A DNA stretch of 64,000 bases from Owenia fusiformis (lineage: Eukaryota > Annelida > Polychaeta > Sabellida > Oweniidae), in assembly GCA_903813345.2 (NCBI GenBank), contig CAIIXF020000005.1, positions 24,617,375 to 24,681,374 of the forward strand. The letters run 5' to 3'. Positions 1 through 64,000 of this stretch are shown here, one piece after another; position 1 is the stretch's first letter; each line of letters opens with the position of its first letter. A model generated the notes under the pieces. That model saw only the letters and a program-made list of their open reading frames with translations. It was not told the origin of the DNA and did not search any database. The translations under genes were made by a program, and so were the position numbers.

Positions 1-420
1 TGAGAAGGTCATTGAAGGTCAAATGTCAAATCTAAAGTCAGATTTGAAGGTCAAATGTCAAATCTTAAGTCAGATTTGAATTTCTGAGAACACGTAGATG
101 ATTTTGAAAAAAAAATTTAGTCAATTTGAAGCAAGTTGAAAACAGACCTTTTTGACCTTTTTTGACCTTGAGAAGGTCATTGAAGGTCAAATGTCAAATC
201 TAAAGTCAGATTTGAAGGTCAAATGTCAAATCTTAAGTCAGATTTGAATTTCTGAGAACATGTAGATGATTTTGAAAAAAATTTAGTCAATGTGAAGCAA
301 GTTGAAAAAAGACCTTTTTGACCTTGAGAAGGTCATTGAAGGTCAAATGTCAAATCTAAAGTCAGATTTGAACTTCTGAGAACATGTAGATGATTTAGAA
401 AAAAATTGAAGTCAGTCTAA
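1..420 (+). repeat. Tandem array, ~156-168 bp units (about 2.6 copies)
   Basis: Units begin at 1, 169 and 325, each with GAGAAGGTCATTGAAGGTCA; the third is shortened. Each contains short internal duplications of AGGTCAAATGTCAAATC and ends with TTTTTGACCTTGA, so AGGTCA/TGACCT words recur. The segment CAGATTTGAACTTCTGAGAA is shared with the tandem units at 35640-36480, linking this array to that element. It leads directly into the microsatellite and hairpin at 421-585, so it is probably the internal array of one element whose 5' end lies before the window. Confidence 0.92.
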
Positions 421-585
421 ACAGTATTTGTTAAGTTATAGGAAGTTGTAAGAAATTGTTACAGACGCCGGACGCCAACCGCCGGACGCCGGACGCCAAC
501 CACCAACCGCCAACCACCAACCGCCGTCGCAAAAAAAACGGAGACCATAACAATATGTCACCACTTTTGGTGGTGACATAAAAAT
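421..585 (+). mobile_element. 3' end of 'GTCACCAC' element: CGGACGCCAACC microsatellite plus terminal hairpin
   Basis: GTTACAGACGCC leads into a GC-rich block of CGGACGCC and AACCGCC/ACC words (463-525). A perfect hairpin follows, TGTCACCAC at 556-564 and GTGGTGACA at 570-578, then the tail ATAAAAAT (578-585). The same order (CACCACC start, GTTACAGAC, CGGAGAC, GTGGTGACATAAAAAT end) appears in short copies at 6892-7000 and 34899-35023. There is no coding capacity. This copy differs from the short ones in having a long tandem array upstream. Confidence 0.75.
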
Positions 586-1074
586 GTTCTACTGCATGTA
601 AACTAATTATGACAACAAATAAAATCATATATGCATCCGAGGTATAATGAAAGAGGTTTTTAAGCCATTTTATGAATGTTAATTGACTTCCATTCAATTC
701 AAGTTTTACAATTTCCTGAATATTGTGTTCATTTTGATAATTACAATATGTGCCTGTGATAATCATTCTTAAAAACAATATAAGCTTAAATTGGATAAAT
801 ATTTTCCAGCAATGTTAGTGAAACATCCTGTGACAAACACAATTATACAAGTATATCTATTGCTCTAGGTTCATCACATTGTCATATTGTGAGGGATAAA
901 CATCACCTCTGTTTATCTTGTAGACTAACTTATTAAATTTTAGAGTACCTTCTTATACCCTAAGTCAGATTATGATTTGACATCTAATTAATTCTATAAC
1001 ATAAAACAGCTTAGGTGCCATAATCTTAAAGATCAAGACATTATCAGGTGCTACACATTGAAATTAAAATAACC
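586..1074. other. No recognised feature
   Basis: AT-rich sequence with no convincing open frame, RNA gene or repeat. Confidence 0.5.
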
Positions 1075-1279
1075 TTATGCTACCACACTACTTCTTGTGA
1101 TTGGCAAGAAAATGAGCACATTTAAACTGAATATGCTACCACTCTACTTCTTTAAGTACATGATATTCTTGTGATTGGCAAGAAAATGGGCACGTTTAAA
1201 CTGTATATGCTACCACTCTACTTCTTTAAGTACATGATATTCTTGTGATTGGCAAGAAAATGAGCACATTTAAACTGAA
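1075..1279 (+). repeat. 74-bp tandem duplication, 2.7 copies
   Basis: Two nearly identical 74-bp units start at 1131 and 1205 (GCTACCACTCTACTTC, then TTGTGATTGGCAAG). A preceding copy at about 1075-1130 lacks the internal TTTAAGTACATGATATT segment, perhaps a deletion between the short flanking CTTCTT and ATTCTT sequences. Units two and three differ at only a few positions, so the last duplication is recent. Confidence 0.9.
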
Positions 1280-2157
1280 TATTGATAACTAGGAAATGAC
1301 AACCTCATGGTGCTCATCCCAATAAGGACAAAAATAAAACATTCTTAAAAAAAAGAATATCAAATTGAATGGCATCAATAAGTTAAGTATGTCAGGTATA
1401 TGAAAAGATAAAAAAGTATAAAGTTTACATCAAAGCCAACAAAAAGTTCAATGTCCAATGTCCTGTTTCTAAGAACTCCTATTCTTACTATTGAAAATGG
1501 ATTCTAGCAATACTTTCCGACATGAATCTACGTTTTAGTAAGAATGGGGTTTCTTAAACTGGACATAAGATTAATTAAGGCCTTTTCGATTAAGGCGTAA
1601 TTTTTGGTTAGTACTAAATGGTTGTCACGATGATGAGAGAAAGACGTCAGAAAATATGCTCCAAGTACATTGATTACAAATAAATAGTTTGGGATGATGA
1701 CTATATACCTTATATCAACATGTTTACTGGGAATCATTCTCAGACGAAGACATCAATATAAGTGTTAGATCAGTCCTTTAAGGATTAAAGTATTCACAAT
1801 ATCATTTATCAGGCCATACCAAGTAAATATATTGTACTGTGTGTTTATTTGGTCAAGAAGATATAGGGTCTGTAGATGGAGACATTTTATTACTGAAACA
1901 ATTGAGAACACAGATACAAACAAGCTCAATTAATGTCTATCATAAATGACATGTCTATCATAAATGATTCCAAACAAATAACTCTTGAACAGGCTGTTAA
2001 AAATAATTCATAGAATAATGTATCTATAATACCAAAAAAAATGATACAAAAAATAACACTTTTCTTCACATTAAATTTACATTGTATATGGTGCATTCTA
2101 AGCATTTTTAACTATACATATTATTTTTTAATGTTTTTTTTCAACAAATGTTAAAAA
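1280..2157. other. No recognised feature
   Basis: AT-rich DNA; short open frames here show no motifs. A small ACATGTCTATCATAAATGA direct duplication lies near 1933-1967. Confidence 0.45.
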
Positions 2158-2164
2158 ATTGCTT

Positions 2165-2190
2165 TGTTGTGTGTGTGTGTGGGGGGGGGT
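2165..2190 (+). repeat. (GT)n followed by a G run
   Basis: A short run of GT dinucleotides leads into about ten G residues. Simple sequence. Confidence 0.9.
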
Positions 2191-2857
2191 GCACCTATCA
2201 CACCCCAAGAAAGATAGTGAAAATATATGATTGGGAATACTATAAAGGACGGGTGTCATTAAGAGCCCTTTTTAGCCCCCAAAGATATCTGATAATAATG
2301 CATATCATATTGAAAAAAAATCATTTGTGCTTTATAAAAATACAATTTCAGCGAATTTTGACCTTTGATGTTCACACAACAGTCATTTAAAGATCATATA
2401 CCATTTTTGGTGTTTTTACAAAAAATTCTTTATTTATTGTTGTCTAAGTCAATAGTATGTAAATATTAACCAATTTAAATATATTAAAATGTAATATATG
2501 AAATACTGAAGAAAAGATACAATTAAAATTATTTTCATGGAAAGCACATAGGGCAATATTGACAAAATGCAAATGCTATTTTGGTAGGTTCTGGGCTAGC
2601 AATGGGTACATTTCAACTGTGACTGTAATGGATTACTATTGACTTTTATCAACATCACAGGGCAATATTTAAGCAACTTAAATACAAGGAAAATCAAAGA
2701 TTTCCTCTCATTTCTAAAACGAGGAACAAAAGCATGAATTCAAGGAAAATAAATGATGGCCTGTGCCAATTATATAACATATGAGAAAGTTGTGGCACAG
2801 TAAAGGATATGTATAGGATATCATATGATTTTTAATTATTTTATCTTTATCTCCGAG
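2191..2857. other. No recognised feature
   Basis: AT-rich sequence with no supported gene or repeat. Confidence 0.45.
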
Positions 2858-2914
2858 TTGATATCAATATATTGCCAAGTTAGCATAGCGAATTAGCGCA
2901 GATATTGATATCAA
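2858..2914. repeat. Inverted repeat with 13-bp arms
   Basis: TTGATATCAATAT at 2858-2870 faces ATATTGATATCAA at 2902-2914 across a 31-bp spacer that includes GCGAATTAGCGC. Each arm contains a GATATC palindrome. It may be part of a decayed TIR element together with the palindrome at 3102-3142, since GATATC words recur in both. Confidence 0.75.
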
Positions 2915-3101
2915 TGAGTTGGATTAACACAATATCACGAAAATGCATAGGATGTTCTATTTTTTCCCATAGTTCACCTCTAAAACTAAACAAAGCATAT
3001 CAAAACAACATCCATTCATTCATTCATCCCCGTGATGTCATGAAATCACGATGTAACAAAACACATCATATTGGTGGTAGTTTTCAAATCCCTGCCAAAA
3101 G

Positions 3102-3142
3102 GTGATATCTGTGAAATATTTTCCATATTCCACAGATATCAC
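3102..3142. repeat. Palindrome with perfect 12-bp arms
   Basis: GTGATATCTGTG (3102-3113) and CACAGATATCAC (3131-3142) flank a short AT-rich loop that is itself partly complementary. Flanking AAAGG and CTTTTT continue the symmetry imperfectly. It could be a small foldback MITE or one end of a larger element. Confidence 0.75.
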
Positions 3143-4820
3143 TTTTTCCACGCATTTGCAAAACATCATAAATATGTTTTTATGTTACCTAACAGAGCGG
3201 AACAGAGTTCAACTATAGGATAAAGAATAAAAAATAGGTACATAATTGAATTACCACTCCAAAAATATTAAATATGAGGGTTTAAAGAAAGAATATTGAA
3301 TATGAGATTCAAAAAGACAAGTGGCCTCATGTCTCACGTTACCCAAACCCCAGATCCTTGATGTCATATATACTTGTATACTGTATATCAATGTTATGTA
3401 CTGGGAGGATTAAATATGGAGTGTATAGCAATGGTCAATACGATATTTCCAGATGGATATTTTTCCCTAGAAGCGGAACCCAAACTCAGTCATGACATAG
3501 AAGCTAACTTTTGCAATTAATAGAAACTTGTTTTTTATTATATTTTTGTGTTCTATATTTGAGATGAAATAATATGAGATTCATTTCTACAAGAGGATGG
3601 AACGAATGTGAACTTGTATATTGAACTATACTCCTTTTCTGATTAAACAGAACAACATTTTATCCAAGCCAATTAAGAAAACCAAGGCCAATGAGGGTAA
3701 TTTATGCCCAGTTAAACTAACACAATAACAACTTTTTGTCTGGACTCACTTATTATGTAAGAATGAATTGTATTACTGTTTACTGCATTAAATGTCAAGT
3801 ATACTATCTGTATTTAATTTCAAATGCCTATCTCACTTATCGAAGGTATACAAGAAATGTTATTTTGAAACAAATTCAGCACAACCAAAACCATGTCCAC
3901 ATAATATGACAAATCCAAGATGGCTGCCACAATTTTAGATCCATGCACATATGAAGAAGTTAGAAATACACATGGTCCACAAGTTCCATCCCTAATAAAA
4001 TGGGAAGTTTAAGGTTTTCACACATATCAACTCTATTCCTATATACTTTATATTTGTGGTAAGGCTTGTGATCTAGGTAAACTTAGCATGTTCATGTACC
4101 TCCTATCTTCTGAAGCTAAAAACGGAAATAGTGACTTCAATTGAGAAAAATGAATCTTATGGGCTCCATATACATTTTGAGTTGCTGTCCGGCTTAAGTT
4201 AGATACTACTGATAATCTGAGATTGAAAATTATGTCAAGTTTAGTCCTCAGCCTCTCATAACGGATAACTTCGAGGTAATTGTGTTGTTACTGCAAAAAC
4301 CTCTATTTCTTCATCACAAATCTACCATCTTTTGCATCTGTCAAAACCCCTCATTTCATTATAATTTTCAGACTTTTGCTTGTGCCATCATTAAATATAT
4401 ATATTCAACTTGTTATTCAGAATATTTTAAGAACTTTTCATGAATTTTTTTATTTTCACACTTTTGAAAAAATGACTAAGTCAGAGAATGGCCTCTTAAT
4501 GGCATGTCCCCTTTGAATATCTTTTGAATGATTGAAATATGGTGATGTTTTTCTCAAGTTCTAACTCCAAAAGCGGACACCATTTACAAATTAAAGTGTC
4601 GAAAGAATTATTGATTTGACGTCAAACTTAGATTAGAATAATCTAAAGGGATCAAATGGACAAAATAAGATTCAGCATATTTGATCTATATACCAGTAGG
4701 AAGATTTATAGACTATTTTGAGGTTAATCTCTATTGACGAGCTTAAAGTTTGAATATTACACATTAATCTTACATGGACATGGAACCAACAAAAAATGGA
4801 GTCAACCCTTAAGAAAAAAG
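3143..4820. other. Mostly unannotated DNA
   Basis: No convincing gene. The stretch 3890-4030 has AAGATGGCTGCCA and a CCTAATAAAATGGGA word reminiscent of the ATGGC-rich dispersed repeats elsewhere in the window, but the match is too weak to delimit. Confidence 0.35.
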
Positions 4821-4896
4821 CCATGGTAACCATGGTATTCCATGGTGCGCCCATGGTAATCCATGGTTTTCCATGGAAATTCATGGTTTTCCATGT
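4821..4896 (+). repeat. CCATGG palindrome cluster
   Basis: Six CCATGG hexamers start at 4821, 4830, 4840, 4851, 4861 and 4871, followed by TCATGG and CCATGT variants. They are separated by short TAAT/TTTT/GCGC spacers, giving a period of about 9-11 bp. The hexamer is self-complementary, so the tract could fold on either strand. It looks like a cryptic microsatellite, not a gene. Confidence 0.85.
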
Positions 4897-5143
4897 TATT
4901 TTTCTTAAATGTTCCTTTTCTTTCTTGTGTGTTTTTAATGTTTTTTGGTCTTTAACCTCGTGGCACTAGTGTTAACTGTTAGTTATGTAAAAATATGTAA
5001 AATTGCAATTATTTTTTAGCAGATGATTATATCGCCATGGTTTGCTACAAAGTGTATTTTTTTGTTCAGCGGATGAGTTTTTCACCTTTGATGTGGCAAC
5101 AGAGAACAACAAGGCAATAACATCACATAATGCTAAGTAATTA

Positions 5144-6629
5144 TCACGCCTAACCATCGCGTAAGCAGGCGTCACCGTACAGCGTAAAAAAAAACAGTAG
5201 TACAGTTTTCTGTACGGTGACGAAAATTAACTGAGTTGAAGCAAAAACTATAATGAGGGTTTTAAAAAGATTAATTAGATGAAAATAAATAGGATTTCGG
5301 GTGTAATAAAAACAGCATTCTCTTAGGAATGGTTTTAACTTTCTAATTATGATAAAAGTTTTTCGAGCACTGCTCGGATTTTTTCTGACTGGATCGGCCC
5401 ACATAATCGACTCGAGAGAAAAATGGTGTTTTTTTCACTTTTCGTTTGGTTATTATTTTCCCTGTCGTCTGAGAGTATGGATTATTTTTATGAGAATATG
5501 TATTTGTTATCTACACATTTTAGAACAGATGAATATTCGGCAAATAATCATTCAGTGTATTTATTTAAAAAAGATCAGAACTGTACTGTGACGCATCAGC
5601 TGTACGGTGACGCTTCCTTAGATTTTATGAAGTGCTCTAAGCTTACTGTTCAAACAAGAGGTAAAGAAGCGTCAGATCTACATGTACATTATCACTGGTA
5701 AGTATCAAGCGAAGGTTACAGCCGTCAACTTCGCATTTAAGATGGCGGACAGGAAGTATTAATTTCGATATTTTTAGTTTTCATGGAATTAACTATTTGA
5801 AAGTTGACGTAATGCGTGGTATCATTTGAACTAAACCAGGCTTTTCTCATATGACTAACAAAGATAGCCTACATAGCCATCTTTACCCCATGCAAGATAT
5901 TGCATCTTTCATCCTAAAAAGTCACACGTGCAAGATGAGATTTACTTGTGACATCCCTTGTTTTAAAACATCAATAACATAGCAACAAGAGAGTTTTTGG
6001 TTTCATGATCTTTACCGTATCATACATTTCCAGTAACCTTCCATTAAGCTGTGGAAGATATCGTTGAACTGTAGCGCCCATGCACTATATATGAACAAAT
6101 GATCATACTCCAGAGTTTCCATTTCATACAATCTTAGTCTCATTTAGTTCATCAAAGCATAGCGTCACCGTACAGTTGGTGCGTCACCGTACAAATTTGA
6201 TCTTTTTTAAATATACATAATGAATGGTTGTTTGCTGAATCTTCGCCCGTTCTAAAATGTGTAAGTAACAAATATATATTCTCATAAAAATAATCCATAC
6301 TCTCAGACGGTAGGGAAAATAATAACCAAACAAAATGTGAAAAAACAACCTTTTTTCACTCTGGTCGATTATGTGGGCCGATTCACTCAGAAAAAATCCG
6401 AACAGTGCTCGTAAAACGTTTATCGTAATCAGAAAGTTAAAACCATTTCTAAGAGAATGCTATTTTATTTCACATGAAATCGTATTAGTTTTCATCAAAT
6501 TAATTTTTTTAAACCCTTGTCATAGTTTTTGCTTCAAAGCAGTTAATTTGCGTTACTGTACAGAAAACTGTACTCCGCTATTTTTTGACGCTGTACGGTG
6601 ACGCCTGCTTACGCGATGGTAAGGCGTGA
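5144..6629. mobile_element. Long foldback (TIR) DNA element with TTA target duplication
   Basis: Arms of about 470 bp (5144-5615 and 6160-6629) are inverted copies around a spacer of about 540 bp. Ends read TCACGCC... and ...GGCGTGA, flanked on both sides by TTA (5141-5143, 6630-6632). The motif TGTACGGTGACG or its complement recurs about seven times, near the outer and inner edges of both arms. No transposase frame is present; open frames in the arms are mirror images without domains. A 3-bp TTA duplication fits PIF/Harbinger-type insertion, but class assignment is inference. Arm divergence is about 10-20% by eye, so it is not brand new. Confidence 0.88.
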
Positions 6630-6891
6630 TTATAGGAAATAAAGAATCAAAACAAAATCAATGCAAGTATCTTAACCATGACATGAAGTAATAAAAAGCT
6701 CCTACAGGCCACAAATAATTTGTTGGTTAATCAAAGTTTCATATGGTTCTAAAAGGTTTTAGTAGTTTTGTTTAGCAAATATTGATGGGGATGAATGAAA
6801 GAAAACTCATCAGAAAGCAATTATAATGACTCAATAATTTGTTGCTCTTAATATATACCTGGCACAACAAAAGCAATGATTAACATGCCAA

Positions 6892-7000
6892 ATGTCACCA
6901 CCTGCCATTTGTTACAGACTCCAACCACCAACTTTCAAATGCTGAATACTATCCACAAAAAGTCGGAGACTATAACAACTTGTTGTGGTGACATAAAAAT
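6892..7000 (+). mobile_element. Short 'GTCACCAC' family copy (109 bp)
   Basis: Starts TGTCACCACCTGCC, contains GTTACAGACTCCAACC, and ends GTGGTGACATAAAAAT, so the first nine bases are the inverted complement of the sequence just before the tail. It lacks the tandem array of the copy at 1-585. The 3' hairpin's left arm has decayed to CAACTTGTT here. Confidence 0.8.
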
Positions 7001-7770
7001 ACCATCATGATAAACCATGACACCTCATTTCTTCTCAGGTGAAACAGAAAGATGTTATGAATATCGGAATGTAAAAATACCATCCTTGGGTGTTTGATGC
7101 TAAGGTATTTCCAAACACAACCAATAAGCATATTTGTTTAGATATGACAATTTCTGCTACACCAGTCTTCCAAACCCTGGACAAAATCTAGAGAATAATA
7201 CAGGCATAATTGATCTTTAAATCAAATTGTCACTTGTTGATTTCAAGCTGTGAAACCTGGGTAAGAAGATACCTTACACGAATTCCTATCATCCCAAAAT
7301 TGATGTGACATACAAAACCTTCATTTTCTTGCATTCATAAGCCATTATCATTATCCAAAACAATACATTGCAAGATATATCTAATACCAGGTCATGGCCT
7401 AATTATATGTGTTGATTTCAGACTACTTTCTCTTTCGTGGAACTATTTTTAAGAACTGTTTACACCATTATTTGTGCAGAATATAATCTTGAAACAGTGA
7501 TTGAAATCTCATAAAGCACTCCTGGAACAATCCAGGATTTCCTGTATATCTAAGTGAGCTGTTTAAGGCAGAGGTATTCATAGAGTATGATTATATTGAG
7601 AAGGATGTTTCAATTAATTAGCTCTCGGAGTCATTACAATGGTGTTTAAGGTGCTATCTATGAGACAATGCCCAATGATTATTAGCATTGTTTATTCTAT
7701 TGAAGTGTCAAGTGACCTTTTCTAAAGGTCTTAGACTGTTAGTGAAAGAAAAATGTAACAATGAAAAAGC
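7001..7770. other. No recognised feature
   Basis: AT-rich DNA without supported genes or repeats. Confidence 0.4.
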
Positions 7771-7885
7771 ATGGACAGAATGTTATCACGGTGTGCAATA
7801 CAAGTATCATGTCATTTACTGATATGGTGCTTGGTTTCGATTTTATGGCTTGGTGTATTGTGGCCTACTTACATTTTGCTAACAG
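7771..7885 (+). CDS. Candidate first coding exon, hydrophobic N-terminus (speculative)
   Basis: From an ATG with A at -3 and G at +4, 38 codons run to a strong donor, ACAG followed by GTAAGG. The peptide has a short polar start (MDRMLSRC) and then about 25 hydrophobic, tryptophan-rich residues including LLIWCLVSILWLGVLW, as a signal peptide or membrane anchor would. The exon would end in phase 1. I do not recognise the protein, found no downstream partner exon, and such donor-plus-frame combinations arise by chance in 64 kb. Read as a hypothesis only. Confidence 0.2.
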
Positions 7886-8003
7886 GTAAGGGGTTGCTTA
7901 AACTATACCCATATGTCTGTTCTGAAATGTTTGACTTGGAATATTATGTGAATGTGAGTCTTTTCTACATACCAAAATAACAACTGGTAGAAATCACATA
8001 ATA

Positions 8004-9108
8004 CAGGGTGGTCCAAAAAAGGAGAACTGCTGCAACAGGCTATATTTCTCTTATTGCCTGCAGGAATTCTTTCATATTTTCATATGTTGTAGAGGAAGGT
8101 CTTAAGTTTTTGTTGGTACCATACATTCTTCTTAATCTTGAAATTTGCAGAAATTATACGCCCTAACCAAATATTACTGAAAAGGATAAAATGTGAACTT
8201 CAACATCAGCGATTCTTCAACCCTTCAACACCCTTCCCCTGACAATTTTTTAGCCGTAGTCTGAAAGTCTAATATATTCTAACTTTGTAAGGTTTTGAAT
8301 GCTGTGCATTATGGTGTAAAAACTAGCATACTATGTAAATCACATTGGTTAAATTTTGCACAATATCTAATTTTTATTCATGTTTGTTGAAGTCTTAGAA
8401 TTTCTTCAAAATTCAGGACTGAGAATAACTTATGGCAATCAACAAACATTTTAGACCTTTCTCTAGAAGATGAGATAATATGATCCAATACTCCTATTCG
8501 CGATAAGAGTTCAGGTGGTAATTTACATAAATATCTCCCATGATGCATCGCTTTGGAAGGGACAAATATTCATTGGCCCGCCGAACGAGTCGATTACTCT
8601 GAACGTTTCTCAGCTTCTGATCCTCCATCAGCCCTCAAGCATAATTATATAATCCAATCTATTCAATAATCAGAAAGATAATCGGAGATTCAAAGTAACA
8701 TTATTTATATTTTTTCGATCTTCGATGGCGTCTGAACAATTTCTGGGATATCAGTGACGTCACTGGAATTGGACGGCCGGGATTTTCAACTACAGATTTC
8801 TTCGGATTTGGGGATTATAGTTCAAAAAGCTTTGTCATATATCTTAATTACATACATACCTATCGTCTGTGCAAATGAAACTATACATAAATGTTTAATA
8901 GAGCCGCAGTGCTGCATTGAAAATAGCACCCCTATGTAATCCAATGGGAAAGAACCCGGATGTAGACGAACTTGTACCATACATGAGAGCTCTTCAAACG
9001 GGAGGTAGCTAAACTGAACGAAATTAAACGTTATCGCGTATTGGTATATTCATGCATGCATTAAGGAAATTATAGCCTGTTGCGGGAGTTCATTTTTGGA
9101 CCACCCTG
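8004..9108. mobile_element. Tc1/mariner-type TIR element, non-autonomous (1.1 kb)
   Basis: Ends are CAGGGTGGTCCAAAAA and its inverted complement, extending about 48 bp through GCAACAGGCTATA with few mismatches. TA flanks each side (8002-8003, 9109-9110). The 1.1 kb interior has no transposase-like frame. The CAGGGTG terminus and TA duplication are typical of Tc1/mariner-group elements. The interior, particularly 8500-9050, is richer in CpG than the surroundings and includes a short ATGGCGTCTGAACAATTTCT frame of ten codons that stops at once. Confidence 0.88.
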
Positions 9109-9449
9109 TAAGCTCCTTGTTCAAAGTTGATTCCCAAATCCAATAAAATAAGAAGGCTTTAAAACAGAATCCTCGAAAGACAAATGAAATGCTTTTACCA
9201 TTCAGACATTTAATGGCGGAAATTATTTTTGAAATATCTTGGGATGAAATGTAAGGCACATTTTGGTCACAAAAGTCACAATTAAATAACAATTTATAAG
9301 TTCTTTGCATGAAGGGATCAAGGGAGAGCTGTAGGATAATGTGATGTACAGGTTCATTCCAACAGGTTAACAGGCAATAAAGTTAATATGTATGACAACC
9401 ATATTCTTAACTGTGTAGAAACAGAAGACAATGCATTAACAAGCAAAAT

Positions 9450-9540
9450 ATCACCACCTGCCATTTGGTACAAATGTCAACCACTGAACACCAACTGTTG
9501 AATACTGAAAAACAACCACTGAACAATGAACACAGTCATA
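9450..9540 (+). mobile_element. Partial 'GTCACCAC' family copy
   Basis: ATCACCACCTGCCATTTG matches the family 5' start, followed by CAACCACTGAACACCAACTG. The 3' hairpin and tail are not recognisable, so this is truncated or decayed. Confidence 0.6.
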
Positions 9541-9971
9541 CTAACTTGAAGAAATCAAGAGTACTTCAAAGGCATGGATGAGACACCATTGATGTAAGAT
9601 ATATGACATGGAGATTCTATCTTCTTAATGAAGAACTTCAGATAACTCAACCGGGTCCATGGGATTGAATTTATTGCCCGATTAAACTTGAAATCTTAAC
9701 AGATATATCAACATTATTGACAAGAAAAGTCAATGCATCATTAATCAATTGCAAGATACAACAAAAGTTGTACTATAGTGTTTCATGAGAAAAAACCAAG
9801 TGCTTCATTTCTACGTAAGCCAAATCTCTACAAATCATATGAGGAGACCCATATCATAAACCAATATGAAATATCAGCTTCATAATCTCCCATTGACACA
9901 CACAGTTCAGAATACTATTCTGGATTACCATTTGTACTTTTTTTATTAATAATAAGTTTCCATAATATATA
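9541..9971. other. No recognised feature
   Basis: AT-rich DNA with no supported gene or repeat. Confidence 0.4.
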
Positions 9972-10432
9972 CAGGGTGGGAAATAAATATGGGACACTTT
10001 GTATCATTCCTAGAAGTATTTAGGATCACCCGGATAAACCATGTGTTATTATATAACATATACCATTATTATATGGGGAATTCATTTAGCTTAAATAAGA
10101 TTATCCTACACTTGCAAGGAGTGTACTAGATGTATAATATCATTGCAAAATGAATTCCATGCCAAATAGAGTCAATTTGGCGGGAAATCAACAAGTGGAG
10201 TATATCGTCACAAAATCATCCGCATATTGGGTTTTCCAGAGTATATTGTCACGATATCCTCCGCCCGGAGAATATCGTTAGGATATCCTCCGGATATTCA
10301 TTTTGCCAATAAATATCAAATTTATTTTTTAATGTTATTATACACTTAGTACAGGATAAAAAAATATTTTATTCCATACTTCGTAGTGTTATAGGTAAAT
10401 GACATGCGGGAATATAATCAATATCTGAGGTG

Positions 10433-11052
10433 ACGAGTGGGTGAATAATGCCACTTTTTTTCAAAATGCTATAACTTTTTTAATTTTTGATATTAAATCA
10501 TAATTTGCATACCAAATGAAACTTGAGGTTGTTATATAGCCATGGATCATGAATTATACACTTTTACTTGAATAAGATATGTCACCAGCGTCTCACTTAA
10601 CCATGTGGTGTGCCATGAAAAATAAGCATAATTTGCAAAATGTTCCTGAACTGATACAGCCTGATGATCACCAAAATAACAGACCTGATGCAAACCCCAG
10701 TGGGTATAGGGTATGGGAAGGTGTCCAGGAGATTGTATGAAGGCACCCATTCTAGAAAATTGCTCAACTAAAGCTGGCAATTAAAGACAGGTTGAAAAAA
10801 ACTTAGCTAACATTTCATTGATAGTGCAATATCAGCAAGGCGACTAAAACTAAAATATATCATCAATTAGGGTGGCGGACCAATTGAACTCCCCTTTTAG
10901 ATCAAATATAATCCAAGTTGAAGGACTTGTAACATTATATTATTACTAAGAACCCTTGGCACTATATAACTGCAAAATTTGGGGTATGTAGGTTGGAAAA
11001 TAAAAAAGTTGTAGTGTCTTGAAAAAAAGTGGCGTTTTTTTGGCCCACCCTG
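10433..11052. mobile_element. Inner CAGGGTGGG-TIR element nested in the outer one
   Basis: The right end, GGCCCACCCTG at 11042-11052 followed by TA, is preceded by AAAAAAAGTGGCG. The left end at about 10433-10480 reads GAGTGGGTGAATAATGCCAC, then TTTTTTTCA and ATAACTTTTTT, the inverted counterpart over about 50 bp with a decayed tip. A 77-codon minus-strand frame (10547-10780) lies in the middle but shows no mariner motifs. Probably a non-autonomous copy. Confidence 0.62.
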
Positions 11053-11087
11053 TATATCTTCCGCTGAGGTAAGCGGAAGATATATAT
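11053..11087. repeat. Perfect hairpin beside the inner element end
   Basis: ATATCTTCCGCT and AGCGGAAGATAT are inverted around GAGGTA. The hairpin starts at the TA target of the inner element and is otherwise unexplained. Confidence 0.85.
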
Positions 11088-11365
11088 ATCACCCGCTCAT
11101 CAGCAATCCTTGGAAATTTCTTTAGGTGCTTTTTTAAATTCCCGGGATATACTTTGGCTCTATTTGATAAGTATTAATTAATTTCATACACTGTTAAATG
11201 TTAAAAGCTTTTGAGTTTTAAAAACAAAAATTGTTGAGGATAAAATATTTATGTTTTGATTGTAATTATCATTTGAATTACTACATTAGGGTTCCCTAAC
11301 ATGCCATGCATATTTAATTCTCATAATCTACTAAGTATAGGATAAATCAGTTATTGAATGCTCGA

Positions 11366-11472
11366 TTTTTGATATAAGGTATTTCCCTCGGTAAATACAA
11401 TATATCAACCCTACAGTCCCTCGGGTAGATATATTGTATTTCCCTCAGATATACCCTGTATCAAAAACCTCC
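11366..11472. repeat. Foldback sequence, ~105 bp
   Basis: TTTTTGATATAAGGTAT faces ATACCCTGTATCAAAAA, and AAATACAATATATC faces GATATATTGTATTT inside it, with CCCTCGG/CCGAGGG-like words near the centre. It may be a small MITE inside the outer CAGGGT element. Confidence 0.75.
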
Positions 11473-11965
11473 CATTAAATAACCTCTATTTGTCACTTAT
11501 ATTCAATGTTATATAAATTGTGACCGTTTTTTTGATTGTGATGTCACAATTCACAAAAACAGTTATTACAATCTAAAAATGAAAAATCATGAAAATAATG
11601 CCCCTATCATAGGTCCCAATCTCAGAAAGCCCATTACAGGACATTATATATGCCTTCCTGAAACTTATTTTGGCTAGGTATGAGTAAAACGATAGGAAAA
11701 TAAGAAGAAATAAAGAACTACTGTACCTAAAAAAATAGAAATTATGAATTTATTTAAAGTTTACATACATCTTACATTTTACAGAACTGTTCAAACTTTA
11801 TATTCCTTAATTTTCATGACATTTGGTTCATATCTGCTATTTTTATATGGATTTTTGGGAATGTCGCATTTTTTGCCTACCCTGTATATACTTGAGTTAC
11901 TGTTTTCTTTTTATTTCTATTTGATTGATTGATTTGATTGTTGTAAAACCTGTGACTTACATATA

Positions 11966-12056
11966 GAGTAAAACCTTCCTTCACACATACTCTATCGACT
12001 ACTATATAAATTACCCTTTCTGTGATGAACACCTTCCATATACACTGGTTTTACTG
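11966..12056. mobile_element. Short GAGTAAAACC-TIR MITE (pogo/Tigger-like ends)
   Basis: GAGTAAAACC at the left and GGTTTTACTG at the right, each flanked by TA, define a 91-bp element. Ends of the form CAGTAAAACC are typical of pogo/Tigger relatives within Tc1/mariner. Only the tips are clearly inverted. Confidence 0.55.
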
Positions 12057-12089
12057 TATATGGAAATTTAACCATGGGAGAATGAAACA

Positions 12090-12804
12090 ACTAGACAACA
12101 GCAAGGCCAAAGCGTAGAAAATCCCATCGAACAGCCATGGCTGGCATTTTTACAAACAAAGTATATAGCAAAAATGGCAGCCATTTTTCAGAATGGCCAC
12201 CTTCTACCAAAAGTGTCATTAGACAGTGTGCCATGCTTATAGTATTCACATACCAAATATGAACAAAATCGCTCCACTACTTTTTGAGTTATAGTAAAAT
12301 AAGTTAAAATGGCGGCCATTTTTCAAAATGGCCACCTTCTACCAAAAGTTTCATTAGACAGTGTGCCATGCCCATAGTATTCACATACCAAATATGAACA
12401 AAATCGCTCCACTTCTTTTCGAGTTAGAGCAAAAATTGTAAAATAATGAGTAAAGTCCGCCATTTTCAAGATGGCTGCCATGTGCGCTTCTTTAATATCT
12501 ACATTTCGAGCTTTATTAATGTCCTATATAATTTTTTTACATTTAAAACATATTGCTATTACAGTTTTACATATTGCACCTAAATTACTGTAAAATCGGC
12601 ACTAGAATGGCCGCCATTTTTAAATGAGTGGCCATTTTGAAAATCGGCTTTCGAGCAGAACTTCTATCCCCAGAGGGTATATGTGTACAAAATATGAACA
12701 AAATCGGGCAAACGGTATTTGAGTTATTGCCCAGATGGACGGTAGGATGAACGTACATACGGACGGAGGCGTTCCCTATATCCCTCTTCGTTCGATGGGA
12801 TAAT
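12090..12804 (+). mobile_element. GGCGTTCCC tandem-repeat family, copy 1
   Basis: 5' part: CTAGACAACAGCAAGGCC and ATCCCATCGAAC. Then tandem units of about 120 bp containing AAAATGGCGGCCATTTTT and GTGTCATTAGACAGTGTGCC. Next is the family 3' module (TTACTGTAAAATCGGCAC, GAGCAGAACTTCTA, GAACAAAATCGGGC), a degraded ACGG microsatellite, GGCGTTCCCTATATCCCTC, and the end CGTTCGATGGGATAAT. The 5' ATCCCATCGAAC is the inverse of GTTCGATGGGAT at the 3' end. No coding frame. Confidence 0.93.
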
Positions 12805-13770
12805 TAAGTAGCAAAAGAATGTGAGCATCAACCAAGGGTCATAGGGGTAATTCTAGAATGTTGCTGATTACATATAAACAATAAATACTGTGAAATCAAT
12901 TTCTAATAACCGCATTCCTCGATCACATTTCAATTAACCTTGTAATTCATCAGTTAAAATTGTGCAATTCTAAAATAGCTATACTTGTTCTGCTAGACAA
13001 AAGTTGAACATAAAAACACACAAACAATTAACATTAATTTCAACAGAATCATAGCAGAAATTGTGTGCAATTCTATGAAGTCCGACATTTGTACGCTGTA
13101 TGTTGGAATTCCAAAGGAGATGGTTTTAAATAAAGAAGAATTCATTACAATATACAGCGGATCAATGTCACATTTCTTACAAGGGCGTCATTCAAATAAA
13201 TATGCTTTTTACCTATTTCATTAAAGATTATGGATTAATAAGAGCTAGAAAGGCTCATTAACGTTTAATACAAGTCCTGGAATAAAAGTTATAGTCTTCA
13301 TAATTTAAAATGCATATTTAGAGTAGAAATAAGTGTAACATGCAAGGCACGGAATAAACAAGTGTGAGGTATGATCCATTGTAAAGAAATACTATAGGAG
13401 TTCAGATACTTTGATCAAATATCAGAGAGACGCTACACGGAATGGGAATGACATGAAAGAAGTTATAAGCATGAGGAGACCTCCCTTCAGACATTCACAG
13501 ATATAATTGAAATATAAGATGTATGTACAGATCGAGGCAGTAATAGATTTACTTCATTATTTATTGCTTTCAGTTGGTAGTTGTGTTTACAAAGTGTCAG
13601 GTAGAGAAACTAGCCACAAATCAATGATCATTTAATACAAATATTGCAGAAAATAATTAACTTTTAATCTGTTTCAATCTGTGATGATTGATTCCTTATA
13701 AAACATAAACTGACACTAATATACCTGTCTGCAGCACAAATGATACTCAATGAAACAACACATACATTCA
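12805..13770. other. No recognised feature
   Basis: AT-rich DNA; no gene, RNA or repeat supported. Confidence 0.45.
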
Positions 13771-14145
13771 AGAATGAGTGATAAAGAGAATGAGTGAGTA
13801 TTAGAGAATGAGTGAGTAAGTGAATGAGTAAGAGAATGAATGAGTAAGAGAATGAGTGAGTATAGGAGAATAAGTGAGTAAGAGAATGAGAGAGTAAGAG
13901 AATGAGTGAGTAAGCGAATGAGTAAGAGAATGAATGAGTAAGAGAATGAGTGAATATAGGAGAATAAGTGAGTAAGAGAATGAGAGAGTAAGAGAATGAG
14001 TGAGTATAAGAGAATGAGTAAGAGAATGAGTGAGTATAAGCGTATGAGTAAGAGAATGAGTGAGTAAGAGAATGAGTGAGTATAGGAGAATGAGTGAGTA
14101 AGAAAATGAGTAAGAGAATGAGTGAGTCAGTACATGAATGAATAC
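13771..14145 (+). repeat. GAGTGAGTAAGAGAAT minisatellite
   Basis: About 375 bp of GAGTGAGT, AAGAGAATGAGT and ATAGGAGAATAAGTGAGT words with a higher-order period. The region 13850-13930 recurs nearly unchanged at 13930-14010, indicating block duplication. The complementary strand is open for 132 codons (Ser/Leu/Thr/His-rich) only because the unit lacks stops in that frame; it is not a gene. Confidence 0.93.
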
Positions 14146-14193
14146 AGGAAAGTATGGAGTAAGGAATAATGTCAAAATGTAACAGTTATATAG

Positions 14194-14250
14194 TGTCACA
14201 ACTATTTGTTACAGACACCAACCGCCAATCACCAACCATCGATCATAAAT
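14194..14250 (+). mobile_element. Partial 'GTCACCAC' family copy
   Basis: TGTCACAACTATTTGTTACA is followed by GACACCAACCGCC, the family 5' start with its GTTACAGAC core. The 3' end is missing. It abuts the minisatellite at 13771-14145. Confidence 0.55.
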
Positions 14251-14763
14251 CCATCCCCATATTATAATGACAACCGATAATACTAGACATGCAACAGCAA
14301 ACCTTGAGAAAAAGAAGGTAGTTTACACACAATACCTCATTACATAAATTGTTATTATGATTATTATGAGTTTGGTCTGTGCCATGTTTTTCCATTAGTG
14401 CTCATTACTATTCTACTTATACATATAAGGGGATTTCACCCTGTTAAACATGGTATAAATAGGAGTACCTCAGGTGATTAATTACTTTTCCCCTCATAAT
14501 CTGATACAATTGGGGAATGTGTTATAGCGCTATATAGACATTTTTAGATTAATTCAAACTGACTGACACGGCACTAATGAGAGAATACTTAATTTAATTA
14601 AGCCAGAACTTGCCCAAACAACTTAGAAAACAAGATTGTATTGCTCTGTGCAATTTGCATCTCACATCACCTCTTATGGAGCTGATTGCAAAGATGCCTT
14701 CAACAATTGAAATTCCCTTATTTACATCTTCAGTATTATAATGCCAATTCACACCATCATTAA
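14251..14763. other. No recognised feature
   Basis: AT-rich DNA; no supported gene or repeat. Confidence 0.4.
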
Positions 14764-14903
14764 TGCCCTGGTCACATTTGCTCCGATTTTCTCTACGGCG
14801 CCCGGCCAATTGAGTATTTTGTTCAAAATTGAATACAATATTGAGCAAAACACTCAATTGGGCAGGCGCCGGCCGATGGATCGGAGCAAATGTGAACAAG
14901 GCA
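14764..14903. mobile_element. 140-bp hairpin MITE, PIF/Harbinger-like
   Basis: The whole element is close to a palindrome. Left end TGCCCTGGTCACATTTGCTC and right end the inverse of TGCCTTGTTCACATTTGCTC, with inner GGCGCC and CTCAATTGG arms. TAA flanks both sides (14761-14763, 14904-14906). A 3-bp TAA duplication fits PIF/Harbinger (TWA) insertion. Open frames on both strands here are symmetry artefacts. Confidence 0.9.
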
Positions 14904-14990
14904 TAAGAACAGAATCTTTTATGGTGTAAATGTGGAGAAATTCTACAATTCCAAAAATCTGATGAAAAAGATCAAAACCGCAAATTAGAG

Positions 14991-15071
14991 GGTTGCTTTC
15001 CTTATGACTGGTTGCTTTCCTTATGACTGGTTGCTTCCCTTATGACTGGTTGCTTCCCTTATGACTGGTTG
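14991..15071 (+). repeat. 19-bp tandem repeat, ~4 copies
   Basis: GGTTGCTTTCCTTATGACT is repeated four times head to tail, plus a partial unit; the last units carry CCC in place of TCC. Confidence 0.95.
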
Positions 15072-16139
15072 CGCTTTTAGATGTTCCCTTTTCTTGTCTT
15101 GTATCTTTCAATAATCTTTGGCCTTTTTTCTGTTAATCTAAAATCTTTCTTTATATGAACATTGTACTCATTGAGAAGAACTGGTGAGTGATCTGAGAAT
15201 GAAAACCTGATAACTAAACCAAACTCATGCCTTGATGGTAATTGTAGTTATCTTATTGTTGGGTTGATTGGTTACAGCATGAGGCGTCCTTTCATGCCTC
15301 ACAGGGTAGGCTTAAATTGTCACTTTCATTCACTGTAAGATATACCTGATTACTCAAATGTTTCTGGGTCTAACAGATAGTTTTTTAAAAACTTTGAAAA
15401 TAATAAATATTCCATCTTCATGACATGTAATTTTTCATCTATTTATTTTCATTTGTTTCTTATTTCAAATAATATGTATGAGTATGACCTGATGATTCTA
15501 TGGTGATAGCCACTGCTTTGTACTTCAGCTCATTGTTTGGGATGCTATTTGTTTCCTTATAGCTGGGTTGCCCTCAATGTCCTCATTTTCTATCTGTGTC
15601 TAAAATACTTTTTACACATGATATAACAAAGAAATCAAGTCAACACCATTAAATCATGCTATTTTGGGTTTATGAATATAATATGCAGTGACAAGTAATA
15701 AATGAGTTTGTGTTTCAAGTTCATAGAAAATACATTACATAGTAGGAATGCCTTTACATATTTGTGCTGGCCAGGAAGAAGGATTTGGTCAGTTTCCTGG
15801 TGTGATGGGTTTTAGAGCCTTTTTTCCTACATGTATGTCTGGGATTTGCTGTGAGTATAGGCATATTAGATACTGATACTGTATGACCCCCGCATACAAT
15901 TTACCGATTTTAATCGAATAGACTGCAAGGATATCACAAGGCTATCTATGATAGTCAGATGTTACGATAGTCAGATCTTATAATTGCTTTACCTTACCCA
16001 TACTGTACCTGTCTAAGCATGTAAAATTATACAAAAATCCAAAGATGACCTTACAATACCTTGCTGGGAAACTTCCAATGAATCTGGGTCAGAAAAATCA
16101 GGGGACGTCGGCATTTGAACCAACTTAAGTTATTGAAAA
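15072..16139. other. No recognised feature
   Basis: AT-rich DNA; no supported gene, RNA or repeat. Confidence 0.4.
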
Positions 16140-16600
16140 ATGATTTTTCATGGAAATGGCAGCAATTTTGAATATAGCAGCTATCTTCGCTAATTTTGAG
16201 TTCTTTGAAATTTTGTGGCTATTGATTTTCGCGGATTTGTCATATAAGATCACTCTTTCGACTTCGATATCAGCCATGGTTGTTCCTTCACTCAATGATT
16301 TTGGCTTCTTATTCCCGGGTTCTTATTAAGCCATTTTGTTATAATGTTCATTTTAATACATTAATAACGATATATATTTGAATTTCTCTCTTTCAAAAGT
16401 CAAAATGTCACGTTTTACCCATAATCGCCTAGCACTGAACATTGGAATTTCCTTGGAATTTTGCGACTATCAAATTTCATGAATTAGAACTGTAGGAGTT
16501 TCGTGGCTATTATATTTTCGCCAATCTTCCAAAACTTGTGAAAATCGCGAAATATAGTGGTGCGTGAAAATGACTTATGCCATGTAATCATGTAATGATA
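16140..16600. repeat. Degraded repeat with TTTCGTGGCTATTATATTTT words
   Basis: Related words recur: GAAATTTTGTGGCTATTGA with TTTTCGCGGA (near 16210), AATTTTGCGACTATCAAATT (16457), and TTTCGTGGCTATTATATTTT with CGCC (16500). This looks like a decayed dispersed or tandem repeat; boundaries are unclear. Confidence 0.4.
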
Positions 16601-16689
16601 CACAATACATCAATAATTAAGCATATAGTATAAACTCTTGGTATAAGGAAATGTACAGATCAGACAACTGAGTTAAATGTTTAAAAAAA

Positions 16690-18878
16690 GGAATGTACTA
16701 AAAACCCTTCGACCCTTCGACCCTACGACCTACGACTTACAGGGTGTCAAGAATTTTTGAAATATATTTTTATAAAAACCCTTCGACGCTTCTATTTTCT
16801 ATCTTTCTTTCTGTCCGATCAACAATAAGTACAGTTATACAAGAAATGTAAACGAAGTGAAAATATTCCCAAAAATTTTCCGAAAGGCATGTCATTTCCG
16901 GAAGTTATGATACGTTATATTACCGAACATGCGTGAAAATGGAACGTTTGTTCGGTTTTCCTTGAAAAATCAAGTTGACATGGTTACCAAAACCTAATAG
17001 TTGCCATGGCAACCATAGAAATGGGCTAAAAAAGAGAGCAAAAAGCACCCAAACCCACCATGCATAATGGCAATTTTTAAAATATTTCTAGATATACAAA
17101 TTTTCTTAAACTTTGATATCATCTAGAACACTTGTCAAAAAATTTGGGGGTAGGTTTACCACTTCGATTTTTTTCTAGGCTTGGTCAAAGTAAAACTACG
17201 AAAAAGCATTAATTTTACTTTTGAATCACCTATTATCGCCCAAATGGCTATTATATTTTTTCAAGGTCAAGGTCGCCATGCTAAAAGTTGAATTACGGAG
17301 ATAAATCTGCTCTTCAGACAATGTTTTTGATAGCTTTTCTTCACCACAAAACAAAGATCTTTGCGCTGGTATGCCAATTTCCATGAGATAATGTACGGGA
17401 AGGAGGAACTGTGTCTTTAAATGTCATCAAAACTTTATGCCAACACGTGAAAAGGCCATTTTCGCACTACTTTTGGTGTAATAATGCCATCGAACAAACA
17501 TTCCAATTCACCCATGTTCAGTAATATAAGGTGTTATTACGGTAAATACCACTTCCGGGTGTTTTTTAAAACTTTAAAAACGAAGCTATGCCAACTTCAA
17601 TGGTGTTTATAGTAGGTTTAAGTGTATATACTGTGGGCATTTGAGGTATGTATGTAAAGCAGGGGCCAAGTTCTTTTTAAATGTGCCATTTTTAGAAAAA
17701 AATCTCAAGAATATGGTCCCGTAAACAGGAACTACTTTATTCGTTAATTTTCATCGGTGAAGCAGAGATTTTACCTAAAAATAAGTCCCTATGTTGGCGT
17801 AGTGATATTTGAAAATCCAGACCCAAACCCTATGTTAAATATAGTGTCGAGATGAAGGTTATGTATAGGGGATTGCAGAAATATAGTTATTGTATGGGCT
17901 AATTTGTTCGAAAATGGCGATATGTACCCCAGAAGGTGTGAGTACCGTAATCCAACACCAAATTTGAAAATTCAGAACAATACTTTACACATATGGCGTT
18001 TGTGATCAACCATAAAACGCTTACCATCCCCCCCCCCCATAGTGTTAGATATCAAAATGTACCTTTTCATGTAGGGGTTCGATTGATCTACATCAAATTA
18101 TAGGGAGTCCGGTTACTTTTTGAGATATCAGCGTCCATTTATTGTAACTCACGTTTGCTACCATTTCCTCAATTCTGAGATGACAGGCAACGCGTAGTAA
18201 ACATGCTCACGCCGGAACTATATTTTGACCTACATCGCTATTTTCGTAATTTAAATGAAAGTCGAACTCCTCCTCTATATTTTGATACAAAATAGTGGCA
18301 TACTAGGTACCCTAGAAGTCAACTATGGCGTTATTTAGTACAAAACCACAAGTTTTTAAATGGACTATATACCCTTTGGCGGATGGATATGGAACCTCAT
18401 ACCAGAACTTGAATTTTGTGATTTTTTTCAATATTTTTCAATGATTTACCGTAGTGACACCCTAACGTATCATAACTTCCGGAATGACATGCCTTTCGGA
18501 AAATTTTTGGGAATATTTTCACTTCATTTACATTTCTTGTATAACTGTACTTATTGTTGATCAGACGGAAAGATAAGCTGATGTAGTTACACTAGAGTTC
18601 GTTTACTACCATTTGGAAGGCGTGTGAGGGTCCCATTCATCAGGTAACACTCATATGTCGAAGTTATGTTCTTGCTATTTTTAACAGTTAACAAGCTGTA
18701 GGTAGATTAAATCCGACAGGGAGCTCAAGTTGGAACTATACGTAATCATTTAGTAAACTGGACTGGGAAATCAGAGGTCGAAGGGTTTTTCAATATTAAA
18801 ATATATTCCAAAAATTCTTGACACCCAGTAAGTCGTAGGGTCGAAGGGTCGTAGGTCGAAGGGTTTTTAGTACATTCC
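16690..18878. mobile_element. Long-TIR DNA element with 9-bp duplication, Mutator-like
   Basis: Outer arms of about 100 bp (16690-16790, 18780-18878) begin GGAATGTACTAAAAACCC and carry repeated CCCTTCGA/CCCTACGA words. A second inverted pair (about 16810-16925 and 18455-18575) contains CCGAAAGGCATGTCATTTCC. About 200 bp separates outer and inner arms on the right only. The 9-mer TTAAAAAAA flanks both sides (16681-16689, 18879-18887). Long TIRs with a 9-bp duplication fit MULE elements, but the flank is low complexity. No transposase frame in the 2.2 kb, so non-autonomous or decayed. Confidence 0.8.
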
Positions 18879-18887
18879 TTAAAAAAA

Positions 18888-19426
18888 GCATATGGAAAGC
18901 AGGGCCAGAAGAATAAAAGAGCAGATAATGTACATTCTGATTTATCAGAGCCTCTCTTTATCTAATGCCTGAGAGGGATCTATGTATTCCGAGGGGTTGT
19001 AAAGGCTGGTGTTCCCACAATGTATGTTCCAACAAGTTTAATCACGGCACTTCAAATAAGACACTTCAAAGTTTAAAACACAACATTGTTTTTACATTAC
19101 CAGTAAATCCAGGGCCCTTCAATAGTAATCTAAACTGTCTTATCTAAACATAATATATCAGGCATGATAGTAGAACAATATTTGTATCAAGCACACATTA
19201 TCTCTTGATGACCATTATTTTAAGAAAATAATAAATGGAATGAAACACATTAAGGTTTATCAATATATAGCACTTACATACGATTTCATATCAAAATAAG
19301 TCAAAATACTAAAAATCTAACTAATGCAATGATCTAACTGCACTTTATATTCAGGCCTCCTAGACCTCCTCTATCGAGATCATCAGTTCCGACCTCGCGA
19401 ACTACGTTCCTGTCACCAGAACCATG
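18888..19426. other. No recognised feature
   Basis: AT-rich DNA; a short frame at 18965-19147 has no supporting motifs. Confidence 0.4.
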
Positions 19427-19619
19427 GTTCTCACAACGTTAATATTGATTCTTTATTTGCGAACATATTTCTCCACTCAGAGTTCCCACATCGAGAACCA
19501 CAAAACTTTATGGTTCACAATGTGGGAAATCAGTGCACAGGTGGAGAAATATGTTTGGGAGAGGGGAACTGGTAGTTCACGACTATAGAATCAATATTCA
19601 TGTTGTACGTTGTGAGAAC
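19427..19619. mobile_element. Foldback element, ~193 bp
   Basis: Nested complementary blocks run in mirrored order: GTTCTCACAACG, AATATTGATTCT, GAACATATTTCTCCAC and TTCCCACATCGAGAACCA on the left, with their inverses on the right ending CGTTGTGAGAAC. Nearly the whole unit can form one hairpin. No clear target duplication, and the outer limit may extend leftward to about 19385. Confidence 0.8.
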
Positions 19620-20205
19620 AACAACCATATTAAGAATCAACTCATGCAATTTCAAACGAAATTATATCGTAACTGGCTATGGCTTTCTGAGCTCTATTTC
19701 TTTACTACTCTTTCTAACATTTGGTTTTTCATTTTGCCATTGTTGTTGCTATCACATATTTCACATTGCACGTGAGGTTTCAAGAAAGATGCTACTACAA
19801 CTAAAGCTTTTTGCATATGACTAAAATTAGCAAAGACTAAAGTAAACTGGAAATACACTCTTATTTCATTCAGCGCATGTGAACTCATGTGTCACTGACA
19901 AGATGAACATATTGCAAGGATAATTTACTAATTAAGTACAATCACAGAAGGAATGAGGCCATCACAATGGGACCTGCCTTAATCAATGACCACTTCATTT
20001 ATCATGTCACTAATATAAATGTGTCATAGTACTCCCTGAGCTTCACTTATAGAATCTGTCCTTAGCATATTTATAACGACTAATGGACAAAGCGAGGTGA
20101 ACAATATGACATCCAATGGGCATCATACTTATGTCAATAGTTGGAAAACCTCACAACAATATTTTGCTATCCTGTTACAACAAGAGATGGATGCTCATCT
20201 CTACA
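19620..20205. other. No recognised feature
   Basis: AT-rich DNA up to the LINE target site; no supported gene. Confidence 0.4.
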
Positions 20206-20212
20206 TACCTCC

Positions 20213-22157
20213 TTTTTTTTTTTTTTTTTTTTTTATATATATATTTATTTATTTATATTATATAGAAAGTACAATATAGTGCTGCGGCTAGGCTTAAAGC
20301 ATTATTAGCCACATATAGAATACTTATATAAGGGGTAAACATAAAAATTGTAAGCCTAAATGGTAAAAGGCTTAAACTGCCTGGGGTCTTTCGAAACACT
20401 GTCTGATAAACAGAGCACTGGATGCAAGTATTTCATGGTTCTTACTAGGAGAAAGAGATTGGTGACCAAAGAGAAATAAGTCAAGTTTATCTTGTCTATT
20501 TTTGCATAATTGCCTGTAGTTCGGAAGTAAATCAAAAAGCTTCTGTTCAAAGCTTATGTAGAATGGTTGTCTAATGGGACAAGAAAATATTACATGTTTT
20601 GTTGTTTCACTTTTGTCACCACATATACATTCAGGTGAATTTACATTGACAAAGTTATGGGCATGAAGGTGAGCATTAAATATGAGGTCAACTCTTATTC
20701 TATTCAAATATATCTCGTCAGCCCTATTTATGCCCAACTCTGAGGCCAATATAATATCATTATTCAAGAACACTTGACTAATATTATTCTTAAAAGTCTT
20801 GATTGTATCACAGTTTCTAATCATGGAGCTCAATCCGTTGAACTCAGTCATGCACAAGAAGGTGGGAGATCTAGAGCGTATTCTTGAGCGACGTAGTGGA
20901 ACTTGAAAGGGTATTACATTACGAATATCTCTGATATTTGGCTTTTTGTATTTGTCAAAAATTGTTGAAACATAATGAGGTACATTTCCATGTTGCACTT
21001 TGAACATAAATGTAAGTCTATGTATCTTTCTACGAATCTCCAATGTTGGCCAATTCAATACATGAAACAGTTTAGTAGACGAGGTTCCAGCAATTGTACC
21101 TGCACATATTGTTGCAGCTTTATAATAAAGCCTATCTAGACACTTCAGAGTTGTTAGGTTTGCACATCCGTACATGATATCATATAAATCAAAATGAGGC
21201 AAAATATAAGAGTTGAACATAAGCTTTAGATGTTTACCACCCAATTTTCTTGATAGACTTTTCAAGTGGTTTAGCAACTTATCAATTTTATTAGCTGATT
21301 GGATAATATGTGGTTCAAAGGTAAGCTGGCTATCAAAAACTAAACCAAGATGCTTGTGGTTATTTACCTTTGGAATAATGTCATCACCCAAAGACAAAGA
21401 AGGAGTAAGCAATTCTGCTTTCCTAGGGTCAAAGAAATTTAACTCAGCACTTTTACTCGCTTTGAACTTTAATTTCCATTTGTCAGACCAATTGTAAATT
21501 GCATCTAGATCATTTTGTAATTCAGTCATCTTTATATCTATATCATCTGCTTGAAATGGCTGGTAGATGGACGTATCGTCCGCATAGAGATAACATCTAG
21601 AGTCAATATGGTCAGTAATGTCATTGATATATATAAGAAAAAGAAGAGGGCCTAATATTGATCCTTGAGGGACTCCAGAGTTGATGTAACTTTCTTTTGA
21701 CCATTCAGAACTTTGACCATCGATGACAACTTTGACCCTGCGATTAGTTAAGTATGATCTCAACAAAGAGCATACATCAGGACCGAAACCATAACTAGGA
21801 AGTTTATTCAAAAGAAGGTTGTGAGGAATTGTGTCAAATGCGGCCGAGATGTCCAAAAATGCGGCTTTTACATTAAATCCTGCATCTAGATGCTCAGTCA
21901 AGTAATCAATTATTGTCAGTAACTGAAATTGAGTACTGTGGCCAGGTAAAAACCCACTTTGTAGATTATATAATAAATTCTGATCCACAAGAAATTTAAA
22001 AACCTTATTAAATATGATTCTCTCAGTAACTTTTGAAAGACAGCTTAAAAGTGTAATTGGCCTATAATTTGATGGAGTATTTTTGTCACTTTTCTTATGA
22101 ATAGGAACAATATTACCAAGTTTCCAGCATTGAGGGAAACAGTTTGTCGCAAAAAAA
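20213..22157 (-). mobile_element. 5'-truncated non-LTR retrotransposon (LINE) with poly(A) and target duplication
   Basis: On the minus strand the insert begins inside the reverse transcriptase frame at about 22157 and ends in an AT-rich 3' UTR with a poly(A) tail (T run at about 20213-20234). ATACCTCCTT occurs on both sides (20205-20214 and 22157-22166), a 9-10 bp target-site duplication. The endonuclease and start of the ORF are absent, as in ordinary incomplete target-primed insertions. The remaining frame is open throughout, suggesting a fairly young copy. Confidence 0.95.
20372..22156 (-). CDS. LINE reverse transcriptase, C-terminal 594 residues (partial)
   Basis: This is the reverse transcriptase and C-terminal part of a LINE ORF2, which copies its own RNA into chromosomal nicks. 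The frame is open from the truncation point. In order: GNIVPIHKK and NYRPITLLS (fingers), LQSGFLPGHST, motif A AFLDISAAFD, SGVPQGSILGPLLF (motif B), the catalytic YADD at about residues 191-194 from the truncation, and KHLGLVFDSQLTF. A C-terminal CxC-x8-H-x4-C knuckle (CICG...HVIFSC) follows, and the frame ends ERPQAV. Apurinic endonuclease domain and start codon are missing because of 5' truncation. The motifs fit the CR1/Jockey group; the clade is not certain. No internal stop was found. It cannot retrotranspose autonomously as it stands. Confidence 0.95.
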   Translation of the reverse strand, partial: FFATNCFPQCWKLGNIVPIHKKSDKNTPSNYRPITLLSCLSKVTERIIFNKVFKFLVDQNLLYNLQSGFLPGHSTQFQLLTIIDYLTEHLDAGFNVKAAFLDISAAFDTIPHNLLLNKLPSYGFGPDVCSLLRSYLTNRRVKVVIDGQSSEWSKESYINSGVPQGSILGPLLFLIYINDITDHIDSRCYLYADDTSIYQPFQADDIDIKMTELQNDLDAIYNWSDKWKLKFKASKSAELNFFDPRKAELLTPSLSLGDDIIPKVNNHKHLGLVFDSQLTFEPHIIQSANKIDKLLNHLKSLSRKLGGKHLKLMFNSYILPHFDLYDIMYGCANLTTLKCLDRLYYKAATICAGTIAGTSSTKLFHVLNWPTLEIRRKIHRLTFMFKVQHGNVPHYVSTIFDKYKKPNIRDIRNVIPFQVPLRRSRIRSRSPTFLCMTEFNGLSSMIRNCDTIKTFKNNISQVFLNNDIILASELGINRADEIYLNRIRVDLIFNAHLHAHNFVNVNSPECICGDKSETTKHVIFSCPIRQPFYISFEQKLFDLLPNYRQLCKNRQDKLDLFLFGHQSLSPSKNHEILASSALFIRQCFERPQAV

Positions 22158-22165
22158 TACCTCCT

Positions 22166-22972
22166 TATTACTACTAAAATAGTCTATAACACAATAGCAT
22201 ATAACACGGCACCATTAGCATATTAGAGGCACCACAATTTATCTTACACTTTTGGATACAAAAGCTGGTTTTGACAGCTGCTGGATTAAAGAAAGTGGGG
22301 AATAAGCCTGAATAATGGACAACTCACACGAAAACTGCTGTTCAGTTTGAGCAGTCTTTCAGAGAGATTCCATGTCCAACAGGGAGAATATCTGGAAGTG
22401 CTCAACATCTTTTCTCTCATTTTTTAATTTTTACATATATGCACTTTATTAAAGCAACATACATCCCAGCACCATGAGTGCACTTCTCAACATGTCATTC
22501 AAGCAAACCACCGAATGGCATTACATACTACAAATACAAAGTATATATATTTCGCTGAAAACACATTTTTAAATGTTTGATATCTTCAAGCTGAACACTA
22601 GTCACAAAAATCTTAACAAAAGAGTAAGTCCTAAGTCAGTTCTTCATACAATATATTAGCACTTTCATTACTTATGATTATTTGCAACATTGACAAGAAT
22701 GCTTCAGCAAATTGAATGAATATATCAAGAACTAAATCATAAACAGGTCATATAACTTGTTGCATAATGGTATCACATTCTTGCTTTGTATTGTGATTTG
22801 TGAAAGACTAAAGCTGAAAGATACATTTATATCTGAACTCCCTTTAGATTAAGCTTCAGGCAGATAACATGATAACATCCTTCAAGATCAGGGTTAGCTG
22901 AAAAGATTAGTGAAATACCATTAGACAAATGCAGAGCAGTCTTTCTTTGGAGCCATAATTCATAACTAGACA
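22166..22972. other. No recognised feature
   Basis: AT-rich DNA; no supported gene or repeat. Confidence 0.4.
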
Positions 22973-23842
22973 ACAGCAACGCCAAAGCGTAGCAAATCCC
23001 ATCGAACAGCCATGGCTGGCATTCTAAGAAACAAATATAATATAGTAAAAATCGTAAAATAGTATATAATAAATGGCCACCATTTTCAAAATGGCCGCCT
23101 ACTCCCCAGTGTCATTAGACAGTGTGCCATGCTTATAGTAATCACATACCAAATATGAACAAAATCAGTCCACTACCTTTCGAGTTATAGTAAAAAACGT
23201 AAAAATGGGGGTCATTTTTCCAAATGGCCACCTACTACCAAAAGTGTCATTAGACAGTGTGCCATGCTTATAGAATTCACATAGCAAATATGAACAAAAT
23301 CGCTCCACTACTTTAAGAGTTACAGCAAATATCGCAAAATAGCGTGGAAATTCTACTACCCAAAGTGTCATTCGACAGTGTGCCATGCTTATAGTATTTA
23401 AATATCAAATATAAACAAAATCGCTCTTCTACTTTTCGAGTTAAAGTAAAAAATGTAAAAATGGCGGCCATTTTTCAAAAGTGTCATTAGACAGTGTGCC
23501 ATGCTTATAGTATTCACATAGCAAATATGAACAAAATCGCTCCACTGCTTTTAGAGTTACAACAAATATCGCAAAATAGCGTGAAGGTCTCCATTAAAAA
23601 CATATTGCTATTACAGTTTCACATATTGTACCTAAATTACTGTAAAATTGGCACAAAAATGGCTGCCATTTTGAAACGAGTGGCCATTTTGAAAATTGGC
23701 CTTTTGAGCAGAACGTGTACCCCCATAGAGCATATGTGTACAAAATATGAACAAAATCGGTATTTGAGTTATCGCCTGGACAGACGGACGGGCGGACGAA
23801 GGTGTTCCCTATATCCCTCTGAACTTCGTTCGATGGGATAAT
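22973..23842 (+). mobile_element. GGCGTTCCC family, copy 2
   Basis: 5' start TAACTAGACAACAGCAACGC then ATCCCATCGAAC. About four or five units contain GTCATT(A/C)GACAGTGTGCC, several with deletions. The 3' module has a shortened microsatellite (GGACAGACGGACGGGCGGAC), then a slightly altered GTGTTCCC in place of GGCGTTCCC, and ends GTTCGATGGGATAAT. Short open frames on both strands follow the repeat and are not genes. Confidence 0.92.
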
Positions 23843-24578
23843 GAAAGTAATTAATCCAGATAAGTGAATGTTTATTCAAATATTTGGTATTATGTAGATA
23901 ACCCTGAGTGAGAATTGTGGCAAGGATACAATAAAACATAATATGGATAATATTTCCACTCCAAAACTATATCTAGTTATAATGCTCTTGATGACGCTGC
24001 TGTTATTGTAGTTGTTGAGGGTTTCATTTTTCTAAGGACATTATTAGTTTCTCACATGTACCATAAGCGGTATACATGAAAACAGAATTAACACCGAGGT
24101 TTTGTTTATAGAGTCAACATTTAATGGACGGTTAATTACAAGCTTTGTTTAACTATCTACTATTTTGCACACTAATCTATGTCTAATGATGCCTCCATAT
24201 TGATTTATTTACTAGAGAAATCTCACAAACAAACCTATAATTCAAGATGAAATCAGCGAATAAATAAAAGCTTACTAAACAATAATTTATCACAGTTGTC
24301 TACTTTCTGAAATCTTTTCCCTTTAAGAATTGGGTTACATGAAATATATAAGGTGATGGTGAGAGATGTGGGATGTCCTAAATACAAATGTGCCACAAAG
24401 GAGTCTTTAAATAGACAACTATTATGTTTTAACACATGGGACAGGTAAACCATGAATTAGGGATCCCAAGAATGAATTTGAATGCAGTGTTGATGTATTT
24501 CAAGATAGAAACAAGCTTTGTAACTAGAAACACTATATCAAACCACAAAACAGTACCAAATCTACTGTAGAAATTCAT
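23843..24578. other. No recognised feature
   Basis: AT-rich DNA; no supported gene or repeat. Confidence 0.4.
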
Positions 24579-24586
24579 ATCAACAC

Positions 24587-25032
24587 TAGTGGTGCAACTC
24601 GCAAGAAAAATGCTACTCGATTAGAACGTGTGAAAATGCCACTGTAATCGAGTACCACTCGCAAAAATGAGGGAAAAATTTAAAAAAATAAAAAACTCAC
24701 CTAGTCGACTGTTTGAAGACCAAATAGATACAATTTCTTCGTTTCTTCTATATGTTATTGATGTTATTAAAGTTTGTATCAATTTAGTGAGAATAAATGT
24801 AGTTATTCATGCCATAATTGTGTTTGTTTGTTTGTTTTTAAATATTTTCATTTTGTTTCCGGAATCGATCCTTTGTTTCGTTCAGTGCATCCAAAAATGA
24901 TCATTCCCGGGGTATGAGATCGTTGTTTGGGAATTCAATGCCTACTCGAGTTTGAAAAAACGTACTCGAGTAACTATCTTGGACAGGTTTAACGAGTGAG
25001 TGGCGAGTACTGGCATTCGAGTTGCACCACTA
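24587..25032. mobile_element. hAT-type MITE, 446 bp, with perfect 8-bp duplication
   Basis: Ends TAGTGGTGCAACTCG and CGAGTTGCACCACTA are perfect inverted repeats. The 8-mer ATCAACAC lies immediately outside both ends (24579-24586 and 25033-25040). An 8-bp duplication with TAGTGGTGC-type ends is diagnostic of hAT elements. The interior carries ACTCGAG/ACTCGC words near both ends, possible subterminal transposase sites, and no transposase frame. Confidence 0.95.
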
Positions 25033-25040
25033 ATCAACAC

Positions 25041-25836
25041 CTATGTAAATGCAATCAAAAGTTCCCATGAACTCAAAATGAAGACAAAACAAGTTAGAAA
25101 CCCATCAATTATAAAAATCCTTACAGGTATTCTCTGCATATCACTAAAGCTTTATGGAGAGCTTCCTGGAAGCCGTTTTTGCAATTGCAACAGATTTGAT
25201 TTCTACTTCATGACTCACTATTTCCATCTAAATCATTCAAAGAACTTGAAGACACCTTTGATTTTGTTCAGGTTACATAAACGAGAACAGGATCTGTGAT
25301 TGTAAGGAAGATTATCCATCATGCTTGAAGTCTGACTGAATGAGTTTCAACAGTGCATGATTGTTTCATACATTATTGAAGTGCAAATGCATCACTCTCA
25401 GAAAAATAATAACATGACAGGGTCTTGAATTAATCCAGCCAATCCTGTATAAAAGTTCACTGGGGTTTGTATATCAAATGACAACATGAGATATGATGTA
25501 GACAATTTGTAGAAAAATGAGAAATAATCTGGCATATAAGACCAATGGATCATTTGAGCATTTGACATGTACCATAAAAACATTGATCATACATTTATAA
25601 GTCATAATGCATGATCATATTTTAAAATGGGAAATAATTCCATGTTATGGATTGTTCAGTGATTGTGCAATGAAAGAAATAACCATGCAAGTGTCTCAGT
25701 AAAATACATCATGGTTGTAATGCTTCTAGACTGTTTCTGAAGCAATGAAGCATTGGCATTTATGCAAAATAAACCAATCACATAGTCATATATTAAAGCA
25801 GGCATCGCTCATATCGTTGGTGATACAATCTTAAAA
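25041..25836. other. No recognised feature
   Basis: AT-rich DNA; no supported gene or repeat. Confidence 0.4.
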
Positions 25837-26951
25837 ACCAGAACAACGGCAACGCCAAAGCGTAGCGAATCCCATCGAACAGAAATGGTTGGCATTTTTA
25901 CAAACAAAATATATAGCAAATATCGTAAAATAACATTCATAAGAAAGGCCACCATTTTCAAAATTGTTGCTCACTAGCCAAGTTGTCATCAGAAGAAGTA
26001 ATATGCTTTTAAGTAGCCACATATAAAAAAAATTTAAAATCGCACACACATACATGTAAATTCTGGCCATTTTTTAAAATGGCCACCTACTACCCAAAAT
26101 GTCATAAGACAGTATGCAATCCTTACAAGTATTCACATATCAAATATGAACAAAATTGCTCTATTACTTTTTGAAGTATAATAAAAAAAATGTAAAATAA
26201 CACACATAAAAATGGCTGACTACTCCCGAAAGATTTATTAGACAATGTGCCATGCTTAAAGTATTCACATATCAAATATGAACAAAATCGCTCCAATACT
26301 TTTCGAGTTATAGTAAAAAATGTAAAAAAATGACAGCCATTTTTTAAAATGACAACCTACTATGCAAAGTGTCATGAGACAGTGTGCAAGGTTCATAAGT
26401 ATTCACATACCAAATATGAACAAAATCGCTCCACTACTTTTCAAGTTATAGTAAAAAACGTAAAAGATGGTGGCCATTTTTCAAAATGGCCGTCTACTAC
26501 CCAAAGTGTCATTAGACAGTATGCCATGCTTATAGTATTCACATATAAAATATGAACAAAATCGCTCTTCTAATTTTTGAGTTATAGTAAAAAATGTAAA
26601 ATAACAAAAGTAATAAAAAGGGTGGCCATTTTGAAAAATGTCCTATATAACTTTTTTACATTTAAAACATATTGCTATTACAGTTTTATGGCAGTACCTA
26701 AATTACTGTAAAATCGACACTAAAATGGCCGCCATTTTTAAATGAGCGGCCATTTTGAAAATCAGTTTTCGAGCAGAACTCCTACCCCCATTGGGTATAT
26801 GTGTACACAATATGAACAAAATCGGGCCAACGGTATTTGAGCTATTGCCCGGACGGACAGACGAACGGATGGACAGACAGACGGATGGACAGATGGACGG
26901 ACGGATGGAGGCGTTCCCTATATCCCTCCGAACTTTGTTCGATGGGATAAT
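25837..26951 (+). mobile_element. GGCGTTCCC family, copy 3
   Basis: 5' start ACCAGAACAACGGCAACGCC then GCGTAGCGAATCCCATCGAA. Five diverged tandem units, each with a GTCAT...GACAGT(G/A)TGC core and AACAAAATCGCTC. The 3' module and an ACGG/ATGG microsatellite (about 26850-26910) precede GGCGTTCCCTATATCCCTCC and the end GTTCGATGGGATAAT. It is more diverged between units than the 42357 copy and so probably older. Confidence 0.93.
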
Positions 26952-27789
26952 AAATAGATAAAATTACACTTTTATTAATTCTAATCTAAAGAATATTGAT
27001 GCATGCTAAGTTTCCCATGCACAATACTTTATGGTTATCATATTTGAAAATGTAGCTGAGTCTTATGATCTTACCAAGAAATGATAGCAAATGGACATCA
27101 TCCAAGTTACCGAAATATAGAAAGTGATTGAAGAGATATGAAAAACCTTTAACACTGATGGTCTTCCTTTGAGAGAATGGCAGGAGATTAGAATCTTGAC
27201 CAGGGAGTAATATTAAATACAGGAAGTGCCACTGCAGACTAATTACAGCTATGTATAATGATGTGGGATGATAAGTTCTTTGCAATAATGTTCACAACAA
27301 TATCTACTCAGTCACCATGCCCAAATGGGAGATGCAGAATATTTAGGATTATATCTCAAGGTCAAACATCTGATCATGCTATTTAGTAATAATCACATGT
27401 CCTCATGATGATCACTAGAGAACCATGATTTCCCTATGAGGTAATGTTATTTAATGGGAGAGAGAATTTCCGCCACATCTTTCCGCCTCATTTCCCAAAC
27501 TGTCATGTCAGTTTGTCTAGGGTATATATAACCGATTAGAATAAATAGTCAGTCAAAATGTGTCAATCAATCCATTGTGGGATCCACATCCAGGACCATC
27601 CCTTGAATCAATTCATGGTGCAATTGAAGAAATTATAAATATTGAGAAAGCTTACAAGCTAATATTAGCAAACAAGACATGGGGTGCACAATATCTGACA
27701 TACATGAACAGAATAACAATTCAAAATGCATGAAATCATAAATATTGAGAAAACAAGCAGGCTAACACTAGCAAACAGGACACAGGGTT
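26952..27789. other. No recognised feature
   Basis: AT-rich DNA. A short AAATCATAAATATTGAGAAA direct similarity occurs at about 27630-27660 and 27730-27760. Confidence 0.4.
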
Positions 27790-28330
27790 AACAATATTAC
27801 ATACTTGAATAGAGGAGACAGTTTTCGGAATGGAAAGCTCAAAATGCATAGCCACCTTAACATTTACCCAGAATGACCAAAAAATCAGTTTTGAACTTTC
27901 GGAACAAGGAACATCACTTCAAATTTCACATCAATCCATCAAACAATTTGGCTTGAAAGATGAAGACAAGACTCACGATTCAAGGATGGAAAATCCAAAA
28001 TGGCCACCTTAACATTTATCAAGAAAGTTTTAAAAATTTGGATCGAGAAACATCCCTTCCAAGTTCACATCAATCCATCAAACAGTTTGGCTTGAAACAT
28101 ATAGACAAGACTTTACTGACACGATTTTAGAGTATGATGGAAAATCCAAATTGGCCAACTTAACATTTACCTAGAATGCACTACAACTAATCAGTTCTTA
28201 ACTATCATATCAACAACAAAAAAACAAAACTTTGAGAACGATCAATCAATCTATCAATGCATTTGGTTAAAAAGAGAATTATAGCTAGAAAGCCCAAAAA
28301 TCAGTTTTAAATTTTGAAATATTGTGTAGA
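27790..28330 (+). repeat. Decayed tandem repeat, ~145-bp units
   Basis: Three or four units share GGAAAATCCAAAATGGCCAC, CTTAACATTTACC, ATCAGTTTTGAACT, and TTCACATCAATCCATCAAAC followed by (A/T)TTTGGCTTGAAA. Related sequence recurs at 60320-60540. Units are clearly diverged, so the array is old. Confidence 0.8.
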
Positions 28331-28799
28331 AGACTATGGTTTGCTTTCAGAATTTTGTTTGGTCAGCCTCAAACTGGTTCAAAAGATCCAAAATCTCCAA
28401 CAAACTCACTCAAATACTTCATATCATGTTAGTTTCTTTTATATATAGTTCCTCAGGGAATTCAAATATAAAAAATGACCTCTGGTTATATGTTTGTATT
28501 ATTTGTTCTTAAACTTACATAACCTTCAGTCTGTATTATGATTGATTGTTGCTAATGTCTCAGAGGTATTAGGTTGTCGCTTCAATATGTTATGCCAACT
28601 TTCCATTTGAAGGGCTGTGGAAGATGAAGCTTATTGATCAATTTAGAACTTTTTTGTACCATTACATATCTAATTCAATGATGGGTTTAGTTCATGTAGG
28701 ACTTTATACCTTACAAACACTTTATACAATATATATATCAGTCATTATTATTATTTTTAGTAATACTTTTGAGTTTCATTTTACATGTACATAATTTGA
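28331..28799. other. No recognised feature
   Basis: AT-rich DNA leading into the CpG-enriched segment. Confidence 0.4.
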
Positions 28800-28864
28800 T
28801 CTTTACCCAGTCGAAATGTTGAGGCATGCGCAGACCTCTATTTAGTGATATTTTCATTTCAAAT

Positions 28865-28930
28865 ATGGCGGCCAATCCGATGTCTGACGACCCTTACAAA
28901 GAATCTAGGCAGTTTGCATTTTTACCTCCT
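28865..28930 (+). CDS. Candidate first coding exon (speculative)
   Basis: ATGGCGGCC in good context (A at -3, G at +4) opens 24 codons, MAANPMSDDPYKESR followed by QFAFLPP, with balanced codon use unlike the AT-rich surroundings. A possible donor GTGAAA follows codon 22 in phase 0; without splicing the frame stops three codons later. It sits at a YY1-like motif in the CpG-enriched segment, as first exons often do. The product is not recognised and no second exon was found in the window. Confidence 0.3.
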
Positions 28931-29505
28931 GTGAAATAACAAGTGGAATTTAGTAGTTGTTTTGTGTTTTATTATCATTCTGCATCGTAATTCTATGTGA
29001 TGTGGTGTTGAAATGTCAGCAGAAATACATATCCATACGATAATCGAGTGAATCAGATAACAGATTTTTCGAAAACCCGTCTCGTGCTAAGAGTGTAAAA
29101 ACTTGTATTAACATGCTCAAAAGTGCCAATGTGCACATCAATGTCAAGCTAAATCAATGTTGTGTCTAAAACAGGTACCCGATCTACTCAAAACAGCTTG
29201 TCATTCACGTATACACGCTTAGCAAACACGGCGAAATGACCTGAATCTTGGAATTTCGTTCAAGAGCTAGTAATGTTTGCTCCGGTCTTCGTCATAAGTG
29301 TTCATCAGACTTCACGCATGCGCAGGAGAAAAACCATCAACCAATAAGGTTTATAAATCAATTTTGCGCATGCGCCTTACAACGGTAAACAAATTCGTAT
29401 TTATAAACGAACCAGTTTGAGATAACCCGATATCAGTCGGAGAAATCTGACGATCTACGAAACTCACTTCAAAAAATCAAATGCGGACTGACGGCGTATT
29501 CTAGT

Positions 29506-29562
29506 ATGTTTGGATCTAAGATTTTCAGTATAGATAAAGTCTTTTATGATCTTTCGAATGAG
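29506..29562 (+). CDS. Candidate exon ending in a consensus donor (speculative)
   Basis: MFGSKIFSIDKVFYDLSNE runs directly into GAG|GTAAGT, a textbook donor, in phase 0. The frame is also open upstream to about 29406. It lies downstream of the CCAAT, TATA-like and NRF1-like sites at 29330-29376, so it could be the first coding exon of a gene transcribed rightward. The opposite strand is open over the same stretch for 61 codons from 29649 and may be the shadow or the real frame. Product unrecognised. Confidence 0.28.
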
Positions 29563-29662
29563 GTAAGTCTCTAGTTCGAAAGACAATCGTATCAACTTGA
29601 ACAAAAGTTGAGTTTTGACGAAAAATTTTAACATGCGCAGAAGTCCCATTTTCGTTGTACCA

Positions 29663-30449
29663 TATTGACTGTACCCAAAAATTCATAACTTAACTGCTCA
29701 ATTGTTTTTAGAGAGAAGTTTGATATTTACATTGTATGTTTGCATTGTAGAGTGTTATTGAACTTGTTTCACATGTTAAAAGTTATGTTGTCTTTCTTTT
29801 TAATGTTGACCTTTATATCAAGTTATTATCCAGTATTTTGCCCATGCTCATTCGTCAATCACAGATTGTGACAAAAAGTAATAATGAAATAAAATGAATA
29901 AAGTCTCTTCCTTTCTCTTTTAAAAACCAAGAGCATAGTAATATATTATTGCTCTCCTCTCAGATTCCAATATTTCACTTTAACACGTTATAGTATCATC
30001 ACTGCCACCTCCAGAGAAGTAGGTGCTACTCTAATGAAGGAGATCTCCATCCAATTAGTTAACCTACTTCACTTGGTCATGTTTCCAATTTTACCTGTGT
30101 AATATTTGACATTTTGCCTTGGATCTGTTAAGACTTAATGTGTGTTGAGACGGATCCCATAACATCATTTGGCTTAATGTTAGTGTTCATGATTTTAATA
30201 GATAAATTAAGATACTTCCAAAACAGAAACACTCTTCTGAGTAAATTTTGGTCGGCTCACTTGAGGAAAAGAACATGGAAAACAAGAAATGAAATTACTT
30301 TCATATGTACTAGGAATCAATGTACATGTATTCATAACTTTTAGAGGCAAATAGAATATGCATAACAAGAGTGCATCATATATCCTAGTCTCCTGTAGGA
30401 TTGCAATAATCAGAACTTTTGAAATATACTTCACCATCTGTGGTTCATA
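29663..30449. other. No recognised feature
   Basis: AT-rich DNA; would be intronic if the candidate exon at 29506 is real. No supported gene. Confidence 0.4.
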
Positions 30450-30451
30450 TA

Positions 30452-30766
30452 CAGGGTGTTACAAAAGTATGGACCCCAATAAGCAGACCTATACCAATGT
30501 CTCCATAGTATGTGTCATATATTCTTATCTTATCTACCATATTTTTGGTTACATTCAAGGTTGTTTCCAGGATACTGAACTGAGCTTCAATTTTGACCAA
30601 ACATTAAGTTTTAAAATGCCTGTAACTTTTTCCATTTGTGAGTTGAACCATGATACTTGACAATTCAATGTAACTTTGGATAAGTTTTAAAATGATATAT
30701 TACAAATACTATGGAGACATTAGTATATGTCTGCCTAGGGGGGTACCATACTTTTGGGACACCCTG
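30452..30766. mobile_element. 315-bp CAGGGTGT MITE (Tc1/mariner type)
   Basis: Inverted ends of about 70 bp: CAGGGTGTTACAAAAGTATG at the left and the inverse of CAGGGTGTCCCAAAAGTATG at the right, continuing through GCAGAC(C/A)TATAC and AATGTCTCCATAGTAT. TA flanks both sides. The arms differ by small gaps and substitutions. The interior is non-coding. Confidence 0.92.
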
Positions 30767-30768
30767 TA

Positions 30769-32414
30769 TAATTTAAAAGAGACATGGAGGGTACATCATG
30801 CCTTTTTACTGTATCCCTTACTTGTAGATACAATTACTGCATCTGCTGACCATAAATGACAATAGAAAGTGTCAAAAACACAAGAAACATTAATGAGCTT
30901 TGTACCCCTTCAACTATCAATGTGTCCACAACTTATAATGCTTCTAAATCAAATATCTCGAAAAACATTTTACTTTCATGCTACAGAAAATTACTCTAAC
31001 AAAGATGGATAAATATTGATAATACATTTCTTTAATTTTAAACACTTCAAGCCTGCATGCTTAGGGAATTTTTTACCAAACTGATACTGACCTCAATGAT
31101 TCAACTTGATGCAACTGTCAAGTGGTTTTGGATTGTGGTAATGGTTCTGAGTTGGGGAGATGATGGTCAGTGTTTTTTATATGTTATACCATTATTTGGG
31201 GTACAAAGGATTTGTTAATTTGAGACAGGTTGTACTCTACATCTACATTTAAATATATCTTTGTTTTTTAATACTAAATGGTCTTTGTTCTTATGCTTTC
31301 ATGCCCCTAAAACCATTTGCTTTCATATTTGTATTAATATTCATACCAGTGGAATACTTAGATGTTCTTTAACCGACCCTTGTCATCCACAAATTGAATA
31401 AATAGTAGAAAGATCTGTGTTGCATAGTAATGGTGATCGATCTGTTGAAAAATATTTTGAGCGAAAAAAGGACAGAAATGATGAAGTAAACAGAAATGAA
31501 ATCCAGGCTATAAATTGTACAGAGATACCTATTTCCAAATAATTCAAAAGACGAGGGATATGGCATTATTCAGCAGGATGTTTACTGGAATTGTTTCCAT
31601 TGTTTAATATTGATGGATGCCATGTGAATTGAAGTCTCTAATTACAGTTGGCTTATAATGACAATTGGTCAGTATTCTAGGCATGCACTGTGACCAGTTA
31701 GTCTGATTTCCACAACAACTACAGCTGAATAGCAATCAGCAACTAACGTGTGATTAATCCACTGTCTTTTGTTAACTTCCCATCTCCTTACAGGAAGAAG
31801 TTTCATATAATCTTTATTACTATGGTACTTATCCTTACTCCAGATGTCATCGAGAGAAGCACTTCACAATTCACGCATGGATCTTTAAAATTGATTGTAA
31901 AAATATCTTACATATACAATTTATGTGCATGAATTAATATGTCAAGTATAAAATATCTATTGTCATAGCCACCATTCAAACCATCAAGGATGTATGCAAC
32001 ATTTGGTTCATATCATTAGGTTTAATGAAACATTGAATATTAATGAACCTGCAGAACATGAAGTGAAATGTCATTCAAGATGTCATGCTGCTTTTATATT
32101 TAAAATATATGCATATTGTAGAACTGGAATAAGAAGTAATAAGTAGTTAACACTAAATATTGTGAATAAATGAGAAGTTTATTCCAGCTTTAGATATATA
32201 AGTTTTGAAGTGCATCTTGTTCTATTTTCAACCTGGAAGCCTCTTAATTTTAGTATTCAGTTTATTTGAAACTGATGCGAACTTACACAAAAGATGGCAG
32301 AATATAAAGGAACATAATTGATATGTGGAGCTAACAAGAATGCTTCTATTTATTACTGAGAACACTGCATGCTTAAGTGGATGTAATCTCATCTAGGTTT
32401 GATGTATTGTGTTC
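30769..32414. other. No recognised feature
   Basis: AT-rich DNA; no supported gene or repeat. Confidence 0.45.
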
Positions 32415-33700
32415 CAGATAAAAAGTTTTGCATGTTTATCCAGAACAGATAATACCCAACAACAATTAAAATGGTTTTGCATGTTTAATCAGAACAGATA
32501 AAACCCAACAATAAGTAAAATGGTTTTGCATGTTTAACCAGAGCAGATAATATCCAACAATAAGTAAAATGGTTTTGCATGTTTAACCAGAACAGATAAT
32601 ACCCAACAATAAGTAAAATGGTTTTGCATGTTTAACCAGAACAGATAATACCCAACAATAAGTAAAATGGTTTTGCATATTTAACCAGAACAGATAATAC
32701 CCAACAATAAGTAAAATGGTTTTGCATATTTAACCAGAACAGATAATACCCAACAATAAGTAAAATGGTTTTGCATATTTAACCAGAACAGATAATACCC
32801 AACAATAAGTAAAATGGTTTTGCATGTTTAACCAGAACAGATAATACCCAACAATAAGTAAAATGGTTTTGCATGTTTAACCAGAACAGATAATACCCAA
32901 CAATAAGTAAAATGGTTTTGCATGTTTAACCAGAACAGATAATACCCAACAATAAGTAAAATGGTTTTGCATATTTAACCAGAACAGATAATACCCAACA
33001 ATAAGTAAAATGGTTTTGCATGTTTAACCAGAACAGATAATACCCAACAATAAGTAAAATGGTTTTGCATATTTAACCAGAACAGATAATACCCAACAAT
33101 AAGTAAAATGGTTTTGCATATTTAACCAGAACAGATAATACCCAACAATAAGTAAAATGGTTTTGCATGTTTAACCAGAACAGATAATACCCAACAATAA
33201 GTAAAATGGTTTTGCATATTTAACCAGAACAGATAAAACCCAACAATAAGTAAAATGGTTTTGCATGTTTAACCAGAACAGATAATACCCAACAATAAGT
33301 AAAATGGTTTTGCATGTTTAACCAGAGCAGATAATATCCAACAATAAGTAAAATGGTTTTGCATGTTTAACCAGAACAGATAATACCCAACAATAAGTAA
33401 AATGGTTTTGCATGTTTAACCAGAACAGATAATACCCAACAATAAGTAAAATGGTTTTGCATGTTTAACAAGAACAGATAATACCCAACAATAAGTAAAA
33501 TGGTTTTGCATGTTTAACCAGAGCAGATAATATCCAACAATAAGTAAAATGGTTTTGCATGTTTAACCAGAACAGATAATACCCAACAATAAGTAAAATG
33601 GTTTTGCATGTTTAACCAGAACAGATAATATCGAACAAAAAAGTAAAATGGTTTTGCATATTTAACCAGAACAGATTATATGTAAGTCAAAGTCAAAAGT
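32415..33700 (+). repeat. 49-bp satellite-like array, ~26 units
   Basis: The unit ends in AAAATGGTTTTGCAT(G/A)TTTA, then ACCAGAACAGATAATACC and CAACAATAAGT. Spacing is 49 bp throughout, with about 26 copies and a decayed last copy near 33700. Units fall into GCATG and GCATA types in short runs; a linked double variant (GAGCAG with ATATCC) appears in units 3, 19 and 23. Low divergence implies recent unequal exchange. There are no unique spacers, so it is not CRISPR-like, and 49 bp is far below nucleosome length. Confidence 0.97.
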
Positions 33701-34055
33701 CAAAACATAGTTTTGGATGTTTAACCAGGACAGACAACAAGTAAAATCATGTTCCTGCATTCCAAAACATAACAGATAAGCACCTTGCATATGTTTGTTA
33801 ATATGTACTAAGATGTACTAAGATTGTTTGGTCACTGATGCAAATTAATAACATCCTGTAGTTGTAATTGAATAAGACTGATTTCTTCCAAGAAGATCAT
33901 CCTTTCCCAGAAGAGACACATCAGAGATGTTAGCTTTATTTCTGATTATATTGAAAATTGCTTCAGGCTTCCCATTACCAAATTGATATTTTTCTCTTCT
34001 CTTCAAATATTTGTCAATGCAAATGACCATTTCTCATAACCAGAAATATGACAGA
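33701..34055. other. Array edge, then no recognised feature
   Basis: A decayed unit (GTTTTGGATGTTTAACCAGG) lies near 33712; beyond it AT-rich DNA with no supported gene. Confidence 0.45.
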
Positions 34056-34133
34056 TGCCATACTTTTTATGTGGCTATAGCAACAGGTATATCATGCCAT
34101 ACTTTTTATGTAGCTATAGCAACAGGTATATCA
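34056..34133 (+). repeat. 39-bp direct duplication
   Basis: ATGCCATACTTTTTATGT(G/A)G followed by CTATAGCAACAGGTATATCA occurs twice in tandem with one substitution. Confidence 0.9.
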
Positions 34134-34898
34134 ATGGCACTTGTCCATTGTCTCACAATGAGAACTGCCTAAAATAGGACCTTAAAAAGTAATGAAACTT
34201 CGATGTACACAAGAACATAATGATAATGTGTCTTCAGCAGATTGTAGTCACAGCAGTAATTTCTCAGGAAACAGCTTAGACTAAGTAAGGTATAATTTGA
34301 TTACTTTGAAGGAGTTTTGATGAGTCAAAGGGTGCTATAACTAGCTTAATGCATGAACGTGCGGATGTTTACTTTCTGTATCCTTTCTGTATTTGATTGA
34401 TCATATTATACAAGGTAAGGCAGTATTTTCTGGAGATTACCAGATTAAGAGATAGCTTGAATAGATATGGTTGAAAATTGATGATATTTCTAATCTTCAC
34501 CTGATCCCCAAAGCCTTCATAGTAGAACTTCAAAGAAATCTAAGAAGATAAACAACATTTGCTTCTATTGCCTATCTGGGTCCATCTCATAAGATTCTCA
34601 CTAAATTGTCCATATATTTAATTTTGTTAAGTGAGTAGGTGCTAAAAATGTTATTTTGTTCACTAAAAGTGTAATTTTTTTTAAATACAGGAGTTTCTAG
34701 ATATCTATAAACTTTTTATCTATAAACTGAAGTGTGGAAATTCTGGGATGACCCCTCAATTCCTATAAGTTCTGTTTAAAAGTGCTCTGTCTGGACTGTG
34801 TTTTAAAATGTTAGAGAAAATAAATTTTGAAAGGTAAAATCCATCAGGCATTGCATTGGTTATTATATATAATCTAAAAAGGCATTAATGTACAGAAT
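34134..34898. other. No recognised feature
   Basis: AT-rich DNA; no supported gene or repeat. Confidence 0.4.
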
Positions 34899-35023
34899 TT
34901 CACCACCTGCTACTTGTTAAAGGCGCCAATCGCAAAACACAAAACACCAGCCACTGAACACCTTCCACAAAAAAGTTGGAGACTATACCAATATGTCACC
35001 ACCAGATGTGGTGACACAAAAAT
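34899..35023 (+). mobile_element. Short 'GTCACCAC' family copy with intact 3' hairpin
   Basis: Starts TTTCACCACCTGC, has GTTAAAGGCGCC, then TTGGAGACTATACCAATA. The 3' hairpin is TGTCACCAC(C) facing GTGGTGACA around a short loop, and the tail is CACAAAAAT. Together with 6892-7000 it defines both ends of this family. Confidence 0.8.
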
Positions 35024-35304
35024 GGTAAAATTCCAAGCAATCATAAATTATTGCAAGCAATAGAACTCATAAAGCACTCATGAAATAGCATCTGATGGAT
35101 CAATATTGAATGCAGGTGGAATCCTTCAGTAACGCTTCATGATAAACCATGTCCTCCCTTCTCAAGTCTTCTTGGGCCATGAAATCGTGAGGTAGCAGTG
35201 GCGGATCCAGAAGCTAACAAAGGGGGCCCAAATTTTAAGTCAGTAAAGAATTTTCTAGAAAAAAGTTTGGGCCCCCTTAAACCAACAAGACACACAGTGA
35301 TAAA

Positions 35305-37528
35305 TATCGCACTTTGAAGAGCAAACTGGCCACCATGCAATTTACCCAGCATGGCCAAAACCTAATCAGACCTTGGCACTAGTCTGCTCTTGCATCTGTA
35401 AACATTTCAAGTTGACAAGGTTAGCAGTTTTCCTGCAATTTTGATGACAAGAATTTATTTGTAGTCTTGAACTTTGGGAAAATTTAGATAACATTGTTTG
35501 TGACCTAATTTGATGACCTTCGACCTTGAAAATTTCACTTTTTCAGACCTCAGTAGGTGTTTTGTAATTAAGCTGACCTAAATTTAAATCCAAAACATCA
35601 ATTCAGAAAATCAACTTTTTGACCTTTTCAAGGTCACTGAAGGTGAACGAAAGGTGAATTCTGAAATCTAAGGTCAGATTTGAACTTCTGAGAACTTGTA
35701 GATGTTTTAAAAAAAAAATTTGGTCAATTTGGAGCAAGTTGAAAGATTCAAAATGGCCACCATGTAATTCAGCCAGCATACCCAAAACCTAATCAGATCT
35801 TGGCAATAGTCTGCTCTTGCATCTGTAAAAATTTCAAGTTGAACGGATAAGTGGTTTTCCTGGAATTTTGATGACAAGATTTGTTGAAAAATTCAAAATG
35901 GCCACCACGTAGTTTACCCAGCATGCCCTAAACCTAATCAGATCTTGGCACTAGTCTGCTATTGCATGTGTAAAAATTTCAAGTTGAACAGGTTAGCGGT
36001 TTTCTTGGAATTTTGATGACAAGAATTGATTTGTAGTCTCAAACTTTGAGAAACTTGGATAACATCATTTGTGACCTAGTTTAATGACCTTGACCTTCGA
36101 CCTTGAAAATTTCACTTTTTCAGACCTCAGTAGGTGTTTTGTAATTCAGCTGACCTAAATTTAAATTCAAAATATCAATTTAGAAAATCAACTTTTTTGA
36201 ACTTTTCAAGGTCACTGAAGGTGAATGAAAGGTCAAATCTGTGACCTAGTTTAATGACCTTGACCTTTGACCTTGAAAATTTCACTTTTTCAGACCTCAG
36301 TAGGTGTTTTGTAATTAAGCTGACCTAAATTTAAATCCAAAATATCAATTTAGAAAATCAACTTTTTTGACCTTTTCAAGGTCACTGAAGGTGAACGAAA
36401 GGTGAAATCTGAAATCTAAGGTCAGATTTGAACTTCTGAGAACTTGTAGATGTTTTTAAAAAAAAAATTTGGTCAATTTGGAGCAAGTTGAAAAATTCAA
36501 AATGGCCGCCAAATTGAAAAATTCAAAATGGCCACCATGTAATTCAGCCAGCATACCCAAAACCTAATCAGATCTTGGCAATAGTCTGCTCTTGCATCTG
36601 TAAAAATTCAAGTTGAACGGATAAGTGGTTTTCCTGGAATTTTGATGACAAGATTTGTTGAAAAATTCAAAATGGCCACCACGTAGTTTACCCAGCATGC
36701 CCTTAACCTAATCAGATCTTGGTACTAGTCTGCTCTTGCATCTGTAAAAATTTCAAGTTGAACAGGTAAGCAGTTATCCTGGGGGTCATTAACAGAACTT
36801 TCGTAAAGTTACGAATTCGCAAGTCAATTGTTAATTTTACGAATTTGGTAAATGTGCATTAACAGAACTTTCGTAAAGTTACGAACGATTCGCAAAGTTA
36901 CGAAAAAATGACGTCACGTATGCTTTCATTCGTAACTTTAATAGCACCTCAGACCCTTTCATAACTTTGCGAATGGCACATTTCTCATCCAATTCTTATG
37001 TAAGGTATACAGGTTGGCAAAAAGAAATTGTTCTCTATATGCATGCTGAGTTTCAAGCTAAAATATCTACCTATTCTTACATGATAAGCAAATATGTTCC
37101 TGAGCTGGGAATCTTTGAAATCGCGGAGACAGGTTTGATCACAGCGCGCAATGATATCAAATGACATCATATTTTTATTTGTGCTAAATAATGATATAAG
37201 ATGACGTCACAATTTGAAATTCGTTTACGAACGATAAAACTTATGAATGACTTACGAAAGTGTTCTGTTAATGGCCGATTCATAACTTTATGAATTCGTA
37301 AATCATTCGTAACTTTTTAAATATTTACAAATTTCGTAAAGTTACGAATTACGAATTCGTAACTTTGCCAAAGTTCTGTTAATGACCCCCTGGAAATTTG
37401 ATGACAAGATTTGGTTTATGTGCCAAACCGCCCACACGCCCGCACGCCCGCCCGTAAGCCCGCCCGTAAGCCCGCCCAACAGCACAAGACGACGACAATA
37501 TAGCACTTTTTCAAAGTGCGATAAAAAT
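35305..37528 (+). mobile_element. Tandem-repeat element with TATCGCACTTTGAA ends, inserted in the outer MITE
   Basis: 5' TATCGCACTTTGAA (35305-35318) is the inverse of TTCAAAGTGCGATA (37510-37523). The 3' end forms a hairpin of GCACTTT and AAAGTGC and is followed by ATAAAAAT. Inside alternate two modules. One is AAAATGGCCACCATGTAATT with CTAATCAGATCTTGGCA and TCTGCTCTTGCATCTG. The other is TGACCTTGACCTT, CAGACCTCAGTAGGTGTTTT and CAGATTTGAACTTCTGAGAA. A CCCGCCCGTAAGCCCGCC tract (37430-37485) precedes the hairpin. A MITE at 36783-37388 interrupts it. Non-coding. Confidence 0.85.
36783..37388. mobile_element. 606-bp TIR MITE with CCTGG duplication, nested
   Basis: Ends GGGTCATTAACAGAACTTT and its inverse match over about 35 bp, through GTAAAGTTACGAATTCG. 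CCTGG flanks both sides (36778-36782, 37389-37393). The same host sequence without insert (TTTTCCTGGAATTTTGATGA) occurs near 35857 and 36640, proving the insertion point. A second inner inverted pair (CATTAACAGAACTTTCGTAA near 36856; the inverse near 37256) repeats the tip. Two short opposing frames in the middle are not genes. Confidence 0.94.
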
Positions 37529-37719
37529 TGGGCCCCTATTTTGAAAATTTAAGACCCATTTTTGAAAATTTGGCCTATGCCAAAAAGGCCCATTTTCGAG
37601 GCCCTACAAAATTTCTGGGCCCAATTATTTTTGGGGCCCTTAAAAATTTTCTTGGCCCGAAAAAGGGGGGAGGGTTCCAGGGTCCCATGCCCCCTCCCAA
37701 TGGATCTGTCATTGGGTAG

Positions 37720-39339
37720 ATTTTCAAAATCTGGGAGATCTCAAAATCATGCTTTTTGCAAGATATGCATTTGTGAGGAGTATCAGAATGCTTGAGTGGT
37801 GCATGCTTTTTATTGTAATATGAGTTTGTTATTTTAAGGATATTGGAGTTTTGCAAGATAAATTTGAATTGAACTCACAAGATTTCACTTGCACCTTTAA
37901 GGTAGATTACTGTTACAAACATTAATGGTAAAGGAAAGTGATTAAAACCAGCAAAAAATTCTCTTACATAGATTTTTATAATGATTCCTGATTGATGAAT
38001 AGGGGAGGGATTGGGCATTGTTTCTTCAGTCCTTATTTATACATTATAGTTTTGGATATCACTGGTTTGTTTTCCATCTAATTCTACTGTTGGATGTTTT
38101 TCTTTTTCTTGGTGTTGGTGTTTTAGAAAACTAATTGACCTTAGAATTGCTCAAAATCATGATTAGTCAAGTTATCGTTGTGTCAAACAGACAAACAAAC
38201 AATAGACAATATTGTGGTACAATATAAATAAAATATATTATGCCTAACAACCCTAGTCTGTGGGGGTTAGAAGTTGAGAAAACCAATATAAGCGATCTAC
38301 TTGGATACCACATTTCCTGGTTGGTTGTTATGCAGAATGTAATATAATCTTAAATAAGATTTTAATATCATAATAATGTTTTATTGATTGATTTCATGGG
38401 TTGATATTCTTAATTGGATGTAGTTTTTATATTTTCTGGTATGCTATCATGTGTTATGATAATTTACTTATCTCAACTGACACTGGCACTTGTGTAATAG
38501 GAAATCACAAATAAAATAGCAACATTACAAAAAACAAATCAAGGCTATGAGTCTGTGGTTTCATAAAATTAAAAAGCATAGCTGATATCATATTAATTAA
38601 TATGGTGTATCATGACGAACAAATCCTAAACTAATTAGTCTATAACAACACAGACAACTTCTGACTGTTACAGAATTTCAAAATACAGGTGTATACTTTT
38701 ATTTAATTTTCATGAATATCTAAACTTGTGTGGTGCAGGCTATTTTTCTTCCAATATCTTAAAAGTTGAATTAAAAAAACAAAGGATATCTTCACCAAAG
38801 TTTGTTTGAAATTCTTTATATCAATCATGAGATTTCTTGAAATTATACAGATGAAATCTTAGCCTTGAACAATAAAAGCTTGTAATTATAGAGCAATAAG
38901 CTCATGAATTCTGGAACAACCCACGTATGTTTTTTACGATACCACAGGGAAGTATTTTATGAATGAATCCCAAATAGCTCTTCAATCATGACAATACCTA
39001 ATAAAAACTTACATTTGAATAACAATACATGCTAAATCCCTTTTGACTTAATGGCTCTGATTTTTCACATGAATAGTACACTTGTTTGACTGCAACCCAG
39101 TTTTAGGTTATTACTCTCTTTGATTCATTGAGTATGAATATTTATGAGGAACATAAAATCATTACTTAATTAAAGGACTACTCACAGCAAATATAATTAT
39201 ATACTGTGAGGCACTTTAATTTCATCACATACTTATTGTTCTATATTTATTGCTTAATACCATATGATAAATTTGATATTTCGAAGAGAGTGGTGAATAC
39301 CCACATATATTGTATATCTATTGTTTCAGAAATATTTAC
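37720..39339. other. No recognised feature
   Basis: AT-rich, apparently unique DNA; no supported gene or RNA. Confidence 0.45.
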
Positions 39340-39905
39340 TGACTAGAAAAACACCAACTCCTTGGATTAGCAAATCCGACTGAACAAACCATATCTTATC
39401 AAATCACTCGTCATTTTGAAAATAACATGATAGAAATAACCAGGCAGTATACATGTAGTGGTATAGTAGTCTCTTTTTTAAAATGAATAGTACCACAGGT
39501 ACTGGGATCACATGGTCATGGTCTCAAAAGGATGGCTAAAATGACAGAAAAAAAAACGGATATAATTTTTTGTCGATTTTTTCTAACAAAATTATTTCAA
39601 ACAGCTTCTCTTTACAATGCAGGACACCTGAAATTATTTGTAAAGTTAGGAAATGGGCCAAAAGTGAATTTCACAAGACAAAAATTTTGAAAACATTTTG
39701 AAAACAGGCGAGCTTTTGAACCAGGAGTCATAGGGGAAAAACGTTTTCTGTATTGATATTGAATAGAAATAATTTAAAACAAGAATCCTATCGACAGGGA
39801 TTTAAAATGTGGCACTATTGTTGACGGACGGACACACGGACGGACAGACAGATGGACAAGTGAGTGATTGCAAAAGCTCACCATGTGCGCTATAAAACAA
39901 TGCTC
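39340..39905 (+). mobile_element. Decayed relative of the tandem-repeat families, with ACGG microsatellite
   Basis: The start TGACTAGAAAAACACCAACT and CAAATCC resembles the 5' start of the GGCGTTCCC family and of the repeat at 50217. The right part has GACGGACGGACACACGGACG and GACAGACAGATGGAC (39828-39858), then GCAAAAGCTCACCATGTGCG. The interior is diverged; boundaries are approximate. Confidence 0.55.
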
Positions 39906-41065
39906 ATGAGTAAAGGTCCATGGTCATGAGGCATATTTAATGTGAGGCACGAGCAAATTTTGAATTTACCTGCCATCTCAAAAATGTCCTCGCATGCGGA
40001 TGATACAATACTAAATTATCTTGTTTTTCAAAACCATTTCATCATTATTTTCAGAAGAATTTCACCAAAGTTTTCACTTTTTATCAAAGTTTAAAAACAT
40101 TCTCGTATTTTTCTCATTTTGATGGGGCTGATGCACACACTATAATTTTCCCCTGATATCATATAATAAGATATTCTCTACATAATCTACAGTTTGATTG
40201 GCAACAGTAATTTGATTTTCAGTCAAGGATGCCATCAACAAGTGAACAGGTGGTCATCTGAGGTTATTATATTGATGGTCTAATTTGATTTGGAGTGTTG
40301 AGGTGACATCTATTGGCATTTTTGCTCTATTCATTTTTCATGTTAGCAGTTGTACATTTCAATGTAATGTTCTCTTGCTGTGCTTCCTTAGTATCCTCTG
40401 TTTTGTCAATTTGACAAAAGTTCTTACATTACATGTAGAGTCCAACATTCACTTATGGGTTAAAACAGAAATAGGTACAACCAGACAGATTGTTCAAAGA
40501 AATGCTACTGTTGACATTTTTGATGAAAAGGATAAATACCTGACCTGATGAGTACACCTATTGAGTTGTTCAATCAGACAGTTTCAAAACAACTTTCTTA
40601 CCTGAAAAACAGAAAATTATATAACATTACATACACGACTAAACATTACTCAGAAAGGCTCATACTCAAAATTATTATAATGGCATTAGTGTATTATGAT
40701 TTTGGAAAGAAGATGACGCAGAAGATCAGATTCGTGAAATGTACGTGGTTCCATACATCAATGCAGGCATCAATGTTGTTAAAACTAAAAGGAAAATTGT
40801 GTACATATAGCTGTGTAAAGTTTAAATGCTATCCAATGAAGGTTAAAACTAAGACAACATCAAAACAGAACCTATGTAAACAACCCAACAATGGAAATAA
40901 TGGACCCTGTTAGAACAAAAAAACTCTTTGAACAAAAAGGATTTCCTAAATATCTTAAATAGCATGTAATTAAAGTCTCTGTGAAGTACTTAAGTTAGTT
41001 ATTATTACATTGTTTAGGAATTGACCACCTACATAAAGTTACAGCACATGCTGCTGGTTTACATC
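39906..41065. other. No convincing gene; two short chance-like frames
   Basis: Frames of 87 and 121 codons lie end to end on the plus strand (40285-40548, 40548-40913) with an overlapping TGATG. Neither shows a known motif, and composition is that of the AT-rich surroundings. Treated as chance. Confidence 0.4.
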
Positions 41066-41275
41066 CTTTAAAGGCACGGCAACATCCTTAAAGGCACGGC
41101 AACATGATCACCAATACAAAGAGGGATCTCTAAAAGTACAACACCTCTAACAAGACCCAAGACCAACTGACTTATTGCTAAATGAACTTCTATAAGTAGA
41201 ACACTTCTCAAGTGGAACACCTTTTAGAGATACCAAATGAGTTCCACTTGGACAGGTTTTACTGTACTGTTTTAT
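41066..41275. repeat. AAAGGCACGGCAACAT duplication and a pogo-like end
   Basis: TTAAAGGCACGGCAACAT occurs twice with 22-bp spacing at about 41068-41105. At 41254-41275, GACAGGTTTTACTGTA is the inverse of TACAGTAAAACCTGTC, a pogo/Tigger-like terminus preceded by CAAGTGGAACACC and GAGTTCCACTTGG inverted words. Its left partner is not clear. Confidence 0.5.
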
Positions 41276-42356
41276 GAAAAGCTTGATATTGTTTGTTGGA
41301 GTTGTATTTCTTGCAAGGAGGACACTGTGCAATTGACTTTTAATATTTAACATGATGCAGAGAAAGAGTATCATCAGCCCACAAATCAATGGCCAGAACA
41401 ATGGGATTGTATCATTGAAATACAAGACAAATTATTATATCAATAGAATATAATGCAAATAGCCAAAGGTAAGATAACATGCATTCATTTATTAATGAAA
41501 TCTGTCCACAAGAAATAACTGGAATAAGATCACACTGCTGTGATAGTTACCAGTGTATACCAAAGAAGAGATGTCTCAGATTGAAAATATAGGCCGTTAT
41601 GAAGTCAATGAGAAATCTTGTCACAAACTCCCATGGTGTTTTATGTATTTTAAAGATATGTGTTACATTGCACATATGTTTATCTTGATACAAATATTCC
41701 TTACATTCCGTACATGACTTACATGATCTTAAATTAGGATAAACTAATATGTATACATTATACAACACTTATCATTTTTATTAGTTAGAAATTGATTATA
41801 AAATTGCTGATGATTTAAAATTGTGTATCAGGTGTGAATATGTGTTATTTTTGCATATGAAAATTAGATGTGGATATGACCACATGTTGGCTACATTTTC
41901 TTTCTTTTGTATTATCGTTTCACCTTTCCTATTAAAAAATTATTAAATTTGATGATTGAAAAATGTAAAAATTAAAAATATTTGTTTTGGAAAACCAATT
42001 ATTTTGTGAAATACATGTATGCTCATTATGCGTATTGAATAAACCCTCAATAATCACTTTGCAATCGCTGAACCATGAAGTACCTGTTTTCGTGGTAGCA
42101 TGCAGTACCACACAGCACCATTTTTGGATTTTTCACATATTTCACATCAGGAGTGTAACCAAGTGTAAAAAAGACCTGCTGCCCAGATACATGAATGCAT
42201 TGGAAAATGAATTGCATCAATATATCATGCCTTTTGGTACAATTGTAATTGTGAGAATTGGTTGTTGCATTATTCATTTATTTGGACTTTAGTCATTGAA
42301 GGGAACAAAATTAAGATCAAAAGAGTAAATCTAGGACAATGTGGACAACAGAAACT
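41276..42356. other. No recognised feature
   Basis: AT-rich DNA; short frames on both strands lack motifs. Confidence 0.4.
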
Positions 42357-43672
42357 AACCAGAACAACGGCAACGCCAAAGCGTAGCGAATCCCATCGAA
42401 CATTTTTCAAAAGGGGCACCTTCTACCAAAAGTGTCATTAGACAGTGTGCCATGCTTATAATATTCACATACTAAATATGAACAAAATCGCTCTACTACT
42501 TTTCGAGTTATAGTAAAATACGTTAAAATGGTGGCCATTTTGAAAAATGGCCGCCTTCTACTAAAAGTCTCATTAGACAGTGTGCCATGCTTATAGTATT
42601 CACATACCAAATATGAACAAAATCGCTCCACTACTTTTCGAGTTATAGTAAAATACGTTAAAATGGCGGCCATTTTGAAAAATGGCCGCCTTCTACCAAA
42701 AGTGTCATTAGACAGTATGCCATGCTTATACGTATTCACGTACCAAATATGAACAAAATCGCTCCACTACTTTTCGAGTTATAGTAAAATAAGTTAAAAT
42801 GGCAGCCATTTTTCAAAATGTTCACCATTTTTCAAAATGGCCGCCTTCTACCAAAAGTGTCATTAGACAGTGTGCCATGCTTACAGTATTCACATACCAA
42901 ATATGAACAAAATCGCTCCACTACTTTTCGAGTTATAGTAAAATATGTTAAAATGGCGGCCATTTTGAAAAATGACAGCCCTCTACCAAAAGTGTCATTA
43001 GACAGTGTGCCATGCTTATACGTATTCACATACCAAATATGAACAAAATCGCTCCACTACTTTTCGAGTTTTAGTAAAATAAGTTAAAATGGCGGCCATT
43101 TTTCAAAATGTCCGCCATTTTTCAAAATGGCCGCCTTCTACCAAAAGTGTCATTAGACAGTGTGCCATGCTTATAGTATTCACATACCAAATATGAACAA
43201 AATCGCTCCACTACTTTTCGAGTTACAGCAAAAATCGTAAAATAACGAGAAAAGGCCGCCATTTTTCAAGATGGCTGCCATGTGCTTTTTTAATATCTAC
43301 ATTTCTAGCTTTATTAATGTCCTATATAATTTTTTTTACATTTGAAACATACTGCTATTACAGTTTTACATATTGCTCCTAAATTACTGTAAAATCGGCA
43401 CTAAAATGGCCGCCATTTTTAAATGAGCGGCCATTTTGAAAATCCGCTTTCGAGCAGAACTTCTACCCCCATAGGGTATATGTATACAAAATATCACTAA
43501 AATCGGGCCAATGGTATTTGAGTTATTGCCCGGACGGACGGACGGACGGACGGACGTACGGACGGACGTACGTACGGATGGACGGACGTACGTACGGACG
43601 GACGTACGTACGGACGGACGGACGGACGGAGGCGTTCCCTATATCCCTCCGAACTTCGTTCGATGGGATAAT
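42357..43672 (+). mobile_element. GGCGTTCCC family, copy 4 (largest, best preserved)
   Basis: 5' AACCAGAACAACGGCAACGC and GCGTAGCGAATCCCATCGAA. Six tandem units of 135-156 bp contain GTGTCATTAGACAGTGTGCC and GAACAAAATCGCTCCACTAC, alternately with one or two ATGGCGGCCATTTT blocks. The 3' module follows, then the ACGG/ACGT microsatellite (43531-43630), GGCGTTCCCTATATCCCTCC, hairpin CGAAC-TTC-GTTCG and the end ATGGGATAAT. Units are very similar, so array growth is recent. Frames of 65-110 codons crossing it are repeat artefacts. Confidence 0.95.
43531..43631 (+). repeat. (ACGG)n/(ACGTACGG)n microsatellite
   Basis: About 100 bp of GGAC units interrupted by GTAC, near the 3' end of copy 4. The same position holds shorter or degraded tracts in copies 1-3, so the microsatellite belongs to the element. 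Confidence 0.95.
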
Positions 43673-44190
43673 TACTTGAAACATGGTCATTTTTCATTTT
43701 TGGTGACTGACCATTAATCCTGGATTAATTCTGGGCACCTGATAAATGCTTCATATTGGTCTGGTTCAAAATACAAAACAAAAAATACAGAGGCTACACT
43801 TAAATATACTCCAAATTGTACATGTATATTAATTATAAATAAGAATCCTCCAAGTAAGGAGGGACAAGAATCTGAGATACAAAAATGTGACTTAAATTTC
43901 TTTTAAGCAGGTTAGGTCACATTAGCAACACTGATCATAAGATCAATAAAAAGGTAAGAAAACATAAAGATGGTTTAAGAATATAGGATAAGTCCCTGTT
44001 TTACAATATTTTTCTTTACCTATGTCTAAAGATACTCCTTGAGGGCAACTTTTAGAAAAAGTGAAAATGCCTTTGATTATGACATGTATCTATTTATTTT
44101 ATGAGAAACTGGACATCTCTGCATCTTCAACCTTCAACTTCTTTTATATTCAAAGAGCATTGAATGAGGTTCAATTGTGCAAAATATGAC
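43673..44190. other. No recognised feature
   Basis: AT-rich DNA; no supported gene or repeat. Confidence 0.4.
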
Positions 44191-44194
44191 TTAA

Positions 44195-44641
44195 GGATGC
44201 AGTACCGGGTCGGTTTTCACGTCTGTTTGCGCAGGTTTGACTTCCGGTTTGAGAAAGCTAGCTCCCAAGAACCTCATTTTCGCATTTAGTCTTATTCAAA
44301 AATTATAGTTTATTTCGATAATGGTGTTTCCAGAAAAGAATTAAATTGCAAACATTTTATCAAGCATATTTTATCCCTTTCACTTTTATGGGAAAACTTG
44401 TTCTTGAGTCGCAATTAGTGGATACGAAAACCAGGGTTCGAAAGGTGCCAGCTCTATTGAAAACTCAAAAAAGTAAAAAGATTTTGGGTAGGTAAAATAA
44501 TTTTTTATTTTGTAATTACCAGACGGTCAATCCTCTTCATATTGCACTTGGATGATGATAACATCATAGTGATACATTGTAACAAATATGAGCAAAATCT
44601 AATGTCTGGAACTTTTTCTACGCTGACCTGGTACTGCATCC
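44195..44641. mobile_element. 447-bp MITE with TTAA target duplication
   Basis: GGATGCAGTACCGGGTC and the inverse of GGATGCAGTACCAGGTC are the ends, with TTAA immediately outside both (44191-44194, 44642-44645). TTAA duplication points to the piggyBac or Kolobok superfamilies. No transposase frame; the interior is more CpG-rich than its surroundings. Confidence 0.9.
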
Positions 44642-44645
44642 TTAA

Positions 44646-44706
44646 AACCCATACTCGATGACTGAGTTAATAAGATTTGTTTGGGTTGCCTTTTTTGGCT
44701 CACCCT
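44646..44706. mobile_element. Solo CAGGGTG (mariner-like) end
   Basis: GCCTTTTTTGGCTCACCCTG followed by TATA is the inverse of a CAGGGTGAGCC terminus like those at 8004 and 11052. A left partner was not found, so the element is truncated, perhaps by the TTAA MITE next to it. Confidence 0.5.
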
Positions 44707-47700
44707 GTATATTGTAAAATATTAAAGGGTTGTTAGAGGACAAACAGGCATGTCTATTGCAGATACATTGCTTCCAACATTTACTGTCTCTATACTTTGG
44801 TGCCACTTTAACACCAACACTTACATTGGTACATATGCTTCATGGACTGTCATACACTATGCTTCTTTATGAGATTTCCTTTTGTAAAAATCATGGGCTC
44901 ATGTAAAAATGTGGTATTTTGTGTTAAAAGTGTTCTGATAATTGTTTATAATTTGTATTTCTATGCTGAATCTATCAGATTTAGAAAGATTTCTCAAGAT
45001 CCAGGAGATACTCTATGGGATGTGATGAGAATCTTTCATTTTCTAATTGTGCTTTAATACAGTTAATTCCTTTTGGCCAAGAATTTGCACATATTTATAT
45101 TTTTCTATTCGTTTTTCTCACATTGTTATTACATTTTAAAATATTGGTTTTCTATTCTCACAATGTTATCATATTTTTGTGATTTGATATTTTCTACTCA
45201 ATCAATTGTGCACACCTGTCTCATGATTTGCTATCATAAATCATTATCAGGTGTCAAATGTCTGCTGGTGATTAATAAATACATGTCGTAATTACTAATT
45301 TCAGATTGTGATTTTGATTCCTGAAAGATGGGAGAGACAATGTTAGACATTGTGTGTCAGATCAAACTTTGGGATATTCACATCAGAATACCCTGACAAC
45401 GGTAAAGTCAGATACCATTGTCACAAATGGCGGACTCTTGCCTTTTAATACTTTTATGCTTAATCTAAATCATAAGTAGCCCTTGACTTACCACTGGGTT
45501 ACACTTATCTAACCCAGACTACAGCTGCAAATAGTAAACAGCTGTCAAAATAGTGAAATATCAAAGATGCATGCACTAATTAGGCAGTGTATTATGTACT
45601 ATTTACACTATCACTTTTGTAAATGTTCTATTAGAACAGCTGAATACGGATTGAATACAAAATAGCTCAAAGAGATAAAATGAACTGGGCAAGAAACAAC
45701 AAGACAATCAGGTTTTGGAATGCAAAAAAGTAAAAAATAGAAAAACTAGCCAGGAAAAAAGATAACAAATATGAAGTGCATACTCTAAATTGCTAAGACA
45801 TACAAGAACATTGGGCATTTAAGGAATATCTTCAAGGGTATGGAGTGAAATTAAGCGTGAGAATATAGATATTCTGGCAGAGAAGAGCATATCAATCTAC
45901 AATAGATAAAGATCATATTTCACAGTTGATCAAACCAAAACCACCATCAGAGAGATATACACTGACAATCCAAATAAATCAGGATATAAAACCTATCAAT
46001 CAATTTAAAACATCTATTCTTATTCTATCTTATGTGTTTTTAAAGACATCATGACCTTATATTGACAAATACAAGATAATTCACATCTATAAGGAATTTA
46101 CATTTTGTAATACCCTTAAGATAAACAGTACATGTATATTGGTATAGAATCAGAACTTATCTAAACATCTGAGGCAATATGTTAACACAATGGCCAAAGG
46201 AAAGAAAAGAAAAGAAACAAACAAACCCCAATAGCCAAACCAATTCCTAATTCTAAGCACAAAATGGTGTGAAATAACTATTCTTCCATTTCAACATAAC
46301 CAAAATACTTGGTACGATTAAGAACATTTCATTTCAGTCATACTGAAAACATATTACAATATATTTTGAAGATAAAATTTTAAAAATAAACCAATCAGTA
46401 CAATTATAAGGTAAGAAAACCTTTCCACTTTAACAATCAACAAAATACAAGAATTATGTTATATTCAACCCAATCTTTGACGAATATATGCTCCTTCAAT
46501 AAAACCAAATTGATATAATTAATAATGTTTGTTCAAGATCACTGAACTCATATCAAGATCATGTGTCTATAAGGTTTAATTAAAACCATAAGATACTTTG
46601 CTTTCTGGCTATTAAGAAATTGTTCGATTGGTCCGAACATGTTTTTTCATCATAATGTTAAACAAATATTCCAATTGAGAGTTTAAAATAGCTGTTAAAT
46701 ATTCCTATGTGCTCTAAAAGGCCATTGACACCTCAGGGCATTTGACCTTACTGCAATCAATGTTAAATCACAAGATTTCCTAGTGTCAATGTGACCTAAG
46801 GCTATTACTATCAACACATATCAGAAATCAAAACACTAACACAGAAGATTCTCATAACAAGAAGACAATATGTCCTACGGGTATGCAAACATAAGTATTA
46901 ATTGCAAAAAGGGGAATGAGCGAAGAGTATCTAAAGACACAGAGAAAAGGAACCATATAAATGCCTATTCACACATAGCAAGGTTTCCTTGCAAAGACAT
47001 CATTCCTTTTAGGAATACTGTACAAAATCTTTAAAATGTGTGAAAATAAGTGAAAATATTTTAAAGCACATGCTTAAATGGATTCTAGATGATTTAATGC
47101 AATCATATCTTGTATCCTCATTCTGATACCCATAGCATCTTTCTGTTTCACCTGAGGGCTGAGAAGATTTGAGATGTCATGATTTATCATGATGTGTATC
47201 CTAGCCTTTGAAATTGGGCTACCACCCTCATGGAAACTCTTGGTACAAGACATCCATGGTTTAAATCATCCACAATTCACTGAGTTAAATCCTTTAACCA
47301 TTGATGAAAAGAAATCCCAAGTTATCAAAAAGAAAAATGCAAATATTGGGAGCAAGTCAGCTTAAAAGTATTTGTTTCTAATTTGAGGCCTAAATTGCTT
47401 AACACAAGTAAAACAGAAGAGAGATGCAATATCAAGCGATATTTTCATTTTATTGCATCCATCTTTTAACCACTGCTAAATGCTTTTAACATTTGACACA
47501 GTTAATTCTATTGGTAGTCATTTGGGTTATTGATTGGATACACACAGGAAAAAAGGAGTCAGATGCTTACAACGCAACCAAATAGTTAATCACTTAAGTT
47601 CAGATGGTGAAGTTGAATCATGTGCTAATCTGTGATAAATACAAGACAAATGTCATGATGAGCTCTTATATGTCAGATGTATCAAAAATCAAAACATAAA

Positions 47701-48167
47701 AGATACTAGAGATATTAATGGATATGCATCTGATACGTTTGTATATTTATGTAACTTTGATTCTTCAAACATCAAATCACAAGATACATGATGAAAATTG
47801 TAACCATGTGTAACGTTGACATTTTAACATTTCTATAATTTGTAATTTGTCAGTTCTGTTTGGGGTGACAAAGTACTGTATGTCGCCAATGGGATGTCTG
47901 ATCAATATATCAAAACTTGTGTACCCCATGTCCAAACCTATGAAGCCATCTGTATAGGCAATTTAAATCTGAAGTTTGAAGACTCACTCTAATTGAATAG
48001 ATCCTGATTATTGCGAATTGCACTGGCGTTCTTAAGATTTGCACTTAATTTGATTCTAAGATAAGTACAGTACCAGGATTTTCAAATCCTAAATTAGAGT
48101 GTAATAACAATACAGAAAACTAATTAACTTTGCACTTGTGGCGTAAGTGGATTATTAAAGTAAGCAT
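44707..48167. other. Long stretch without recognised features
   Basis: AT-rich, apparently unique DNA. Frames at 44842 and 45073 have no motifs. The stretch 46200-46235 is a short AAAGAAAAG-rich purine tract. No gene or RNA supported. Confidence 0.45.
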
Positions 48168-48306
48168 ATGTTTAAGGATTTAAGCCCTAGACTCGGTGCA
48201 TTGTGAACTGATCATTCCTGTTAGGTGTTATTTCAATTTTGCACAAGATGCATATTATCGAGTGTTAAGTTTAAGAAACATGGCTGGATGGAATGAATCA
48301 GCAACA
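48168..48306 (+). repeat. Dispersed repeat, copy A
   Basis: Shares with 49530-49675, in the same orientation, AGGATTTAAGCCCTAGACTC/AGAATTTAAGCCTTGGAGTC, ACTGATCATTC, and TCGAGTGTTAAGTTTA(A/G)GAAAC. Similarity is roughly three quarters by eye. Class unknown; non-coding. Confidence 0.8.
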
Positions 48307-48361
48307 TGTATGAGTCTTGGACTAAAATTCTTTTCACATTGCAAAATATTTCATATTATAT

Positions 48362-48640
48362 AGTCCATCCGTATAGCTCAGCAATTGCGCTTGTACCTCT
48401 TAAGCAATAGGTCCCTGATTCAATCCCCGGATCAGGCAATACTACATTTGCTTGCGTAAAGTACTTCAGGATGTTTGACTGAGTGGTCCACAACTCATAA
48501 AAAGGCTGTGGTGTGTACTTGTATTACTATGTATGAGTGCACATAGAAGAATACAGGGCTTCTCTAAGGAGGGGTTCCTGGGTCTAGCTTCCATGATTAC
48601 ACGTGTTAATTACGACCTTATATCCAGGATTTACCCAAGC
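48362..48640 (+). mobile_element. tRNA-Lys-derived SINE or tRNA pseudogene
   Basis: The head (48363-48440) has an A-box-like TATAGCTCAGCAATTG, an anticodon-loop CTCTTAA (CTT, lysine), and a B-box-like GATTCAATCCC. The stems are too poor for a working tRNA: the anticodon stem barely pairs and the acceptor ends do not. About 200 bp of unrelated sequence follows, as the body of a SINE would. No other copy or clear target duplication is in the window. Confidence 0.6.
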
Positions 48641-49529
48641 AGTATTGCTCACCTTCATAGATACTAAATGACCTAATACAATGCATTTTCAAATAACCTT
48701 CTTGCAAGGGTCAACTTGTCACCATGACAACCATTCAATACTTACCATTTGACCTACAGATTTTTACTCAAATATGAAATTGATCAACTTAACAGTTTCA
48801 TTAATTTCACTAGACTCTAAAGGTGACCTTGGGTAGGTTGTTGGTTATATAATGCACTGCAGTTATATGAAACAGCATGTTCTGATTGACTGAAATTGGA
48901 CACACCCGATCTTGTGAGTGATGGGTCTATCATAAATTGTAGAGTCATGCACCAATCTCATCTTACCATTAGTTAAATAAAAGTGATGATTGCGTCTGGC
49001 TAGTGCATAATATATCAATCAAATGTGTGGAGAAGTATAGAAAATTATGTCAGATAGGGGACTTCCTGAAAGTAAATTGTCATTCTGGACATCATATTTT
49101 GCAATGCAAAACATAGAAAACATGAGTTAAAGAGCAATCACAGACATAGTATGGAGAATGTCTTCTTAATTCTATAGAAATGTAAAAGAGCCTTAGAAAT
49201 ACTGTTCTCATAGAGAGAAAATAAGCATGAACAAAATGAAATTTTAGGTAGAGCTATTTTCTGATAATTTGAAGCTCAACTACTTTTGGGAGCAATCAAG
49301 CATGCATAATACCTTTACTGACTGTTCTAAACAGTTCATTTGGACCCTAACTGCCACGTTAATCCAACTAAATTAGAAGATATGATCTCATCAAATGGAC
49401 ATTGCAGTTCTTAAGTAACTTTCGGACTATATTGACCTGATTTCTTGTACCTATAAAATCAATTTTAGTGATATTCTCATTTATTTTATAATGCATCTGC
49501 ATCAATATGAATATCAAGGGCATAATGAA
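48641..49529. other. No recognised feature
   Basis: AT-rich DNA; no supported gene. Confidence 0.4.
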
Positions 49530-49675
49530 TTGATATATTTAAGAATTTAAGCCTTGGAGTCAGTGCATGGTGGACTGATCATTCTTAAAAAGGGTGTTTT
49601 TTCAACCTTTGCACGAGATGTACAGAATCGAGTGTTAAGTTTAGGAAACAATGCCTGAGTGGATTGAATCAGCCA
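49530..49675 (+). repeat. Dispersed repeat, copy B
   Basis: Partner of 48168-48306 in the same orientation, about 1.36 kb away. The tRNA-like SINE lies between the two copies and is not repeated after copy B, so this is not a simple duplication of the whole block. Confidence 0.8.
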
Positions 49676-50216
49676 CAATGACACATTAGAATGTTTTTCT
49701 ATACATTTAAATGTGGTCATTTTTGTTTCAAAACATTTCGAAACTCACTCTCATATCGAGAAACTTCTCTGTAAAGATAACCATAAGTCACTGTAAACCT
49801 ATTTCTAAATAGCACAGTTTTATAGTGATCATATTCTGATATAGTGGATCTTGGCAATCATTATAACAAACCAATCAACTGAAACAAGAACTTTTGTTTG
49901 AGCAGTAATAAGAACGCTGATTTCATCACCAGTCTTATACCCAGGTACCCATAAGATAAATAAATGCCAGGGTGTCATGTTTTGAATCAACAACCGAAGG
50001 AGTAAAATCACCACAAATAAGGTTTACGGAGATATACTGCTCTCAGTTGTAGAAGTGCATAAAATAGGTAAAATTTTTAGAGACATAGGATATGATAGGG
50101 TATATTGTTATAGGGTCAAATTTCAAATGAATATGTATACAAGAGCCATATCCATTTCCACAGACATAAAAGGTAAAAGTCACGCAATTCCAAATTCAAT
50201 CTCAAAACAAGCCAAA
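49676..50216. other. No recognised feature
   Basis: AT-rich DNA; no supported gene. Confidence 0.4.
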
Positions 50217-50740
50217 CTAGAAAACAGCAACTCCAAGGAGTACCAAATCCCACCTAACAAATATATTTAAGCAAATCACTCACCATCTTGAACATAACAT
50301 GATACCAAATAAGCAAGAAATAGTAGAAGACTATAATAATAGAGAAACATTGTCTCCTTCTTGGCATTTTGACTTTATCAGCCACATTGAAAATTGAAAT
50401 GAGCAGCCTTCTTGAGTTAAAGTTCTATTCCCTTAAAAAATCAGCCTATAAATTCGGACAAAATCTGATAAAATCAAATGATCACATTTCCACAAAAAGG
50501 TAGACATTTTAAATTCACTGACTTAATCTTTAAGATTCTTTCCATGATTAATACTTTTTGACCCAAAGCATCAGCCTATAAAATTTAAACCAAACCTGAC
50601 AGCTGTTATTTGAGTTATCAAAGATTATATTTGTTATGACAGATGGCAGCCATTTTGAATTGAGCAGCCATGTTGGATATTCCTTCTTCTCTTCAAGTCC
50701 TGTGCCCATAAGCTATAAGCAACCTATCATATGATGGTCA
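50217..50740 (+). mobile_element. Old relative of the GGCGTTCCC family
   Basis: Start AACTAGAAAACAGCAACTCC then CCAAATCCCACC parallels the family 5' start, and ACTCC-AA-GGAGT forms a short hairpin. Inside, ATCAGCCTATAAA recurs twice, with GGCAGCCATTTTGAATTGAG and AAGTCCTGTGCCCATAAGC. No microsatellite or terminal motif survives. Related fragments lie at 58990 and 61850. Confidence 0.65.
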
Positions 50741-52022
50741 CAAGGTCATGATGATATACGAAGTTGTTAAATGATATGAAGCAAGGAAACCAAATCCTCC
50801 ATCCTAAGATGATGCAATAACAGTAAATATGATGAATAAATTGCAATTCAAATCATGTGTCTGTCCTCCTCTGGTGATCCATTAGAGCCTAATTGATGGG
50901 TAGAACAAAACCCACAGTAAGCAAATTTTGATGCATTCATAATTTAGAGTCATTCATCATCATGGAACCTTCCTCTCTGAATGATGGATGTAGAAGTATT
51001 CAGGGAATAATAAGATAAACCCAAGACAAAATATTCCTAATGCGGCTCACTGTACGGCATGACCAGCTAATTCAAGAATAAGAACAATCCGATAAAAAAC
51101 ATAAGTATCACTGGTTCATTGGTCTAATAGTTGTATAATCTGTAAGCTGTCTGACAGCTGTTCTGTATCAATGATTGTTGGACTTCCAATTTGTGATAAA
51201 AGCAAATCAAGAGACATTTTCAACCCAGATGTTTACAAAGACATTTCGTGATGTAATTTGATTGATTTCTGTGTGGTATCCTATGAGAGGTTATAACACA
51301 CCATCGGTAAACTTAACCAAAATATCTTTTATTTTGTCCCTGTAGTGTTTAGGGCAATAACACCAAAACCCCTCAAGTCAACTTAGCTGATGGAAAATAC
51401 TCTTTTAGGTTGAAGGTTTGACCAAGTTCTGGATGACATGTCAAGCTGGTAGAGCCATCATTCAAGTCAAGTCAACATCCTGTTTTAACGACTTATTTAT
51501 GTTTTGACCCTACCTGTATAAGTTTTGAATGGAGCATTGATTAATGCCATTAATATGTTCATAAGATTTACTATAATTATAATTTTTTTTGAATATTTGC
51601 ATTTTTCAGTAATTATACTATACATTTTATTTTTGGCTTATGGCCTGTAGTAGAACAGGAAATATAAAATTTGAAGCAATTTCCTAAATTGCAGATATAA
51701 ATCTAATGTCAACAAGTAAAGTTGATTAATACAAACTTCAAAAAAACATTTCATTACATTTAACTGGAGGCTTTAATATGCAATAATAGTGCTGTTAAAG
51801 AGATGTTATGATTGCAATTATGACAAATAGATGCACAGAGTAGGGGATGATGAAAAATTGACATGATTGACAATTATTCATAATTCCTCAGAAAACCATC
51901 TTTCGCATGATCAATTTGACTTTTAAATGAACAATTCCAAATTCAATTATTGTCCTAAGGATCTAGGAATCAATAACATTTCAAGTATAACTAGACTTTG
52001 GAAATTGAACAAGTTCAATTTC
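50741..52022. other. No recognised feature
   Basis: AT-rich DNA; no supported gene. Confidence 0.45.
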
Positions 52023-53800
52023 AGACTCCAGATTAAGACCTTTTTTAGCCGAGTCATCCAGAATAAGCCGAGTCATCCAGAATAAGCCGAGTCATCCAAA
52101 AAAGATGGATGAATAAAATAGGAAGGTAGGATAGGATAGGATAGAATAGGAAGGAACGATAGGATAGAATAAGAAAGAAGGATAGGATAGAATAAGAAGA
52201 AAGGATATGATAGGATAGGATAGGAAGGAAAAGACACGAAGGAAGGATAGATAGGAAGGATAGGATCAGATAGGAAGGATGGATGAATTTTTCAACATTT
52301 TCTTCTCTACTCTTGACTTTCTATCAGGATACCATCAGATCGATTTCAAAACACCATAACTTCCAAACCGGCAGTCAGATCCAAATTTGAATTGCAGATT
52401 CGGATTCCTGACAAAATTCTACACCTAATTCTACCCCTAATTCATAACTCATACGTTAAATTTGGAGATTTTTTTATTTTGACCTACTTTTCGGACACCA
52501 TATCTCAAAAGGGGGTCAAAATACTTTCTGACGCCAAAAGGCTAACACTTTTAGCACACTCTTGACTACATGTATACACAATTTCGAAGAATATAATTGA
52601 AGTATAGTGTCAGAAACGCAAAAATAAGGAAAACCTTTGAATTTGACCTAGATTTTGACCTAGGCATTTTGGTGTCCAAATTTTGAAACTAACTGGCTTT
52701 TGAGGTCCACTTCTTTTGAAGGCTTTCATTAAATTAAGCTGAACTCAGTCTATATTTCGTATTTCTCACTTCAAAAAAATCGTTTTTCCCATTGACTTAA
52801 CATGGGCACCAAATTTAGCGATTTTTGAGCTTTTAAAACGCCATAACTTCCGAACCGGATGTGATCGAAATTTGGTTTGCAGATTCGGATTCCTGAAAAA
52901 TTTCTACCCCTAATTGATAACTCATACCTTGAATTTGGAGAACTTTTTATTTTGACATACTTTCTGGACGCCATATTTCAAAATTGGTAAGAATAATCAA
53001 AAAACGGATGGCACACACATGAAAGGGCTGTTATTAAGCTACATGATGAAAAAAAGATGAAGACGTTTCGATAAATAACGATGAAGATAATAGACAGAAG
53101 GTTGAAAATGTAAGATTTGACCCAGTTCTAGGATAGGATAGGATATAGAATAGGAAAGAAGGATAGGATAGGAAGGAAAGGATAGGAAGGATAGATAGGA
53201 AGGATATGATCAGACAGGATAGGAAGGAAGGATGGATGATTTTTTCTATATTTTCTTAACTACTCTTGACTTTCTATAAGGATATCATCAGATCGATTTT
53301 TCTCGAAATTTCAAAACGCCATAACTTTCGAACTGGAAGTCGGATCGAAATTTGGTTTGCAGATTCGGATTCCTGAGTAAATTCTACCCTTAATTCATAA
53401 CTCAGATGTTAAATTTGGAGAACTCCTTATTTTGACCTACTTTCTGGACGCCATATTTCAAAATCGGTAAGCGTAATCAAAAATCTAATGTCATATCTTT
53501 GGTTTGGCTTTTTCTAAGCTACATGATGAAAAAAAGATTTTGGAGTTACGATAAACAACGACGAAGATAAATGACAGAATGTTGAAAATGTAAGATTTGA
53601 CCTAGTTCTTGACCTTTGACCTAGATAAAAATTTGACCCAATTTCCGAGGAACTAGATACTGGACATACACTGACTGAATAATGATCTTTATTGGAAATC
53701 TTATGGTTATCGAGAAAACTGGGAAAGAAAAATAATAAAGAATAAAGAATACTGACGAAAACAATAGACTCCAGATTTACATCTGGAGTCTAATAAAAAT
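52023..53800 (+). mobile_element. AGGAT-rich tandem element with AGACTCCAGAT ends
   Basis: 5' AGACTCCAGAT (52023-52033) recurs at 53766-53776, where it pairs with ATCTGGAGTCT (53781-53791) in a perfect hairpin with loop TTAC; the tail is AATAAAAAT. Inside: three AAGCCGAGTCATCCA repeats (52055-52098), AGGAT microsatellites (52115-52280 and 53130-53235), and three copies of a module of up to 330 bp (GCAGATTCGGATTCCTGA, TTTGGAGA, CTTTCTGGACGCCATATTTC, CAAAACGCCATAACTT). No coding frame. Confidence 0.85.
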
Positions 53801-54344
53801 TACAATGACAAATGGGTCAATGTGACATAGTCATCAAGACATATTAGGTTGATTATGCTTCATCTCACAAATATATTCAATAAAACTACCCAAATATCTT
53901 ATCGCATTGATAGGTGGAAGCTTATTCCCATAATTACCATGTGTTTATGAGGTAATCATAGAAGTTATTCTCATTTTATTGTCTGACGTCCATCAAAACC
54001 TTTTATGGTTAGAATTAAAATGACATAAATTGTTAGACAAGTTTCTGGAGATTTTTTTATACAATTTTCTTTGTAATCTAGGTAGAATCTGATTAAAGAA
54101 GCCCTAACTAGTGTGCTTACCATGTGATCTGAGAGGCCTACAGCTTGGTTTGGCTTATGTTCAACATTGAACAGAATCCTTTCAAATGCTTCGATACCAT
54201 CTCTAAGTCAACATCCTTTATCAGAAATATAATTGACAGCAGGACAGAAAGACAAAACACCAATCCATTGAACCTAACTATAATACATCATTATGGTGTA
54301 TAGGGAATATTAATAACACCTCAAAAATGCAAAAGTTCATTGCA
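53801..54344. other. No recognised feature
   Basis: AT-rich DNA; no supported gene. Confidence 0.4.
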
Positions 54345-54600
54345 GAAGGTTTTCAAGAAGAACATTTGGTGATGACTTGGATGAGGTAGGTAGGCAAGAG
54401 AGACAAGGCAAAAAGGTTCTAGAAGAACATTTGATGGTATTTGGTGATGACCTAGATCAGACGAGGTTAAGACAAACAGATTCCAGAAGAACATTTAACA
54501 GGTTCCACAAGAACATTTGTGGTGATTTAGAGATGGAAAGAATGGCAAGATAAATAACTTCTTGAAGAACATTTGGAAGTGATTAATGCAGACAAAATTT
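54345..54600 (+). repeat. Degraded tandem repeat (AGAAGAACATTTGG units)
   Basis: AAGAACATTT recurs at about 54358, 54423, 54488, 54513 and 54567, mostly preceded by TTCNAGAAG and often followed by GGTGAT and a GACAAG stretch. Period about 25-65 bp; strongly diverged. Confidence 0.75.
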
Positions 54601-54691
54601 ATTGTTCAAATGTTGCATTTCATGCTTTAACAGCATATCCATCAGTAGCCAAGAGAAGCATGTAATATTTATAGATAGATTCTCAGTTCAT

Positions 54692-55080
54692 ACCCACCTA
54701 TACACATTCCCTTGTTCATCCCCACCTATACACATTCCCTTGTTCATCCCCACCTATACACATTCCCTTGTTCATCCCCACCTATACACATTCCCTTGTT
54801 CATCCCCACCTATACACATTCCCTTGTTCATCCCCACCTATACACATTCCCTTGTTCATCCCCAACTATACACATTCCCTTGTTCATCCCCACCTATACA
54901 CATTCCCTTGTTCATCCCCACCTATACACATTCCCTTGTTCATCCCCACCTATACACATTCCCTTGTTCATCCCCACCTATACACATTCCCTTGTTCATC
55001 CCCACCTATACACATTCCCTTGTTCATCCCCACCTATACACATTCCCTTGTTCATCCCCACCTATACACATTCCCTTGTC
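54692..55080 (+). repeat. 28-bp minisatellite, ~14 units
   Basis: The unit is CCCCACCTATACACATTCCC plus TTGTTCAT, nearly invariant (one CAACTATA variant near 54863). Because 28 is not a multiple of three and the unit has no stop in any plus-strand frame, all three frames stay open for 117-171 codons and give the same 28-residue repeating peptide in different phases. The predicted proteins are artefacts. The near-identity indicates recent expansion. Confidence 0.97.
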
Positions 55081-55489
55081 CATATTCATGCTCTTCATTC
55101 CTAATCAAATATTCTAGATAGGTCAAAACATCATTTTTTGACTGTCAGTTACACCAGCATATAAAACAAGTTAACTTGGCCAATAAATTAATTGCATTTT
55201 TCTCTTGAGAGATTTATCTGACTATGTGTCATTTAATTGATAGCAAGGCCGTTAAATATGTGTTTCCTGTGGAGCCATGGTGATACATGGTGAATTGCAA
55301 CTCATGTTTGGAAGCATGGTGAATACAAACAAGACAAGATAATACAACCAAGACAGAAAACAAGTTGGTACATCTATATCTGTCAAATGGATTGTTCATT
55401 TAGTGGTCACACTGGCCTAATAGGCAAGGCGAAAAGAAACTTATAATTATACAATTGATATTGGGAGTTTGGGCATGGATCTTGAAATT
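55081..55489. other. No recognised feature
   Basis: AT-rich DNA; no supported gene. Confidence 0.4.
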
Positions 55490-55675
55490 AAGCTTGTATT
55501 CGCGAATGCAACTGACGCCTGTCGGCTACTGGATTTCCTTGTTATTTCATGACAAAATCATTTAAATATGAATGGAATAGTGGCAGGTACTCTTCGTATT
55601 TAAATGAGTTGCCCATAAAATAGGAGGTTAATCCGGTAGCCGACAGGTATTAGTTGCATTCGCCAATACAAGCTT
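55490..55675. mobile_element. 186-bp MITE with ~46-bp TIRs
   Basis: AAGCTTGTATTCGCGAATGC at the left faces GCATTCGCCAATACAAGCTT at the right, continuing through CCTGTCGGCTAC and GTAGCCGACAGG. The arms differ at few positions. No convincing target duplication is visible, so the superfamily is open. Confidence 0.9.
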
Positions 55676-58600
55676 TGTCTAGCTCTGGAAACACTAGCTA
55701 GGTTGTGTTAGGGTATGTCTGATCATGTCTAATCACATCCAATAATATTGCTTAACTGGTACATTTAAGGAAATAGTTTTGTATTCATTAATGTAGTTCA
55801 CACTCATGATGCTTTAGAGGTTGTGTAGTTTTGCCCTCATGCTTTCTTGTTTTAATGGTCAATGTCAATTTGATCTGACCTATTACAGAGTATAAGACAT
55901 CCTAAGAATTTTCAATAAAAAATGAACCTGATATTTATGAAATCTAATAACGCATTAATGGCATGCATCTCATGGATCTCTAATTTTGACAAATAATGAT
56001 TGAAATTATACAAAACTCCTGTAGTTAGCATATTCAAGGTCATCTAACCCACAATAATCAGAATATTAAAACATGACTAATTTATCAAAAACACCAGATT
56101 CAATCTTGAAACATCAATCATTATGACATGAAATTCATTTTTTCATGTCATTCCAATGGCGAATAACAGCTTTGGCCTTTCTTATCATTACATTTATGCA
56201 TTTAGTTAGAAGGATTTATCATAAAAGGGAGATAAATGATCCAGTTTACAACCATTACCTAATCAGCTATAAATATTTGAAATAAAAATATCAGTGACGT
56301 TTCTGACTTCTCAGATATACCTTCAGGTACAGACCTGATATAGATCCGTCTTAGTCTTGACCTGGTAATTTTAAACAGTCATATGTCAACAAAAATTCAA
56401 AGAGTTTTATTTCTATTTTTGAAATAACCGTCCAGTCAAACAATAATCATTTTTATTCTGTTAAAGTTGGGATGAATTTCAAAATGAATAATGATGTGAT
56501 CTTATATCAAGATCAGTAAAAGTAAAATGCCAAAATGTTACCAAAGCATAATGTTGATGGGTCATATTTACCTAACTGCATAGAATCCCATAAAAAGATG
56601 TGCACACAGCAATCTTCATTCACCAACTTTAGAGAAATGTCAAATATGTTGAGTTAACTTCTCCCCAAAGAAAAGGAACACTGAATGAATAAAGACTCAC
56701 AAAAAGCAGACCCGTTTAATGAAAAATCTTACGAAGCAGAGAACTGAGAATAGAATCAAACATATTGATGAGAAAATCATCAAGGCCCTTCTTGTAAAAA
56801 GCAGTTTAATCATGCTTACAGTATGTGTCACTCTCAAGGTGTTAATATCAATATATGTTCCCCTCCAGGATACATGCATATTTCATGTACAACATTTTTC
56901 ATCCTTTTTAGCTAATGACATGTGATAGTCCATGCCGCTATTCATCTAGGTAATCTCCTGTCAAAGAGTTATAAATGTCTTTTTACGAAAAAAGGTGATT
57001 TAGAAACGTTCCGTTAAAATTGCACTTTTAGCCTGTCAAATATGATTCATATTCTATATATTTTATGTACATTTTAAATGACATCAACTAAAACAATATA
57101 AACTTGATTTATTATCTTATAGGTGATTGTTTCATTTTGTAGTTTAAATCTGAAATATGCATGTACTGAAATGCAAATTGAGAGGAATAAAATATTTTGT
57201 ATTTTTCTTTCTTTTAAGTTATTAATGAGTTTGATAGAATTGATCTTTCCAATTTAGTATCCATTTATAACAATGAAATCCTCAATGGATTCCCTATTTA
57301 TCACTCCATTGAACACCCCAGTATAGCATTTCTTGTTCATGCATATATTTCTACATGGTGACATGTCTCTAAAACATGATATAAATCCCCTGATCATCTT
57401 CCATTTTGCTTTATACAATATAGAGAACACATTAGGTTCCTTTATTGCCAATTCAACACTTTCACATTCTTCTTGCATTTCATGCCATAGCAACAATGGC
57501 ATTTCAAACGTGAGATGATATCATTACTACAGCTTCTGTTGTCCACTTAGTGGTCAATAAAATGCCAATGCATCTCGGGAACTCTTGATAATAACCAGCT
57601 GTGCTTAAAATGATGAACTGCTGACGTATATTTTCACGTTTCTCTCATAATTTGGATATACCTCCATTTCTATGTTATTTCAAAGACTGCCCACTTACTG
57701 TTTCTTTTGTTGCTTCATATTTCTTCATATATTTTTGATGAATTTTCATGTAAAATTGAAATCGGCATAATGTTCTATTCACAGGTTGGACTATTAATCT
57801 TGATTTCTCAAAGGATGTACAAGAATAACTGAAATAAATCACCGGTCATCTTTTGAGATAAAAACATGGCTCAATGTCAAGACATATGGTTTAGTATGTG
57901 ATTTGATTGGTGAGTTTCTTGACTTTGATTTCTTAGAACTTAGTGTTGTTGTATATTGTTGTTGATCCTTCACGCTTTGTCAACTTGTTCAACAAGTTTA
58001 ATTTCTTTGAAAGGGTTAGATTTATTCATGATTTCAAATATGTTACTTAAGTCCTTTTTCATGATGACACATCATCAATCTATGGGCCCTCAAAGGGGAG
58101 GTCACACTGGTGTTAATATACTTGCCCATTATTGAAAAAAGACAAATAATGAATCCCAGGACAAATCTAACAGTAAAGGCCATACAAAAGGCAAAATAAA
58201 GTGTGTCTTCTTTCACAGGGAGATGCCTTAGTTTAATTTAAAATATGGAAGCACAATTACTAAGAAATGTCAAACAGCCTGCTTCCGCTGAAATGCTTTG
58301 GTTTTGGTATGTTCAATATAATCATTTATGGTTTTGATTTTCTTATCATATACATGTACAGTGTTTTGAAATCCAATTGATATCATAATTTATAATTGAG
58401 GTCATTTCCGAATTCAATTCTTCCAATATTATCATTTATATTTTCTCAAGACCAAACAAACAGTTGTGAACAATGAAGCTCTTTTGCATCTTTTAAGCAA
58501 GTCATCATATGAGCACAATCAATTGCTAAAATGATATGGTGTTAAGTAAGAGAGAAATTTCCCTCAAGACATATCAATTTGCAAAATATGGCAGTAGTCA

Positions 58601-58989
58601 ACTGGAAGTGGCCGTAAACATGAACCCAGTAATGAATAAGTCAAGAGGGTAAGAGCATATATGACCTATCAATTTGGAACCAATATCAAGCCAAAGCTTT
58701 AAGGTGTTTAGGAATGAGAGTCGCATAATGCGTGGTATCTTCAATCATCCTTGTGCTGTTGTCTTGAACTCTATGTTCAACAAGACTGCTGCACAGAACA
58801 ATGTCAAAAGCCAATAGATCTTTGACATAATGTTGACGTTACTGATCCTCAGTATAACTCTCTGTTACACTGACAACTGACTGACAACTCTCCAAAACTA
58901 CAACAAAAATTCAAAATCACAATGCATACAAAACAAACACCATGAGGGCCAACAGAAAGTTTTTTCTAAAAAGTTTAAACAGACATTTA
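55676..58989. other. Long stretch without recognised features
   Basis: AT-rich, apparently unique DNA; short frames show no domains. Confidence 0.45.
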
Positions 58990-59222
58990 AGTCAAAGTGG
59001 AAAAAGCCATACATCAGCTAGAATTTCAAAGATTACATTTTTTACAAAAAATGGTGGCTACCTTGAATCAGTAGCCATACTGAAAATTCCATAAAGCATC
59101 AGCCTATAACATTTGAGCCTAATCAGTCTACTGGTATTTGAGGTATAGCCAGAACAGATGAATGGATGAACAAACAGATTATTCCCTGTATCCTGAAAGT
59201 AAGTACCAAAATGGGATGATAA
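58990..59222 (+). mobile_element. Decayed 3' end related to the GGCGTTCCC family
   Basis: AAAATGGTGGCTACCTTGAA, AAGCATCAGCCTATAACATT, GGTATTTGAGGTATAGCCAG, then GATGAATGGATGAACAAACAG, a ruined ACGG tract, TATTCCCTGTATCC and ATGGGATGATAAA follow the order of the family 3' end. Considerably diverged. Confidence 0.65.
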
Positions 59223-60319
59223 ATATACTAATATCCCAATAATGTAATCATGTATGATTCAGCATTTCAATGCATTCAAAACTTATCTATATTAACACAT
59301 TAAGAGTGACATTTCAAAAATGAATAAACTCTAAACAAGAAACATAATGTGGGTGGTAATTGATTCTAGGAGACTAATATGATTACCATAAGCTTAATAG
59401 TATAAGAAACACATGGAAACAGGGCGATATAAATGTTGGCTAAAATTTATTGTTCACTTAGTCAAAACAGCCCTAATCAATCTAAATTGAGTAATACCCT
59501 GGGGGTTTCACTCCAATATACTTCTTAATACCTATGTGCCGTGCCAAAGACACCCTTCTTGAGCATTTTTTTATGTCGATTTCCTCTCAAGATTGAAAGT
59601 TTATATGTTTAGTTCCTCCCAGACTTATAAAACGGAGTAAATTTCCTGAAATATTGGTATATTAACTAATAAAAATAATCCACGTTTGGATGATTTGTCC
59701 CAGACCTCGCCAACTGATTTTACCGATTTATTACCATTTTTTGTAGAAAAAATGATTAGCCAGGTTCCATGGTTTATGCCCTAAGCCAAAATTGCCCATG
59801 CTGTATATACCTACCCAAATCATTAAGAGTGAACCCCCCCCCCCCGAAATAATACATGGCACATCAGTATTATCCAAGTTCCTTTTGGAATAAGGTAGTA
59901 TGATATTCCTTTTCAATGTCAAAAATCAAGTATATACATTAATTTTGCATGAAGACATGTATAAAATGCAATAAAACCAATTATATGTTATGCATATTTA
60001 AAATAAAATTCCAAAGTGATTTTGTGGAATGAGAAATGCAATTGAGCTTGCAAATTGATTTCAATGCCCAAGAGAGACTCTAAAGCTGAAGTGCTCCAAG
60101 CTGACAATTTTAATTCCAAGGCACAGTGCATTACAAGATGTGAGTTTGTAGTTAGTTTGAATATTGATGGTATGAGACACCAAGGAATATAAAACATTCA
60201 ATGCTATGACATTTAAGAAAATTAATTGTTTCAACAAATATTCAACCCTTGACCTCCTGTATCAAAATGTTGGGAAAATAAATTGATAAACTTGTATTGC
60301 ATGTACACTAGTTCAACAG
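59223..60319. other. Mostly unannotated; C run at 59837
   Basis: A run of about 13 C residues at 59837-59849; otherwise AT-rich DNA without supported genes. Confidence 0.4.
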
Positions 60320-60540
60320 TATGACATTTACCCAAAAGGGACAATAACTACATAATCAGTTCTTAACTTTCATGTGAAGAAACATCTATATTTATATCTA
60401 TTCGTCATGTTAAGCTGGAATAAGTGTAGACAAGTCTTCAAAGACAGGTTTTTGGAATAGAAAGTCCAAAACGACTGCCTTACCATTAACTAGGAACATA
60501 AATGTATAAAGATGGAAAGCCAAGATGATTTTCAAACGGA
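60320..60540 (+). repeat. Relative of the repeat at 27790-28330
   Basis: Shares ATGACATTTACCCA, AATCAGTTCTTAACTTTCAT, TAGACAAG and GGAATAGAAAGTCCAAAA with the 27.8 kb array. One or two decayed units. Confidence 0.55.
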
Positions 60541-61849
60541 ATAATCTGCGAAAATATTGTAATCAGAATTTTGTTTATTTTGCATCTTGGCATTATTTGA
60601 ACCAAAGCAGAATCACATCAAACAGGTGATAGCCTTTGATAAAATACATATAAATCAACAATCTTTAAGCAAATGGTTTTCAATGATGAATTATAATTGG
60701 CCAAATCTGTTATTCCAATAATATATTAGACAGTTGTTCATGATTTAGAGCAACTAGTCCTTCACCACAAAATAAGCCCCAATTAGACTGAAATAATCTT
60801 ATCAAACCATACTGATTAGCTCCATAAATATATCATCGCCCATATGACTTACCCATATTAGACATTTAAAGAGGCACTACTAGTTATAAATATGTGTGAT
60901 TGTGACAAATAGAATGAGGTATAAACTTAGTTTACTAAAACAAATGATACATAAAGTCCCTGTTTTAGAAATTAGTAACCAAATTCCCAAATCATATTCG
61001 GATACTGAGACTGAATTTATAAAAAAATGATTGCTGTTCTAACCCAAGGTTGACAGTCACACCCACAATCTTTACATCGTCACTTTGCATGTCCTTTAAA
61101 AATCAGTAACAAAACAGTCTCATAGTCGTATTAAGGATCAGGGCCATTTTTTGAAAATGTTTTTTTCATGACTCATACACTTTGAAAGTGCCCAGAAAGC
61201 AACAAATAGCATCTTCAAATTTTAAAATTTTCTACAAATTAATGTATAATTGTAAGTTAATTTTAAAGGAAAATAAATGTTATTTAAAAAAAAAAACTTC
61301 TAGCACACCTTTCTCTTTTCCAATGTTTCTCCAAATTGCTCATACAATATTTAGTCTAAAAACAATATGAAAACAATAAAATACTACAAAATTGGCTGAG
61401 TGGCTGGAGTAACCGACCCCCCATTCTTGGTTACAATTTGATGAAACAGTTTTGGAAAAATGAAGTTAATTTTGTTAAGGCTTAACTGCTCTCGGGACTC
61501 CCTTTCCCTGTAACAAATTCGCAAAGTGGTGATTTGTCATTCACTTATACTTTTATCACAAATAAAATAAAAAGACACAGCATTTATATGAAGCAATATT
61601 AAAACGGAATTTGGTAGGGCAATAGTCATTTGATATGTCAGTGGTATTGCACCATCCTTTATAAAAACAAAGTTTGCTTTTATTAGATATAGATATATAT
61701 TTATAGATTCACGGCAGCTGCAATCTGGAGGTTGATTTTTAATATTGAATTTTCTTCTTTACTTTTACTTTAATTTTTCAATCTTTGTTTGCATTTTTGT
61801 TCTTTAACATGTGACTTGTTTCATTATAAGAGATATATTTTATATGCTG
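60541..61849. other. No recognised feature
   Basis: AT-rich DNA; no supported gene. Confidence 0.4.
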
Positions 61850-62060
61850 ATGCCAAAATGCATAAGCATATAAAATTTGAACCAAATCTGTCGACTTGTA
61901 TTTGAGTTTTATCAAGAGAATATTTTTAACAAAATATGGGTGCCATTGTGAGATAAGTGGCCATATTGAAAATTCCTCAATGAGCATAGGTCCTTTGCCC
62001 ATAAGACATTAGGCTATAAAAGTTGGACCACATTCTATAAATTCGGAAATGCAGAAAAAA
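61850..62060 (+). repeat. Fragment of the 50217-type repeat
   Basis: GCATATAAAATTTGAACCAA, GTATTTGAGTTTTATCAAGA, GGTGCCATTGTGAGATAAGT and TTGCCCATAAG match words in 50560-50720. A 124-codon minus-strand frame overlaps it and is therefore doubtful. Confidence 0.6.
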
Positions 62061-63790
62061 TGGTCGATTGTTATAAGTAGTATAGAGGAACACTATAACT
62101 TGTAGAAAAAGGCACCAAAACTCGAATCCATCATTTAAAATCTGTAATGAAAGAAAATTCATTAAAATAGATCTAGAAAAGCTGTTAGAACAATTTTGAG
62201 TTTTGGGACTTCCAGCAGGGGCATCATATTCAAATAACTGATGAGATAAAACAAACACATCTGATACTTTCAACATATTTTTTCCAGATATTTCAAATTT
62301 TCTGATAAACATAGGAAACCTTGAAACCATCAAAGATTCAGAGAACATCAAAATGATTTATTGTTTCAAGATATGAACCAAATGTTTAAAACAATCAAAT
62401 ATCGAAATCAATCGGTCTGTGAAGTGTAAATGTCGTGTTGAAGATGTACCTATGCTGAAACATTGACACAAAGTAACCATCAATTCAAGACACACAATCA
62501 AAGATTAAAGACCTCCAGAGGAACATTGAATCAGTGAGGAGGTAAGGAAATAGGAAAGGTAATATCATATCATACCATCAAAAGATTGGCTGAGAAATAA
62601 CATTTCAAGGTGTCCTTATTCTAAATAGTGAGAAATGCAGGTAAAGATGGTTGCTATGACAATTATGCATACCTAAAAGTGTAAAGGAATGCTAAAATAA
62701 AGTATACGGTGAATTTGAAAATGACACAAACCTTTTTGATAAGAGTAAGCTAATCTACCTTCATCGTGCATTTACATCAATTTGATAAGGTTAAGTCTAG
62801 TTCCTTGATAATAGCATGACTTAGTACAGGCTCACCCAAGTATATCAATTTACTTCAATGCTAAAGCCGACAATAAGCCAAGATGAGAACAACGAAATTG
62901 TTGATAATGAAACGGACCGGCAGACAAATGGAGTGGGAGAAACATAAACTTGTACAAAGGGAGTCAAAACTAAAGAAGACATTAGTGTTTTATAAGAGAA
63001 TGAAAATGGAACAAATGAGACAGAAAAATGTGATTTTGAAATCTTAACTTTTTGAGAAGAAATATGGATCTCAAATCAAGTCTTTTTGGGAAATATTATA
63101 TTTCAATTCCCACCACAAGATTGGAAAAGTAATCAAAAGAGTTGGTTGAGACCAGTTGGTTTGATATATTATACACATGGCTCCTCTACTATTTAAGTTA
63201 TAGGGTTATGCTGTGTGAATTCAATTAAATATGTATAAATTGTGGTTGCTTCTTATATAAATCAGATCACCTTTGGATCTGTTGCAGAGATCCCAAGACT
63301 TGTTAAGCATCACTGATAACAAAATATCAAACAGATTAAACCCGCGCAATGTTAATATCTGTCTTAATACTACAATGAATGACAAATTTCTGTATAATAC
63401 GGAGTTTCGACTTAACTTTTGGTTATTTAAATTCTTTGCTTTTTCAATTCTTTCTTCTCTATTTTAAATTCAAACATGGCCGAAACATTTTATTAATGGG
63501 TGAGGTATGTATCTAGATACTATTAGCTACTTCTGATTCATTAGGCGGCCAACATCCTCATCTCTGTCCCAAAATCCTCCTAAAATCCATTTTCTAACTC
63601 TCAGATGCACTTCTTTGTGGCCCATACGTCTCCTTATCTGCTTAATGCAATTAAAAGTGTGACATAAGACTATGCTGATGGCCTGCATGTTAATATCTTG
63701 TTTCCTTTTGACATGGTTCTTGACATAATTACATTGTCTTGGGACATCATGGTTTTGTTTGGAAACACACATCATAAATTGTAAGTGATA
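62061..63790. other. No recognised feature
   Basis: AT-rich DNA. An 82-codon minus-strand frame (63527-63775) has a charged C-terminal part but no recognisable domain. Confidence 0.4.
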
Positions 63791-63806
63791 TATGGAGATT
63801 GTGGAT

Positions 63807-64000
63807 TAAGGTGGGACCTGGTCCGTCAGCCAAAAAAAATCCTCGATAGAATTTCCTGAAAATCGCACAGTGTATGTAAACAAGTGGTGTTCATATGCTG
63901 TAGAAATTTTAAACAGAAAAAAATAAGTTGAGATATAGTAAGTAAGGTTCAAAGATCGTATTTTTGAGGAGCCTATGCTGCTTATATTGTCATATTTAAC
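63807..64000. mobile_element. Possible left end of a TTAA-type element, cut by the window
   Basis: TTAAGGTGGGACCTGGTCC starts with TTAA and a GG tip like the MITE at 44195, and the CpG content rises. The right end would lie beyond the window, so this is a guess. Confidence 0.25.

Follow-up and report, generated by a model that had tools for sequence, protein, structure and literature searches.

Four repeat families lie in a 64,000-nucleotide stretch of the Owenia fusiformis genome (hereafter the window), raising the question of what kind of element they represent and which enzyme moves them. The families are real high-copy repeats. When their right-end strings were counted genome-wide against a reversed-pattern control, GTGGTGACATAAAAAT of family 1 gave 1,230 matches (control 0), AAAGTGCGATAAAAAT of family 2 gave 151 (control 1), ATCTGGAGTCTAATAAAAAT of family 3 gave 742 at one mismatch or fewer (34 exact and 708 with one change; control 0), and CTTCGTTCGATGGGATAAT of family 4 gave 1,461 (control 0); subterminal repeats, hairpins and ends likewise recur among the genome copies. 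A sequence-only reading of the window had already recognized the four families at their positions, each with a right end holding the inverse of its start motif, and the sequence bears this out, as it does the central tandem repeats and short-word tracts, such as the 25 CGGA units of one family 4 copy (Table 1). Families 1 and 2 have common central repeats of 76-88% identity, and hence the four are not as wholly unlike in sequence as was proposed. An Rfam search of the window returned 0 matches at the gathering score. The identity suggested for the families is supported: all four are very probably best read as HINEs, non-autonomous relatives of the endonuclease-bearing rolling-circle transposons called Helentrons. 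For one of the families the same genome also holds a larger relative that encodes an enzyme and has matching ends, so that the finding is for the most part an ordinary one.

Table 1. HINE copies in the window, numbered from its first nucleotide
Element	Position	Strand	Structure	Basis
Family 1, long copy	1..581	+	left end beyond window; central repeats; GC-rich word tract ~464-527; terminal hairpin ~555-579; TAA end	sequence, tandem repeats, genome copies
Family 1, short copy	6864..6996	+	first placed at 6892-7000; left end approximate; left arm of terminal hairpin lost	sequence
Family 1, short copy	34877..35019	+	first placed at 34899-35023; ends GTGGTGACACAA; tail reads ACAAAAAT	sequence, genome copies
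Family 4	12089..12803	+		sequence, end comparison
Family 4	22964..23841	+		left 60 nt 59/60 identical to C4 Helentron
Family 4	25836..26950	+		sequence, end comparison
Family 2	35284..37524	+	AACAAG left end; subTIR TATCGCACTTTGAA at 35305; central repeats; terminal hairpin TATAGCACTTTTTCAAAGTGCGATA; TAA end; a TIR element nested near 36785-37392	left boundary from genome copies; empty sites
Family 4	42357..43671	+	(CGGA)n at 43531-43630	right 60 nt 60/60 identical to C5 Helentron
Family 3	51989..53796	+	probable left end AACTAGAC; outer palindrome 52001-52022; subTIR AGACTCCAGAT 52023-52033; ATAGG-type microsatellites; terminal hairpin ~53765-53792	sequence, fold; left end from one copy, by match to family 4

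The motifs first taken as element starts are in fact subterminal, with the conserved left ends another 21-34 nt outward. Matches to family 2 begin about 21 nt before the supposed start in seven of seven fetched copies, and one family 1 short copy begins 22 nt before it, at 34877; family 1 left ends were selected by a motif permitting six changes, which in part preselects for their conservation. For family 3, a single copy places the left end probably 34 nt before the supposed start. The family 4 start coordinates fared better, being at most 9 nt off the conserved left end, although the motif ATCCCATCGAAC itself lies 32-33 nt inside. The conserved left end reads ACAAG in families 1 and 2 and AACTAG or AACCAG in families 3 and 4. 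Near it is a probable small outer palindrome, whose fold, calculated without a shuffle control, reaches -2.4, -6.5 and -5.3 kcal/mol in families 1, 3 and 4 and is weak in family 2 (-1.7 kcal/mol). Inverted repeats of 8-14 nt are found at both ends but are placed asymmetrically, 21-34 nt from one end and inside the terminal hairpin at the other. Thus the elements possess the subTIR (about 11-15 nt; shorter in family 1, at about 8-9 nt) and the terminal stem loop at one end by which HINEs are recognized. Read on the opposite strand, the layout follows the published HINE plan of a 5' inverted-repeat hairpin, a microsatellite, tandem repeats and a 3' subTIR, and probably also its palindrome and T-rich target. 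Under this convention the hairpin end is the 5' end, and the direction originally assigned to the elements is reversed.

The Pacific oyster offers the closest parallel. Cg_HINE elements are described, in the portion of the report available, as having a 5' subTIR with a complementary inverted repeat, a microsatellite (GTCY, GTCC or GTCK in several), satellite-like tandem repeats, and a 3' subTIR followed by a palindrome, with insertion into a T-rich target and no target duplication (PMC7492417). The subTIRs, microsatellite and tandem repeats, together with the existence of several families with different cores, are also found here, and the palindrome, the T-rich target and the lack of target duplication are probably shared as well.

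A tail common to the families had likewise been proposed, of which only TAA is shared; the remainder of ATAAAAAT is variable, part of it being A-rich target sequence. By itself, ATAAAAAT occurs at chance level in the window (20 seen versus 20.5 expected), and it is present in at most one of eight family 1 loci collected by similarity rather than by tail string, other tails among those loci being ACAAAAAT, AGAAAAAG, ATAACAAG, ATAATAAA, ATAATACA and ACAAAAAC. Many of the 66 family 3 right ends listed have AATAATAAT or AATAAGAAT. In family 4, ATAAT is the tail of both the window HINEs and the Helentron on C4, and ATAAAAATC that of the C5 Helentron. A single superfamily defined by its tail was rejected because the tail sequence varies.

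Family 4 was shown to share its ends with an autonomous-type Rep/helicase/endonuclease Helentron in the same genome; Rep/helicase ORFs bounded by a family motif, the proposed check on the HINE identity, are thus present for this family (with both ends at a locus on C4 and the right end at one on C5). At C5:30803001-30815000, a Rep domain (PF14214, Helitron_like_N; 75.5 bits) and a PIF1 helicase domain (PF05970; 96.5 bits) lie in two overlapping ORFs, each in its own frame, and an endonuclease domain (PF03372, Exo_endo_phos; 35.7 bits) occupies residues 679-850 of the 863-aa ORF2, C-terminal to the helicase. The protein encoded at the C4 locus is 93% identical to that of C5, with three stops. 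Ten family 4 HINE left ends were compared with that of C4: the 12-nt subTIR is the same in nine (the exception is L083), the end 60 nt are more than 80% identical in nine (the exception is the window copy at 42357, with 46/65), and eight satisfy both. A HINE family and its enzyme-coding partner are therefore found in one genome, a link that could not be made for the oyster HINEs, where the available text reports no autonomous partner that could be linked (PMC7492417).

Whether one single Helentron protein moves all four families, as first proposed, is doubtful. The outer ends are indeed alike, with the same ACAAG in families 1 and 2, the AACTAG or AACCAG of families 3 and 4, and TAA at the other end. 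Their subTIRs, however, are completely different between families, the Helentron link was obtained for family 4 only, and the common tail that prompted the idea is reduced to TAA and A-rich target. Moreover, besides C4, C8 and three short fragments of 47-58% identity, the matches to the family 4 helicase/endonuclease protein are 29-35% identical, so several Helentron lineages are available. No autonomous partner was found for families 1-3; for family 2, none of the 100 right ends listed (of 151) comes closer than 435 kb to one of 22 Rep matches on C1-C8. Convincing ends were not obtained when the flanks of long Helentrons A (C5) and B (C2) and of element D (C6) were scanned for a hairpin and subTIR. 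Helentron A and a relative on C38 are about 97% identical over 5.9 kb, a match that reaches the edge of the fetched sequence; their ends are thus either beyond this stretch, or a segmental duplication accounts for the match.

It is very unlikely that family 4 ends adjoin the Helentron genes merely because a HINE inserted there. Such an insertion would be consistent with the abundance of the family (genome-wide, its right ends number at least 1,461), with the C5 left end not being found in the stretches searched (5 kb upstream and the 623 nt preceding the first ORF), and with a third related locus, C8, where the 3 kb fetched holds no family 4 right end and is unlike the C5 3' flank. The C4 and C5 loci argue otherwise, since both have a common 3' flank (75.6% identity over 1,490 columns) that leads into the family 4 right end, with no family 4 left end found between, whereas the flanks beyond that right end differ. 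C4 also has a family 4 left end at 27741825, on the same strand and on the correct side of the Helentron genes; the sequence from there up to 27748900 showed no family 4 right end, and the element would end at 27755601. Upstream of 27747921, C4 has no match to C5, and at least one of the two copies is therefore rearranged there.

Insertion sites bear on the remaining alternative. When the flanks of the window family 2 copy were joined, 38 of 40 scored matches crossed the junction, the other two being the copy's own flanks. Seven matches were fetched, and the six informative ones have a run of 3-5 A, as compared to 2 plus 5 in the filled site; insertion in an A run (a T run on the other strand) fits this one set, for one family 2 copy. 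A similar search with a repeat-nested family 1 copy yielded no empty site in 78 matches, each of which covered one half of the query. No fixed-length target duplication of the kind expected of MITEs was seen: in 23 copies, for which the family 3 left boundary used was probably not the true one, the mean longest match was 2.61 versus 2.45 when flanks were re-paired, a level reached by 69 of 300 re-pairings. Any 2-bp duplication of AA would be indistinguishable from A contributed by the element or by the target. Least likely of all, by a little, is that the families are MITEs moved by a cut-and-paste transposase, which would have terminal inverted repeats and duplicate 2 bp (AA/TT) of the target. 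This would account for the 8-14 nt inverted repeats of the two ends and for the AA that, in the family 2 and 4 copies seen, adjoins C(A/T)AG on the left and follows GAT on the right (the family 2 right-end strings being preselected), but not for the asymmetry of the repeats, the lack of a duplication signal in the 23 copies, or the presence of both family 4 ends on a Rep/helicase/endonuclease element.

As HINEs, the families carry end signals only: on the left A-C(A/T/C)AG, mostly with a small palindrome, and a subterminal inverted repeat, and on the right the inverse of that repeat, forming a hairpin, and then TAA. A Helentron Rep/helicase, presumably supplied in trans, would nick the complementary strand at a T|T in the hairpin (5') end, the putative starting end. 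One strand would be unwound across the tandem-repeat core, with a stop at the subTIR, palindrome and CTAGT/CTTGT of the 3' end, and the displaced single strand or circle would enter a different T-rich site, leaving no sizeable target duplication.

Related systems share much of this anatomy. DINE-1 and mite HINEs, with their Helentrons, have subTIRs, a terminal stem loop, a T-rich target, a variable number of T at the ends, and ends common to HINE and Helentron, as far as the accessible text describes them (PMC4067079). The ORFs of the family 4 Helentron point toward the end with the inverted-repeat hairpin, an orientation that the same study reports as an exception, in D. ananassae, and that differs from the majority. 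FoHeli elements of Fusarium are Helitron2-like rather than Helentrons, yet the available part of that study describes asymmetric terminal inverted repeats, a 5' terminal hairpin, a 3' repeat about 20-50 nt from the end, and ORFs that are reversed in some groups (PMC5148889).

Family 3 shows a further peculiarity, in that its terminal hairpin is tandemly arrayed at two loci, with 6 and 5 hairpins spaced about 50-70 nt apart. The composite FoHeli elements with two 5' ends count as a likeness, but 5-6 tandem ends are not mentioned in the available text on them (PMC5148889), nor are tandem terminal hairpins in that on the oyster elements (PMC7492417); at the level of search listings, the literature on tandem Helitron ends yielded no recognizable arrays of 5-6 terminal hairpins. 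A tentative suggestion is that the arrays might provide many alternative rolling-circle start points per element, each able to launch a copy. If so, a transposon end could thereby turn directly into a new hairpin satellite, and the tandem ends of family 3 constitute a natural test of whether extra initiation ends get used.

The right-end strings of the four families are found at 1,230 (family 1), 151 (family 2), 742 (family 3, at most one mismatch) and 1,461 places (family 4) in the 498-Mb, 525-contig assembly that contains the window (C5:24617375-24681374), as against 0, 1, 0 and 0 places for reversed-pattern controls; the counts for families 1 and 2 preselect the tail string, and so establish a common tail but not an invariant one. 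All four families are genuine dispersed repeats, and belong to a known kind, HINE/Helentron. The sequence-only reading had taken them to be unlike in sequence, and four families do exist, but about 94-113 nt of central repeat are common to families 1 and 2 (at 76-88%), which are thus not wholly unrelated.

For family 4, the evidence supports well a Rep/helicase/endonuclease Helentron as partner. PF14214 has 58 matches in a profile search of the assembly. At one locus on C5 (Table), the Rep ORF matches PF14214 and DUF6570, with a sub-threshold match to Herpes_teg_N, and overlaps in a different frame an ORF of 864 codons encoding a PIF1 helicase and Exo_endo_phos, a combination that identifies the locus as a Helentron. 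Its 3' flank continues into the family 4 satellite repeat, a CGGA/CGTA microsatellite and a family 4 right end at 30814153, with no family 4 left end in between. A protein search of the assembly yielded another locus, on C4 (93% identical, three stops), and pieces of the same protein on C8 (82-93%). On C4 the 3' flank can be aligned with the C5 one and likewise terminates in a family 4 right end, at 27755601, past which the outer flanks differ. Upstream on the same strand, C4 has a family 4 left end at 27741825, with no family 4 right end from there to 27748900 (27748901-27753059 lies outside the stretch examined). Because C4 has no match to C5 upstream of 27747921, one copy or both must be rearranged in that part. 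On C8, the 3-kb stretch covered lacks both the C5 3' flank and a family 4 end. The expectation that Rep/helicase ORFs would be bounded by the terminal motifs is therefore borne out for family 4, by the right end on C5 and by both ends on C4. The best terminal matches of window HINEs to these Helentrons are 59/60 (left) and 60/60 (right), and, by the rule of PMC4067079, identical subterminal inverted repeats (subTIRs) were found in 9 of 10 family 4 copies, >80% over 60 nt in 9, and both in 8.

Positions of family 4 termini, the C5 Helentron and family 3 hairpin arrays
Feature	Position	Description
Family 4 left ends in window	12089, 22964, 25836, 42357	conserved start sequence
C5 Helentron	C5:30803001-30815000	Rep ORF and helicase/endonuclease ORF
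Family 3 hairpin array, L113	C1:32779195-32779560	6 terminal hairpins
Family 3 hairpin array, L114	C1:20538225-20538500	5 terminal hairpins; first cut by stretch edge

Each of the unplaced contigs C13, C515, C505 and C158 contains several long ORFs (about 1,200-3,400 aa) that match Rep and helicase/endonuclease (loci on the first three: L013, L018, L020, L021, L024, L026-L028, L032, L033, L035), and a related chromosomal ORF on C5 (L089, L034) also matches OTU and Herpes_teg_N. A Rep-helicase ORF of 1,873 aa at C6:27110001-27123000 (L095-L096) carries Herpes_teg_N and DUF6570, and aligns with the Helentron helicase/endonuclease query as far as residue 632, ahead of the endonuclease part.

Whether one enzyme serves all four families had been argued from a common tail. 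Right-end hairpins fold at -11.4, -6.7, -11.6 and -8.9 kcal/mol in families 1-4 (DNA parameters), and TAA recurs after them (CAA or GAA in some family 1 copies), but the remainder varies: ATAAAAAT follows in at most 1/8 of family 1 loci found by similarity, and the family 4 tail is ATAAT in window copies and the C4 Helentron and ATAAAAAT in the C5 Helentron. With TAA alone recurrent, the argument fails as stated. A single common Helentron enzyme is nevertheless possible given the similar outer ends (ACAAG; AACTAG/AACCAG), though no more than that: families 1-3 yielded no autonomous partner, and the family 4 helicase/endonuclease protein has 29-35% identity to its other matches, the exceptions being the C4 and C8 loci and three short fragments (47-58% for the fragments). 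The closest approach of a family 2 right end to Rep is 435 kb (100 of 151 right ends; 22 Rep matches, C1-C8).

The motifs with which the families were said to start are subterminal inverted repeats, because conserved left ends sit further out. Family 2 matches in the assembly, the window's own excepted, start at query position 21-30, mostly 29-30 (about window 35283-35284; 40 scored of 1,891 candidates), and in 7/7 fetched copies the unique flank ends where AACAAGACACACAGTG begins, 21 nt outside the motif. Family 4 starts with AACTAGACAACAGC in 6/6 fetched copies, and with AACTAGAC and AACCAGAA in two window copies each; the positions first assigned to the latter (12090, 22973, 25837, 42357) lie 0-9 nt from these starts, but the motif that was named is 32-33 nt further in. 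A scan tolerating up to six changes, which partly preselects conservation, placed a family 1 left end near ACAAGGCATTAACATGC in 15/38 loci; ACAAGG, preceded by a variable base, starts eight of the 15, three being one same nested copy. In the window family 3 copy, the one copy considered, AACTAGAC lies 34 nt ahead of the subTIR, and a palindrome with arms of 10 nt comes after it. A small outer palindrome folds in families 1, 3 and 4, and weakly in family 2 (without shuffle control). One family 1 copy, nested in another repeat (L004, L045, L052 and further places), seems to have been amplified with it.

In passages of PMC4067079, PMC7492417 and PMC5148889, the 5' end carries a subTIR plus its inverted repeat, or a terminal hairpin, and the 3' end a subTIR some 20-60 nt inside. 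By this convention the elements had been read in reverse, the hairpin end being 5', and the family 4 Helentron ORFs point to the canonical 5' end, like those of D. ananassae Helentron-Da-40 (PMC4067079) and of a fish Helentron and algal Helitron2 (PMC5148889). Canonical-strand 3' ends are CTAGT, CTGGT or CTTGT, as compared to CTAG in the proto-Helentron of PMC4067079.

Empty sites were recovered for the window family 2 copy, its joined flanks spanning the junction in 38 of 40 places scored (1,361 candidates; 72-85% identity) and the other two being its own flanks, but not for a family 1 copy nested within another repeat, for which a joined-flank search of the assembly returned none. Among seven fetched empty sites, one has a junction gap, and in the other six a run of 3-5 A separates CC-like from TTG-like sequence; the filled site has two A on the left and five on the right. 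This pattern fits insertion within an A run (a T run on the other strand) with the number of A varying, as PMC4067079 describes for T at HINE ends. A 2-bp duplication at this site is possible; across 23 copies no target-duplication signal rose above re-paired flanks. By eye, a TIR element (GGGTCATTAACAGAACTTTCGTAAAGTTACGAA) flanked by CCTGG is nested in the family 2 copy at about 36785-37392.

Family 3 right ends are often clustered: on C1, 32 of the 68 listed have neighbours within 200 nt, in 13 of 49 clusters, as compared to 0/100 for each of families 1 and 4 among the matches listed. The two arrays in the Table, picked for being clustered, have hairpins spaced 51-69 nt apart; the window copy has one. 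Related structures in the literature are composites formed by self-insertion, which carry two 5' ends (PMC5148889), and tandemised Helitron segments (PMC12628747).

A possible fifth family lies on the minus strand at about 56122-57490 of the window, where a hairpin, ATGACATGAAA..TTTCATGTCAT, is followed by AATGATT and its motif recurs 1.3 kb upstream. The window also contains minisatellites at 32425-33680 (49 bp, 25.6 copies, 96%) and 54686-55083 (28 bp, 14.2 copies, 98%), and a minus-strand ORF of 538 aa at 20372-21988 that is, by appearance, a candidate reverse transcriptase.
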